Shown here: one piece after another, positions 1-64,000 of the stretch
Layout: the number at the start of each line of letters is the position of its first letter
Position numbering within the stretch: the first letter of the stretch is position 1
Origin: Armillaria gallica
Taxonomy: Eukaryota; Basidiomycota; Agaricomycetes; Agaricales; Physalacriaceae
DNA: 64,000 nt
Direction: 5' to 3'
Assembly: GCA_037576215.1 (NCBI GenBank)
Contig: JBANDB010000001.1
Span: 4,774,001-4,838,000 of the forward strand
The notes under the pieces: generated by a model
What the model was told of the DNA's origin: nothing
The model's database searches: none
Seen by the model: the letters and a program-made list of their open reading frames with translations, nothing else
Program-made: the position numbers and the translations under genes

Positions 1-548
1 GTATGCTTGAGATAGGAATGCAATATCTCGGGAGCATGCTTGGAGAAAGGGCGGTGCACCACGACATTCCGAGCCCAGGACGCTGGTGAGGAGTGCAATG
101 TATCTCTCCAAAGTCCGCAGATGCGAGCTAAGACCCAAAGAGGCCCGGATAGGTCTAAACTATCACAAATTTTTGCTCGGTGGACCCACTTATCCCACCC
201 CAAGCTTGTCGAGTCGCAAACGAGATGGAAGATTTCGATGAGAATATCTCGGGGGATACGACGGACGGGAGCATAGATTGACACGCGACTTTCGAGGGCT
301 TCCAAGACTGCAGTTCGACGCAACTGGAGTTCTTGGAGCTGGGCGTCATACAAAGACCGCAGGCGTTCTAGCTCGGCAATTTCAGCATCGATAAGGGCAC
401 AGTCAGCGTCAAGCAATGACCGTGACCCGCGTAGAAGCTGCGAAACAAGGTCTTCGGAGCCCCGAATAGCTTGGAGATTATTTTGTACAGATGGCTCAGC
501 AGAAAGGAGGTTGACAAAACCGCAGTTGCTGCAGGTTATGCAAGACAT
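1..548 (-). CDS. Zinc-ribbon F-box protein, C-terminus beyond window edge
   Basis: An uninterrupted minus-strand frame runs from an ATG at 548 to the left edge, about 182 codons. It begins with a Cys-rich motif (MSCITCSNCGFVN, CxxCxxC), then a short helical linker, then an F-box-like segment with the core IRRIPRDILIEIFHLVC-type pattern near residues 105-120. F-box proteins of this kind recruit targets to SCF ubiquitin ligases through Skp1. It is a paralogue of the genes at 13711, 42882 and 49654 and starts at the equivalent methionine. No stop or frameshift is seen in the visible part; the variable C-terminal half is outside the window. The family assignment is firm at the paralogue level; ubiquitin-ligase function is inferred. 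Confidence 0.8.
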   Translation of the reverse strand, partial: MSCITCSNCGFVNLLSAEPSVQNNLQAIRGSEDLVSQLLRGSRSLLDADCALIDAEIAELERLRSLYDAQLQELQLRRTAVLEALESRVSIYAPVRRIPRDILIEIFHLVCDSTSLGWDKWVHRAKICDSLDLSGPLWVLARICGLWRDTLHSSPASWARNVVVHRPFSKHAPEILHSYLKH

Positions 549-1679
549 TGCCAAACGCTGGAATGAGACTAGTAAATTGTTGGAAGAAGATACGATAGCA
601 TAAATAACTGATAAATGAGTTTAACCCTGTCAGTGATGCTGAAAACTTGTTACTTATTTCAAGTCGAACTTTGAACTTGGAAGTCTTGAACGTTACGTTG
701 AAAGACTAAAGGGCAAAAGACGCACGTGCACGTTACTCGGAGCCACCGGTCCGCCTTATCCAGCGCTAAACTTTAAGACTTCTACCGCCATTCCCAGTAT
801 CTCTACATCCACTAAACGACTTATCCTGGTTCGAATCATCATCTGCAAATGATGTTCTCTTTTCGACCGCCACTACCACCTTGACGTGAACTCTCATGTC
901 TACGGCGCCGTCGCTACAACAGTGAAGCGGCGTGTAGACAAGGTATACCTCCGCGGTGGCCTTGCCAGTGACGAGTATGGCGAAATGATTTCCCTTCTCC
1001 CGAGTAAACAGCAGTCCAATCTCATCCTGGCACAGAACTGACCCTCGTTGCGTTGACAGAAGCGAGATCCTTCTTCAATCAGTAAGCTCAAAGAAGGATA
1101 TATCGGAATATCTCCTCAATCAGCAAGAGGGAGTCTGTGCATATGGTTCATCGATGGTCACAAAGACCGCATCTCACCTCGTGGACGGATAGCTAGCATG
1201 ACATCCACTTTTCGGAGGCACAATCTTTTGAGGTATGTATCCAGTTCTTTTCACATGTTACGAAACTAATTTGCTATCCAAGGAGGGGCTGCCGACCGTG
1301 TGCTCTTGGTTCATGGAGCTGAAAAATTCGTCAAAGCAGCGACTTCTTCTCCAGTGCACCACTTCCATGCCCCGATGTTAGGCGATGACCGACATATCCG
1401 AGTCTATCCTCAAGAAGCAGTGCGATCTAGTACTCCAGGAATACACGTGTATGCGCACCGTTAAGCGCACGACATTGTCACTTCCATGCCGGCTGCTCGG
1501 AACAAGCCCTCATTCTAAACATATATTCACGCCTAGAGACGTATCGTTCAGGTCCTTACTCTCCCACCCGTTACATTGTCCTCCCTTAAAAACATCTGCT
1601 CTTACGGTGTGTAAATCGTCTCAACATGCTCTTTGACGCATCTTAATTGTTACGCAGATCAGGGTTCTCGACTTCAGCA
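549..1679. other. Intergenic, with unassigned coding-like stretches
   Basis: No gene could be assembled. A plus-strand stretch at about 899-1042 reads openly and looks coding-like (GGLASDEYGEMISLLP), ending in a stop, and another open stretch lies at 1283-1463. I recognise neither. They may be relic exons, or upstream exons of the MYND gene that follows. Confidence 0.4.
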
Positions 1680-3089
1680 ATGATCAACAAACGTGCCATT
1701 GAATACGCCGACCTCTTCGTCGTTTCTCTCTCTAATCCGTATCGTCCTGTTCACTGCGCCCTGTTCTATGTCTCTTGCCTCAAAATATTCACCTCCACCC
1801 CGGAGACTATCCTTAGTCTGCAAAGAACCAGACACGACATCTTTGATACACTTGTTCGCTTCCTCACAGTCCCACGATCCCGGTCCGAGGCTCTTTCATT
1901 CGGGGCCTCCTTAGAGAAATGCGCCTGCGAGGTCGAAACCGACAGCGATCTCAAACTGATCCACAATCTTCGCGACTTTCGATACCCCAAATCGCAATGC
2001 ACGTTCACTGACGTCCTTGAGTCGATAATGGAGCTGGTCGTTCGTGCTATCATTCGTCCAGAGATAAATACAGGCATACCCGAACTCCGCAGAGTGGGGA
2101 GAGAAGCGCACAGGGCAGAGCGAAGCGGTCTCCAGGCGCAGTGGCCCACAAAGGCCGCCGATACATTCCCGCAGGGCGCAGACACTACCATGCACATGCT
2201 CTGGACGTGGATTGACCTTTACGAGGTCACACACATCATCACCTACCTCAACGTCCTTCTTCGGTCGTCCGGAAGCACCTTCATCTCGTCCTTCTCCAAA
2301 ATACCCCACTATCCTTCTCGCATCCTTGCCATCTTCGAGAAACGACTCGACAAGCTGAATTCGAGTAAATATCGTGAAGTACATCCCTTCGATCTAGCGT
2401 CGATACACGACTTTATCCGGCTTACGGGGACCGTGGGATCCGATTCGATGCGGAAGGATTTGGGGATAATGATGCAGATGGTGGTTCTATGGCAGCCTTA
2501 CGGAGAACCCCTCCTCCTCCTTCTCGCCAAAGCCCTCCGCATCGCATCTTCAACCTCCAATTCCCTTGTTTCGCGCTTGATCATCAAGGAACGCTTTCAA
2601 GACACCGGGGGGATGATACATCATATATATCTCAAGGACAAAGACGTCACACAGTACCATCCACTTTTCCTATCCGAGTCTCGCAGGATCGCAGCAGCGA
2701 TGAAGAGCCCTGATCCCTACGCCAGCACTGCAGCGGCTCTGAAATCTCTGCTGGATATGGACAAATGTGGGTTGTACGGCTGTTCGCAGACGTTCACCCT
2801 GGCGGGGAAGAGATTCCAGTACTGCGGGGGATGCGGGAAGATTCCGTATTGCTCCCAGGCGTGCCAACGTCGGGCATGGAAGCATCCTAGTGCGCCTCAT
2901 AAGGCTGTTTGTGCACCGTTGAAGAGGATATGCGACGTCGTTGGGATTACTGGTAGCTCGTGGGTGGAGATACCAACCAACGAATTTTCGAGAAAATGCA
3001 AAGAGGCTAATATCTCAGTGGATGAGGCAAAGATTCTTGTGAGGTGTCTTGAGGGTATGTTGGGGCGTTCCGCTTTTTATATGTCTTAG
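1680..3089 (+). CDS. MYND-type zinc finger protein
   Basis: The frame encodes about 469 residues from the ATG at 1680. The frame is open for 11 codons further upstream and a CAG acceptor ends at 1656, so the true start is probably in an upstream exon I could not place. The C-terminal third carries a MYND finger at about residues 368-412: paired CxxxxC and CxxC, then YCSQACQ, a tryptophan, and the closing H...H...C. MYND fingers bind proline-rich partners, and basidiomycetes have many such proteins of unknown role. The rest is a helical region without a recognised domain. The reading frame ends at 3089, but a GTATGT donor at about 3055 could splice to a further exon after 3177, so the C-terminus is uncertain. 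Confidence 0.75.
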   Translation: MINKRAIEYADLFVVSLSNPYRPVHCALFYVSCLKIFTSTPETILSLQRTRHDIFDTLVRFLTVPRSRSEALSFGASLEKCACEVETDSDLKLIHNLRDFRYPKSQCTFTDVLESIMELVVRAIIRPEINTGIPELRRVGREAHRAERSGLQAQWPTKAADTFPQGADTTMHMLWTWIDLYEVTHIITYLNVLLRSSGSTFISSFSKIPHYPSRILAIFEKRLDKLNSSKYREVHPFDLASIHDFIRLTGTVGSDSMRKDLGIMMQMVVLWQPYGEPLLLLLAKALRIASSTSNSLVSRLIIKERFQDTGGMIHHIYLKDKDVTQYHPLFLSESRRIAAAMKSPDPYASTAAALKSLLDMDKCGLYGCSQTFTLAGKRFQYCGGCGKIPYCSQACQRRAWKHPSAPHKAVCAPLKRICDVVGITGSSWVEIPTNEFSRKCKEANISVDEAKILVRCLEGMLGRSAFYMS

Positions 3090-3483
3090 ATGTTCTTTCT
3101 TCATGCTCCGATACATACCGTTAGATTTCTCCTTCGAAAACGTAGCATGCTTCATCCCTCTTCCTCGTTCGCAAAGGATGCGCGGTGGTTGTCAATCTGC
3201 GCTAACTCTCAAGTTTGGGCTCGGCAATCCTGGTCTGCCGCAAAAGAGGGTAACAAAATAACCAATGCACAAAGAGATGGAGACAAATCGCAGGCGCAAG
3301 CATGCAAGATCATCAGGCTCCGTTACCATCCAAGAGGATGAAGTACGTACTTATAGTACAGTCTTACTCTCCATCCGGATCATCCACACTAAGTTGCATC
3401 AGTTCCGCGAGCATCACCAGGAAGAAAACGAAACTGCACTTCTGAACCTTCGTGAGAGTGCGTTTGCTTGAAAATTCGATCTT
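3090..3483. other. Downstream of MYND gene; possible 3' exon
   Basis: An open plus-strand stretch of about 55 codons (roughly 3178-3341) lies in frame with a possible splice from the MYND gene. It has no recognisable motif. Otherwise nothing is seen. Confidence 0.3.
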
Positions 3484-3921
3484 TTACGCGTCCTCCCTCA
3501 CGGCTTCGTCCAGCTCGCGCAGGAGGTCGGTCAACGACTTGGCCTCAACGCTGTACCCTTCGTTCTGGAGACGCTGTAAAGCTGAAATGACCCAGTAACG
3601 ACAGTCCCAACTGTCACCGAGGGTGACCGGCGTCTCCTGGATAATTCGTTACGTTCTCCAGCTGGTCTTTAGGGATCAGTCCCACTGTCACTACGCCCAG
3701 GTACGCTGCGGATTTGAGGACGTCAGACACTTCCTGTGAACTGAAGCGTTCACATTGTAGTCGATTGTGGAGCCCGAAATCTGGTGAGCGTAGGCCTTTA
3801 TAGTACCTTTCCTAGTGAAAATTCTTTGACTACTCTTTGTGACGAGTATGGACCAGTGTTTGACTCGCATGGTTTTAGCGCCGCAATGAGCCACAGCGAC
3901 TGGGTAGACATCTTTAGCCAT
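3484..3921 (-). pseudogene. Frameshifted gene of a common basidiomycete unknown family
   Basis: Read on the minus strand from an ATG at 3921, three successive frames together resemble one protein of about 145 residues. The first has an HWSIL motif and a GTIKAYAHQISGSTIDY stretch. The second has a YLGVVTVGLIPKDQLENV stretch. The third has ETPVTLGDSWDCRYWVISAL and ends at the stop at 3484-3486. This order (HWS, GT..QI.GS..Y, YLG, D.WxCxxWV) matches a widespread family of small hypothetical proteins in mushrooms, to which I would not attach a function. Two frame changes, near 3770 and near 3645, lie where no intron fits, so the gene is probably dead. Sequencing error is the alternative. Confidence 0.55.
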
Positions 3922-4412
3922 GACGGTATTTGCTGGGGAAGGGACGTGTTCACAATTATTGTGGGATTAACTCAGAAGAGCTCAGAAGACTGACTGCGAT
4001 CCTGTAAAGCAATACTTCAGTCAAAGGAAATTCGACACTATCGAAGACGCGATGGTGGCTAAATTGATGTCAGCTTCCCAAAGCTGCAGTGACCCAGAAC
4101 TGTATACGAAGGCTTACAAAGTATGCTTGTCCTCAAAGGTAGCGCAGATAGTCAGCCTAAGCACGGCGTAAGACGAAAGGCGTTTGTCTTAAGGAGCAGC
4201 GCAACACCGTATCCGTGACTCGAAGTAAACATGCCGTATCGATTTGAAACGAACCGGAACCGGAAATCTGCTATAAAAGGACCTATCGACCAATATGAGG
4301 TGGTCGATCTGAGATCTATATCATTAGTGCTGGGCGAAAGGAGACAGTGACATCGACGACAATAAGTATTATGTTCCTTGCGAGCAATGAAGCACTGGAC
4401 ATCACGTCGTAA
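3922..4412. other. Intergenic, nothing recognised
   Basis: No open frame of note and no repeat was found between the two minus-strand relics. Confidence 0.5.
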
Positions 4413-5278
4413 TCAACATGGTCCCCACCCATAGTGGTCTCGCATTTCATTTTGGAGAGCGAACTCGTCTGTGTAGGTGTCCAAGAACTGCGAGACAAAC
4501 TCCTTCCATCCATCATCGTCGTGCTGATCTACCCACAACGTCATTAGATATTCCCACTGCTCTGGCATGAAGGCGGCCATCGCCCAGTCCAATATAGCCA
4601 CAACATCGTCGTTGGCTCCGATTATGATATTCCGACGAACAAGGTCGGCATGAGTGAATACAATCCGATGGTCTTCCTGGAGACGCTTCCGAAAATCAGC
4701 GCTCCAGATTCTGATGGATTCATGACCTATCATGCGGGAGAACCGATCTAGGAAGAAATCATTCAAAGACGCTTCGGAGTGAAATAAGTCGAAGAAAGAG
4801 TGGGAGATTAACGGGTCGTATCGTCTCCTTCCGGTGATGGCTGCTATCTGCCCAACAAGGTGGGGCGGTAGAGGGAGGGAACGTAGTTGTTCAACATAGC
4901 CACGAAGCTGCATTGTGATGTGAGCCTTTCGATTACTATCAAGATCAGGCCAGATAGCTTCGAGGGTCTTACCTGGAATATAATCCATGACAGGGTACGC
5001 AAGATGATATGGCTCCCCATGTCCCAAAGTCTGGCTCAGACCAATGATCCTGGATGTATGTAATAGGAATGGTGGGTGGCCCGGGTGTTTTTAGCGACGA
5101 ACAGCATCGTCTTGACCTCGAGTTCATCGAGAAAATTGTTTGTCTTCACAACAGTCCAAGGGCTGAAGCGATGGACCTGCTGCCCAAAGGAGACGTAAAG
5201 TTTACGACATATATAGTACAGTGGACCGTCTAAGTTCTGAAGCACAAAATATCGAGTGATGCTGAAGAGACGATACAA
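4413..5278 (-). pseudogene. Aminoglycoside-phosphotransferase-like kinase, probable frameshift
   Basis: The protein belongs to the APH/choline-kinase-like phosphotransferase fold common in fungi. The C-terminal frame (5027 to 4413) has the catalytic loop FTHADLVRRN, equivalent to HxDxxxxN, and the metal-binding AILDWAMA that takes the place of DFG. Before it comes YPVMDYIPGKTLE, the hinge region. The N-terminal frame (5278 to 5036) carries the lysine region and the ELEVKTMLFVAKNT helix. The two frames differ, and I see no acceptable GT-AG intron around 5030-5090, so I call a frameshift at that point. If an unusual intron joins them, the gene would be functional. The substrate of such fungal proteins is generally unknown; antibiotic resistance should not be assumed. 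Confidence 0.65.
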
Positions 5279-6412
5279 AAGATTGTGCCAGGGCCAAGAG
5301 CAGACCGAGGCGAAAATTAGTTCAGAATGGCTTCATACGAGTGTTCATTAAAATATTACAAGAACTTAAACGTAGCTCGAGTTCTGTAGGCCATTTCTGG
5401 CAAGCACGAAAACAAGACACCAGCGAAGGCAAAGCGAAGGTTGTTGGTGTTACCGGCGGTCCCAATCAGGTACAGCTGGAACGTGTGCGGCCCGGACATC
5501 CGACATTTAAGTTACCGTTGCTCAAACCGGCGACTAACTTCTCCGTCCTCTGTATCCTCCGCCTACTCTGCTAGCTGTACCTGCGCACTCAGACTCAAGA
5601 TTTGTCACGCTATTTTATTGATCCAATGCCACCTGTCACTAGTGCGTGGATTCAAACAAGTGTCCAAATTTCGGCGGCCTCTTGGACATCATCCGGTTCG
5701 GACGATCTCGTGAGTTTGTTGTGCAGTTGTTGTCGACCGGATTGATGGTTGAGCTTATGGTGTCGTGTGTCAGGGAACAAATGCAGCAATTTTACAACTC
5801 AATGATTGCCATTACGAATATCAGGTTTAAGCGGAAACATCATCACATCAAAATAACTGAATGACCGGAAATCGATAACTTCAATCTACGGCCCCCGTTC
5901 ATACCGCTGCTGCCGCAATGGCTTCTGGGTTATAAGTTCATGATTGTTTATAAATGCTCATGGTATCCCTGGATGCGCCGTTGCTACACTCAGATGGATG
6001 GCTATCATCGAAAGAAAAAAATCCAGAGCACATTAGCTGACGGCAAGTTCTTCCGCTCGTTACAAGCCTCCGTCTGAAATCTTCCGAATATACCATAAGA
6101 GGCTACCTCAGCTTCAGCTCTGGTATTTTGTAACTGCGACACCAGACGAGCGTTAACTTCTTCCCCAGGTCCCACACAATGATGTACATCCAAAGAAGAT
6201 CAGAACCATCAGTCTTCCAACAAGTCTCGAATACGTTCTCGGCCACTAGCAGAATCCGTCACTAAGTCGCCTCTACGTCTTTTGTATGATCGTTTAGCTC
6301 ATTTCTTGAAAACACTGAACCGACTCGGAATACGTAGTGAGATAAAAGCTGACAGTTTGGTAACATAGTTCCTCAGCACCAACGGTCCTTGCGACAATCT
6401 ATCTCATCCAAC
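5279..6412. other. Intergenic, nothing recognised
   Basis: Only short frames without motifs. The last 100 bases are presumably the promoter of the oxidoreductase gene that follows. Confidence 0.5.
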
Positions 6413-8110
6413 ATGAGTAACGCCGAACAAGCGCTCTCCTTCAGTAACATCTCGCTCCCTCATAGTCCAGCGGAGACGATAGTCTCGAGGACCTCGTCCA
6501 AGCTCGCGGATGTGAAACAAATGAACCCATGGGACGGGTACGAGAACGACGAGGTTCCCGAAAAGGTGCAGCCGCGCCTGGTGCGCAACTTGCGCTTGCA
6601 AGCGTTCTCGATCTATCGTCGCTTGTTCTCTGTGGTATTCATCACGAACATGGGGATTTTCATCTCGTACGCGATCCGGGGGTACAACTCGCAGAAAGTT
6701 GCACTGTTGGCCGTCTCGAATTTATTCATCGCGATTCTCATGCGACAAGAACTGGTCATTAATACGTTGTTTGCGGTCGCGTGCTCTGTACCTCAATCGT
6801 GAGTCGTTTATTCCTTTGGACTTTTGTAGTCTTGTTGACGAGTCGAATAGGTGGCCATTTCGGATTCGCAAGCTTGCTGCACGGGTGTACCATAACGGAG
6901 GAGTTCATTCTGGAGCGGCAGTTTCCGGTACCGTCTGGCTCATTCTTCTCTCAGTTCAAGCTACAAGGGAACTCGTTGACAACAAAGGAGTACGCTGTTG
7001 TGTCCATACTTCACCGTTCACTTGCTTACGGACCAATTCACTCTAGACATCGGTTGCAACGGTCGTGCTCACGTACATTATCCTAGCATTCTTGACGAGT
7101 ATCGTCATCTTCGCCCATCCTACTCTTCGAGTGAAGCGACATGACACGTTTGAACGCATCCATAGATTCATGGGATGGACTGCTACTGCGCTAGTGTGGT
7201 CACAGGTGAGGACAAGGTTCTGATTTGTCTTTTGGTCTCTTATTAATATAATGACTGCAGGTCGTCTTGCTCACGAACGATCACAGAGGCGAGAGGACCC
7301 TCGGCAACGCTCTCGTCCATTCAGCTCCGTTCTGGCTGATGATAGTTCTGAGTTGCTCGCTCATCCTTCCTTGGGTGAAATTGCAGAAGGTCCCAGTTCA
7401 GAGCGTCGTCCTCTCTGACCATGCTGTGCAGCTGTTCGTTGACTATGGTAAGACGGAGCATCCTTATGCATTTCTGTCTGTACTCAAATGCTTGAATTAG
7501 GCCCTCACCCAGTCCCTGGATCGTTCCAGCGTTTCTCGACGGATCCTTTGAACGAATGGCACAGTTTCGCTACCATTGCCGTCCCCGGAAAGACTGGGTT
7601 CTCTATCATCATCTCCCAGGCAGGTGACTGGTCGACGGAGATGATCACGAACCCACCGAAGGAGATCTGGGTACGCGGAATGCCGACGTGTGGTCTTCTG
7701 CGAATCGTGCCTCTCTTCCGAAGGGTGCTATTCGTCGCTACGGGGAGCGGTATTGCGCCATTCACGCCTCATATTATGAGCGGGAAGATTGACCACAAGC
7801 TGTTTTGGATGGCGCCCAATACGCGTGCGACTTTCAGTGATCCGTTGGTTGATATGGTACTGGAGAACAGTCCTGGAGCGATTGTTTATGGTATGATCCC
7901 ATTCGTCATGTATAGTTTTGTGCCCATCTCTCTTCTACAGATACTCGGAAGCATGGGAAGCCGGATATCATCAAACTGACACATCGTTTGGTGGATGAGT
8001 TCAAGCCAGAATGTGTCTGTGTGATCTCGAACCAGAAGTTGACGGAGAAGGTCATTTATGGCCTGAGGAGTAGAGGAATGCTCGCTTTCGGTGCCATATT
8101 TGATTCTTGA
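6413..8110 (+). CDS. TmpA-like transmembrane FAD/NAD(P)-binding oxidoreductase
   Basis: Six exons (6413-6798, 6851-6989, 7047-7205, 7261-7447, 7501-7890, 7941-8110) join in frame with GT-AG introns of 50-57 bases. The N-terminal half has several membrane helices, including FSVVFITNMGIFISYAI, and conserved histidines between helices (HNGGVHSG, RIHRFMGWT). The C-terminal half is a flavin/nucleotide-binding reductase module with LFVATGSGIAPF, the typical nucleotide-binding turn. Architecture and motifs match the integral membrane flavoproteins related to Aspergillus TmpA/TmpL, which affect redox state and development. It lacks the AMP-binding domain of TmpL. The gene appears complete and intact. 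Metal reduction is possible but unproven. The start was chosen as the ATG beginning MSNAEQ; an in-frame ATG 24 bases upstream is an alternative. Confidence 0.8.
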
Positions 8111-8699
8111 GACGATGTATGTGTAAGACTTCTCCCATGTAAGTTTCCATTGTATCTATGTAAACATCCTGCGTAATCTAATAACCCGTGCATCGTATTT
8201 TCATTTACATTTCCGAGCTTGGTTTCTGTCAAACACATTCGCGCTTGAGGAACATGCAGTAGTGGCACTCTTGGGTTTTCAGCCTGGATTTGAGTAGTAT
8301 CCTTATATCATACGAACCACTTTAACACTGATGCCAACGGCAAAATATTTACTCACTCAGGCTCAAAAATCAGTACAATTCACCGGTTAAGCGCGTCGGG
8401 GAAAGCGGCATGCAGACGGCATCGACTTGTCCTTACAATCGCACCAAAGAGATGACATGAAACCCAAAAGACAATCATATTCAAGGTATCCCACGTATAT
8501 AGATGCCTCATATAACGCCAATGAAATACAACAAAGGAATCAATATTCCGAATCAAGAAATAGGCCATAAGCAAGGAACAACTCATTCCGCCCCTGTCAG
8601 AGAACACTTTAGTGTCTTCAACTTCGGGATGAGTACTGTACTCACCAAGTTCCCGATAATATTCTGCCCGCGGTCCATTGTCGCACATCAAGCAACCAT
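8111..8699. other. Convergent intergenic region
   Basis: Lies between the 3' ends of the oxidoreductase and the first KLRL-tail gene. Nothing else is recognised. Confidence 0.5.
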
Positions 8700-8958
8700 T
8701 TACTGGCTGAAAAAGCAAGTCGTAAGCTTCACGACACTACGAGATACGATGCTATACTACTCACAGGAGCGACAAGGTAATGTCACCGTTAACCTTGGCC
8801 TGGATAGCAATCTCGACCTCGAGGTTAAGGTCAAGACGGAGCTTCAAGGCTGCGGGGGGTGCAACAGCCTGACGCTCAGAGCGACCGACGATTTGTCCAC
8901 CGAGGACGGAGGAAGATTGAGTAGGTGCGAATTTGGTAGCGGTTTCTGGGGCAGACAT
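8700..8958 (-). CDS. Small KLRL-tail protein, copy 1
   Basis: Two exons: 8958-8765 and 8706-8700. The first codes MSAPETATKF, a polar region with SSSVLGGQIVGRSERQAV, then the shared tail (LKLRLDLNLEVEI ... NGDITLSLL). A phase-2 intron of 58 bases splits the codon for the final Leu, and the last exon adds only Gln and the stop, where most sisters add Glu. If the intron is kept, the donor GTGAGT gives TGA at once, so both forms end almost identically. The product is about 66 residues, with no signal peptide or hydrophobic helix. The tail alternates apolar and polar residues, as in a long beta strand followed by an NG turn and a second strand. Codons are strongly C-ending. I recognise no domain; function is unknown. 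Confidence 0.75.
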
Positions 8959-8994
8959 GTTGATACTGAAGAAACTATGCTAGGCAGGTCAGTG

Positions 8995-9002
8995 CTTTTA
9001 TA
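8995..9002 (-). promoter_or_regulatory. TATA box of KLRL copy 1
   Basis: TATAAAAG on the minus strand, about 37 bases before the ATG at 8958. The same octamer precedes most members of the family. Confidence 0.7.
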
Positions 9003-10126
9003 TGAATCCGACCCCCTGCGGACTAAGACCAGGGTAATAGCGACGGGATTCTCGCGCCGTATTGTGCGCAAACCGGGTGCCTCGTAGTAGCAACTTAACT
9101 TATTTCGGTTTCGAAGGCGAGGAAGCTGAAGTTGGAGATACGTAACACTATTCATTTCATAAAAAGCTGCGTGGAGCAGCGTTTGGTTGACACCTGTCCG
9201 CTGAAAGGTTCGAGGCCTTCGGACAAGCGGCTCGGCGTGGAATGAAACGTCCCGAGCGAGTGGGCACCGAGTCTGTTTTCGTCTTGTAAGCCTGGCCGCT
9301 TTGAAGCGATCTCTCAAGGGAATGTGAAAGGTATGGGTGTTTGTGGGTCCAGCACAAGGGTCCAGACAAGTAAATTTCTTTTCTCGGTAAGTGAGAATGC
9401 GTATCGAGGACCATCGAGTTGGTAGTAGCGACAGTAACAGTTGCCAACACGTGTAATTGACTCCAGCAACTTCTTTTGCACCAGAGTATAGGCCAGCGGC
9501 GCCTTGGGTCTGGAGTAACAATACACTTCTCTTCCGAGTCATCCGAAGGAAAGTTCCTGTATCAGGCGCCAAGTATTACTATTTCCTCTGTTGCAGAGAG
9601 ATTTGTGAAAACTGATGCCGCCCTAGGCCTTGTATTTCTCGAATTCTGATATTTACTCCCATGCGGCTGGGCCTTACATTGTCGCCATAGCATAAGTAGT
9701 TTTCGAGGAAACAGACTGTCATTGCTTCCAAGAGGCCGGATGTAGTCGGCTGAACCCGTAAGTATCACTGGCGACCTTATATTGGTCGTGAGTAGATAGA
9801 AACTCGGTAGCAAAGTTCACGTGCGCTGAATTGAAGAGTGAGTCTGCTCGCAAGTTCGCTGTAGCACAGAAGATAGTGACTAGAAAGTGCTTGGAGAGTG
9901 TGTTTGGCCGAACATTGCCGCTTCGTCATTTAGAGCTCCGCTTCAAATAGTCCGACAGCTTTTAGTCGCCGCTTGCACTCTCGCGTCGATCATCGATGCA
10001 ACGCGCTCCATTGGATTCACCTGGATCTACCTTGTAACCAGATCAGAAACTCCTCACTATCCTACGAAATTGTGCATAAGCTTCTATCAGTATACTGAGC
10101 GGCACTGAACCTCAAATTTCTTTCAG
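9003..10126. other. Intergenic; long frame judged spurious
   Basis: A 242-codon minus-strand frame (9572-8844) crosses KLRL copy 1 in another frame and has no family resemblance; I do not accept it. A CAG acceptor ends immediately before the ATG at 10127, so this stretch may contain a 5' untranslated exon of the next gene. Confidence 0.4.
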
Positions 10127-11215
10127 ATGCCCCCGTTATCTCAAGAACTCATCGAGGACATTATCGATCTCCTCAGTGACGATCGTGATTCACTCATTTC
10201 TTGCTCCTATGCCTCTAGGATATTCTATCCTCGTACCCGCATGCATCTCTTCTCTTCAGTGACGTTCTCACAATGTGGCAGCTATCGCGACCTATCTAGA
10301 GCAAGGCTTCTCGCCGAAACGCCTCTAGTTGCGATTCAAGTAAAGCATGCCCAAATCGACCATTGCACAACTATCTCTACTCTCTTCTGGCCTGCAACGT
10401 CTTCTCTGTCGTCCCTCGTTTCTTTGGATCTCAATTTCATTCGCTTTAGCGAACCCAACGATCTGCACATAGCTGTTCTCTCTCTCCCTCTTCTCAAAGA
10501 GCTAAATATCAAGCAATGCTACTTTGAAGAGTTGGGGTCGAGTATCCCGACCTTACCACCCACCAGTCCTAAGCTCGAAAAACTGTTCATTTTGTATGCG
10601 AAAGGGTCACATGTTCTACTGGATCCATTGATGTCACTCCCCAGCGTATACATGGACTCTCTCGTTCAGTTATCCTTGCAGGACCCTTCTTCGAAGACAG
10701 ACTTGAACCAATTAATTGAGTACTCGCACTGTACGTCGAAGAAGCTGGAGACTCTCTCTTTGGCGTGGATTGATCAGGGTAAGCAAATCCCAATCTTGAC
10801 TGAGAGCTCAAAATCTGATCTTGCTTTTGTAGTTGCGCATATTAAGCCTCCTACTCGACACCTTTACCTGGCGAGACTAAAGGAACTAAACATCGGAATC
10901 ATGCATGAAGAAATGAACATGAATGTCCGGGTCATGCAGTGGCTCGTGCAGTCCCTCTTACAGCCAGAGTCTCGCGGTCTACGCAGACTCACGTTACGCA
11001 TTTTCGTGAACAGGTACAACACGGGATTTTCAAGCAACGCGTGGCTGGAGGTAGATCGCATGCTGCCAAAGACCAGGATCGACATTGTTTGGGTTTGTAA
11101 AGGATTCAAGCACAGGGATTTGGATCATGCGAGTCGAGAGATGGTAAAATTAGCCAGACGCCAATTTCCGGAAGCTCACAACAGAGGAATGTTGGAGGTG
11201 ACAGTGTGCACTTGA
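10127..11215 (+). CDS. F-box-like protein with divergent leucine-rich region
   Basis: Single exon, 362 residues. The first 45 residues (LSQELIEDIIDLLSDD..SLISCSYASRIFYPRTR) form the F-box-like helix pair typical of mushroom proteins, where LPxELIxxIIDxL is followed by a Cys/Ser-rich helix and 'RxxLF'. The remainder has irregular leucine-rich segments such as LSSLVSLDLNFI and LPLLKELNIKQC. Such proteins are presumed substrate adaptors for SCF ubiquitin ligases. Unlike the other F-box genes here it lacks the N-terminal Cys motif, so it belongs to a different subfamily. A splice acceptor abuts the start codon, suggesting a leader intron. Confidence 0.75.
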   Translation: MPPLSQELIEDIIDLLSDDRDSLISCSYASRIFYPRTRMHLFSSVTFSQCGSYRDLSRARLLAETPLVAIQVKHAQIDHCTTISTLFWPATSSLSSLVSLDLNFIRFSEPNDLHIAVLSLPLLKELNIKQCYFEELGSSIPTLPPTSPKLEKLFILYAKGSHVLLDPLMSLPSVYMDSLVQLSLQDPSSKTDLNQLIEYSHCTSKKLETLSLAWIDQGKQIPILTESSKSDLAFVVAHIKPPTRHLYLARLKELNIGIMHEEMNMNVRVMQWLVQSLLQPESRGLRRLTLRIFVNRYNTGFSSNAWLEVDRMLPKTRIDIVWVCKGFKHRDLDHASREMVKLARRQFPEAHNRGMLEVTVCT

Positions 11216-12495
11216 TATTATTAGGCAGTACTTTTTTTTTCGGTATCGCTTAACATTGACTTGGCTCCTCGCTCAGATGTCTGTGGGTTCCTTTGCGCTC
11301 TGGGGGCCTCCCAGTTATTAATAATTGCGGCCGTGCATTTAGGTCTTCACTAGGTTGCTTACAACCATGTACTTAATAGCATTAGTCCAAGACTTGGGGC
11401 TGTTAATTTTTCCGAAGTCCGCCATTGCGCCAGTGTTCAAGTTTATGCATAGAGTCAAATTCTAGACTGAGACGTCGATATAACCCACGGCACTGAAATA
11501 TTCTGCTGAGCAATGTTACTGTCAAAGAACGCTCACAATAGGGAGTGTGTGATTACCGGTGTGGAAGTTCAGTCTGACGTTGTGTTGAGGGAGAAACATC
11601 GGAAAAGAGACTGTCTTGTCGCAGCGAGTAATGTACAGTACACTTTGAAAGTTAGAATTGGACGACTAAGCGCCGTTCATAAAAATACACCGTTCACCTT
11701 AGCCACGACACGCCGACGGATGTTGGAGCGTTTCGACTTAACCGATTCGCGGTGCTGACAGCGCGCCACCGCCTAGACCCGTATATTTCGTAAAGGAAGG
11801 AATCTCTCGAGTCAGCTTCGAAACCACTTAGCAATAGATGAATTAATTGTCACTTCTCGCATCCGGAATACTAAAGTGGTGATAACCAAATTGAAAGTCA
11901 TTGTGGCGCTAAGCTCATTCCCGGGGCCGTTTATATTAATCTTAAGCTCCATCACATGTACCTTCGAGCGTGAAACTTTGTCAGACAATTCATGAAACAT
12001 GAGATGATAATAATAACAATAATGCACCGCAAGCAAACTCGATTCGAGGGTAAACGGCGCCAAGGTACATGACGGTTGCTGCTGAAGAGCCCGGCTTTCG
12101 GCAGATTTGGCGTCACATCTACAAACTTTCAAGATTTCCTACGTTCCTCACCCTCGGCCCAGAAAAAATGCTATAATCTCCGAGGTGCTGCGAACCGAGC
12201 GAGAAAGTGTAAAGTGTTCTGCGAAGAGCTGTTCCACGGAAACCGAAGCGGCGTGCCGTAGAATGGAAGACAAGCGTGACCGAGCGTCGGGAGCGCCCAA
12301 TCTCACGTCATCCTGTTTTGCGGGAGTGCGCTTCTGGGTCTCGACCTAGGCGCGTATTACATTTATGAAATTGAACCAGGACGAAGCATATCATGAGGCC
12401 ACGCGAGGTTACGTATTGCCGCGCACTCAGTGAACAGCTTTGATTCCAGAACGAGTGGACAAGGCGGGGGACAGAAGGGAACAGCGTCAGCTACA
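11216..12495. other. Intergenic, nothing recognised
   Basis: Short motif-less frames only, up to the TATA box of KLRL copy 2. Confidence 0.5.
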
Positions 12496-12503
12496 TATAA
12501 AAG
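12496..12503 (+). promoter_or_regulatory. TATA box of KLRL copy 2
   Basis: TATAAAAG 39 bases before the ATG at 12542. Confidence 0.7.
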
Positions 12504-12541
12504 CTCATCTTGTCAGAGCGAATTCTCCAGCTTCATCGACA

Positions 12542-12797
12542 ATGTCTGCCCCAGAAATTGCTACCAAATTATCTTCTCCCTCGTTCGCCTCTGGTGGACA
12601 ACAAGTCGCTGGTCGCTCCTCTAGGCAGGCTGCCGCACCCGCCAAGGAGGCTCTGAAGCTCCGTTTGGACCTGAACCTTGAGGTTGAGATTGCTATCCAG
12701 GCCAAGGTCAACGGTGATATCACCTTGTCGCTCCTGTGAGTATATGCTAATGCATTTCCTACTGACTTCACTGACTTTCTTGGTGTCTAGCTCCTAA
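12542..12797 (+). CDS. Small KLRL-tail protein, copy 2
   Basis: Exon 1 (12542-12735) codes MSAPEIATKL, a linker containing GGQQVAGRSSRQA, then KEA and the full shared tail ending NGDITLSLL. The intron starts at 12736 with GTGAGT, at the same position as in the sisters. The most likely acceptor (TAG at 12790) gives a 7-base last exon, CTCCTAA, so the protein ends LLS rather than LLE. A second acceptor four codons on would read past the family stop and add a long tail, which I consider less likely. The linker is closest to copy 5 at 53050, indicating recent duplication over 40 kb. About 66 residues; function unknown. Confidence 0.75.
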
Positions 12798-13710
12798 GCG
12801 AAGAATATGAACGCAGCGGGTCGGCATTCGTGCACCCCATTCTAGGCAAGTTCTGGCATATTTGTTTGTTAGATTGGATATTAATTGTTGTGCCAACAGG
12901 GTGTCTAGTAATGCCTGGTGGTGGGAGTGTTGGATGAGCTGAGGACATCAGATATGAAAGGAACTGTACTATTGTTATGCATATCCCTGAATCCATTCTT
13001 GTCTGAAGTACTTATCCATTTTTCTGTGCACAAACGCTCTTCGAAGGTTGTGGTCGAATCTATTGGTTTGTTCCAAGCTCAATATATCATTGCGTACTCA
13101 TCGGCAAGATAACTTGAAATGCAGTTCAATGTCGAGCATGTACTAGTACGGACATGGGGGTTAGCGGAAGAGTGACTGTAGTGTCAATCGACCGGGCCGG
13201 CCTAGCAACCTCACCGCTATTATCAATATTAATATTTGACTACGACAACGATGAATGAGACAACAATAATGAACTGGTAGGAATGGATTACGTACCGGCA
13301 CACTTAGGCATGACTGTCAAATGTTTTATGTCATAATAACGACCAGTGCTTCCATTACAGCAACAGTGTCAATGTTTACTAGAGCTAACCTGCTCAAAAC
13401 CTACTCGTCCCAGGTCCACGATCGACGACAGTTTTTAGACGGAGTTCAAGAACAAGCACTTAGAAACAATGACCAAGGGCAATATCTACGTTAAATAGCT
13501 AGGACACGGCTATCATCACGCCGAAGTTGGATTCGGTAAATAAGTGCTTGCGCCACATAGTATCCGACGCCTGTTAAGTACCTATTCTCGTGGTACCACA
13601 AATCTATCAACGCCGCCTAGTTGCTCCAGGAGTAGAGTTTCGTGTTTGGGAAAGCCCTGTCTCGTCCCAATCATGTTTCAGTGACATGGAAAATTTCTAG
13701 ATACGCAGTT
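12798..13710. repeat. Intergenic with a dispersed repeat (about 13311-13440)
   Basis: The stretch with TAATAACGACCAGTGC and GTCAATGTTTACTAGAG resembles 19471-19600 (TGATAACGACCGGAGC and GTCGATGTTTACTAGAG), in the same orientation and with similar spacing. It looks like a decayed transposable element or duplicated intergenic block. No coding content is recognised. Confidence 0.45.
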
Positions 13711-15258
13711 CTACTGTTCTAGGTTCCAATTGCTAAACAACCCCCACTGGTCCTCATACAGCGAGCTCCACTTATCGACCCGTATCTCCAGAATGTCTCC
13801 AACGAGAGCTCGGATATCGGCCGCTATATCACGACTAGCACCACGATCAAACTGTATTCCAATTGTTTTCAGTTGTCCTGCTTCACAGCGAGAACAAATC
13901 ATATCGAGTAGCGCAAGTCGCTCCGTCTCGGTATGACGGCGAGATTGGAGACCGAAGCAGAGGTCGAGACGGTGCAGATTGGGTAGGATCGAGGAGGGGG
14001 CGAGGGCCTCGGCAACGTTATGGCATATCCAACTAAGTTCGAGTCTGAGGTGAGAGATCGAAGAACATCCTTCCGATGAAAAAATGTCTCTCAAGGCCGA
14101 CGGCTCTTTTTCCAACATGCTGCACATACTGAAGCTCTCGAGACGACATTTCGATCGACGGAAGAAGAGGGTGATGGTGGGCAACAATTCTAACTGTGAA
14201 TCTGTGGTAGTAATCGTCAGAATTCGGAGTGCCGGTGCCGTGAGGAAGTTGAGGACATCTAAATTTGCGTTGAGCTGGCAGAGCTCCGACATAACCATCG
14301 GCGCGTCAACTGAGGCCGCCGACATCCGAGTGTTAAAGTCGAGGCGACAAGCCTGAAGTTTGGGTAGCTGGGAGAGGAGCTGGAGATCCTCCACGCAAGT
14401 AATAGGTCCGGAATAATGAGTTATACCTGACGGTAACATCACTTGATGGATCCCATGCCAGCTGGAAGATGCTTGCCATAGCTGCGGGGCCTTCAAGAAT
14501 ATGTCCGAGCAATAATCATCGGAATGATAAGTGTCGTCGACATCTAATTCGATCGACTGCAGAGCGGGAAGGTCCACTATAGATTCGAGGCGGTGTTTAT
14601 GATCCAGGACAGTGTGCATGCTCACATTCTTCCACCGATAGCAGTGTTGAACGAGCAAGGAGATGATTTCGCCATCGCTGCGATCGTTGTCTTCACAGAA
14701 GACCATCAGATTGAGAGGATGTTCGGCTGTGCGCTCGAGATAGGTCCGTAATATATGGAGAGAGCGCTCGGAGAAAGGGGACTTCACCGAGACATACCGA
14801 GCCCAGGACGCTGGGGAGGTGTGTAACATATCTCTCCAAAGTCCACAGACGCGACCTAAAACCCAAAGAGGCCCGGTCGTGTCGAGACTATCTGGGTCAT
14901 AGACATCATCCTTAAACTGCTCTTTTGCTACATCCTGCCACCAAGCGTCGCAGACAGAATGGAAGATTTCAATGAGAATATCTCGGGGGAGACGACGGAT
15001 GGGGGCATAGATGGACTCGCAATTTTTCAGTTCTCTCAAGACTGCTGGCCGATGCAACTGGATATCTTGAAGCTGGTCATCATACCAAGCCTTCAACTGT
15101 TTTAGCTTCGTAATTTCAGCATCGATAAAGGCACGATCAACATCGAGCAATGGACGTGACCCGCGTAGAAGTTCCGAAACAAGGCCATCGGAGCTCGGGT
15201 TGGGAGGGAGAAGAGACTCATTGACGAATCCGCAATTGCTGCAGGTGACGCACGTCAT
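13711..15258 (-). CDS. Zinc-ribbon F-box protein
   Basis: Single exon, 515 residues, complete. It starts MTCVTCSNCGFVN, giving the same CxxCxxC motif as its paralogues. Residues about 30-90 form a helical linker (LLRGSRPLLDVDRAFIDAEI) and residues about 95-145 the F-box (YAPIRRLPRDILIEIFHSVC, then WxLxRVCGLWRDxLHTSPASWA). The C-terminal 350 residues are irregular leucine-rich repeats that would form the target-binding surface. The gene has the same start and layout as 42882 and 49654, but the C-terminal halves diverge strongly, as expected for a family that diversifies its target recognition. Confidence 0.85.
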   Translation of the reverse strand: MTCVTCSNCGFVNESLLPPNPSSDGLVSELLRGSRPLLDVDRAFIDAEITKLKQLKAWYDDQLQDIQLHRPAVLRELKNCESIYAPIRRLPRDILIEIFHSVCDAWWQDVAKEQFKDDVYDPDSLDTTGPLWVLGRVCGLWRDMLHTSPASWARYVSVKSPFSERSLHILRTYLERTAEHPLNLMVFCEDNDRSDGEIISLLVQHCYRWKNVSMHTVLDHKHRLESIVDLPALQSIELDVDDTYHSDDYCSDIFLKAPQLWQASSSWHGIHQVMLPSGITHYSGPITCVEDLQLLSQLPKLQACRLDFNTRMSAASVDAPMVMSELCQLNANLDVLNFLTAPALRILTITTTDSQLELLPTITLFFRRSKCRLESFSMCSMLEKEPSALRDIFSSEGCSSISHLRLELSWICHNVAEALAPSSILPNLHRLDLCFGLQSRRHTETERLALLDMICSRCEAGQLKTIGIQFDRGASRDIAADIRALVGDILEIRVDKWSSLYEDQWGLFSNWNLEQ

Positions 15259-16135
15259 GAAGTCTTAAATATGGCTGTGAAGGGGTATGCCTACAGTTCG
15301 AAATAAATTAGCCTGGCAAGCCATATCATAAATACCGCGTAACTTGTACTTGTGTCACTGTAAGAAGGGAAAATTTTAAGGTAAGAAATGCACGTGGCCG
15401 CAGTGCCAGTGGCTGCTGTCACTCTCCCCGGCCTTCACCGCCTCCGTCTCTACGGCCATCTGTGATCTCAGTATGCGCAGGTCACTCATAAAAACACTAG
15501 CTTATCTAACCCCAAGTTCTGTTCTCACCCTCGGCCACATGAATGATGATTTCCATCATATGTTATCGGGAAGGCTAACTACTGCTACTAGCCTACTACT
15601 CGACCTGTAATCGATCATCAAGTTGTTGATCAAGAGCTTGCCTCTTCAAGACGATCGTTTACACTGTCTCGACTCGCGTGGCCTATGAAATCCCTGGCGA
15701 CAAGAGTTGGGACACCCGTCCTGACTCCTAATTCTTTCGGTGGGGCATACATTCTTCCTGCGTTCGATTAATGCGTACCAAACCGATGGCAACTATCCGA
15801 GAGTCTGAATATGCCATGGTAGATTATGTTCTTCGCGCCCTCGCCTATTGAATTTATCCCAACTTTTTTGAAGGAACAGTCGACCTAGAGTCACCGAGAA
15901 GATTGCATACATTGGACTACCTACCATAATACTCTTGCGCGAGAGCTTGCCAGACCGTCACCAGAGGAGCTGTTGAGGGTAAAAACGATCTGTTGTCGAC
16001 ACACATTCCGAAGCTTATCGCAGCAACGCTGAACCACTTCGCAAAGTACGTCTACATGCCTTGATTTATCCGAGAGGCGACTTGCTCATATATTACACAG
16101 AGTGCTTATTATTACTGCTTTTGCGTTTGGCCGGC
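15259..16135. other. Intergenic, decayed similarity to 20150-20480
   Basis: Parts around 15950-16050 (AGACCGTCACCAGAGG, then CAACGCTGA and CCATTTCGCAAAGTACG-like words) recur near 20180-20270, so the RING-gene duplication may once have extended this far. No intact gene. Confidence 0.4.
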
Positions 16136-17385
16136 ATGGTTTCACGACCTGTTTCACCTGCTCTCAGACATACTGGTGAGACCTACGTTGCTACGGAAGG
16201 ACGGAAGCTATCGAGCACAACACAGAATCTCATTTTCACTCTTGGTCGTCATTAATCACGCCTAGCTGCCGCCGGTCGAGGATTTACCGCCACTCAAAAC
16301 TGTGTCCAGCAGTTAGCCCCTTTTCGACGATCGCAGACGATACTTCCGTGGAATCAAAAAATGCCTCCTTTCGATCCAGTGGTAATGGATGCTGGTTTCT
16401 CCGGAGTCCATGTCTAAGACTTGGCAAAACCCGCGCATACGAACGAAAGGTATAAAATTGGTGTACTTTGCGGCATGGATCCCCACATTACAACACTTTG
16501 AACAACCAACAACCACCACCATCGAACCAAACAACAACTATCATCTATCATCATGTCTACCGATATGATATGCATGGACGGAGTGTACTGTGCGTTGTGC
16601 GACGAGTACTTCTTTGACAAGCGGCAACGAGCCGAGCACATCATGAACTCGAACGACCATCCCGAATGCTGGAGATGTGGTCGTCGATTTTTGAATGGTC
16701 AAATTCTTCGTCGCGTATGTTATTGTCTCTGTCTCCTTATTGAACCAACTAATATGTTCTCTTTATAGCATTGCGTCACTGCGCCCAATCATCACTATTG
16801 TGTGCCCTGCGACAAGCACTGCCGTACAGTGGCAGGCTTTCGCGTTCACATGGAGCAAGTTCATGGCTCCGATGATGACGACAGTGACGACGACTCCTTA
16901 GACAATGAGGATTATTATGACCTCGAAGATGGCTGGGAGGATGAAAGGGGCGAGGAGGAGTATCCCGACGAAGTCTCCGAATCAGGAGACGAGCCCCTTG
17001 ACACGTCATGGGAAGACAGCAACGAATACGATTTTGAAGACCCGGAGTATCTGAGGTTGCCGCCGTCATTTGTGAGTAGTATCTTCTCCTGTTGGTTGAC
17101 TGATCCTAATGTCGGTCTTCCAGAATTCCAATGATGCAGCAGCCGATGATGCAGAGGAGAGCGATGAAGAAGATGTCGAAGAGACGTCTCACTTCTCGTG
17201 TCCAATGTGCCAAAAAGAGCACACTACCCTCTGCGCGACTCCGTGTGGACATGTGTACTGCGTACGGTGCATTCGCGCGACGCTGAAATATACAGAGGCA
17301 TGTCCTGTCTGCGACGAACGAGCCACCGAGGACCAGCTCCGGAAGATATACAACTCCCAGGAGTGACGAAACCAAATGGCTCGGT
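16136..17385 (+). repeat. RING-gene segmental duplication, copy A
   Basis: About 1.25 kb nearly identical to 20481-21745 in direct orientation. It covers the upstream region, the TATA element, all exons and introns, and a few bases after the stop. The offset across the gene is exactly 4356 bases. Confidence 0.85.
16553..17366 (+). CDS. C2H2-like and RING-finger protein, copy A
   Basis: Three exons (16553-16714, 16769-17071, 17124-17366) give 235 residues. The N-terminal third is rich in Cys/His pairs (CALCDEYFFDKRQRAEH, ECWRCG, YCVPCDKHCRTVAGFRVH) resembling two or three C2H2-type fingers. A strongly acidic spacer follows. A C3HC4 RING (CPMCQKEH ... CGHVYCVRC ... CPVC) lies at about residues 178-222. 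RING proteins of this form usually act as E3 ubiquitin ligases; this is inferred. A TATAAAAT lies at 16451. The gene differs from copy B by only a few amino acids, and all zinc ligands are kept in both. Confidence 0.85.
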
Positions 17386-17577
17386 AGTCTTCAAGTCGCA
17401 CTGTTATTGCTCCTGCCGTCATATACCCCACTTTTATAATATCCCCAGATTCTTTCATCCTTCGGAAGTTTTACTTTTGAATTCAGACATTTATGGACTA
17501 GAAGATAAAACTTTATCCATTAAAATGAATGCTATGTAACCAAATCATGTGCTGTCTATGCAACGTAAGCGTTACAT

Positions 17578-17871
17578 TCATACATACAACGTAAGTAAGG
17601 TTTGATTCGCGTTCTCCGGCGTGGTGCAAAACTCAGTCTTTCCATCGCGAAAACTTTGGTCCTGGCCTATAACCCAGCAAAGATTCAAAGCAAAACATAA
17701 TTTCCGATCCTTTCGGCACAGCCACCCCAGGCCCAGAAGCGTTTTGTAATCCTTTCCAGGTGGCGTCCACGTGAAGTTGACATTTTTGTTCTCGACTTCC
17801 ACGGAAGCAAAGGATAAGCTGGCAGTGAAAGGGCGACCGCTGGCGTTGCTGGCCGTACGTTGGCTGGCCAT
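17578..17871 (-). CDS. Hypothetical small protein
   Basis: A 97-codon frame starting MASQRTASNASG lies divergently from the coiled-coil gene at 18038, in a 650-base gap. Composition is plausible for a protein (VEVENKNVNFTWTPPG), but there is no recognised motif. It may instead be promoter DNA or a fragment of a longer spliced gene. Confidence 0.25.
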   Translation of the reverse strand: MASQRTASNASGRPFTASLSFASVEVENKNVNFTWTPPGKDYKTLLGLGWLCRKDRKLCFALNLCWVIGQDQSFRDGKTEFCTTPENANQTLLTLYV

Positions 17872-18037
17872 TTCCTCAGTATCACTTTGTTCACCTTTTG
17901 CTTTTCTTTAGGAACCCGCTACATCGTGCCTCACCACACGCGACAAGTACCTCTGACCGTTTACCTCGAGGCTGTACATAATCGCCACATCGCGGGTGTA
18001 TCATTGATACCCACCCCTATTGGTGCTTTTGTACCCT

Positions 18038-18863
18038 ATGTCGAGCAAGAATTTCAACGGAAATCCACCCAAGTCAAATCGGAATCTTCTTAATATGATC
18101 ATCATCTGACATTTGCTTCTTAGGTATATCAATGATTTTAGCAAGGCGCTTGCCAGTGAAGTTCGAATCCTGCTGGCAGAGGTAGGGAAGCTTAGGGACG
18201 AACGACGAGCGCTGCAGTAGTACGTCTGTTTGTCCATTCTGCTCCCGCTGCCGCCACTGATCAGGATCCATTAGTGAAATAGCCGAACTCATGAGTGTCA
18301 AGTCGAAGCACGGCGCTGGAGGGGAGTACTCGCCTGAGTGGCAACCGGTACGTTGACTTTCTTTTTGTTTTTTTCGATGCAGTCCTTGATGACTTGACTC
18401 CCAGCCCCAGGAACCACCAGGTTTCGGCGCTCCGCCTCCGCCTCCTCCGCCTCTTCCTCCGATGGACGATGGACCTCCAGCTCCAGCACGTCCTGCATGG
18501 CGCACGGTGCATAAACGTGCAGAAAGGAAGGAGAAAGCGATTGCAAAGCTTATGCCATCGGCTATCCCAGCGCCGTCTGCCGTTCCGCCTCTTGAGCCTC
18601 CACGGTCGAACATTCCAGCATGGGCGCAATGGAGGCGTACGTCTTGACTCGTTGCTTGTTTTTTTGTACTCACCTAGAACTCGGTATAGCGAACCCTCTC
18701 CTTTCGCCGGCTCCTGTCATGGCCACACCAGCTGCGCCACTCCCTACTTCTCCGCCGCCGCCTAGCCGCTCAGGCCTTTTCGGTTCGTGTTTAACTGACA
18801 GTACTATTCTCGCATTCTAACCTTTCTGCAAATTCAGGACCCCCGACTCCTCCCCTAAAGTAG
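18038..18863 (+). CDS. Coiled-coil and proline-rich protein
   Basis: Six exons (18038-18072, 18124-18219, 18275-18347, 18405-18636, 18690-18782, 18838-18863) join in frame to 184 residues. The first and last exons are only 35 and 26 bases. Residues about 13-55 form a charged helix likely to be a coiled coil (SEVRILLAEVGKLRDERRAL, then EIAELMSVKSKHGAGGEYSP). The rest is proline-rich, with a run of prolines (GAPPPPPPPLPPM) and conserved-looking PAWRTVHKR and IPAWAQWRPNPLLSPAP. The layout matches a small hypothetical protein that I believe is widespread in Agaricomycetes; I know no function. The dense proline stretches suggest binding of SH3 or WW partners. No stop or frameshift was met, which supports the exon model. 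Confidence 0.7.
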
Positions 18864-20480
18864 ACGAATCTACAAAGAAACAGCATTTATATATGTACCA
18901 CCAGCTCATCTTTTGCTTTTCTCATTGAATTTTCTACAACACAGCAAGCATTTTCTTTATCATCTTTTCGCTTCTCATCGTACAGATTCGTCGCGCATTG
19001 TTTTTATTCTATTGGCTTTCGTCATGTAACTACAGCTTTCGTCTTTTTTTGTGTGGAACTAATTGTAATGTATCCTCTCTCATTTACATCAAAAGTGATG
19101 TCGGCCGTCCCAATCCGACTGCATGATTATTCCCGTGCGCACTGAACGAAGAATAGCTTGCGAATTGTTCGAAAGTATGCTAAGGAGCACTAAATAATGT
19201 GACTAAACCCCTGCATACTATGGAACAGACACTATTAAGTAGTGGGAGCAGTGAACTGGCCGCCGCTCAGTTCATCGTGAACGCCACTACTGAAGTCTTT
19301 CGTTGATAAGATTATTAAATAATTCTACAGAAGACCTTAAACGTAGCCATCGCGTCGAGTTGTTGGTAGGAGCATGGAAGTTGGCAGAAGAGCGACGGAG
19401 TTTCAGTTCACTTCTACGGCGACTACCACCACCACCAACGAAGCACCAACAATACAATGGACTACGTGCTGAGGCATTCAGTCATGGTGATTGGTGAATA
19501 TTCCATGATATGATAACGACCGGAGCCTACCTTATCGCGGCGGCGTCGATGTTTACTAGAGTCAACCTCGTTCCACCTACATTGTAACGGAACCACTTTG
19601 AAACTCTTGTTTGACCCCCTTTCGTGTACAGGGCACAGTGATGAGCACCTGGGTATAGGACGACATCTGCCAATGACTAGCTGAACTTGCGTCAAGAACG
19701 GCGAAGGCCAATTTCGATAGTTATCGTGACCAGTGCACACTCATGAGAGACCATGGGTAGGGCAAATGGTATAGGAAAAGATGGTACGTGTCGTATTCAC
19801 CTAACTGAAGTTGTTTTCTTACCGTCGACAACAGATTTTCTCCTTCATGCTATCGGAAAGGGTGCTGTTCGACACTGCGTTTCATCGATATATGAAAGTT
19901 CTCTGATAAAACCCGCGACGTTCTTCCTGGTTACCTCGGCGGCGCTCACATTTTTTCCCTGTATTCGATCAAGATGTACGAGACCAAAAGCAGCTCCATC
20001 TTCCCGCAACATTTGAAGGTAGCCGAGAAACTGATAGTGGATCGTGTTCTTTTCACCGTCGGCTACCGCGTTTGTTCTACTGCTTTTGGAGGAACAGCTC
20101 CACAGATTACAGTTAACGGACCACCCGCTACGATATACTTGCGCGAGACCCTGAGACTTGGTCTAAACGCCGTTCTTGCTAGACCGTCACCAGAGGCAAC
20201 CGTGGACGCAAATGCAGCGTCTTGATTTGGCCTATCAGAGCAACGCTGAGCCATTTCGCAAAGTACGTTCTCATGCCTAGAATCATCAGAAAAGTGACTT
20301 TGCTTACGTTTTGGACAGAGTTCATATAGCTGCTGCTCTTGCGCATAGACGATTGCCCTTGCGACTTCAAAGACGCCCCCAAGCAGTGTATCTCTGTCCA
20401 ATGTCCTACTTCGCTAGCATCACACCTACACTAAGTCTGTACCGACATGCACACCACTTCCTTCCCCGCCAAAATAACCG
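18864..20480. repeat. Intergenic with a dispersed repeat (about 19471-19600)
   Basis: Holds the second copy of the repeat seen at 13311-13440. The part 19790-20400 has scattered open stretches and words shared with the region upstream of RING copy A, but no gene can be assembled. Confidence 0.4.
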
Positions 20481-21745
20481 GTGATTCCACGACCTGTTTC
20501 ACCGGCAGATCGACCTTTTCTCAGACATACTGGCAAGACCTGCGTTGCTACGGAAGGACGGAAGCTATCGAGCACAACACAGAATCTCATTTTCACTCTT
20601 GGTCGTCATTAATCACGCCTAGCTGCCGCCGGTCGAGGATTTACCGCCGTTCGAAACTGTGTCCAGCAGTTAGCCCCTTTTCACCGATCGCAGACGATAC
20701 TTCCGTGGAACCAAAAATGCCTTCTTTCGATCCGGTGGTAATGGATGCTGGTTTCTCCGGAGTCCATGCCTAAGACTTGGCAAAACCCGCGCATACGAAC
20801 GAAAGGTATAAAATTGGTGTACTTTGCGGCATGGATCCCCACATTACAACACTTTGAACAACCAACAACCACCACCATCGAACCAAACAACAACTATCAT
20901 CTATCATCATGTCTACCGATATGATATGCATGGACGGAGTGTACTGTGCGTTGTGCGACGAGTACTTCTTTGACAAGCGGCAACGAGCCGAGCACATCAT
21001 GAACTCGAACGACCATCCCGAATGCTGGAGATGTGGTCGTCGATTTTTGAATGGTCAAATTCTTCGTCGCGTATGTTATTGTCTCTGTCTCCTTATTGAA
21101 CCAACTAATATGTTCTCTTTATAGCATTGCGTCACTGCGCCCAATCATCACTATTGTGTGCCCTGCGACAAGCACTGCCGTACAGTGGCAGGCTTTCGCG
21201 TTCACATGGAGCAAGTTCATGGCTCCGATGATGACGACAGTGACGACGACTCCTTAGACAATGAGGATTATTATGACCTCGAAGATGGCTGGGAGGATGA
21301 AAGGGGCGAGGAGGAGTATCCCGACGAAGTCTCCGAATCAGGAGACGAGCCCCTTGACAAGTCATGGGAAGACAGCAACGAATACGATTTTGAAGACCCG
21401 GAGTATCTGAGGTTGCCGCCGTCATTTGTGAGTAGTATCTTCTCCTGTTGGTTGACTGATCCTAATGTCGGTCTTCCAGAATTTCAATGATGCAGCAGCC
21501 GACGATGCAGAGGAGAGCGATGAAGAAGACGTCGAAGAGACGTCTCACTTCTCGTGTCCAATGTGCCAAAAAGAGCACGCTACCCTCTGCGCGACTCCGT
21601 GTGGACATGTGTATTGCGTACGGTGCATTCGCGCGGCGCTGAAATATACAGAGGCATGTCCTGTCTGCGACGAACGAGCCACCGAGGACCAGCTCCGGAA
21701 GATATATATCTCCCAGGAGTGACGAAACCAAATGGCTTGGTGGTG
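20481..21745 (+). repeat. RING-gene segmental duplication, copy B
   Basis: Direct repeat of 16136-17385. Similarity stops shortly after the stop codon, where the two copies diverge (copy B has an extra GTCGCGCGAG stretch). Confidence 0.85.
20909..21722 (+). CDS. C2H2-like and RING-finger protein, copy B
   Basis: Exons 20909-21070, 21125-21427 and 21480-21722 match copy A at identical spacing, including both introns. Differences are few: LDKSWED for LDTSWED in the acidic spacer, NFND for NSND, EHATLC for EHTTLC and AALKYTE for ATLKYTE in the RING, and IYISQE at the end. All Cys and His ligands of the N-terminal fingers and of the C3HC4 RING remain, and the reading frame is intact, so both copies look functional. 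Its TATA element at 20807 is also duplicated, so expression should be similar. Confidence 0.85.
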
Positions 21746-21887
21746 TCGCGCGAGGTGTTCAAGTCGATTTACTATTGTTTATGCTGTTGTATATACCGTA
21801 CGTCTCCCATGATACCTCCTTAGCTTAGGACAATTTATTTCTCGGACATGGACTTCAATATGTACATTCGATGATTTCCTTTAAGGA

Positions 21888-23837
21888 TTAGAACATTTCA
21901 CGTCTTTTCACACCGACACGACATCCAGTCGGTTTCCTCAGAAGACCTTCTTTCACTTTAAGCTAATATATCAAGTTAGCAAGTGTGTAAGAATAAAGAC
22001 CAGCACCTACAACTTCGTCAGGGTTTTCCAACACAAAATGGAAGCGCTTCAAAATCGACGCGATGATAATTTGCAGCTCAAGCATGGCTAGATTACGTCC
22101 CACGCACGCTCTATGACGCTATGAGTATAAGTAAACTAGAATAGACATCACATACCGAGGGCCAACAGAGAATGGAGTAAATGCTTTCGACACGGCGGCA
22201 CTATCACACTCAAACCACCTCTCCGGTCTGTACTCCTCCACATCGTACCCCCAAACGGCAGGATCCCGATGGATAGTATAGGTAGGAGCACTGACAACTG
22301 TGCCACTAGGGATGTAGTTTCCGGAAATCACCATACCAGGCTCGGCTGCTACACGGTGAAGCCCCATACCCACCGTGCAATGCAATCGCAGTCCTTCGTT
22401 GATACATGCTTGCAAGTAGGAGAGTTTCTTGACTTGTTCAGCTGTAGCAACGTCCGAGTCAAGGTGCTCGTCAAGTTCCTTGTGGAGTTTGTCTTGTGCG
22501 TTCGGCGTGCAAGCAAGGTAGTAAATGATGGCGCAGGTAGAGCTGAGCAAATTATTTAGCTCACTGTTGCGCCCGACAGAATAGATGATAGAGACATACA
22601 TGGAGGTCGTGTCTGATCCCGCGATGAGAAACGAAAATGCTTCTGCAGTGAGCTCTTCTCGGCCTATTAAAACACCCTTGAATGAAGCAGGTTGAGATAT
22701 ATACAATATCGTCGGAAAAAAGTTGCTCACCTGTTCATCCCTCCCAGCCTGCAGCTTGCTCAATAGGTCATTCCTATCGGTAGGTACCTCCATCCTCTTT
22801 GCAACAGCCATAGTGGCCATTCCGAATATGGCGCGAGAATCCTCTTCGCCTTGCCTAAAGAATGGGGACCGCTTGAGCAGCAACCTCAACCACTTAGGGA
22901 TAACTCCCATCATCGCCGTAGTATAGCCTGCTCCTTTAATAGCTTGAATTTCCTTCACGGCATACTTCACTCCTGTCTGGCCGTAAGAATCCATCACGGC
23001 ACGCTGATCTGCAGGCACTTGAGCTACGTCCTTGGCTGCCTTGACCATTCCGAATGGCGCTCCAAACGCCAGATCACCAATGATATCAAAGGCGAGATAG
23101 TTCATCCCTACAGAACATAATATGAGGTGGGAGACTCAACCCGATAAAGGAGGCCCACTTACATGGAAAACAGTCCAGCCAAAGCCGCCCTTCACGACTT
23201 ATCCAACCCTCACCTTCCTGGCCTGACAGGCCACCCTCCAGCGCCTTGTCATGTAACCTGTCCCACTGTCTTAGCAGCTGACCGACAAAATGGCGTACAT
23301 GAGGCTCAAGCTCCAGCACACTCTTCTGCGAAAAAGTGTGTGAGACGATCTTTCGTTTTCGTGTGTGAACCTGGCGATCCCGAGTGGTGAACATGTTATA
23401 TGAAGAAGAAAATTTGTAAGCATCATAGAATGAGGACTTCAGCGCCCCATTTCCATGCCCATAGACAATGGTCTGTGCATCCGGAAGAGCCACAGAAACA
23501 TGGTTGGGTGCTATGCGAACGAACGGCCCTTCAGCGATATTGATGAGCCATTTGGAGAATGAACATAGTCAATGCCGAACTGACCATATCTCATGTGCAA
23601 GTCATGAACGACTTCTGAACGATGTCCCTTGTAAGACACGTATCCCAGCCACGCATCAGAAAACCTGGCGATGAGAGGCCCAGGATATGAGCGAAGGCCA
23701 TGGGAGTCGACGAGGTAGGGGACCAGATGAACCAGAACGACCAGTACAAGAATAGAAGCAACGACAGTGAGAAGATTAGCATGACACCATTCAAGGCTGA
23801 AATGGAGCATTGTTGCGCTGTGTATGAAGCTACCCAT
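21888..23837 (-). CDS. Cytochrome P450 monooxygenase
   Basis: The gene starts at the ATG at 23837 with an N-terminal membrane anchor (LLTVVASILVLVVLVHLV). Exons 23837-23585 and 23528-23163 are followed by a third starting at 23107, with further introns near 22730, 22600, 22150 and 21960. Diagnostic P450 motifs are present in order: AGSDTTS in the oxygen-binding helix I, the ExxR of helix K (NEGLRL), the YRPERW segment, and the haem loop FSVGPRACVGRN, completed across an intron. The C-terminus (VKEGLLRKPTGCRVGVKRR) is typical. It resembles fungal class E group I enzymes of the benzoate-hydroxylase/pisatin-demethylase type; the substrate is unknown. It lies divergent from a Zn2Cys6 regulator 0.9 kb away, which may control it. 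Confidence 0.85.
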
Positions 23838-24727
23838 GGCGAGGACCTTTTATACTATCGCAGCGGGCTATCCTTGAACCAATCATGAGTGAGAAAATAC
23901 CTGCCAGGTCACGTTGGCATTGAACTTGACCTCTTCCTTGGAAGCTTTGTGATAAATCGAGCGCGGAAATTCGGTCATATGTGTGAGAGTGATGACAAAC
24001 CGCTAGAATTTGTTTGAACGCCAAGTTTGACGCAAGTCGCGTCGCGGGAGGATTCCTCCAACAATAATCTCATGATGCCGGGTTAGACTTTCAGGAAATC
24101 CTGGAGCGATGTTGGTTAGAAAGGGATAGCCCGAAGAGATAAGCAACTACCTCGCTGATTCGTCAATATCAGTGAGAAGGAGCCGCATTGGAGCCGCCGA
24201 GCAGACCGTACAGACAGCAATGTACGCTTTGAGAAGAAATATAAACAATCGAGCCCAAGAAATACTAAGAAGAGTAAGGCGGAGTCGTCCCAGAAATCAT
24301 TCTGTATATCGACATTCAATCCAGAATTCTGCAACGAGACGGGGGGTTCGGAAGAAGATGGAGTCAAAAGTGTGTATATTTTGCTTGAGAAGCGAGTACG
24401 AAGTGCTCAAAATTAGTTCGGTCTAAGCTGAGGAGGACAGCAGAAGCACTTTTAGTTCTGTCATTAAAAAACCAAACGAAGCCAACAAACAGCGAGGCAG
24501 TCCTTGGGCTGCAGGATGAATAACATGCGGGTATTGCCAGTTAGAAGGGAACACTTACTGGATGCAATCAGCTTGGGAGTCTGTTTATGCACAGTCCAAC
24601 CGTCCGCTTTTTCTAGAAGGACGGAGCCAAGACAAGCAAGTGTCTGATCAGTGGCTGTGCCAACTCACGTTTCTCCGGACCACTGCCGAAGGACGTAGCC
24701 CGGCAGCCATGTCTTTTCCCAACCGTC
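23838..24727. other. Divergent promoter region between P450 and Zn2Cys6 gene
   Basis: No gene is recognised. A bidirectional regulatory region is expected here, but I cannot point to a defined binding site. Confidence 0.4.
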
Positions 24728-27700
24728 ATGGAGAAAGGGATGTCTATCAGAAAAAGGAGGATGACTTGTGCGTGCGATAGGTGCCGTGTAAGGAAAAGTG
24801 AGCTTTGTCTTGTTCTTGTGGTTGTTCAACTTCTGATGTTGGCGCCTTTGCTAGTAAGATGTATAACCCGTCCACTTCATCAGACCCTGAGCTAATACAA
24901 AGACTGAATTTTGAAAATGTATAGGTAATTACGCTGCTGAACAGGGAAACCGCTGCCTAAATTGCATCGCGGTCGATGTAGAGTGCACGTATAAAGCTCC
25001 AACGAAGGCAGGTTCTCCCTCAATGTAAAATGCGAAGACTTATCACAACTCTCACACAGAAACGGGGCCAAAAGCCCAAGTCAGTTTTTCCTCATCAAAT
25101 AAGCCCTGATTTCGTTGGTCCTGAGAAAGATGATGCTCCAATGTCCTCCAATTTCCAGAAACGCAAAAACAGTGCTAGGTGCGACAATTGTAAACCAGGT
25201 GCTTCAGAATACACAACTAATATCTATCCAGCTATGTGGCGAGCTTGAAACGACGTGCGGAGAAATTGGAACGTACGATCAAAGAGGTTCGGAAACAGTC
25301 AAAGTATAGCTACCCCGCAACTTTTCTCAATAATTATAGCTCAATCCGAATGCCGTCCTACCTGAAGGAAGGACAAGACGCGTGCTGGGGGTATCCTTAG
25401 AAGGAGATTCATCCCAATCTACAAGTTATACACCGTCCGAGACGCTGGCTGAAATTGACGACGACTTGGCGCACCTGGACCTTGGGGAGAAAATGAAGAA
25501 TCTGTCGTTGAAACACGACAAGGCCTTCAGCGAGAGGTGTTTCGGATCATCAAGTAGTTTGGCGCTTTTCATGAGTGCCCTTTCTACCAAAAAGAAGTTG
25601 ACGGGCAGCTTGAATACGATGCATCTGCAAGACTACTCCAATTTATATCCTGTGTGTCCTGCGTTCTCGACCAGTCAATATTTTACTGACCGGTCTTGAT
25701 GATTAGTGGGAACGGGCTACTGCCGACGCCGAGAAATCTTGCTATGTTTTTTCTGACAACGATCTTATTATGAACCTAGTCTCCATATATTTCGAAACTA
25801 TCAATCCAATCCTGCCAATCCTACATCGACCTTCATTCACGAAAGACGTCGCCAATGGGTTACATCTACGCGACGAAAATTTCGGTGGTACACTACTTCT
25901 TGTTCTAGCTGTTGCGTCGCGTTATTCCGACGACCCAAGGGTGTTGGCCGATCCAAGCTCAAGGCTTTCCGCAGGATGGAGATTCATCGTACAGGCTCCC
26001 ATCTTCAAGAAAGCGGTATTAGCCCCTCCTGGCTTGTATGAACTTCAGTCACCTGTCGTAAGTTTATTTTCTTCGTTTCTTCATCAAACTCAGAATGCCT
26101 TGGAAGCTCGGGGCGATATACTCCATGGGAACCTCCGTTCCCCAGTTTAGTTGGACAGTTATTGGGGTCGGGCTACGCGCCGCAACAGAAATCGGGTTAC
26201 ACAGACAAAAGCCCAAGGGGCATAAGCTAACGGTCAACGATGAACTCAAGAAGCGATCTTTTTGGTATCTTTATCATCCTTCGTTTTTTCGGGGGGATAC
26301 TGAGAGTCTGTGTAGGGCGCTTGTCATGCTTGACAAACTATTAAGTCTATATCTGGGACGACCTGTCATGATGCAAGAGGAAGAGTACGTTGTTGGTAGT
26401 TTACATCGCGTCTGCCGAACATTCACGTCTTGATAGCTTCGACTTGGAGCTACCAGTTGAGTGCGATGACGAGTACTGGGATATTGAGACAGATGGAGAA
26501 GTGCATTTTTGCCAACCGGCAGACAAACCTTCTAAAATCAGCTATTTCAATGCGCAAATACGGTTGAGCGGCATCATGTCGGTTGTCGTGAGGAATCTGT
26601 ATTCCATCAAGAAAGGTCGAGACATGCTGGGTCTTACCGAAAAGGATGATCGACACATCGTTGCTGACATAGATTCATCCATGAATGCTTGGATGAACTC
26701 CATTCCCGGCCATTGTATGCCTCCATTATATCTATTCAACATTTTACTAACCGCACTTTAGTACGTTGGGACCCTGACAACAACAACATGACGTTCTTGT
26801 ATCAATCAGCAGTACTGTATAACACCTATTATATGCTCCAGATCCATATCCATCGACCGTTTTTACGCACTGACTCTCCTCTGTCCGAGCCGTCACTCGC
26901 TATCTCTACGACTGCAGCCAGGTCATGCACTCGAATCCATCGAGTTTATTCGACCAGAATCAAATTCAGTGTACCCTACATTGTGGTGAGCTGAATATAT
27001 CTATTTATCGTGTTCGTTATTTAAAAGTTGGTTTAGATGGGAGCCTTCATGTCTGGCGCTGTACTAGCTATGAACATCTGGAATCGCAAACGAACGGGCC
27101 ATCCTCCGAACGCAGATGACCTGGCCGGCTTTGAACAGTGCATAGCTACCTTCATTCATGCTGCTGACACGTGCGAGTCTATTTTGTACCATCAATAAAT
27201 TAACATTGGTCCGTTGACAGGTGGAATACCGCTGGTCGTTCATTGTGAGTAAACTTTTCGAGGTATCACATTCGCACGACTAATAATGATGGCGTCTAGG
27301 AAAATGTTCAAAGGAATGGCTTCCGTTGAGACTGCTAGTCTTTTAGATAGTACTTCCATTCCCGCCACATTTGCTCAGGAAAATTTGGCTCCAGTAGTTG
27401 CTCCCGGTAGCTTTCCTTCTTTTGGTGTAAATCCTTGTTGACGAAATCAACTTTTACAGATCCAGCGTACTTGGTCAATTATTTAGCGACCCTCCCGAGC
27501 GCAGAGCCGCCCTTAGACCAGACAAATAAGGACTCATCGAGTTCGTTCCAGTCGTCATTCTTCGATATTGCAGAACCATTGCTGTCCGATGAGCTAGGCA
27601 CGATCGACATGTGGAGCTATGCCCCTCCAGGATTTAGGTGAGCCGTCACCGTTTCCCGGAAATGTTTGCTAATACGCCATGGACTTGCAGCTTCGTGGAG

Positions 27701-27736
27701 TGGGACACATACGTAGCCAGTATGGGTCACTCCTGA
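24728..27736 (+). CDS. Zn2Cys6 transcription factor, copy 1 (frame doubtful)
   Basis: Multi-exon gene from MEKGMSIRKRR to the stop at 27734. The Zn2Cys6 cluster is assembled from three exons: CACDRCRVRK, a 6-base exon at 24855-24860, then CNYAAEQGNRCLNC and ECTY. A coiled-coil linker follows (YVASLKRRAEKLERTIKE). Next comes a fungal-specific regulator middle region (IYFETINPILPILHRPSF, GVGLRAATEIGLHR, LLSLYLGRPVMMQEE). One intron, 25008-25059, begins with GC instead of GT. Compared with copy 2, about 8 bases are missing near 26098, which breaks the frame. An alternative donor at 26036 (GTATGA, 58-base intron) would restore it while dropping a few residues. It may therefore be functional with altered splicing, or a young pseudogene. 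Confidence 0.65.
24855..24860 (+). other. 6-base microexon in Zn2Cys6 copy 1
   Basis: TAAGAT between a TAG acceptor and a GTATAA donor, flanked by introns of 57 and 64 bases. It completes an Ile codon, encodes Arg and begins the third zinc-ligand Cys. Without it the cluster lacks that cysteine. Confidence 0.75.
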
Positions 27737-28061
27737 CGATTTTCCTGCAGCCTCAGCCTCAGCTGGCGAAGATTCAGGTAAACGTCGGATGCCATGGATA
27801 AAATCCTTCTTCATTCTCACAACGTCACTCTCGTTCTTAGAGCAGGTAAATGGGTATGGTAATAGGGTGAAGTGCACAGAAGAGCCATCAAGTAGACAAC
27901 CGAATGCGTAGAACACGGCGGGAGAGGAGGCGGTACGATCTGGCGTCATGACAGCAAGAGTCCGGCGTAGTCGGCATGCAATCGGAGATTTAATATCACA
28001 GAATCATACTTAAGTTCGCCGGTCGGCAGTTAACGATTTCACTTGCTTCCTTTCAGCATCA
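27737..28061. other. Intergenic
   Basis: Short spacer to the kinase-like gene. Nothing recognised. Confidence 0.5.
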
Positions 28062-30133
28062 ATGGAAACTTTTTACTGTGGCATCTATGATCCCGTCAAG
28101 TCCAGACCGTACCATCCTGTCGTTTACTTCAAGCTATCGGCGAGACCAAGGGTAGCTAGGGTTAGCGATGCTATAGAGACTGTTTTCGAGCGAGTCAAAT
28201 GTACGGCAAAGTTCAAGCGGCTTGGCAAATGGTCGCTAGAGAGGATCGAACTCTGGAAGGTATTTTCCTGTTCTTATACTGTCAAAATCCTAGCTCAAGC
28301 TGAACATCAGTTGAATGAATCGATGACCGTCTCTGACTGGGAGAAGAATCGTAACCCACTCGTGGGCCCTATCGGGAACCGTGCAACCCGCCTATCAGTG
28401 GCGGCCGCGCTTTCTATGCCTAGCGAGAACGAAGCTGGCGACGCTATACTTGATTTCGTCGTCGTTCTTCGACCTCTAGATTTCGACTCAGGATCCGAAG
28501 AGACGTTGGATCAAATCCATGATCTCATACCTCGTAGTAAGCGTCGGTGCTGATATGACTGCAAAATGTTCTTTTTCTTTGAAAGTTAGACTTCCAAGAG
28601 ACGCTTTCTAAGGTTCTCAGAGGACTAACGCCTTCCCGCCAGGCCAAGCCAATGGAGTACAAAGAGCACCAAAGCAACAAGCGACCCGTATTTGATGGCC
28701 GTTACGACTTTGACAATCCTCAGAATACCGAAGGTCTACCTATTTCGCTACACCATCCTATCTTCGCCCAATTCAGGACAGAGTTTGCCGACGAGGATCT
28801 TCCAGTGCCTAAAGGAGTTTTACTTTCCACGGTGGATGTCGTGGATATGTCCTCTGCTATCTATTCAGGTGGCAGGAAGAGCGAAAATCTTCGAAGAGAA
28901 AATCTTGTTCCTTGCCTCTCAGCCGCTATCGGACATTCCCTCGAGCAGGTTTCTAATTTCAATGATGGCGCCGTCGTGCATCAACCTGCGCATGCAGTGA
29001 AAGGAGAGAGCGTGGCCCTTTTACTGAGCCAGATCAAGGATGAGATAGGAACAGAAGGGTCCGACCCCACTATTCAGGGTGGTTTGTCTGTCCTCCACTT
29101 TTGGGCGCAAACAAATGTAATTCTGAATGTTATCCATTACGTCTAAGCTGACTGATCTTTTACTAGCGCACTAATTACAGAAATGCTACATGCTGTCCTA
29201 CGCTCATCCTCGCAGTCGCAGGCCCTTGGATGGCTGTCTTCGGCGCGGTATTTACCGACAAGCTGATCATGGAACCATTAACAGATCTCATTAGAATCGT
29301 CAATCTACGTCTGAACAGCCCACATTACCGACGAATAGCCCGGCTCTTTCACGTCTTTGGCAACTGTCTTACCTCACTAGCAAAGTACTGGGACACAGTG
29401 GTTGTTCCATCTGTACCGGTAACCTCGATGGAACATCCTCGCTACTTTCCTCATGTCAAAAGCTATACCTCGAACAACGTGACTACCCCCTTTCAATATC
29501 TCCGCCCGATGGATCCTCAAGACACGCTCTGTGCTACGTTTCTCGCAGAAACAACGGGCCCTTCCCGTACTCGTATTGTTGTCAAGTTCGTGGAGCAATA
29601 CGGAGATGAAGCACATAGACTTCTCGTTGATGTCGATTTGGCCCCCAAGCTCCTCTATCATGGACCTCTTGATTCTTCCGCTGACGCGCCGTCATATGGC
29701 AGTCTTCGCATGGTGGTGATGGAAGAGGCGGAGGGTACCAATGCATTTGTTCTATACCAAGATCGAGAAGTACCGGATTTATTTCTCACCTCGGTACGTG
29801 AGGCTGTACGCAAGCTGCATGCTTACGGATTTGTATTCGGTGACTTACGGCGCCAGAATATCATGGTCTCGCCAGATGGTAAAATTAAACTGATTGATTT
29901 TGATTGGGCTGGGAAGGATGGTGAGGCGGTGTATCCAATACGAACGTCCAATGAGATACGATGGGCACCGGGGGTAGGGGCGATGGAGACGATATATAAG
30001 GCTCATGATAACTTTATGATTGATCAACTGTAAGTATGGGTAGCCGAGACATGAGCAAATCATTTTATGGTACTTTAGCGCCTTAGTTCGCATGTCTAGA
30101 GTTGGCCGTTTCGATATCGGAGACGCTACCTGA
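28062..30133 (+). CDS. Kinase-like protein with Crinkler-like N-terminus
   Basis: Five exons (28062-28259, 28311-28536, 28590-29116, 29167-30029, 30079-30133) give 622 residues in frame. The C-terminal 170 residues resemble a protein kinase lobe: MVVMEEAEG at the hinge, YGFVFGDLRRQN as catalytic loop (the His of HRD is replaced), and KLIDFDWAG where DFG is expected. This degenerate pattern is common in mushroom kinase-like proteins and activity is uncertain. The middle has a hydrophobic segment CCPTLILAVAGPW. The first 110 residues show a beta-rich start followed by ELWKLNE, weakly like the ubiquitin-like header of Crinkler proteins. It sits between the two Zn2Cys6 copies in the same orientation. 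The kinase fold is fairly safe; the Crinkler link is tentative. Confidence 0.7.
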
Positions 30134-32058
30134 CCATTACGGGTATGCGTCCATGGAAAGGACACTGCCCCAGACAACCATCACTGTGCTTAGTCGAAGA
30201 TGCTGGCTCTGATTTCGGTCCTGTCCGCGTCATTCGAAGGTGAGAATCCTGGTCGGAGAAATGCTGAGAACTAGGTTTCGCGTTGTCGGCGTAGTGAGGC
30301 GTCTGAGGGAATTCACCAGGTATACCGTATCATACCTCGTAATAGTTCCGTCCATCTCGTATGCCATAATGATTTATGCAAGGTCTGTATTCAATCCTTT
30401 AGTACTGGTCAAACATGCTTTGATATAGCATAACGCACCCGAACGCCATTACCGCGACTTCAATGTCCTATTTCGAGATGTTGGTGTTGATGTTATTCTA
30501 GATGCACCGGACAGGTGAGAAATTCCGTCTGATTCATTTCCTGGGCTCGTCATCGTCACTGAAAACAAGGTCGAGGCCCATGGCCGCTGGTGTAACGCGA
30601 AGAGACGAGCATCCTGATAGTCGGGAAAAGAGTGGCTGAGTTTGAAATAATTGGCAGAACGACGACGACGACTGACTAGGCGCGAATGGAAGCGACTACA
30701 GTATTGCCTTGACTACTACCTGACAATGTTTAACTTGTCAATGTTACCACCTCCAAGCATTTCAATCCTCTACTGGAAGCTCTTCGCCTATGTTTTGTTT
30801 CCATGACAGAACTACCCTTCCATCGGCGACGACGGTATACCGTCCTTGCCTGATACCATGGTGGTTTGTGCATTTAGACAAGGACCAATCGGTTGTATCG
30901 AGGGTGTACATTAGCAAGCGACAAAGTTTCCTGCCTGCCGACAACTGCTCTGTAAGGCAGGCTGGTTCGAGTCTATTATGCAGTCCTCGTTCCCATGTTC
31001 TTCACACTTCAAATCTCGATAAATGACGACCTGGGTGTCTATACTGAGGCAAATCTACCTCCGAGTCCAATAAAACCTCAGGTGAGAGTCAGACCGCAAA
31101 GCACTGAAGTTGTAATTGATATCTCAGCAGTGAGTTTGCGGGCATCCCAGACCGGTCCTTCATTACGCTAAATCGAAGCAATATGAGGCAATATGTACCG
31201 AAAACTTGCGCGGTAATGTCTCAACGCGTGTTTTCAGTCATTCCTGGGTGCGGGAACGTTCTTGGCTGGAATAAAGACGAGCCAGAAACCTTGTTGTCCC
31301 CAACGAACCTAAAGATTCGAAGCATAGCCGGCCTAGGGTCAATCAATCAAGGGAACCGACGAACTCTTCTGCAGTCCATAAGGCAAAGCTTTCTCTAAGT
31401 CGTGTATCCATGCTGGATGTTACTACACTGTATTGTTTTCCCGTCCTCGGAGCCATGGAATCTGCGCTGGTAAAGTTACCGCAATACATTCCACCAGCCT
31501 CGGTCGTTCTACTTACGACAATAGAAGCCGCTGTTTCTCAGCACAGCTGGTCAGTTGCTTGTCAGGTAAACTTGGTTGACTCATGTCAACCCGCGTCTCC
31601 TAACAATCAACCCAGAATTTTATGAAGGTACGAAGCTCAACCGAACAAAGAAGAAACCAGTTACCGTACCTCAATCCTCGAAGCTCAAGCTGTAACAGGT
31701 CCAGATTCCAGGTGACTCCCGGGAACGAACTGTACCGTACGGTCGCCTACGGAACAACGCGGGTACCCGGCAAATGTTGCTTTAGCTGAACTCCAGTTTT
31801 TCCATCGTTGCTTCATAGGCTCGAAATTTACTCTCTCAAACCGCCAAACGCGCTGAGACTTCAATCACGGTTACTCATAGAGTTGCCATATAATTAACGT
31901 GGCGGTAATTAACGGTCATTTATAAAATCACACACTCAAATTCCGAAAACTGGAACACATGAGGTGCGGTCCGAATTTGATATCCCTCACCACGACCTTT
32001 ACGTACCACAAAACGTATTCCCTCTTCCCCGAAAAAGGCAACACTAACCTGGCACGGT
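30134..32058. other. Intergenic, nothing recognised
   Basis: 1.9 kb with only short frames. A fragment near 30435-30510 (HYRDFNVLFRDVGVD) reads like coding sequence but could not be extended. GGCAGAACGACGACGACG-like words near 30650 recall the repeat at 19390. Confidence 0.4.
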
Positions 32059-32066
32059 TATAAAAG
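32059..32066 (+). promoter_or_regulatory. TATA box of KLRL copy 3
   Basis: TATAAAAG 36 bases before the ATG at 32102. Confidence 0.7.
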
Positions 32067-32101
32067 CCACAACCTTGCCTTCATACTTCCTCAGCATTAC
32101 A

Positions 32102-32364
32102 ATGTCTGCCCCAGAAACCGCTACCACTTTCGCACCCACCCAAAGGTCCTCTGTCCTCGGCGGACAAATCGTCGGTCGTGGCGATCGCCAGGCTGTTGCG
32201 CCCCCCAAGGAAGCCTTGAAGCTCCGTCTTGACCTCAACCTCGAGGTCGAGATTGCCATCCAGGCCAAGGTCAACGGCGACATCACCTTGTCGCTCCTGT
32301 GAGTAGATCCCGACGCGTTTAACTGGTGGACTGTGCTGATCTTTGACGCGTAAGTAGTGAATAA
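32102..32364 (+). CDS. Small KLRL-tail protein, copy 3
   Basis: Exon 1 (32102-32298) codes MSAPETATTF, the RSSVLGGQIVGRGDRQAV linker, PPKEA and the tail ending NGDITLSLL. The phase-2 intron starts with GTGAGT at 32299. The acceptor at 32357 gives a 7-base last exon, T-GAA-TAA, ending the protein in Leu-Glu as in most sisters. About 67 residues. The N-terminal linker is nearly the same as in copies 1, 4 and 10, pointing to recent spread of one subtype. It stands alone between the kinase gene and Zn2Cys6 copy 2, with no partner gene beside it. Confidence 0.8.
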
Positions 32365-33104
32365 ATAAATTTCCCCACTTGTATACGGCAGGGCGGTCAG
32401 TCATAGGATAACAGGTTGGTCTGTGTATTGCGCTTTGAGCTAAAGTTTCTGATATCGTGTTCCATTGCTAGGCCGACTTCTTTGATGAGCGTGAAGGTTG
32501 ATGTAGTGTGCGGAAAAGTGTGCCCTTGTCAATATAACGCGTAGCGCCCTGTCAATCCATTCTTGATCCAATGTAACGATGTAATATGATGAGAGGATCC
32601 AGCCGCGAAGTGACACGAACCAGTGAATATGCATGCCCGCGGAAGGACTCCGAAGGAGATGATGTCGCAAGCCAGATTGAACGGGCTGGGAGCTGCATGC
32701 ACGCGTAGGCCGCTGTCCCCTGAATCATCTGAGTTGGAGTTGACAGTTTCGCCGCCGTCGATTCCTGACTTAACTAGGAAAATCCGGCCGAAACCATGCT
32801 CATTGTTCAATTGGAAGGTAAAAATGAATCTGAATACTATGGGTCGTACGTATTCTTTCGCTACATGTACATGTGGATTGCTCGGCTAAAGCTGCTAACC
32901 GGATAATGGACTCATGATTCCATCTGTTTCTGCGCCCTGCAAGCCAGTAATAGTCACTCTTGACCTGAAAGCAATAAAGCTCCAGCCTGTGTGCGGGGTA
33001 AGTGGCTGTGCTAATCCACGAAATTCTTCGGACCGACAGCCGGTGGACGGTCGTTGATGCTCGGGGACTGACCCTCATTAACTACGACTTTCTTAGTAAC
33101 CAAT
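32365..33104. other. Intergenic, promoter of Zn2Cys6 copy 2
   Basis: Nothing recognised apart from the expected upstream region. Confidence 0.4.
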
Positions 33105-36100
33105 ATGGAGGACAAAGCTCCAATCAAGAAGAAAAGGCTGACTTATGCATGCGATAGGTGCCGTTTAAGAAAAAGTAAGCTTCCACTGGGCGTTCAACGT
33201 TCATTTCCTAGCTGCTCTAATACTTCCGTAGAAAAATGTAGAAACTGTCCGCCTCACCAGGTCCCACGAACGCAAAACTAAATGTTAGTCACGTCCAGGT
33301 GATGGCGTCTCTGGACAGAGTATCCGTTGCTCAAATTGTATCGCATTCGATGCAGAATGCACATATATTATTCCTACTAAGGTCAGTTCCTTCTTTACTG
33401 TCAAGTGTCAAGCCTTACGACGGCGCTTGCACAGAAACGTGGACGCAAGATAAAGTCAGATTTATCTGTACCTATGCTCCCCCTGGCACTTATTTCTATC
33501 GCAGTCCCAAGCAAGAATCGGCTCTAAACGCTTCGGCCTCGCATACTACGGCTTCAGATACATCGAGACGCACATACCGCGCTAGGTGCGACAATTGTAA
33601 ACTAGACGATCCCATAATGTGCAGCTCATATTTTTGTAGCTACGTTGAGGACCTAGAACGGCGCGCGGACGAACTGGAGCGTACGCTCAAAGAGGTTTGG
33701 TAACGCTGCACCTTCTCTATCGCTTTTCTCAGTCATCATAGCTCAATCCAGGCATCATTCTACCCAAAGGAGCAACACCGCAAGAGAAGCCTAGATGCTT
33801 ACCGATATCCGTGCACGGAGTCTTGTCTCATTCTGCAGGCTATACGTCCGAGTCCGAGGGGACCGACTCGCCTGAGGACGACTTAACACACCTTGACCTT
33901 TTGGTAAAAATGAAGAAGATGTCATTTAACCAGGAGTCGTTCAGCCAGAGATGTTTTGGACCGTCAAGTAGTTTTGCGCTCTTCATGAGTGCCATTTCTA
34001 CCGAAAAGAAGCCGAAAGGTGGCCTGAATACGATGCAACTACAAGATTATTCTAATGTGCATCCTGTATGTCCTACCTTAACAGCTGGCTCTCCTTTCGC
34101 TAACCAGCTTCGGTGACTAGTGGGAGTGTGCTACGGCTGACGCCGAAAAATCTCGCTACGTCTTTCCTGACAACGACGTTATCACGAGCCTAGTCGCCAT
34201 ATATTTCGAAACGATCAATCCAATTTTTCCGGTCCTGCATCGACCTACATTCATCAAAGACGTCGCCAACGGATTACATCTACGGGACGAATACTTCGGT
34301 GCTACGCTACTTCTCGTTCTATCTGTCGCCTCGCGATATTCCGACGACCCGAGGGTATTGGCAGATCCTAGCTCGAGACTTTCTGCAGGATGGGAATTCA
34401 TCAAGCAGGCTCCCCTCTTCAAGAAAGCGGTGTTGTCTCCTCCTAGCTTGTATGAACTTCAGTCACCTGTCGTAAGTTTATTCTCTTCACTTTTTCATCA
34501 AACTCAGAATGCTTTGAACTTTTGGAAGCTTGGGGCCATATACGCCCTTGGAACGTCAGTTCCTCGGTTCAGTTGGACGATGGTTGGGGTCGGATTACGC
34601 GCCGCAACAGAAATTGGATTACATAGGCGAAAGCCAGAGGGCCATAAGATGACAGTCGATGACGAACTCAAGAAGCGATCCTTTTGGTATTTCCCTATGC
34701 ATCGGATCGCCAAGAGATGTTGATAGTTCTATGTGTAGGGCACTCATTACACTTGACAGACTATTGAGCCTACACCTAGGACGACCTGTCATGATGCAAG
34801 AGGAAGAGTACGTCATTCTTGGTATAATACATTGCGTTTGCTGAACATTCCTATCTTGATGCAGCTTCGACTTGGAACTACCAATCGAATGTGACGACGA
34901 GTACTGGGATATTGGACCAGATGGAGAGGTGCATTTTTGCCAGCCGGGGGGAAAACCTTCCAAAATCAGCTATTTCAACGCGCAAATACGGTTAAGCGGT
35001 ATAATGTCGGTTGTCGTGAGGACGTTATATTCCATCAAGAAAGGTCGAGACATGTTAGGTCTTACCGGAGAGGGATGGGAGGAGCGTCTCGTTTCCGACA
35101 TAGATACATCTATGAATGATTGGATGAACTCCATCCCGATACATCGTACGCCTTCCTTTATACCTCTTCAATATTGCGCTGACTACCTTGTAGTGCGTTG
35201 GGACCCTGACCGCGATGATTCCCTGTGTTTGTATCAATCAGCGGTGTTATATACCACCTACTATATGCTCCAAATCCATATTCATCGACCCTTTCTACGC
35301 ACGGACTCTCCTCTGTCCGAGCCGTCACTCGCTATCTCTACGACTGTAGCCAGATCTTGTGCTCGAATCCTTCGGGTTCATCTGACAAGAATTAGAACCA
35401 TTGGACCCCATATTCTGGTGAGCTGAATATACCCAAGTTTCCTTTCGGTTATTTAGAAATTGATTAGATGGGAGCCTTCATGTCTGGTGCTGTACTGGTT
35501 ATGAACATCTGGAGTCGCAAACGGGCGGGCCATCCTCCTGACGGGGATGATCTGGTGAGCTTTGAAGAGTGTCTAGCCACCTTCATACGTGCTTCCGATA
35601 CGTGGGTGTTGCACTTCGTACCCTGAATACACTGAACTGTTCATTTAACAGGTGGAATATTGCGGGTCGTTCACTGTAAGTAGTGCTAGCTGTTTCAAAG
35701 TATCGCATCCGCGTCATGAGAAATGGGCGTCTAGGAAAATCTTCAAGGCTATGGCTTCCATTGAGACTGTTAGTCTTTTGGATGATACTTCTTTTTCCGC
35801 CACCCGTCCTCGGCAAAACACCGCTCCTGTATCTTCTCCCATCTGGAGCTCGTTCTGCTCTGTACCAGACGCAGGTCCTGAGCAATTTGGTACTGTTAAC
35901 GTTCCCTTTTTTGATATAAATCTTATTGACGAGAGTCGGCTTCCACAGATCGAGCAGATTTGAATAATGATCTAGTAACTCACCTAGACACTGACCCTCC
36001 CTTGATTCAGACGGACGAGGACTCATCAAGCCCGTCTCGGTCGTCATTCCTGAACCTATCCGAACCGGAGTTGTCTGGTAGGCTCGACATGTGGACTTTC

Positions 36101-36228
36101 GCGCCTCCAGGATTTAGGTGAGAATGTCGCAGTCTCTCGGACAATGTTTGGCTAATATGTGGACCTGTAGCTTTGCGGAGTGGGACGCATACGTTACCAG
36201 TTTGGGACTCGAGAATGGACCTTTCTAA
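33105..36228 (+). CDS. Zn2Cys6 transcription factor, copy 2
   Basis: Paralogue of 24728 with the same exon plan, apparently intact from MEDKAPIKKKR to the stop at 36226. The zinc cluster reads CDRCRLRKKKC DGVSGQSIRCSNC ... ECTY when the 6-base exon 33232-33237 is included; all six cysteines then fall at canonical spacing. A basic linker (KRGRKINPKQ) and coiled coil (YVEDLERRADELERTLKE) follow. The fungal-specific middle homology region runs from AIYFETINPIFPVLHRPTF through GVGLRAATEIGLHRRKP to LLSLHLGRPVMMQEED, and the C-terminus is acidic. Family members bind CGG-containing sites and regulate nearby metabolic genes; the target here is unknown. A 36-base stretch at about 34471-34506 can be read as intron or exon without changing the frame. 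Confidence 0.8.
33232..33237 (+). other. 6-base microexon in Zn2Cys6 copy 2
   Basis: AAAAAT between a TAG acceptor and a GTAGAA donor, in introns of 58 and 61 bases. It supplies two lysines and the first base of the third zinc-ligand cysteine codon. Confidence 0.75.
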
Positions 36229-36610
36229 CGATTTGGTTCCGTCGGTGAAAACGGTAAACGTAACCTACTTTGAGAAGGCGTGCACAGATCCGAAGAAAGA
36301 TGTGTAAGTTAAGCCGTACAGCTCTAATGGAATTATGCCAAACGAGTGGATCATGCATATTCTGGCTACACGGCGCTACCAACTAGACTGTATAAGAGAG
36401 GAAAAGTAGTGACATGTCTAGTACAATGACCTCTCAAAACCGTGACGCCATATACTCCCTACTCACGCGGTATCAAAACCAAATTCAAGTGAGAGCCTCG
36501 GGGGAAAGGAAATCCACGATGACAACGTATTTCATCCCCATGAGTTCAGAGAGAACACAATGTTGGGTTCTGCAACTTGTTGGGAAGATTCCCGACGATA
36601 ACAAACATGG
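36229..36610. other. Convergent intergenic region
   Basis: Between the stop of Zn2Cys6 copy 2 and the tiny last exon of the membrane protein. Nothing recognised. Confidence 0.5.
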
Positions 36611-38938
36611 TTAGTCACTGCGGGCAGTTTATGCACTGATAATGGGAACCCCGAAATTAGCAACTTCTAAAGTCCGAAGGGAAGAAAACAGACATACAAC
36701 AAGGAAAGGGTGATATCACCACCGACTTTCGCCTGAATGGCAATATCGACCTCGAGGTTAAGGCATAGTCTGAGTTTCAGCGCCTCTTTCTGCTTTCCTG
36801 CACCCACTGTAGGTATTGGTCTACGTCTCCTGATAGTCGGCTTTCGCGAAACAGTAAACGGTGTAGCTGAGATTGATGACGATATCGCCGGCGCCGAAGT
36901 GTCATTTCCCAATAGAAACGGCTGTGGTGCCGCCGTTTGTCGCGCGGAGATTGGATCAACCGAGGAATAATTATCCCTTGAAGGTAGAGAAGCCAACGAC
37001 TGCATCGCTGAATCCAACAGGAGTGGTTGCACAAAGTTGTTTGTCCCAGTGACAATAGCGGGACTCTCATCCACTGTTTCAACACCGCTAGCTTCATCGA
37101 CCGTAGACGAGGTTTTCAGAATGTCAAAGGAGACACCTTCTGGTCTAGGCGGCTCCATATCCCGTCCCGCGAGTGAAGCAACAGGAGTATCGGGAATGGC
37201 AAAGCCATACGTCGGAGGTTCGGGAAAGAAGCTCAAGGAAAACGCACTCGGAAGTGGAGAATCCCCCTCCGCATCGGTATCCGAATTGGTGTTTGTGCTT
37301 GCGGTGGGAACCATTAATGTCAATTTCTCCTGTGCGCTTGGAGTAGTCGCATCCTTTGCATCCGAAAAGGTCGGAGTTGATGGAGAGAACAGACGCAGCA
37401 TTGCGACACTTTGATCTAGCTTGCCTAGTTGGCGCAGGAGTTCATCAAAGGATGCTGTGCTGTGAGAATTCAGCAATTTGCGATTCGTTCTGGTTGGTGA
37501 CCTGTCTCCTATAGCCTTGATGATACCGTTCAACTCATGTACTCGGGAATAAGGGCCTGACGGAGAGACGTCCGAAGCGAAAATGGGCTTTGGGGCAGGT
37601 AAAGATGAACTGTGAACCTCCAGATAATATGAAGAAAAGGAGACATCCATCTTAGGACCCAGAGGAGGCAAAACCTCGCCCTTGTTAATCGGAGTGTGCT
37701 TTAAATATGACGAGGGCATGTGAAGTAGCGTGTTTCTGAATGACTGCAAACGCGGGTGAACCCGCACATCAAAAGCAGCATAGACAATCTCCGTGGTAGG
37801 AGTACGATGCGGCTGGCCAGGAGAGCCACCTAGCTCCGGGTCGTTCCTATCCCACAAAAAAAAGCTGGTTTGTCCGCTGGAATAAGGCCCCGGTGACTTT
37901 CGACGAGTGTTCCATGCAGAGTCAAGGGTGTCGTGATAAATGGACCCAGTGCGAATGTGTCTGGGAAGGCTCTTGGAGCTTCTGGAACCGCCCCGACCAC
38001 TGAATGAAGATGTCTGTGCTTTCCGGATCTGAAGTTGGCGCATCGCTGGGGTGATGTAGAAAATGTCCATCAGGAGGAATGCGATCAAGATGTATAACTC
38101 GAGGGCTTGAAGAAACCGACCAAGAGTCGTTTCCGAGAAAGCGACTACAAACGCGGTAAGTAACGACAACTGGAATGGTACTGATCAAGAAACGTACAGA
38201 TTACTAATTGTCCGATACCTATCCCGAGGCCTATCAACAGAGCGACAATGGGACCCAGATAAGAGAGAAACCGTAGCCACCATGGACTGACGAGGGAATG
38301 ACTGACGGGGGAGAGAATGGCGTTGAAGAAAAGTTTAAGAATGAAAAACGAAGAGACCGTGATTTCGATGGTAGATTCGACCGTGTATGCCACCCCATAG
38401 TGACGTTGAAATATTCTCCAGATGATTTGCATGATAGGGATGACCACCGTGAGTGCCAAAAGGCCCCACTTGAGAATGAAACCAAGGTAACCCCAACGCT
38501 GCCAGCTGGAGCTGTGGGCGCGATATCGAGGTTCATATTTGGCGTTGCGATCTTGAAGATTGAGGGGTGGCTCACCACGAGGACGCTCGGCGATGAGCAT
38601 CCAGAAGAACATGAAACGAAGGCCATTTGACAGGGCGAGAGTGAGTTCTCTGGTATAGACAAGACCTCTGACCGAGTGTACATCATAGCCTCGGAGGATG
38701 TTATGGCTGCCCCTCGCGCCAAGTTGGTTCAAATCGAAGATAGATGCGGCAAAGGCCAACAGAGTCGATAGATAAAGGTACAATGAAGGTCTAGACAGAA
38801 TTGATCATGAACAAGTGATGCACGCGATATCCCGAGGACTTACAAATCCACTTGTATCATTGCAAGCAAAAAGGTCGAAATACCAAACGCCGCGAATCCT
38901 ACGCAGAGGAATGAGAAGTCTGCCAATACTGACTCCAT
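36611..38938 (-). CDS. Seven-transmembrane protein with C-terminal KLRL tail
   Basis: Exons 38938-38844, 38790-38198, 38144-36698 and 36617-36611 total 2142 bases, 713 residues. Seven hydrophobic segments are visible in the first 265 residues, among them FLCVGFAAFGISTFLLAMI, LYLYLSTLLAFAASIF, FMFFWMLIA, GLLALTVVIPIMQIIW, FFILKLFFNAIL, LGPIVALLIGLGIGIG and LYILIAFLLMDIF. A long Ser/Pro-rich, probably cytosolic region follows. The protein ends GKQKEALKLRLCLNLEVDI ... GGDITLSL, the same tail as the small family, with the same phase-2 terminal intron (donor GTATGT) and a 7-base last exon giving Phe-Asp-stop. GKQKEA also precedes the tail in copy 9. A GPCR-like role is possible but no family was recognised. 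The start is the first in-frame ATG; an upstream leader exon could exist. Confidence 0.7.
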
Positions 38939-40426
38939 ACATGAAAAGTCCGAGTCAACTGAGTGCGCCGTCAGGCTAGCAAAGCACGACTTACTGCAGT
39001 GTCATCGTTCAAAGAGAGAGATGCGACAGCAGCTGTTGGCATCCTGAGCCGTGCAGCGTGTCTAGAAGCTGTAAGGATCCGCCAGGGGTTTGACAATGTA
39101 TAGAAGGAAGGCTCAACCACAATCAAGTGGTCGCCTCGTCAAAAAGAAGTCGAATAAGTTTATGAATTCCAGCTTGTACGACGGGAAGCCTAACCCGAGG
39201 CCTCAGAAGAAAAGAAAGGCGAAGGCGAGAGGAATGGCAACCAGGACCAGCAGCTACGGATCTCTCGCAGTAAAAGAAAGGACCAAAACGGGCAGAAGGC
39301 GCCCTCGAAACCCCTCCTCTGCGCCTTAGAAGGAGCGAATGGTAGATGGTGGAGCTCGAGAAAGTAATGGGTAATCGTCCGGCGCATCGGTATCAACCGA
39401 CATTTTTGCATGACAACGGTTGAAACGCTGCGTTGATGATGGTGGCCAGGTGTGTTCTGGTGTGCTCCAAACCGTCTGGACCTGCGTCGGCATGCAACGG
39501 CATTTACACCGGTTTGATGCCGCTCGTTTAGACCTTGTGTTGATCGACAGGGCCAAGGAAGAGGCGGAAATGTGAAGGGCCCGGGAAGCAGAGTGAATGG
39601 AGAAGCGGATGGTTTTTGAGACATTGTAATCGGTGTTCGTCGCTCGTAGAGAGTGGGTCCTAGGGAGGGACGTTGCGCATATGATAAATGGAGAGCCGGC
39701 TGGAGAGACATCGTTCGTACGACATGATGAACGCGTTGCCTAGTGGTTTCATTCGTTTTAGAGCGGTGCGAGTGACTTTCCAAGGTGAGTTCTACCGGGG
39801 TCCGGGAAAAAGTTCACTGGCAATTGTCTTCACTTCGAGGGCCTAAGAGTCATGGATAAGCAAATCTACGGAAAAGAAAAACAGTTCCTCACCATGCACC
39901 CAGAGACGCCAGGGATATGGCCCCGCTGCCGGACCCGAACCAAGACCAACGAATAGAGATGACTTACGGATTCAGTCTCGCTCCTGGTGGATACCGGAAT
40001 GTTTTGTAATATCAAACCGTCACTAGATACCGTGAACAGCCGGCAGTGAAGTGGATTTGCCCAAGTTTGGCCACGAAGTTCTGCTGTAAGCCTGGGACGA
40101 TCTATTCAAAAGAACAGAAATCTTGAGTGGTACGTAGTATGGCCCTTCCGAGTCATTGCCCGACAACCAGAGTACCCGGATTTTGAAGATTAGGAGCGGG
40201 GAGTTTTGAGTCACACGAAGAGATAATTGGTCAAAAATGGATTGGAAAGCAGCGCTACACGTAAGAATGGCACATCCAGTACATCTCCCATCCACCATCA
40301 AATTATCGAAGAGGACTACATGTCCAAAGGATTCAGTAAAGGAACACCCGATGACGAAACCAAGACTACTAACCCGACGATTGACAACTGACCAACCTCC
40401 CAGTACATTCAAGTACGACGATCAGT
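38939..40426. other. Intergenic; long minus frame not accepted
   Basis: Contains the promoter of the membrane-protein gene. A 197-codon minus-strand frame (39783-39190) has no motif and a basic, serine-rich composition that looks spurious. Nothing else is recognised. Confidence 0.4.
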
Positions 40427-40673
40427 TCACTCACTGCGCGCATCGAAAATCAGCCAAGCTCGCTAGAATGAATGCGAGATATACTCACAGGAGAGAGAGG
40501 GTGATGTCGCCGTTGACTTTGGCCTGGATGGCGATCTCGACCTCAAGGTTGAGGTCAAGGCGGAGCTTCAGAGCCGCGGGGGGCGCAGCCTGGCGCTCAG
40601 AGCGGCCGACGATTTGTCCACCGAGGACGGAGGAAGATTGGGTAGGTGCGTACTGGGTTTGTGGGGCAGACAT
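40427..40673 (-). CDS. Small KLRL-tail protein, copy 4
   Basis: Exon 1 (40673-40489) codes MSAPQTQYAPTQ, the SSSVLGGQIVGRSERQA linker and the tail ending NGDITLSLL. The intron (donor GTGAGT at 40488) ends with CAG at 40434, and the 7-base last exon T-GAG-TGA adds Leu-Glu. About 63 residues. It is almost the same as copy 10 at the far end of the window. It is divergent from copy 5 at 41658, about 1 kb away, the closest pair in the family. Confidence 0.8.
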
Positions 40674-40703
40674 TGTTGGGAGATTTGCTGGCCAGTCAAT
40701 GCT

Positions 40704-40711
40704 CTTTTATA
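40704..40711 (-). promoter_or_regulatory. TATA box of KLRL copy 4
   Basis: TATAAAAG on the minus strand, about 31 bases before the ATG at 40673. Confidence 0.7.
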
Positions 40712-41615
40712 TGCGACTAGTGATTTCTGGGGGAGAGATTTTGGAAGTCCGGAGCCCCCGTGGAATGTAGGGCGTGTTCCAATTGTCAAACTGGAAGCTA
40801 TTCGAGTTGTCGTAAGCCTGCAATGGACGCTTGCCGACCCAGCGCATCCATGATGATCATCACACTTGTCGTGATATTCTTCTCCATGACAGAGCTACCT
40901 GGGTCGGACGCAGACAGGTGAAAGAAGAGCATTCAAGTTAGGGCAAGAAATGGTGGTCGTGGCGGCTGGCGAAATTCGGACTAATTTGTTGCAACAAGAA
41001 GATGAGCTTCGAACAATACCTAGACAGGCCGACTCACGAAACTGTCATCCCGTCAAAGGTTCTTTTCCCGTGATAGCTGATTTTGAGAGCAAAAAATGCT
41101 GCACGTTTGATGAAAAAGATAACGAAATGGGGTACGTCGAGACCCAAGGTTGCGGTGATATTTTCTGGAAATCTACTCTGGGGAATGAAGACGCGCCTCG
41201 AGGACCGTCGCGGGGAATTGATGGCGTAAGAGTAGCAGAGTCGTGGATGATGGTGGTTGCAAATCAAGCCGGACTTTCCCGCAATGACTAAACTAAAGCT
41301 GGAGTGGAATTTTGGATCCACAGGCACCCATACATATGGCTGGCCGTGCCATCAACAAAATACTATATTACACCAGATTACACCTCTACTCCGTGTGTTC
41401 TACTTCACATGTCTATGTTCAAAAGGCCCCGAGTCGCAGGCAAGGGTATTTTCTGCAGCGTGTTCCATATGAAATAAGAACCGTTACGTACTGAGTGCCT
41501 TCTCTGCAGCTTCGTGACGAAAAAAGTTAAGTTGCTTGGGCGAGGCACCCGACCTATTGTACTGCATTATTGCGCAAAAACATCCTCATTTATACCTCGG
41601 GTCTGTCGATTCTCG
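40712..41615. other. Divergent spacer between KLRL copies 4 and 5
   Basis: Contains no recognisable gene. It should hold the upstream control regions of both genes. Confidence 0.45.
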
Positions 41616-41623
41616 TATAAAAG
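41616..41623 (+). promoter_or_regulatory. TATA box of KLRL copy 5
   Basis: TATAAAAG 35 bases before the ATG at 41658. Confidence 0.7.
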
Positions 41624-41657
41624 CCCAAGCAAAACGTCCTACTCAGTATCAAACAAC

Positions 41658-41869
41658 ATGTCTGCCCAAGAAACCTCTATTGCTACCCGCTCCACCCAGG
41701 GAACCGTCGCTCCCAAGGAAGCTTTGAAGCTCCGTCTTGACCTTAACCTCGAGGTCGAGATTGCCATCCAGGCCAAGGTCAACGGCGACATCACCCTCTC
41801 TCTCCTGTGAGTTGATGATTACCACCGTCTTGGGCGATCCATGCTGACTGGTCGTTTCACAGTGAGTAA
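41658..41869 (+). CDS. Small KLRL-tail protein, copy 5 (shortest)
   Basis: Exon 1 (41658-41806) codes only MSAQETSIATRSTQGTVAP, then KEA and the tail ending NGDITLSLL. The intron GTGAGT...CAG (41807-41862) and the 7-base exon T-GAG-TAA add Leu-Glu. The protein is 51 residues, so the variable part is under 20 residues. This indicates that the tail is the conserved and presumably functional unit. The first exon uses mostly C- or G-ending codons, as expected for a highly expressed fungal gene. Confidence 0.8.
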
Positions 41870-42881
41870 ATGGGCCGTAGGATTGGAGGGAGCGTATCAG
41901 ACTTTCGATTGTTGACTTCAGGTGAGATTCTTAATTGGACCCGCCGTCGTCGATCCTGACGCCTGTCTGTCAAGCACGTCGCCAGTCGACTACCCAACCT
42001 TCACTTTGCCCTTTCACAGATGTTGTCAGTTATTCGGGTTTCATGCGCGTAGTACATACCAATATCATGTGTTGCTTTTCGGGATCCATACTTTCTAAGT
42101 CACGGTCCAGCGTCCGGTCAATGGTCTATAGAAGCCCAGTATTCCACTTTGTGAGGCATGTGACACCCTTGATATTTATGACTGTCAATAGCGCGCCGTC
42201 AGAAACCAGGGCTGCGCGCTCAGTACAGCAATGTTTCGGTACAGCTATTTCGGTTGTTTGATTAGAAGGTGACTGCGAGCAGAGAGAAGGAGAAATGTTA
42301 CTAACTTTTCTCCTTGGTCCAAAGAGTATGAGCCTATGCCGAAGTAAATCATGATGCCCGAGACATGGCACCTTGCAGGTTCGTATATTTAACCGGTAGA
42401 CACGTTGTATCAGGAGCGTCGATGCAGTGAAAAACAATAAACCATCTGTCGCACAGAAATTGTCAGCGAAGGACATATTTAGCACGCTAGGTTCCCCATT
42501 TCCACAGTATCACTGGCCACGTGCAGACGTCAGGTCAACTAGCTTCATTGAATTGTCCTCGAGTGAAAACTCTGCAGAAGAACGCCAGGGAGACCGGATA
42601 AGCATGGTCATTGGAGACCAGACAAGACGGCGTTCACGGTGCCAAAAATGACAATCAACACTTTTGTAGCAGATTTATGCACGCTCCGTTGCCTGTACTT
42701 CCAGATGGCTAGCGAACTGAGGTTACCGAAGCAGATACGAGTGCAGTGCGAAAAGCGACAATGAGAAACGAGCATGAGGGTGCGGACCGGTGAGCCGGGG
42801 ATATCGCCGCGACGGCGTGACCTGAACGCTGTATTTGTCTGACCTGCGCCTTTTCGAGCTGCTTTCAGGATTCTCAACTCG
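41870..42881. other. Intergenic, nothing recognised
   Basis: Short motif-less frames only. Confidence 0.5.
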
Positions 42882-44465
42882 ATGTCCTGCCTCACCTGCT
42901 GCAACTGTGGATTCGTCAATTTCGTTCCTACCGTGCCACAGCTACAAAATATCACAGCTCTCCATAGCTCCGACAGCGTCGTTTCGCAAATTCTGCGCGG
43001 ATCACGGTCATTGCTCGATGCTGACCATGCCCTCATCGATGCCGAAATCGCTAAGCTGGAACGGTTGCGGTGTTTGTATGATGACCAGCTTCAAGGAATT
43101 CAGACGCGCCAAGGTCCAGTCTTGAAATCCTTGGAAAATCACCGGTCGGTTTATGCTCCCATCCGCCGTCTCCCTCGAGATATTCTCATCGAAATATTCC
43201 ATCTCGTTTGTGCCTCTTCGAGCTTGGGTGGGGGTCCTTATTGGGCCCTCGGAGCAAGAACCCATGATAGTTTAGACCTATCCGGGCCTCTTTGGGTTTT
43301 AGGTCGCGTCTGCGGGCTTTGGAGGGATACATTACACACCTCGCCAGCGTCCTGGGCTCGGAATGTCGTATTGAAGTCCCCTTTTTCCAAGCACGCTCCC
43401 GAGATACTGCAGACCTATCTCGAGCATACAGGCGAACACCCTCTCAACCTGATGCTCACCTGCGATCGCCCCAACGTAGGGGCCAGCGAGATCATGTCCC
43501 TAGTTGTTCAATCCTGCTATCGCTGGAAAAATATGCGCATTTTTACCCACATAAATCACACGCACTCCTTGGATTCCATATCACATCTTCCCATCCTGCA
43601 GACGATTAAATTAGATGTCCTCGAAGACCGCAACTTTGGTTGTCGCTTGGACATGTGCTTGAATGCCCCGCAGCTATGGCAAGCATCCCTTTCAAGCCAA
43701 GGGATCCATCAAGTGAGGTTGCCGCCCTCGATAACTCATTATTCCGGATGTATCACTAGCGTGGAAGATTTCCAGCTCCTCTCCCACCTACCCAAGCTTA
43801 GAACATGTAGCCTTCGACCCTTCTGGAAGTCGTCGGTCAAACTGCGAGTCGAAGTGCCGGTGATTATGGCGGAACTTCGTCATCTCTGCGTGGATTGTGC
43901 AGATTTTGTCAACTTCATGACTGCGCCTCTCCTCCAACATTTGACCGCGTCCGTGTTACCAGGGCAACAATCAGCCTGTATTACTTCCTTCCTCCATCGA
44001 TCGGGATGCCACCTCGAGAGCTTCATTTACATTGAGCGCACATTGGTCGAGCCCTCTTCGGAGTCGTCAGCCTTGATCAGCAATATGCTCTCATCGAAGG
44101 CGTGTTCTACCATCTCTCGTCTCAAAATTCACCTTGATCCACGGTTGGACCAATTTGCCGGGGTCCTCAGTCTTCCCTCAGTCCTACCCAATCTACGCCA
44201 TCTCATCCTTTGCATAATGGCACCTGCAGAGAAAGATGAGTGGCATCCCATTCTCGATATGATACGCTCCCGCCGTGACGCAAGGTTGATAAAAACTGTT
44301 GAACTGCAGTTTGCGAATGATGAGTGTATATCAATGTACGGGTATGACATCACAGCAGAAACCAGAGCTCTCGCTGGGGACAGGTTGGAGGTGCAGGTTG
44401 AGGCGTGGAACCCGCCGGCTATGGAAGACTGGGCCAGATTTCATGGGTCGACCGTAATCGGATGA
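42882..44465 (+). CDS. Zinc-ribbon F-box protein
   Basis: Single exon, 527 residues, complete. It starts MSCLTCCNCGFVNF (CxxCxxC), has the helical linker (LLDADHALIDAEIAKLERL) and the F-box with APIRRLPRDILIEIFHLVC, then GPLWVLGRVCGLWRDTLHTSPASWA. The C-terminal 350 residues hold irregular leucine-rich repeats. It is the closest relative of the partial gene at the left edge of the window (shared DSLDLSGPLWVL and WARNVV wording). Presumed SCF substrate adaptor. Confidence 0.85.
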   Translation: MSCLTCCNCGFVNFVPTVPQLQNITALHSSDSVVSQILRGSRSLLDADHALIDAEIAKLERLRCLYDDQLQGIQTRQGPVLKSLENHRSVYAPIRRLPRDILIEIFHLVCASSSLGGGPYWALGARTHDSLDLSGPLWVLGRVCGLWRDTLHTSPASWARNVVLKSPFSKHAPEILQTYLEHTGEHPLNLMLTCDRPNVGASEIMSLVVQSCYRWKNMRIFTHINHTHSLDSISHLPILQTIKLDVLEDRNFGCRLDMCLNAPQLWQASLSSQGIHQVRLPPSITHYSGCITSVEDFQLLSHLPKLRTCSLRPFWKSSVKLRVEVPVIMAELRHLCVDCADFVNFMTAPLLQHLTASVLPGQQSACITSFLHRSGCHLESFIYIERTLVEPSSESSALISNMLSSKACSTISRLKIHLDPRLDQFAGVLSLPSVLPNLRHLILCIMAPAEKDEWHPILDMIRSRRDARLIKTVELQFANDECISMYGYDITAETRALAGDRLEVQVEAWNPPAMEDWARFHGSTVIG

Positions 44466-44655
44466 GACAGAGTTTAAATGCATCCTGATTGGTGCATAGA
44501 TGCTGCAGGCAGTTCATACGTGGTGCGGGCATCTATTCAATTTCATATATCCTCAAACCCCCATTGGTGTGATGCGGGAGGAATCTGTACGAAGTCTTCA
44601 ACTTGAACCTAGTTCAGGCATTGTGACCTCGCTAGAACCGGCGAATTTCTAGGTG

Positions 44656-45911
44656 GCTTGCTCTCTATTTTTCATCGTCCGCGGCCTAATTCAATCATCC
44701 AACTGATACAAAAACACGTGGAAGACAAGCACCGATTCTCTTCATACGGACACGTCACTACCGTAATCTTGGAAACACTTGGTACAAACGAAAATAACAA
44801 CTGTTGAAGATTATGCACTGATGCACTCTTCTTAGTCGACCTTGTTGAGGATCCACTCGTTCTCCTTCTTAATGATCTCCGATCCCTTCTTGACCTGGAC
44901 CTGTATACGATCAATCCTCAAACTCGCATTCTCAGCAAAGGTGTGGCAGACAACAGACTTACGATTGGGCCGATGTCGACGTCGTTCAACTTCCCGGTAA
45001 ACCAATACAAGTCCTTGCCGCTGGGAATAATACTGACAGACCAGATAGTGGGTTTAACGGAAAATATGATACGACTATAGCCACAGACTTACACGTAGGG
45101 CCCCGTCTGAGTGGCATCGACCAGCCAGTTTGCAGGCTCGCTAGACCAGATGAGCTTACTGCCGGATGCAGCGTTCTGTTTGCATCCGAGATTGGAAAGA
45201 GTCGACGATTGAAGGGTTGAAGGTAAATACCTCAGGCAATGCGACATACAATCCATTGATGCCTTTGATGGTGACATCGGTGGTATTGCCAGAGGGCTCA
45301 AGGGCCTTATTGAAGGTCAAAGTCTGCGACGAGGTCGGTCAGTATTAGATGCTACTCCTGAACAACATCAACCACAACTCACAGCGCCCTCAGGGATGCT
45401 GCCCTTACCGTCGGCTGTTGCGACGATCTGGCCGGGTTTATCACATTTGGTGCTGGTGATATAGTAACCAGTTTCAGCACTTTGAGCGGTATAGGTATAG
45501 TTCTGAGACATGATTGTTAGTTGTCGATATTGTTAGTGAATTGAGGAGGGGATGTGTTGGGATGTCAAGAGGCGAAGGATTGCGGTTTTATACAGCTGCA
45601 GGTGCGAATCTTTGTGTTGACATATTTTTCTAAGGACTACTGGAGGCTCCGTCGTATGTATGGTTTACAGCATTCTATAGAAAAATCCCAAGGAACCGAC
45701 AGCGATACTCCGGTCTGGCTGTCATTCTATGATACTGTGGATGAGTGACAATGGGTCAGCAATGATTTCTGGGCATTCGCGGGTGGACTATACAGTGCTT
45801 CGTCAGTCGACTACGCGTGCCATGCATTCTATAGTAGAGCATTCTTATAAATTTAGACAGTGCTACTCCGTCGATGGCGGCTTAGTCCAATTGTAGAGAA
45901 CCCTAGAATTA
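44656..45911. repeat. Left arm of a 1.1-1.25 kb inverted repeat
   Basis: The reverse complement matches 46879-47963. The gene-bearing part (about 44690-45655) appears nearly identical. Similarity weakens outwards, and the left arm has about 150 extra bases near its inner end. The two arms are separated by about 970 unrelated bases. Confidence 0.85.
44832..45511 (-). CDS. Small beta-rich protein, inverted-repeat copy 1
   Basis: Five exons on the minus strand mirror those of the right-arm gene and give 147 residues, starting MSQNYTYTAQSAETGYYITS and ending NEWILNKVD. No signal peptide is seen. The sequence is rich in beta-type segments, with recurring W-L patterns (ANWLVDA, DLYWFTG, EWILNKV) like those of small mushroom beta-trefoil lectins or protease inhibitors. 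That fold is a guess; no active motif is certain. A TATA element (TATAAAAC, minus strand) lies at 45585-45592. The coding sequence looks identical to that of the other copy, which suggests very recent duplication or gene conversion. Confidence 0.75.
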
Positions 45912-46258
45912 AATGGTATTCTTACCATCGCCTACTTAGTTCTGCTCTTCAACCATTGCCTCAAAGACAATGAGATGTCTCGTACGCGCATCTTTAGAGT
46001 CTTATTCTACTAATCTCATACTTAGTAATCGCAACTTGTCTCAACCTGAGAATTATCTGCCTAAGCGAAATGAACATTCATCCCTTCACGCAAAATGGGT
46101 CCCGCCGTCATACCTGCACCCACAATAACTCCATTTAGCTTGTGATAGGATCGCGGCACCTAGCATATTCAAACTGAGTTTCTCGCACTTCAATGCTCGG
46201 AATTCCAACGGAACGTACGCTGAGATCTGTCAAAGAGAGTCCAGTTGTTACAAAGATA

Positions 46259-46852
46259 TCATGAATTGATGACTCGAGGATCAGGTTTCAGGTGATCTCT
46301 CTGTTTGCTCAAGGAGAGAGAATCATCCGCAAGAACGGAGTTTTGGTAGGGTCCAAAATCGCACCATGGTTGGGCGTTGTAGTGGCTACTGTACGAAGGG
46401 AAGGTCACATGAAGGCACTGCAACTGAATTAAATAGCTAGTCGCTGCTGGGCTCCATACATTTTCCGACTGGAAAAATGTTGGGGCCGCACAATATTGCG
46501 ACATTTCATGAGTTGATCGTCCAATGCTAAACCCCGAGTTCAGAAAAATGAACTGAAAGGCGGGATCAATTGAGTATTCTTTCAAGGTAAGGAAAACAGC
46601 CCGAAAAGAATGGAAATAGTGTTTCCCCCGGTCAGAACAAAGGAAACTGCTTTTCATCCCCGGAAAGTGGCTGCTTTCGGCAAAATAGATGAAGAGTTTC
46701 ATTATGTTTTCCGTATCCCATTTTTGCGGCACACAAAGAGAGCCGAATATGAAAGGCGCAGCATTTTCAGAATACCTTTTTCCATCCCAAAATAAAACGG
46801 ACCCAGCAGTGACTACCACGAGAAAAGACGGCGGGGTGAGCATTAGAATCAT
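46259..46852 (-). CDS. Unassigned frame in the inverted-repeat spacer
   Basis: An open minus-strand frame of 197 codons fills most of the unique spacer between the arms. It begins MILMLTPPSFLVVVTAG, a possible signal or membrane segment, and contains several aromatic-rich stretches. I recognise nothing, and it may be a chance frame or a fragment of a mobile element. Confidence 0.25.
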   Translation of the reverse strand: MILMLTPPSFLVVVTAGSVLFWDGKRYSENAAPFIFGSLCVPQKWDTENIMKLFIYFAESSHFPGMKSSFLCSDRGKHYFHSFRAVFLTLKEYSIDPAFQFIFLNSGFSIGRSTHEMSQYCAAPTFFQSENVWSPAATSYLIQLQCLHVTFPSYSSHYNAQPWCDFGPYQNSVLADDSLSLSKQRDHLKPDPRVINS

Positions 46853-46878
46853 TACATTGGTGTATGACTCTGGGCTTG

Positions 46879-47963
46879 AATTCTAGGGTTCTGTAGCAAT
46901 GGAACATCGCCGTACGATCATGGGATTTCTCCAAAGCATGCTGTAAGCCATACGTGCTCTGTGGGTCGACGGAGTCTTGAGTAGTCCTTAGAAAAATATG
47001 TCAACACAAAGATTCGCACCTGCAGCTGTATAAAACCGCAATCCTTCGCCTCTTGACATCCCAACACATCCCCTCCTCAATTCACTAACAATATCGACAA
47101 CTAACAATCATGTCTCAGAACTATACCTATACCGCTCAAAGTGCTGAAACTGGTTACTATATCACCAGCACCAAATGTGATAAACCCGGCCAGATCGTCG
47201 CAACAGCCGACGGTAAGGGCAGCATCCCTGAGGGCGCTGTGAGTTGTGGTTGATGTTGTTCAGGAGTAGCATCTAATACTGACCGACCTCGTCGCAGACT
47301 TTGACCTTCAATAAGGCCCTTGAGCCCTCTGGCAATACCACCGATGTCACCATCAAAGGCATCAATGGATTGTATGTCGCATTGCCTGAGGTATTTACCT
47401 TCAACCCTTCAATCGTCGACTCTTTCCAATCTCGGATGCAAACAGAACGCTGCATCCGGCAGTAAGCTCATCTGGTCTAGCGAGCCTGCAAACTGGCTGG
47501 TCGATGCCACTCAGACGGGGCCCTACGTGTAAGTCTGTGGCTATAGTCGTATCATATTTTCCGTTAAACCCACTATCTGGTCTGTCAGTATTATTCCCAG
47601 CGGCAAGGACTTGTATTGGTTTACCGGGAAGTTGAACGACGTCGACATCGGCCCAATCGTAAGTCTGTTGTCTGCCACACCTTTGCTGAGAATGCGAGTT
47701 TGAGGATTGATCGTATACAGGTCCAGGTCAAGAAGGGATCGGAGATCATTAAGAAGGAGAACGAGTGGATCCTCAACAAGGTCGACTAAGAAGAGTGCAT
47801 CAGTGCATAATCTTCAACAGTTGTTATTTTCGTTTGTACCAAGTGTTTCCAAGATTACGGTAGTGACGTGTCCGTATGAAGAGAATCGGTGCTTGTCTTC
47901 CACGTGTTTTTGTATCAGTTGGATGATTGAATTAGGCCGCGCACGATGGAAAATAGAGAGCAA
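46879..47963. repeat. Right arm of the inverted repeat
   Basis: Partner of 44656-45911. It carries the second copy of the small beta-rich gene with its own TATA element (47029-47036). Confidence 0.85.
47110..47789 (+). CDS. Small beta-rich protein, inverted-repeat copy 2
   Basis: Exons 47110-47238, 47298-47390, 47446-47528, 47589-47658 and 47721-47789 give 444 bases, 147 residues, in frame with four introns of 55-62 bases. The product is the same as that of the left-arm gene: cytosolic, about 16 kDa, one cysteine, glycine- and threonine-rich strands (GKGSIPEGA, TTDVTIKGINGLYVALPE). A beta-trefoil protein such as a lectin or peptidase inhibitor is the best guess from size and Trp spacing. The two genes are divergently transcribed from a shared 1.6 kb region. 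Confidence 0.75.
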
Positions 47964-48715
47964 ACCATTGAAAAAATCCACGGCTCCATTTGAATGGTTT
48001 TCTAGACCTCAACCTACGCGCTTACTTGATCTTCCTTGATTCGTGCCAGTCTTCAGATATAACATTCACAGAAGACGTCGAACATTCTGTTGTTGATTCG
48101 CGTAGGGCCAATGGGCGCCACCAAGTAGTCACCTGGGAAGATGAGCTCGAGATTTAAGCACTACAAGTCAATACACCTGAGCGTCACAGCCCAACATGGA
48201 ATTAGTTTCTCAGCTGCCAGTGCACCGAAAGATGGATCTTCGGCTACACGGTACTGAAATTGCTGCACTTTTCCGGGTCCAAGACCATGATAAGATGACT
48301 AGGAATAAACACCTCCTGCAATGTAGGCTGTGAATGTGACTGCAATAGAAGACGATAAGCTTCGAAGAAGGCGAATACCGATTGCTATTATCCCTCGAGG
48401 GTCATGAAGGAGTGTCCAGTATGTGCGTCGAGGAAAGCCGCCGTCGAGACAACGGCATAATGCTCACCTCTTCACGACGCCACTCTCTAGTATTGAAGTG
48501 TCCGTAAGATCGATCCTCTGCTACCGCAGTTTTGAGGACCAGTAAGATATCCAGGCTGCGCCAATTGTTCGCAATACGGATACCCACAACGAGGGACGAA
48601 ATCGTCTTGTATTCGTAATTTTCTTCCTCTTTATCGGTCACGTATCAGTCTTTGCCGGCGCTTTGAGATGGGTAGCATCGACTGCTAGCGTAGGTGTCTA
48701 GGAATTGCTGGGAGA
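47964..48715. other. Intergenic, nothing recognised
   Basis: Lies between the right inverted arm and the direct repeat upstream of the F-box gene. Motif-less frames only. Confidence 0.5.
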
Positions 48716-49540
48716 GGTCGGTTAGAGGCCGTCATATATGAGATATTCTACATACCACATAAACGTGTGATATAACCCATTGAGAGACGATAGCACTCGG
48801 GAGAGTCGAACTCCACACCATAAGCGTCGGATCCTACTGTCCGCGAATGCTGAAGTATTAGTGGCCGCGTCCGCAGCAACTACTTTCTCAAAGATTAACA
48901 AAGATGAGGAAGCAGCAGTGTTGAGACCCAGAAGGTGGTCAGAGTCGAGATCGTCGGAGGCAGAGAGGAAGTCACGGAGCAGTGTGACCCGAAGGAAAGG
49001 CACGAATGGATGCTACATCTGAAAAGGTCGTCACCATCACCATCACAGGGACCTCTGTCAGAAAGACAATGAGGGAAGATCAGGTCATCATTCTGGGTCC
49101 GTCTTGCCTCACTGGGTTGAACATTCGGTCTTCGTCCGTCAACGCGACTCAAGAACAGAAATACGGTGTTCGTCACCGTCAGCAGTGTCGTCGTAGGCAG
49201 CATCGTAGATCCACAGAAGTCTGAGCGACAAAATGACAAGTACTGGAAGGGTATTCAGTTAGCGAAATTGAGGCGACAGCAATATTTTACCATGAAAGTG
49301 GTGGTTTTTGAAAATATGTTTATCGTTCTACAAGATGTGCGATTGTCGTCTTCGTGAGACTGTCGTGGACAATGTAGAGAACGCTGAAGAGCAATGCTGT
49401 TCGGCTCAGGAAGGCAAGAACCCATTGAAACTCCGACGCTACCCTGCTGGGCTCAAATTGTGGTGCGCGGTCACGGTCACGGTACCACCAACGCGAGTTA
49501 TTCCAATTGTTCATTAATCATTGATAACACCAACCTCAAC
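48716..49540 (+). repeat. Direct repeat upstream of F-box gene
   Basis: Shares many words in the same order with 51897-52740: TAAACGTGTGATA, CCCATTGAGAGACGATA, AAGCGTCGGATCCT, GAGACCCAGAAGG and CCCATTGAAACTCCGAC. A shorter third piece (CGTCGGACCCTGTTGTCCGC) is at about 51608. It is degenerate and non-coding, and looks like an old mobile element. Confidence 0.55.
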
Positions 49541-49653
49541 CACGTGTGTCTCTTGCCCTCTCAATTGACGGTTACTTGCATTCTACTATTTAGCAAGTAC
49601 GTGTGCCAGCGCGTCTTCTTCCAGCAATTTACCAAGCATTTCAGGAATCTTCA

Positions 49654-51273
49654 ATGTCGTGCCTCACCTGCAGCAACTGTGGTTTCGTCAATCTGCTTCC
49701 CCCCGGCGAGCCACATCGACAAAAAACTCTCAATGCCATTCAAAGCTCCGACGGCCTTATTTCGCAGCTTCTACGCGGGACACCGCCATTGCTCGATACT
49801 GACCGGGCCTTTATCGATACTGAAATTGCCAAACTAGAACAGCTGCGGTCTTCGTATGATACCCAGCTTCAAGATGTTCAGACACGCAAACACCCAGTCT
49901 CGAAAGCCCTCGAAAATCGCACGTCGATTTATGCCCCCATCCGTCGTCTTCCCAGAGATATTCTCATCGAAATCTTCCATTCCGTCTGCGATGATTGGAA
50001 GCGGGAAGGAGAAGAAGCGGAATGGCGCTTCAGAGACCGTTATCATAGTCTGAATGTATCTGGACCTCTATGGGGTTTAAGCCGCGTCTGTGGGCTTTGG
50101 AGACATGTGTTGCACACCTCGCCAGTGTCATGGGATCGGCACCTTTCGGTGATCTACCCATTCTCCAAGAATGCTTGCGAGATATTGGGGACCTATCTCG
50201 AGCACACGGGCGAACATCCCCTGTGTATACGTGTCAATCTGCCTCATTACACCGAAACAGGAGGTGACGAATTCATCGCGCTACTCGTCCAATCTTTCTA
50301 CCGCTGGAGGGAAGTGCACATTCACATTCCACTATCCCATGCACACCACATAGAAGCCATATCCCTTCCCCTTCCTGCTCTGCAGACAATTGAAATAGAT
50401 GTCGAAGATGAAAGTTTTCTGACTGCCACCAACTCGCACTTTCACTTGGACATGTGTTTGAATGCCCCCCAATTATGGCAAGCCACTCTTCCAAGGCAAG
50501 GGATCTTTCAAGTGAGATTACCGCCCACGATAAATCATTATTCCGGATTCATCACTCGTGCCGAAGACTTGCAACTCCTTTCCCAACTACCCAATCTCAA
50601 CACGTGTCACCTCCATTCTACTCGCATGAACTCGACTTCACTCGAAGGCCCGGTGATCCTGGCGCAGCTTTGCCGCCTTTACATTGGCGAGTTGGGCATC
50701 CTCGACTGCCTAACTACACCAATGCTCAAACATTTGACTCTAACGAAGGATCCAAGTCCCCACCCACCGAGTGGCAACGCAGGATGCATTGACCTTTTCC
50801 TCTGCCGATCGGACTGTCGTCTGGAGAGCTTGAGTGCGGACGAGTACCTACGCTGGCACGAGTCACTAGACTCAATCACCGAATTACTCTCATCAGAGGC
50901 ATGCTCTACAATTTCCCACCTCAAATCTAAGCTTGATTTGTATGACCTTTGGTGTATTCTCACCCAATCCGATGTCCTACCTAACCTACGCCATCTTGTT
51001 CTGTGCTTGTTGATGCCTGCACCCCGTATAGAATGGGAGGAAGTACCCCCTTTGATACGCTCTCGCCGTGATGCAGGGGTATTGAAAACGGTTGAACTCC
51101 AGTTTGAGGACGACGAGGAGCTAGAGATAGAGGCCGAAGAGGATGAAAGCTCGTATCCACTTTCTGAGGATGAAAAAAAAGAGAATATCAGAGCTCTCAC
51201 TGGGGACAATTTGGAGATGTGGGTCGTGAAGTGGAACTCGCCGGATTGGGAACACAGGGATATCTTTACCTAG
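49654..51273 (+). CDS. Zinc-ribbon F-box protein with acidic insert
   Basis: Single exon. By comparison with its paralogues the start is the ATG of MSCLTCSNCGFVN at 49654; the frame is open 17 codons further up (ATG at 49603). About 539 residues. The CxxCxxC motif, linker and F-box (APIRRLPRDILIEIFHSVC, then GPLWGLSRVCGLWRHVLHTSPVSW) are well kept. The leucine-rich C-terminus ends in an acidic stretch (EDDEELEIEAEEDES) not seen in the other copies. It is flanked by similar direct repeats at 48716 and 51897. Confidence 0.85.
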   Translation: MSCLTCSNCGFVNLLPPGEPHRQKTLNAIQSSDGLISQLLRGTPPLLDTDRAFIDTEIAKLEQLRSSYDTQLQDVQTRKHPVSKALENRTSIYAPIRRLPRDILIEIFHSVCDDWKREGEEAEWRFRDRYHSLNVSGPLWGLSRVCGLWRHVLHTSPVSWDRHLSVIYPFSKNACEILGTYLEHTGEHPLCIRVNLPHYTETGGDEFIALLVQSFYRWREVHIHIPLSHAHHIEAISLPLPALQTIEIDVEDESFLTATNSHFHLDMCLNAPQLWQATLPRQGIFQVRLPPTINHYSGFITRAEDLQLLSQLPNLNTCHLHSTRMNSTSLEGPVILAQLCRLYIGELGILDCLTTPMLKHLTLTKDPSPHPPSGNAGCIDLFLCRSDCRLESLSADEYLRWHESLDSITELLSSEACSTISHLKSKLDLYDLWCILTQSDVLPNLRHLVLCLLMPAPRIEWEEVPPLIRSRRDAGVLKTVELQFEDDEELEIEAEEDESSYPLSEDEKKENIRALTGDNLEMWVVKWNSPDWEHRDIFT

Positions 51274-51896
51274 AGCGTGACTGGATCCCACCGATTTGAA
51301 TTACATCCTCCGCTCTTCAAGTATCTGTAGATACTAGGTAGGCAGTTCGTAAGTCCGTTATATCCCCAGACAGCAGCGGGAGGGAGCGTTCAATGTAGGC
51401 CCTGGTGCAAGACAAAATATTTTTTGCCAAGCGGAGACGCACATCCTTCCGTCCGGATGCTAAAGTAGCGATGTAAGCGGAGAGCTGGGATGACAAGTGA
51501 TGGCACCATACAGATTTTACTCTTTGTGAAGACGTCTTCAATGAGAGCCGAATGACAGAGGAAGATGACACCGCGGGAGAGTCGAAACTCCACGCTAATT
51601 ACTAAAAAGCGTCGGACCCTGTTGTCCGCGAGCGCAGGGGTTCCAGTCCGATATTAAGCGTCTTGGTGCAAATGTATGTTCAGCGTATATTTGCAGCGAT
51701 AATCGGTCATTTTTGTTGAGAAACAAGTACACATGACTACGACGAGTTTTTGTCCAACAGAAACAGCAACCCAGTGTTCGTCACCGCCATCACCGAGTGC
51801 TGTCATATGTGGTGTCGCGTATCCACGCAAAGGGACAGAGTAATCCATTGATCGCATTTTGAATTTCTAACGCGGATACCTGGAGGTTACTGAAAG
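51274..51896. other. Intergenic with a short repeat fragment
   Basis: Around 51560-51640 a piece with GGGAGAGTCGAAACTCCACG and CGTCGGACCCTGTTGTCCGC resembles parts of the direct repeat. Short frames here have no motif. Confidence 0.45.
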
Positions 51897-52740
51897 CGAC
51901 AGGTCATTTAGAGGTCGGCATATAAGGGAAATGCTGCATACCAAATAAACGTGTAATACATCCCATTGAGAGACGATAACATCTCGAACTCCATGCTATA
52001 AGCGTCGGATCCTGCTATCCGCGAGTGCTGAAGTAACTGCGTTCGCCCGCTTTAAAAGGTGTGTATTGGTGAGGGAATCACAGATATGAGACCCAGAAGG
52101 CGGTCAAGGCTGAAAATTACCACACGCAGGCCAAAGGAAAGGCGAAGAGTTGCAATTAAGAACAGGTCCCGGTGATATGGCTCGAAGAGGGTGGCTGTGT
52201 CAAAAATCGGGTTCGCAGACACCCTTTCTCCAGGCGCCTACATGCTCGAACCGAATATAGTGGCAAAACGTGGTGTCGAGCTTGCGCAGTTTCGACAAAT
52301 ACTAGAGAGCCCGCATTGACTGCCAGCGTTTCCATCGTAGCAAATCCGTCGCGCAGGATGAGAGATTGGTTGACGTAGACCAAAAAATGGTAGGTCAGGC
52401 GCGTTCAACGAAGGCATTGTCCATTATCTCCCGTCTCTTCGTTAACTTCTACCCGGCAACCAGTGTAACAGATGCTCACATATGAGCTTGAAGACGGGTA
52501 TTCGATGCCGATAGAAGATCAGACCTAAAACGACGTTTGAATAGCCACACCATCCTGTCCTTGAGATGGTAGTTATGTAGTGCATTTTCATGCCAAGTTG
52601 ACCGGCACAAGGTCCCAATTAGGGACGGCCGGAACGAAGGCAAAGTCCCATTGAAACTCCGACACCACCCCTGCCGTCCTCTGCCGGATTTGAAGTTTAC
52701 CCGCAACCCATCGGAAATTGTAACTGTCGCAATGAAATCT
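51897..52740 (+). repeat. Direct repeat downstream of F-box gene
   Basis: Second copy of the 48716-49540 element, in the same orientation and diverged by substitutions and small gaps. Confidence 0.55.
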
Positions 52741-53049
52741 CCAGAATAATGCCATTTTACTACTGTCACGCAAAAACGACAGTCAGCTTTCCACCAGTCA
52801 TCGGGGACGCATAATCACTTAAATCACTCAAACAAATAGCTGGTCACGAAATGGATTACAGAAAAGCAGCGGAACGCGTAACAATGGTACATTTCATTGA
52901 AACTCCTATCCACCATCACGCTCATCTTCACGTCAAGCAAGTCCTAGGTACAGCAAACATTCAGCCAATTCCCAGCCTGACAAGGCAACAGCAACTAACC
53001 TGAAATTCACGACCGACCGCGCCAGTTGTGCTCAATTGCAGCGACATGT
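52741..53049. other. Intergenic, nothing recognised
   Basis: Short spacer before the terminal exon of KLRL copy 6. Confidence 0.5.
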
Positions 53050-53306
53050 CTACTCACTATACACGCCCGCCAACAGTCAGCCATGGTCACGGACGACACA
53101 TCAAGAAATACTCACAGGAGCGACAAGGTGATATCACCATTGACCTTGGCCTGGATGGCGATCTCCACCTCGAGGTTGAGGTCAAGGCGCAGCTTCACAG
53201 ATGCGGGGGGTGCAACGGCCTGCCTGTTAGAGCGGCCAGCAACCTGCTGTCCACCGGCAGCGAAAGAGGGAGAAGAGAACTTGGTAGCGGTTTCTGGGGC
53301 AGACAT
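53050..53306 (-). CDS. Small KLRL-tail protein, copy 6
   Basis: Exon 1 (53306-53116) codes MSAPETATKFSSPSF, the GGQQVAGRSNRQAV linker and the tail in the form VKLRLDLNLEVEI ... NGDITLSLL. The intron starts GTGAGT and ends TAG at 53057; the 7-base last exon T-GAG-TAG adds Leu-Glu. About 65 residues. Its linker groups it with copy 2 at 12542, so this subtype also has distant members within the window. Confidence 0.8.
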
Positions 53307-53343
53307 TGTCGTTGAACTGAAGATTTTCCATCAACTGGCCTAG

Positions 53344-53351
53344 CTTTTATA
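53344..53351 (-). promoter_or_regulatory. TATA box of KLRL copy 6
   Basis: TATAAAAG on the minus strand, about 38 bases before the ATG at 53306. Confidence 0.7.
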
Positions 53352-54250
53352 CTGGACCTCCGGGACAGTTTTCGCCCGCATCCCCGTCGCAACTTTACCC
53401 ATTCCAGACTCCCAGTCGCGACATGTTTGCAGTACGTAAATCTCGCGCGATCCTGTGATACTCCATCCCGGTCTAATTTCGTAAACGCAGTGGACGTGGA
53501 CGCGCCTCCAAATCAAATTAGACAAAATCGAGACCAGAAGCGCTCTACGGAGAACCAATATATCTGCCGTAAACGCGGACGACGGGGTGTGGCTGGAGAC
53601 CCGACGCTCGCTCCTGCCTGTCTTCTATTTCTACGTTGCTGCGTACATATTGTCGCGAAATGAGAACGTCTCACCGAATGTTCGTCGCAAAACTCGGCTC
53701 CCGCGGAAATATTGGGCGAAGGTGACAACGGAAGAAACCGATACCGAGTTCTCCGAGCGCTGTGCGATGTCAGGCTGCTTTGATGTCTGTATCGGTACCT
53801 CGGTGTGGAGCTTGACATTCTCTGCTTGAAGATGGTCTAATGACCTTTATTCAAACTAGACACCGGCCCCGGGAATAATCGAACATCTCGTCTCTGTCTC
53901 TCCTATAAGTAATTCCTTCATTATGGACACTGCTAATTGAAACACGAACAGATGCGCAGGAGCTTTTAAATTAAATATCATCCTTTAGGCACGCGGGACG
54001 CGAGAACACTTGATGCATACCAAGCCGACTCTTTTCTCGAACTTCGATAATATTGCTGACGGCGAGCCAGAAACCCAGTTCTGTAACTACTTACGAGACG
54101 CATCCAAAAATATGAACATGACGACTTCATTGGATGGAACGGGATCGGTGACGCACGGGAGTCGCGTCTCCAGTCTGTGTCGCGGTCGTTCCCTTGGGCC
54201 TGGAAACATAACGGATCAATTGCCCCCATGAAGCAGAGTCTCCTAGTCAT
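53352..54250. other. Intergenic, nothing recognised
   Basis: Motif-less short frames up to the KLRL relic. Confidence 0.45.
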
Positions 54251-54326
54251 TCTTGCTCCTCCAAGGAGGCGCTGAAGCTCGGACTCGACCTCAATTTCAA
54301 AAGTGCATTACACTCTTTCGCTCTTG
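54251..54326 (+). pseudogene. Relic of a KLRL-tail gene
   Basis: The plus strand reads KEALKLGLDLNF, equivalent to the first half of the tail, and then jumps to sequence resembling the final ITLSLL region, followed by a GTAAG donor as in the live genes. The middle of the tail (EVEI to NGD) is missing, and no start codon or N-terminal part can be found. It is clearly a decayed member. Confidence 0.65.
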
Positions 54327-54885
54327 TAAGCTATCGAGGGGTTATTTTAGTTCAGCCTGTCCGCTTCTTTGAGGCTGACGGCTTTCTTTGCAGTTGTTAG
54401 ATCTTAAGTTGACGAGAGGGATAACTTAGACAAGGTGTATGAATGGTATCATTCGTTCGCGTCTCTCAACGACGTATCTTTCCTTTCATTAATTTCTCGC
54501 GCATAATTCTGAGCAGCGGTCCTTCCTTCTCTTTCATTCATTAGCCCAGCGGCTTGCCAGAGGACTTGCCACCTTCATCGTCTCAATTCCAAGAGGACGG
54601 AGAGTCAGGTCATAAATCATTACATATCATCCACGGAAAGGTAGTCGATCAAAAAAGGCATTGGAAAAGTGCTGCTAATATACAAGTGACAATGGCATAC
54701 ATGAAGCATCCTCCCGGACATGCGTACGATCCACCCTTCATCAATCAACTGAATTCCATCCGAAAACTGAAATCAAAGCGCTAACAACGAAAACATCAGC
54801 CCAAAAGACCGGTATCGATCAAAGAGAGCTCCAAACCTGACAATCCAAGGAACCTTATTTGCTTTCGCTCGTACCGAGTGTGTAT
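54327..54885. other. Intergenic, nothing recognised
   Basis: Includes a 76-codon frame (54554-54784) without motif. Otherwise empty. Confidence 0.4.
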
Positions 54886-55145
54886 TTACTCACTACAATC
54901 ATAATTTAGCGGCGAAGTCCACTGCGAGAGAACGAATGGTCCACTTACAGGAGCGAGAGGGTGATGTCACCATTAACCTTGGCTTGGATGGCGATTTCGA
55001 CCTCCAAGTTAAGGTCCAACCTGAGCTTCAACGCCGCCTTGGGGGCGACAGCTCCAGCGCCGACACGAGCGGTCAGCTGGCCGTCCCTAGCATCGGCTTC
55101 AGCAGTAGCTCCGAGAACAGACATACGAGTTTGAGCAGCAGACAT
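54886..55145 (-). CDS. Small KLRL-tail protein, copy 7
   Basis: Exon 1 (55145-54949) codes MSAAQTRMSVLGATAEADAR, a divergent linker (LTARVGAGAVAPKA) and the full tail ending NGDITLSLL. The donor is GTAAGT, again placing a stop (TAA) in frame if the intron is kept. The acceptor at 54893 (TAG) gives a 56-base intron, and the last exon T-GAG-TAA adds Leu-Glu. About 67 residues. The N-terminal part differs almost completely from the other subtypes while the tail is unchanged, so selection acts on the tail. Confidence 0.8.
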
Positions 55146-55184
55146 TATGATCGTTATTGGGAGTATGAGAAAGGTGCGACAGCC

Positions 55185-55192
55185 CTTTTATA
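55185..55192 (-). promoter_or_regulatory. TATA box of KLRL copy 7
   Basis: TATAAAAG on the minus strand, about 40 bases before the ATG at 55145. Confidence 0.7.
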
Positions 55193-57070
55193 CGAGGATC
55201 GAGGGTAGGAGCAACGTCACGACACAGTATGGAGGGAAACGGTTGCGGGATTCCATTGGCATTTCGGAAATGCGTCAATGAACGTGTCTGTACCCGAGAC
55301 GTAAGATCTGCTGGTGCTTTGAGACCGGTGGGATACTTGCATGGAAGTTCGACAGGGCGTGGGTCCAGCCGATGCGTCACGGTCTCAGGTTACACCGAAT
55401 GAATATGAACATGTATGGAACGAGCCCCTTCCAAGCCTGTTTGAGATCAAGCGAATAAGCCAACGTGCTGATATCACTCTGGGGACCTTCCCTGAAGGTT
55501 TACAGCGAGGCTTCGGGAGAATTTCAATGACGCGATCGACGCATTGTGCTCTATTGTATTGACTTCAGTTACACGCAGGTCATGGGAGGTCTGATTGTGG
55601 GTTTTATCGAACACGCCCAGTCAGCGTTCCCATGGGTATGGACTAGAACGCGAGTGTAATGTAACGAGAACATGAAATCGAGTCCAGGTTGGTCGCGTAA
55701 GCATCGTAATCAAGTCGATGGCAACTGGTTCCGCGGACCGGAACTATGGACCTATAAGCGCCCATAGGACATCAAGCGTTTCTGGTTGCTTCCAAGACGA
55801 GAATATTCATGATTAAGAGGGTAGGCGTAGAAATCGATGAGGGCAGTAACAACAATGTCTGGTATGGAGACTCTAGCCTTCCTGTGATGTTTAAAGTCAC
55901 AGGGAACGAATCCAGATAACAGAGTAGTTAAGCTTGAACTGTGCCAACGCTGCGTGTTCCTAAGTCTCAATAGAGAAAGACTGGGCTGCAAAGACTCACC
56001 TTTCACTGCAGGGATAGTATCGTGTTGCAAGAATCTATCCGTTTAGCGGACCAACCAGCCTTCTCGGTGTTTCGCCACTGCAACGCTATCCGCGGCCAAA
56101 GAATCGTCATTATCATAATCCAATTGGAAGAAGCGAAGACCTTCGGCTAGAATTAAATTTCGGAAATGAGTTCTGAGTCCAGGGTAAGTATGTACCGAAT
56201 TATGAGCTCGCTATTGTTGGCAATAGACTGGCGAGAAAAGACTGAGATCAGGTTGGATAATGTCTGGTCGTTGTTTCTCGAATGAGGTGGCAGCAGTAGG
56301 TTGCATGAGATTTGTCGAACATTAGAGTGCCAGCATGTCCAGACGCGCGTAGATGGTGGTGGGGTGACATCGGAAACCTACGTTTAACTTTTCGGAAATC
56401 TCCGAAGCATCTCTTCCTTGGACCACGACCACGACGAACGACGCGTACTGACATAGTGAAGGTATATTGGGTTTCTTCTGCCAGGCTTCCATGGCGATGT
56501 ACATCGTAATATTGTACGTCTTCTTCGACTCGTACTATCTATGCGTTCTAACAGGATCTTACAGATGGCTATCTGATATCTGTAGAGAACGAAATGCGAG
56601 CATTGTTTAGCACTTGGAAGTGAACTGAAGAATCTCGCCTCCTTGCTTGTGTCCTGTCCGTCTGTACCAAGATATTGGGTTGTTTGCTCCAAAGGGTCGA
56701 ATGTCGAGGGAACTTGTCGACGCGCCGATGATCCCTCCCATTGACATCGATTTCATCGCGAGTATCCAATACCCTTCATCTTCCCCCAGTAGTTGACTTG
56801 AATCTTTCAAGAGACATAGGCCCGACGTCGACCGTCAACATTTGACCCGATGTCGCCCATCGTCCTTGCTAATGACTCCAGGGGCTACTTCTTCCTCTAT
56901 TCCTGCCTTCTCCCGTGCTTCAATTCTGGTTTCATTTAAGCTTCATTGGCCTGGTCTCTCAGAACGTAACAGGATATTGATATGATCAAGTCATTACCTC
57001 TGGACTTTTACTCTGTGAAATGATATGGGTATCTCTCCTTATAATGTCCTATTGCGGCTTTGAATTCATA
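55193..57070. other. Intergenic, nothing recognised
   Basis: 1.9 kb with several 60-100 codon frames on both strands, none with a motif or supporting splice structure. Confidence 0.45.
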
Positions 57071-57158
57071 GCCCGCCTAGCTCAATCGGATAGAGCGTCA
57101 GACTCTTAGGCAATAGGCGGGTATCTGAAGGCTGGGGGTTCGACCCCCCCGGTGGGCT
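57071..57158 (+). tRNA. tRNA-Lys(CTT) with intron
   Basis: A cloverleaf is readable. The acceptor stem GCCCGCC pairs with GGTGGGC. The D-arm AGCTCAATCGGATAGAGC contains the A-box. The anticodon loop is CTCTTAA once a 14-base intron (57109-57122) is removed one base after the anticodon, the standard place. The T-arm is GGGGGTTCGACCCCC. The CTT anticodon reads AAG. A run of five T follows at about 57171, a polymerase III stop. Confidence 0.93.
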
Positions 57159-57708
57159 AATTATTATTCTTTTTAGGTTTCGAACGCTCTCGAGTCACAA
57201 TCGTAGATCGTAGGGTCTGGGCCCTGGGCAGTGGGGACACTGGACAGGGTAGACTCGGCTGAGGCCTCGCTGCTCAAAAATGCCTAGTAAGGTTGCCCCC
57301 GAAACCATTGGGAAGTGCGGAAGGCCAGGCAGGATTTATTGCAGGATTGATCTTGCTATCTGTTACTTCAATACAGCTTTTGCCAAGCACCTGGCATTGC
57401 GCCTGGCATTGTAGGTGTATTCTGTTGCTTATAATGCTGGGATCTCTGAAGACAGCATCGCCTGCGGCGCCATTGGATTACAACAGAAACTAAGAAGATG
57501 GCTATCGGAACCGGCGCTACCACCTAATACACAAAGCAATCGTGCAATCTTGGTATTTTCCATTACAAGTTTCCTGTATGCCATCCGTTCTGACATCTAT
57601 AATCAAGGTTGACTGTCAACCTCCTCATCGTTCCGGTATGCAACGTGCAAACAAAAGTCTAACCTCATACGAAACACAACGCCCCGACTGTAATTACGCT
57701 CACAAAAA
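57159..57708. other. Intergenic, nothing recognised
   Basis: Apart from the tRNA terminator, only short frames without motif. Confidence 0.5.
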
Positions 57709-57963
57709 CTATTCGCTGATAAACCAATAAGCCTCGAGTCAAAGCGAACATTAAATGCGAAGCTTCAAGAGTTCAAGTACTCACAGCAGTGAAAGGGTGA
57801 TGTCACCATTAATCTTGGCCTTGATAGTTAGGTCGACCTCGAGGTTCAGGTCTAACCTAAGCTTTAAAGCTTCCGCTCCACCCACTTCGCTGATCATATC
57901 CTGATCTTGAAAGGGAAAATTGGGTGCGCCAAGGATAGAGGCGTACAGAGCTGGTTCAGACAT
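57709..57963 (-). CDS. Small KLRL-tail protein, copy 8 (divergent)
   Basis: Exon 1 (57963-57785) codes MSEPALYASILGAPNF, a unique acidic linker (QDQDMISEVGGAEA), and a slightly changed tail: LKLRLDLNLEVDLTI, then KINGDITLSLL. The intron (GTGAGT at 57784, CAG at 57716) is 69 bases and the last exon C-GAA-TAG adds Leu-Glu. About 61 residues. It is the most diverged complete member, and the substitutions (E to D, I to L, Q to K, V to I) all keep the alternating pattern. I chose the MSEP start because the codon upstream in frame is TTG, not ATG. Confidence 0.8.
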
Positions 57964-57989
57964 TTTAACGTTCTCCAAGATGGCTCCCT

Positions 57990-57997
57990 CTTATATA
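57990..57997 (-). promoter_or_regulatory. TATA box of KLRL copy 8
   Basis: TATATAAG, a variant of the family octamer, unusually close (about 27 bases) to the ATG at 57963. The leader must be very short, or transcription starts from another site. Confidence 0.55.
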
Positions 57998-59327
57998 GTG
58001 ACGACTCTCATCGGTAAGTAAACCGGCTGCCTTGTCGTACCCACTTAGACTAATTCTGTTTGTATGGGTTCAAGTCCTCCAGAGATGTGAATATCGTGAC
58101 AGACGGAGCGTAATTGCATTTATGCTACGGTCCTCGGGATGGAAGAGACGAGTGGCGGCGGAGGCCCTGCAGGTGCGCGAGCCGTCGTGACTTACTGTCT
58201 AAGGGCGGTCAATATCGATCAGCAGGATCGCTGTTTCTATGGGTCCTTGTAGGGCCACCCTTCGACGCCAACTGTACATTCCCAAGTCTATGGTATATGC
58301 TCCTCTTCTGGTTTCAAGTTCGTTTCAAACGTTGATTCAGAATATCAATACCTGCCTCCATTACTGTGCATGCTTCCATTTTGCTTCTTTCATTTTAATG
58401 TACGGTTGACCGGCTATTTCCTTCAGGTCTTGCGATGATTAACACAGCGTAGAGGGGATGCATGCACAAGGTGTGGGAAGCTATTTCGCGGTATACCGTA
58501 TATGATAATGGGGTTGAATTTTGGCCATATATATTTGTAATATTATTCAGACTATATATGCGTCCCTTTCCACTTGTTCAGACGCGTTGTGGGCGTTTAT
58601 GAAACGTCATTACCCCACGTCCCCTCAAATTTGCCGCTCGAAACGTATGTGGTCTAGTATGTTCGATACCACTTACTAACGTTGCTGCGGACCCGTCATA
58701 ACAGCCTCTTAGAATCCACTTCCTCACGTCTTATAAGCTCCTTAGCTCATTGACATTTCTATTTCGCCGACATCATCGGTGCGAGGGTAAGTAGAATTGG
58801 AGGGTGCGTATCCTAGCTCATCTTTAGGATCCAGGATTACGGAGAATACGCCCATTCGCTTCTCAGAATGACTAGTGGTACAACTCAAAGTTCTCAGCTT
58901 GGTATGCTTTTAGCTCATGATCATTCTGCGAACCAAATTTCTGACCTGACAATAATCAATTGACCTGGTTCCGGTCAGAAGCGGATTCGTCGACGCGTTT
59001 TGATGCTGAGATCGCTACCATCCTACTGCGAAAGTCCTCCTGAAATCATGCTGTTTCATTCTAAAGATACACATGCCGGAGAGTGACTGATATTCATCTG
59101 TTATACGCACTGCCGGTGGCACGGTCGCATTCAAGGTGCCCCATTCGGTTTCTCGATAGCCGCTGGTGTTCGCTAGAATTGTAAACTAAGCGGAAGGTGA
59201 TATTGGCATCTAAACCGCAGTCTGGATGCATAATCATAGTTGTAGAACTCGAAGATGACCGCGAAGAGTCAACCGCAAATGCCATCATCATTCCCCATAG
59301 AAAACTAGGACGGCTTCGCAATATAAC
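57998..59327. other. Intergenic, nothing recognised
   Basis: Motif-less. An AT-rich part lies around 58490-58560 with several TATA-like words. Confidence 0.45.
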
Positions 59328-60048
59328 CTATTTACATACGGCGTTGAATTCTAGTCTGGAACAAGTTGTTATACTTCGCGAAGACCGGTTGCGACATGTC
59401 ATCGTTGTCAAATGGAACGGGGAAAGATATGCCGTGCTCTCCAAATGGTAGCGAAGACGACGGGGACCTAGGATGGTCGGAAAGCGCCATCTATGAGACA
59501 TCTGGTGGGCTAGAGCTCTTCGTAAGTGTACGAAGTCTAATTGGTGTTTGAGTCCACCATCGTGTAGTACGTCCTTACGCAAGAGATGCACTTGGTACGA
59601 TGCCACCGATGGAAGAACAGGAATGTGGGACCCAAGGAAAGGTAGACTAGGTCTAGGCAGAGCTGTCACCTCAAGAACTGAGCCGTCAGAATTAAACGAG
59701 AAGGAGCCAATCATGCTAAAGCGGTAGCCCGGAGTATTGCCACGAGTTGCTGCCAAGTTGCTGCCCTGTCAACAGAACATCTTGGCCGCGAGAGCGGCAG
59801 TACTGTATAGAGTGGCTTACGCAGCTACCGATGCTCCCCGGTGAGAGACTACTGGCAGGAGCTTTGCAGAAAGCGATGATGGTGAGAAGGAAAGATTCAA
59901 ATTGTGCCGTGGTAGCGCACCATCGGCAACTCCGATCAACTGATCGTAGATGCGGATACGGGCCGAAAACCGGTATCGTTTGAAAAAAGAATCGTGGAAT
60001 CAGTTTCAAATTCCCGCTTTGTTCCCAACTCTTGACGAAGAGATGCAC
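59328..60048 (-). CDS. Possible spliced gene of unknown function
   Basis: Two minus-strand frames join in phase if the GTAAGC...CAG intron at about 59759-59813 is removed. This gives ASSLSPGSIGSC followed by GSNLAATRGNTPGYRFSMIG and SFNSDGSVLEVTALPRPSLP. A hydrophobic segment (FLLTIIAFCKAPAS) could be a late or misplaced signal peptide. The start and the 3' end are unclear and no family is recognised. It may be a decayed gene for a secreted protein. Confidence 0.3.
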
Positions 60049-61001
60049 TGGTGATGTTCCCTGTTCCCAGAAACGTGTATAGACTGCATCTACGCACTAA
60101 CGGCCTATCATTTCTTGTACCTCTACAATCTCTCACGGTAATCTCGATTCGATTTGCACTCTAGGAAGTCTGCCCCCGTTGCATCTCCATCTGGATAAAT
60201 ATTCCACTTACTATTCCCGTATTCTGCCACGGTACCGAAAATGGCGCCCGGGTCCTCTGAAGTCACAAGCGGAGACGCAGGCGAGCATGTCAGTCTATAA
60301 AGGGGGAACTTGAAAATTGAAACCGCAATAGCACAAGAGACTAAAGGAACGCGACAAAGGCACATGAACGATGTGATATTATTCGGAAAGAAGTAAAGAA
60401 GGAAGATGGCACGTGCAGTAATGTACCTCGACAAAAAATAGGCCTCGGAAGTTGATGCAAGGTGGTCACTATGGCACAATAATAGCTGGATCAGATAAAT
60501 TTATGAGGGTTATGATGTGCGTGCGGTTATGCGTGCGTTTAGATTAGATTATGGCAACGGGGCGATCCGGCCTGCCTATTGAGAAAGACGAAACCCTGAG
60601 TCAAAGAACCCCGTGCTCTCTTTGTTTTTCTTCGATACCCAGGTAAATAACTCGTTTTCTCGGGAACTTTGTATTCTTTTGGAGAACCTTCTCGGATAGT
60701 TTGAATGCGCGTCCAGACTCCAACTTCAGATACATTCCATACATCGCATTGAGCCGAAATCTCTATATTTGCTACTTGGTCTTCAATCGCGGAATGGAAT
60801 GTAACGCATGGGGTAACTTGAATTATTGCTTGGAGTTTTCTACCATTTCAAACTGTGCTTTACGTACCGCGCGTTTGGTACTCCTGCTCCTCCAGCATTA
60901 ATCAAACTCTTAGGAATGACGACGCACCCGGTTTCCAGATGCCGCTCCAGTAACGCTGCTCCAACCCCCTCGTTTTCAACGTATGCGGGTATATCCCCGC
61001 G
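60049..61001. other. Intergenic, fragments only
   Basis: Open stretches around 60123-60330 on the minus strand (NSKWNIYPDGDATGADF) look coding-like and may belong to the uncertain gene at 59328-60048. No complete structure was found. Confidence 0.35.
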
Positions 61002-61009
61002 TATAAAAG
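61002..61009 (+). promoter_or_regulatory. TATA box of KLRL copy 9
   Basis: TATAAAAG 49 bases before the ATG at 61058. Confidence 0.7.
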
Positions 61010-61057
61010 AACCAGTTCCTCCAAGCTTTCGACTCAGATACCAGCTGCACAAGTATC

Positions 61058-61331
61058 ATGTCTGCTCAACCCGCTACCCAATACGCTACTGCCGAGAACA
61101 CCACCTTCGCTGGTGAAAACCAGGTCGGTCAAGCCACCAACCGAAGCCTCGGGCGTGGTGGTGTTGGGAAGCAAAAGGAGGCTCTCAAGCTCAGGTTGGA
61201 CCTCAACCTCGAGGTCGAGATCGCCATCCAGGCCAAGGTCAACGGCGACATCACCCTCTCCCTCTTGTAAGTCCAATTGTCCTGTTCATTCTGCGTTTGA
61301 ATTTGGGTCTGACTTCTCGTTCAGGGAGTAA
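61058..61331 (+). CDS. Small KLRL-tail protein, copy 9
   Basis: Exon 1 (61058-61266) codes MSAQPATQYATAENTTF, a longer linker (GENQVGQATNRSLGRGG), then VGKQKEA and the tail ending NGDITLSLL. The intron starts GTAAGT at 61267 and ends CAG at 61324; the 7-base last exon G-GAG-TAA adds Leu-Glu. About 71 residues. The GKQKEALKLRL junction is the same as in the seven-helix membrane protein, linking that protein's tail to this subtype in particular. Confidence 0.8.
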
Positions 61332-63057
61332 ATCCTCCAAGGGCCAATTGCTTGAATTGAGCGCACCCGTCGGGATACAGGTTAGTTCTCGCGACGTTTT
61401 CCGTTCGCATTTGGCGTCGAAACTTACCAACGTTGTAGAACTGTTGTCAAGAATCTCTGTTAGCCGGACTTGTTCACGTCGTTACCTCGATACAATATTA
61501 CCATCCATTCATATCTTTACTTTTCCCCTTCGCCAGATTGCTTCCTATGCTTCCATTCTCTTCTTCCCAGTTTCTCTTTTTGTAAATTTCTCAATTCATA
61601 TCAATTATCGAGTCGTACGGCTTTTATGTTGAATATCAGTGTTGCTCCATGTTCAAATATTCTTGCATATTCACCTTAATATCTGAATAACGTTTGAATT
61701 GATTGCGGCCACGCACGAGAAGCCATTTTGATACGATCAAAGAACCAGACCCAGTCGACCAGAGTAGAGCAATCCTCACAAAGGCGCTAGCAAAGAGCAG
61801 TAGTTATAGGCATGAAAGGCAAGGAGAAACTTTGTTTCAAAGTAATGAATGACCGATACACGAGTCCACTCAAGGATTTTATAAGGAAGTTCAAGAACCG
61901 AGTGAAATGAGCGCGACAAATGCTCTGATTAAACTTTCCGTTCGCTCTTGTCAATTAGGGTGTGGCATACTGAGATAAATGCGGGAAAAAGCGCCAAGTC
62001 GCGAGGAAGGAAGGCCAGGTAACTGCATCCATCGTAACTGAAAACCATCGTGGATATCGTGGCAAGAGCAGTCAAGAGTGCCGGCGTGAGTTCCGATTCG
62101 ATCCGACCTTCCATAAACAGCTCAAGATTTTTGATCGCACAGTACGCCTACACGACGGGTTTCGCGGGTGAGGTCACGGCTCATCTCTCATAGACCTTTG
62201 GATTAACGATAAGCCGTCAACGTGCTGTATGTACATCGTCGTAACACGTCCTATTCAAGCGCTAATATTTCAATGGTCAATTGTCCCGGCCCGTTGCCAA
62301 TAGAATCATACCCACTCTTTCCGGCTCCGCTGCTTCAAAAACACCGTTTTCCCGAATACCCCGTTCTCAACCACACCTCCCAAATACGAGACACCACCGC
62401 TTTTGTCGTACATATTTCTTTTGAGACACGTTTTTGTTGCCTTTCTCCATCAGACTTCGAGACTCGAGGCCACAACCCCAGTCCGAACCTGCCGACACGC
62501 GCTAGACGCCACGCTGGTTGAATGATTCCGTCACCTTTTTCACCGCCAATCCGCCTCCTTAATTGACGCCACAACTTACGCCACGCTTGGTCTAGGCGCT
62601 GCGTTGTTACCCCGCGCCACTTACTCTTTCTATTCTGATGCGTAGCATCTCAGTCATTGGATGGCTTCCTTTCCTCCGGCATCCAATAAGCTACTGTCTC
62701 CCTAGAGACATGCAAGTCGAGGTCGCTCTAGGAGGGGGAAAAACGACACATGATCACTGTGCAATCTTCCAGGTTTCGCTGTCGAACTCTGATTTACCCT
62801 CGTTTTTTGGTGGTACCTCGAATCGAAGGAAACGTTGCCTGCGTACGATCACATCGCATTGGTAACGGCTTTCGGACCGCGAAGGAAAAGGTTCCGCCAA
62901 GTAGGTTCCTCCGCGCCGTCGCAACTCTCACCCAGTCCCCCCTGTACCGCAGGTTGCTCTGATTTTGTTTTGATTAGGCAAAGCGAAGGTCGCCATGCCG
63001 CACGGTAGCGAAAAACACTTGACAGCAATATAACCCATCTCTGCAAGGCTCGCCGTG
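61332..63057. other. Intergenic, nothing recognised
   Basis: 1.7 kb of motif-less sequence. A pyrimidine-rich part lies at about 61500-61590. Confidence 0.45.
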
Positions 63058-63065
63058 TATAAAAG
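63058..63065 (+). promoter_or_regulatory. TATA box of KLRL copy 10
   Basis: TATAAAAG 36 bases before the ATG at 63101. Confidence 0.7.
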
Positions 63066-63100
63066 ACTTGCCCATTTCGCTGGAAGTCCTCATTCCAACA

Positions 63101-63347
63101 ATGTCTGCCCCACAAACCCAATTCGCACCCGCCAAGTCTTCCTCTGTCCTCGGTGGACAGATCGTTGGCCGCTCTGAGCGCCAGGCTGTTGCCCCTCCCG
63201 CAGCCTTGAAGCTCCGTCTTGACCTCAACCTTGAGGTTGAAATCGCCATCCAGGCGAAGGTCAACGGTGACATCACCCTCTCTCTCCTGTGAGTGATTTG
63301 ACCAGAGTTGCGCGTCCTCGTCCTAATTTTTCTCTCGCAGCGAGTAA
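63101..63347 (+). CDS. Small KLRL-tail protein, copy 10
   Basis: Exon 1 (63101-63288) codes MSAPQTQFAPAK, the SSSVLGGQIVGRSERQAV linker and the tail ending NGDITLSLL. The intron (GTGAGT...CAG, 63289-63340) and 7-base exon C-GAG-TAA add Leu-Glu. About 64 residues. It is nearly the same as copies 1 and 4, which lie 54 and 22 kb away on the opposite strand. Members of one subtype are thus scattered rather than in tandem, separated by unrelated genes. Confidence 0.8.
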
Positions 63348-64000
63348 ATGTCTCCCAGCCTCGAGAATTAGAGGTGGCATTCAATTTTCGGATTTCGGGT
63401 AAGGACTTTGCTAGTATATATCTGCCAATGCTCATTATTTGGATATTTAGGTAGAAACAAACACGTTTCTTACCTACGTCTTGCATTAAATGTCATACCT
63501 TCAGTTCTCTTTCTTTTGGTTCAACATTGTAGGCGTGTTTGATAGTGCATTCGTACCTATTAGATATCAATATCAGTGTTGTTTTTGGATTATTTTATTG
63601 AGTGACTCACAACGACATTGAACTGTTTGAGATTGACGATGCGCAGCTGAATTCAGGTGTCTTCGGTATCGGTATAGGATACTGCACCTCTGCAGCGCTG
63701 AAGTCCGGCCAGCTGCCTCCTTGGCGAGTAATCCGAAATATGTATTTCGGAGCAATACACCCACGAAGGTTGCTACTTTTGACGCAACGCCCGCTTTCGA
63801 ACCTTGAGACAGGTGACAAACCCTGCCTTCGAGCTCGGATGTCAAAGACGCGAAGGTGTAGCTTATCAATCATAGGATCATGGGAGATGTGAGGTGAAGT
63901 CGCTGAGCTAGCGCGACAGATAGCCCATTCGCTCATGAAATGAACGTGGGGAAAAATGCTGAATGACTGTGAAATCGATGGTTGCACACAGCGGAGTTGC
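63348..64000. other. Intergenic to window end, nothing recognised
   Basis: Overlapping frames of 96-126 codons on both strands around 63570-63990 have no motif. The minus-strand one might be an edge of another gene, but there is no support for it. Confidence 0.4.

Follow-up and report, generated by a model that had tools for sequence, protein, structure and literature searches.

A nearly identical C-terminal tail in about seventy predicted tiny genes of Armillaria gallica

Ten tiny genes in a window of 64 kb (the whole stretch of DNA analysed here) had been read from the sequence alone as ending in one and the same tail, and the question that this locus raises is what such a tail does. As predicted from the genome sequence, the tail family is a set of about seventy tiny genes with a nearly identical 28-residue tail. 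That reading described a strictly alternating, nearly invariant C-terminal tail common to differing short N-termini, and this description holds.

The tail genes in the window and in the genome

All ten small genes lie at the positions first proposed, with coordinates that take in one short intron and the mini-exon that closes the gene. On the forward strand these are 12542..12797 (66 aa, predicted end SLLS; intron 12736-12790, TATA box at 12496), 32102..32364 (TATA box at 32059), 41658..41869 (51 aa; intron 41807-41862, TATA box at 41616), 61058..61331 (71 aa, of the GVGKQKEA type; intron 61267-61324, TATA box at 61002) and 63101..63347 (64 aa; intron 63289-63340, TATA box at 63058). The protein of the 32102 gene is predicted to end in SLLSE via the first of two close AGs, which is the choice of the strict rule described below, or in SLLE via the second (intron 32299-32357). 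On the reverse strand are 8700..8958 (66 aa, predicted end SLLQ; intron 8707-8764, TATA box 8995..9002), whose spliced protein is the same as P0001, 40427..40673 (63 aa; intron 40434-40488, TATA box at 40711), 53050..53306 (65 aa; intron 53057-53115, TATA box at 53351), 54886..55145 (67 aa; intron 54893-54948, TATA box at 55192) and 57709..57963 (61 aa; intron 57716-57784, TATA box at 57997). The 40427 and 41658 genes are divergent partners. The tail LKLRLDLNLEVEIAIQAKVNGDITLSLL (28 residues) is identical in eight of the ten; the 53.1 kb gene differs from it at the first residue only, and the 57.8 kb gene, the most diverged of the window, at five residues. The relic proposed near 54251 exists, though it is weak: it is a degenerate tail with a broken frame at 54263..54326 on the forward strand, with KEALKLGLDLNFK at 54263-54301 (E 0.014) and TLSLL in another frame at 54312. 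The earlier tally of ten genes and a relic was right as far as it went, but an eleventh tail had been overlooked at 36697-36783 on the reverse strand, where a large protein of membrane type ends in it.

Genome-wide (86 Mb), at least 76 tail places are found at E<=1, 56 of them on contig 1, and 72 carry a whole tail; four places (C1_5150202, C4, C5 and C7_2360560), where the match does not end in SLL, were left out of the tail counts. The 72 that were kept include the membrane fusion, the C11 copy, which has no GT donor, and two places whose open frame lacks a start codon (C1_4883875 and C18_618671). The full 31 residues of the tail give E 2.5e-12 in the whole-genome search; the C8 copy is distant, being 46% identical over the matched part. 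The copies were said to be dispersed among unrelated genes, which is true locally, but neighbour pairs closer than 1.5 kb are head-to-head in nine of ten cases and promoter signals are common to many copies. Homologues are not confined to the locus either: besides the tail places across the genome, 12 named species from three genera have relatives, and among the matches listed and named (the best 120 of 557 at E<=10) all belong to Armillaria, Desarmillaria or Guyanagaster. Other fungi may also have alternating tails of this kind.

In 71 of the 72 whole tails a phase-2 splice donor (GT) lies across the apparent stop, so that the predicted protein extends one or two residues further once the intron is removed (the control for the donor in the 3'UTR was a plain shuffle). 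A strict branch-point rule finds no acceptor in 15 of the 72, and the three of these in the window (the 8700, 54886 and 57709 genes) had their acceptors assigned by hand. Of the 57 places with a strict-rule acceptor, 56 end in LE, LQ, LD, LK, LS, LSE, FE, FA or FR and one meets no stop codon before the end of the stretch that was read. A lipopeptide mating pheromone precursor was rejected as a candidate, a CaaX end being present in none of these 57 places. Many public gene models, among those listed, add differing residues after the tail, unlike the short end predicted here.

Constraint on the tail and signals upstream of it

Purifying selection on the predicted tail protein is strong. Although 41 of the 72 whole tails are the same in amino acids, all 41 are distinct in DNA (a mean of 9.9 of 84 bases). 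Pooled over the 72 tails, pN/pS is 0.14, and among 20 close copies of equal length it is 0.047 in the tail versus 0.25 in the N-terminal part (codons 2-34), i.e., well below the value near 1 expected if protein constraint were absent. The tail makes up nearly half of the small protein and is its best-conserved part. Its beta hydrophobic moment is 2.95 for the consensus versus 0.55 (sd 0.41) for shuffles, a value reached by none of 5000, and none of 5000 shuffles match the 2.86 of the distant C8 copy; together with the E-values, this alternation excludes a chance origin of the tail family. The polar positions are fixed as well (of 72 tails: K 70, R 70, D 68, N 70, E 69 and E 67), and the G-D pair is invariant in all 72.

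The promoters were compared over 71 starts, two of which (the membrane fusion and C17_1218053) are doubtful. The motif TATAWA is found upstream of 58 of the 71 copies and in one of 355 control stretches. A second upstream element, GAGGCACCCGRNTTR, is near-private to the predicted tail genes in this genome: 25 exact sites exist genome-wide, 22 of them before tail genes (reversed control, 0), and where it is paired with TATAAAAG, all 18 genome sites precede tail genes (control, 0). With at most one mismatch the element is found at 31 of the 71 copies versus 0.5 in shuffles, one of the 31 being the site of a head-to-head neighbour, and in the other 40 it has more than one mismatch and is counted as absent; the controls for k-mers and for the element were shuffled in two-base blocks. 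In the window it is present as GAGGCACCCGGTTTG at 9069..9083 on the reverse strand, upstream of the 8700 gene, as GAGGCACCCGACCTA at 41542..41556 on the forward strand (first 11 bases exact) and, possibly, in a weak form with two mismatches in 11 at 60921..60935 on the forward strand. The 12 promoters that were aligned had been picked for having the element and were left ungapped, so that their alignment is informative only outside the first ten bases and perhaps underrates the flanks. Known elements were unconvincing in the 71 promoters (observed versus expected: STRE 28 and 28.4, CRE 7 and 11.1, GATA 19 and 30.5, CCAAT 27 and 31.3), as were HSE-like sites (18 versus 11.1, sd 3.2).

The membrane-protein fusion and predicted structure

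The eleventh tail of the window belongs to a gene for a predicted multi-pass membrane protein at 36629..38804 on the reverse strand (coordinates without the first exon; intron 36636-36697, predicted end SLFA). In Armillaria, as far as gene predictions can tell, a duplicated membrane-protein gene carries the tail in place of the C-terminus of its paralogue. The tail follows PIxTxG(A/T) in P0121, P0122 and P0124-P0127, from six named Armillaria species, and in P0123, whereas eight paralogues (P0128-P0135) have a different continuation at this point and no tail. The unfused paralogue, located in the same genome at C6:2462068-2464547, has the membrane and disordered regions of the fusion but, unlike it, ends in a C-terminus of its own with no beta tail. 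Of four parts compared in the six fused orthologues, the tail is kept best, with a mean pairwise identity of 0.946 versus 0.829 for the membrane part, 0.779 for the last 60 residues before the tail and 0.763 for the disordered part. The membrane protein probably gained its tail from a small gene. The fusion resembles the GVGKQKEA type of the 61058 gene.

No named domain had been recognised in the tail, and no Pfam, NCBIfam or PDB match was found: a Pfam scan of one small protein returned no family at E<=0.1, and PDB sequence searches returned one chance match for the small protein (E 0.94) and none for the tail and membrane-protein profiles. In viral and prokaryote collections tail patterns matched 37 and 13 stretches, with no relative among them, and a literature search by tail sequence, locus-tag stems and topic found no description of the tail family. 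The proposed hairpin with an NG turn is not borne out by AlphaFold2 (32 sequences), in which the tail reaches a pLDDT of about 70-82, yet DSSP finds no secondary structure; the monomer of the small protein (mean pLDDT 61.6, pTM 0.20) has no strand pairing, which says little about fibres. The model of the fusion has a mean pLDDT of 38, with seven long helices of low confidence in the first 272 residues, and its tail is a helix, mostly with pLDDT <50. A window scan lends no support to the suggestion that the small proteins insert into membranes, as none of the four tested has a hydrophobic 19-residue window; this is also what was seen with regard to an N-terminal signal peptide, as secreted small proteins would have. 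A charge-register model of antiparallel self-pairing, good by eye, was dropped as not significant (18629 of 20000 permutations reach its salt-bridge register).

What the tail may do

The reading that we tentatively prefer, though its chance falls somewhat short of even, is that the tail is a C-terminal beta-strand assembly module. Tails of different copies would pair with each other along their edges, the tail binding other tails rather than an unrelated partner, and some seventy short proteins, apparently disordered and presumably cytosolic, would in this way build a common assembly. The copies that share the upstream element would be expressed together, the large number of genes would raise the dose, and the variable N-termini may set solubility or partners. 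The tail-bearing membrane protein would anchor or trigger the assembly at the membrane. That polar and apolar positions are both fixed fits contact on both faces of the strand. The low pN/pS of the tail, its high beta moment, its preservation in the fused orthologues and the TATA box and upstream element shared by many copies also speak for this reading. Against this reading are the lack of an AlphaFold2 hairpin, the low-confidence helix in the fusion, the salt-bridge register at chance, the seven like charges that parallel stacking in register would pile up and the absence of the element from 40 of the 71 copies. It is unlikely that the whole amounts to a receptor-coupled beta-assembly unlike any described, in which scores of tiny, co-regulated proteins would join through their tails in a homotypic sheet or gel, into which the tail-swapped duplicated membrane protein would feed a membrane signal.

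A conserved non-self partner would account for the constraint on the tail about equally well. The tail may dock by beta-augmentation onto a conserved partner in the cell, with the small proteins as soluble adaptors or decoys competing for this partner and the fusion recruiting it. A short segment that is almost wholly invariant, its preservation in the fused copy and the moderate confidence of AlphaFold2 in a tail with no paired strand are consistent with docking; however, no partner is indicated, and packing of the tail among strands of its own kind would explain the fixation of both faces no less well. We consider docking possible, but rather unlikely.

It is less probable still that the tail serves as a functional amyloid signalling motif, with the membrane fusion as the nucleator and the small proteins as the polymer. 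A published survey (PMC9815663) names the fungal families HRAM/HET-s, PP, sigma and PUASM and reports amyloid-like motifs in Agaricomycetes NLRs, one set having a C-terminal G[DN] pair. Like these motifs, the tail is a short strand-forming motif found in a large receptor-like protein and in small proteins of one gene cluster, and it is C-terminal in the small proteins. Its alternation and its invariant G-D pair also speak for this reading. Unlike them, it has a fixed charged face, about seventy copies and no Pfam family match (one small protein scanned), and it is fused to a predicted multi-pass membrane protein, not to an NLR; no NLR partner was seen among the tail-bearing genes. The splice donor that follows it in 71 of 72 places, with a stop within two residues where resolved, speaks against the N-terminal place that such motifs take in an NLR (72 of the 76 tail places were counted), and stacking in parallel and in register would pile up seven like charges.

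A degron read by F-box-like proteins, whose genes are amplified in the same arrays, is highly improbable. Two repeat units of 4.4-5.1 kb in a stretch of 10 kb contain an F-box-like gene and a tail gene each, and 21 of the 24 contig 1 F-box-like genes of the subfamily have a tail copy no more than 5 kb away. Inside the arrays, however, such closeness is at chance (18 of 52 within 2.5 kb versus 21.8 expected), ten genes of this kind are on contig 10, where no tail place was found, and the F-box match falls under Pfam's cut-off in three of the genes and is missing from a fourth. A selfish or retroposed repeat with no protein role, which clustering and high copy number might suggest, is hardly credible, being already contradicted by the strong purifying selection, and the copies are not retroposed since, rather than intron loss, a GT donor in the same phase is kept in 71 of 72 places.

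Mushrooms have other multi-copy small-peptide gene families, such as the MSDIN-type cyclic peptide precursors, in which numerous tiny genes likewise share both their start and their end. Unlike MSDIN and dikaritin-like precursors, the tail genes have no hypervariable core (N-terminal pN/pS of 0.25 in 20 copies of one N-terminal type). Even if it does not assemble, the tail family is a large, strongly selected protein family, as predicted, that is poorly handled by automatic annotation and nameless in Pfam and NCBIfam. If the tail does assemble, a polymer or scaffold private to armillarioid fungi would have arisen from about seventy tiny genes, with a single gene fusion linking it to a membrane protein, and the family would be a natural experiment in the spread of an assembly motif.

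Tail genes, their last intron and their promoters

The tail was recovered by six-frame reading in all ten small genes reported by the sequence-only reading, and a further copy, which that reading had not listed, lies on the minus strand at 36697-36783; the relic near 54251 is present as a weak match with a broken frame. The extents first assigned to the small genes take in an intron and a mini-exon, and the seeming stop behind ...TLSLL sits within a likely splice donor. A phase-2 GT donor directly follows base 2 of the final Leu codon in 71 of 72 tail places and reads as an in-frame TAA or TGA in 66 of the 72. A strict branch-point rule assigned an acceptor in 57 of the 72, and the spliced frame ends one or two residues further on in 56 of these (LE 43, LQ 5, LD 2, and LK, FE, LS, LSE, FA and FR once each); the remaining copy, on contig 11, is without the GT donor and its frame reads on. 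The acceptors of three window genes were chosen by hand, and at the 32.1 kb gene, which has two close AGs, the strict rule picks the first (SLLSE) and the second gives SLLE. Public models agree in part with the predicted ends: P0001 is identical to the spliced product of the 8.9 kb gene and ends in SLLQ, several other public proteins end in SLLE, and many others add differing residues. Since the donor has been kept, DNA duplication gave rise to the tail copies.

In 39 of 57 places, against 10.1 in shuffles, the acceptor is followed 35-90 bases on by a second donor-like site (29 of the 39 at 57-59 bases), and a 3'UTR intron is therefore likely. At the 3' end of most tail genes, for example after 41869, this site is about 50 bases past the predicted stop, which would put spliced transcripts close to the distance that usually triggers nonsense-mediated decay; intron-retaining transcripts would exceed it.

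Of 71 copies, 58 have TATAWA 25-70 bases ahead of the start, most often at 43 bases, compared with 1 of 355 control stretches; the motif is present in all ten small window genes. Many promoters also share a near-private element: by k-mer counting, 33 of the 71 contain AGGCACCC, compared with 0.7, and 31 contain GAGGCACCCGA with no more than one mismatch (shuffles, 0.5), which leaves 40 without it. These counts are partly circular because the element was learned from those copies. Thirty of the GAGGCACCCGA sites share one orientation, 109-167 bases ahead of the start, and the other is that of a head-to-head neighbour. The rarity of the element elsewhere in the genome is free of that circularity: GAGGCACCCGRNTTR has 25 exact sites (reversed control, 0), of which 22, judged by coordinates, precede tail places (contigs 1, 9, 11, 13, 17 and 18); the other three, two being copies of one repeat, have no tail gene behind them. 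The element and TATAAAAG occur 40-90 bases apart at 18 sites, all ahead of tail genes (control, 0). Across 12 aligned promoters, which were chosen ones, element columns 12-13 (TT), which played no part in choosing, reach identities of 0.83 and 1.00, compared with 0.34 and 0.28 in the ungapped flanks.

Genomic setting

At E<=1, at least 76 tail places occur in the genome (86 Mb, 28 contigs). Contig 1 has 56 of them, contigs 7, 17 and 18 have four each, contigs 9 and 13 two each, and contigs 4, 5, 8 and 11 one each. Of ten pairs of neighbouring copies less than 1.5 kb apart, nine are divergent, as are 7 of 56 wider-spaced ones. By eye, the N-termini sort into roughly a dozen types. The farthest-diverged tails, one on contig 8 and two on contig 17, follow long N-termini that are charged or Ser-rich. 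Diverged tail proteins L012 (C1:4838577), L044 (C8:3490512) and L048 (C17:877249, 881398), with long Ser- or Arg-rich N-termini, fall outside the main types and are candidates for an older form of the family.

Three F-box-like genes, at 13711-15264 (-), 42843-44465 (+) and 49594-51273 (+), show a PRDILIEIF motif by eye, with a Pfam match under cut-off or absent. Scoring 83 of 467 candidates gave at least 34 close relatives, including those of the window, 24 on contig 1 and 10 on contig 10; the former are amplified amid tail genes, in one stretch in 4.4-5.1 kb units, and the latter have no tail genes alongside. A 1020-base inverted repeat (44635-45654 and 46967-47986, 99% complementary, arms 1312 bases apart) encloses a 207-aa open frame and is possibly a recent mobile element. 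Inside the tail-gene cluster, a gene that by eye resembles those for fungal zinc-cluster transcription factors is present as two diverged copies, at 25681-27178 and 34095-35609 (80-87% DNA identity in matched pieces). Behind a further repeat (16139-17134 and 20496-21490, 4.36 kb apart, 92-99% identical in matched pieces) are two 121-aa frames, nearly identical to each other, whose zinc-finger match stays under the Pfam cut-off.

Constraint, relatives and the predicted membrane protein

The tail is under protein constraint, where a dN/dS near 1 would have counted against the sequence-only reading: pN/pS is 0.14 pooled over 2556 pairs of tails, and among 20 equal-length copies 0.047 in the tail versus 0.25 in codons 2-34. 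The amino acids of the tail are identical in 41 of 72 copies, the DNA being distinct in all 41 (mean 9.9 of 84 bases).

Protein searches gave 168 matches at E<=1 and 557 at E<=10; among the matches listed (120 per search), all named ones are from Armillaria, Desarmillaria or Guyanagaster, termed armillarioids (PMC7830283). That the tail has no named domain held up: the small tail protein has no Pfam match, four tail or membrane proteins have none in NCBIfam, PDB gave nothing above chance, and a literature text search did not find the tail letters. An NCBIfam match of the contig 8 form was below cut-off and was rejected as spurious.

The tail at 36697-36783 ends a fused gene for a predicted membrane protein (505-aa frame 36667-38184, with 38145-38804, minus strand). 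The A. gallica counterpart of this gene, P0121, is 727 residues long and 97% identical. Fused proteins P0121-P0127 carry the tail; P0121, P0122 and P0124-P0126 end in SLFA, as predicted for the window gene, P0127 ends in SLLSS, and in P0123 the donor is read through. No tail was found in the last 110 residues of eight paralogues (P0128-P0135, the named ones from Armillaria, Desarmillaria and Guyanagaster) or of 15 remoter proteins (P0138-P0153 without P0148; Mycena and others); P0148 matches solely via its own tail. An unfused paralogue is also present in the same genome, on contig 6. Fused and unfused proteins diverge behind PIxxxG, and the segment taken up is most like the GVGKQKEA form seen in the 61.1 kb gene, DNA similarity to such copies running from eight codons ahead of the tail to near the donor. 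Because the paralogues are without it, the tail would have moved from a small gene into the membrane protein. Tail identity among six fused orthologues is 0.946, above three other parts compared. AlphaFold2 predicts, at low confidence, seven long helices within residues 16-272; hydropathy is consistent with a multi-pass protein and leaves the helix number unfixed.

Possible action of the tail

The alternation described by the sequence-only reading is unbroken along the tail, the polar face is as invariant as the apolar one, and resolved copies have nothing beyond a mini-exon behind it; this fits a beta assembly built edge to edge, or a strand that docks. The proposed hairpin fared less well: the AlphaFold2 monomer has moderate confidence on the tail and no strand pairing, as would be expected of an orphan strand and equally of a poor model. 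Residues 6-29 of one small-protein copy score below 50, the sole computed hint that the N-termini may be disordered. The charge register for self-pairing is no better than chance. That the tail is a beta assembly module is our tentative reading; docking of the tail to a foreign partner is somewhat less likely. By sequence, in a Pfam scan of one small protein, the tail falls outside the amyloid signalling motif class of a survey whose main text does not mention Armillaria (PMC9815663). That the tail works in the manner of amyloid signalling motifs is conceivable but unlikely.
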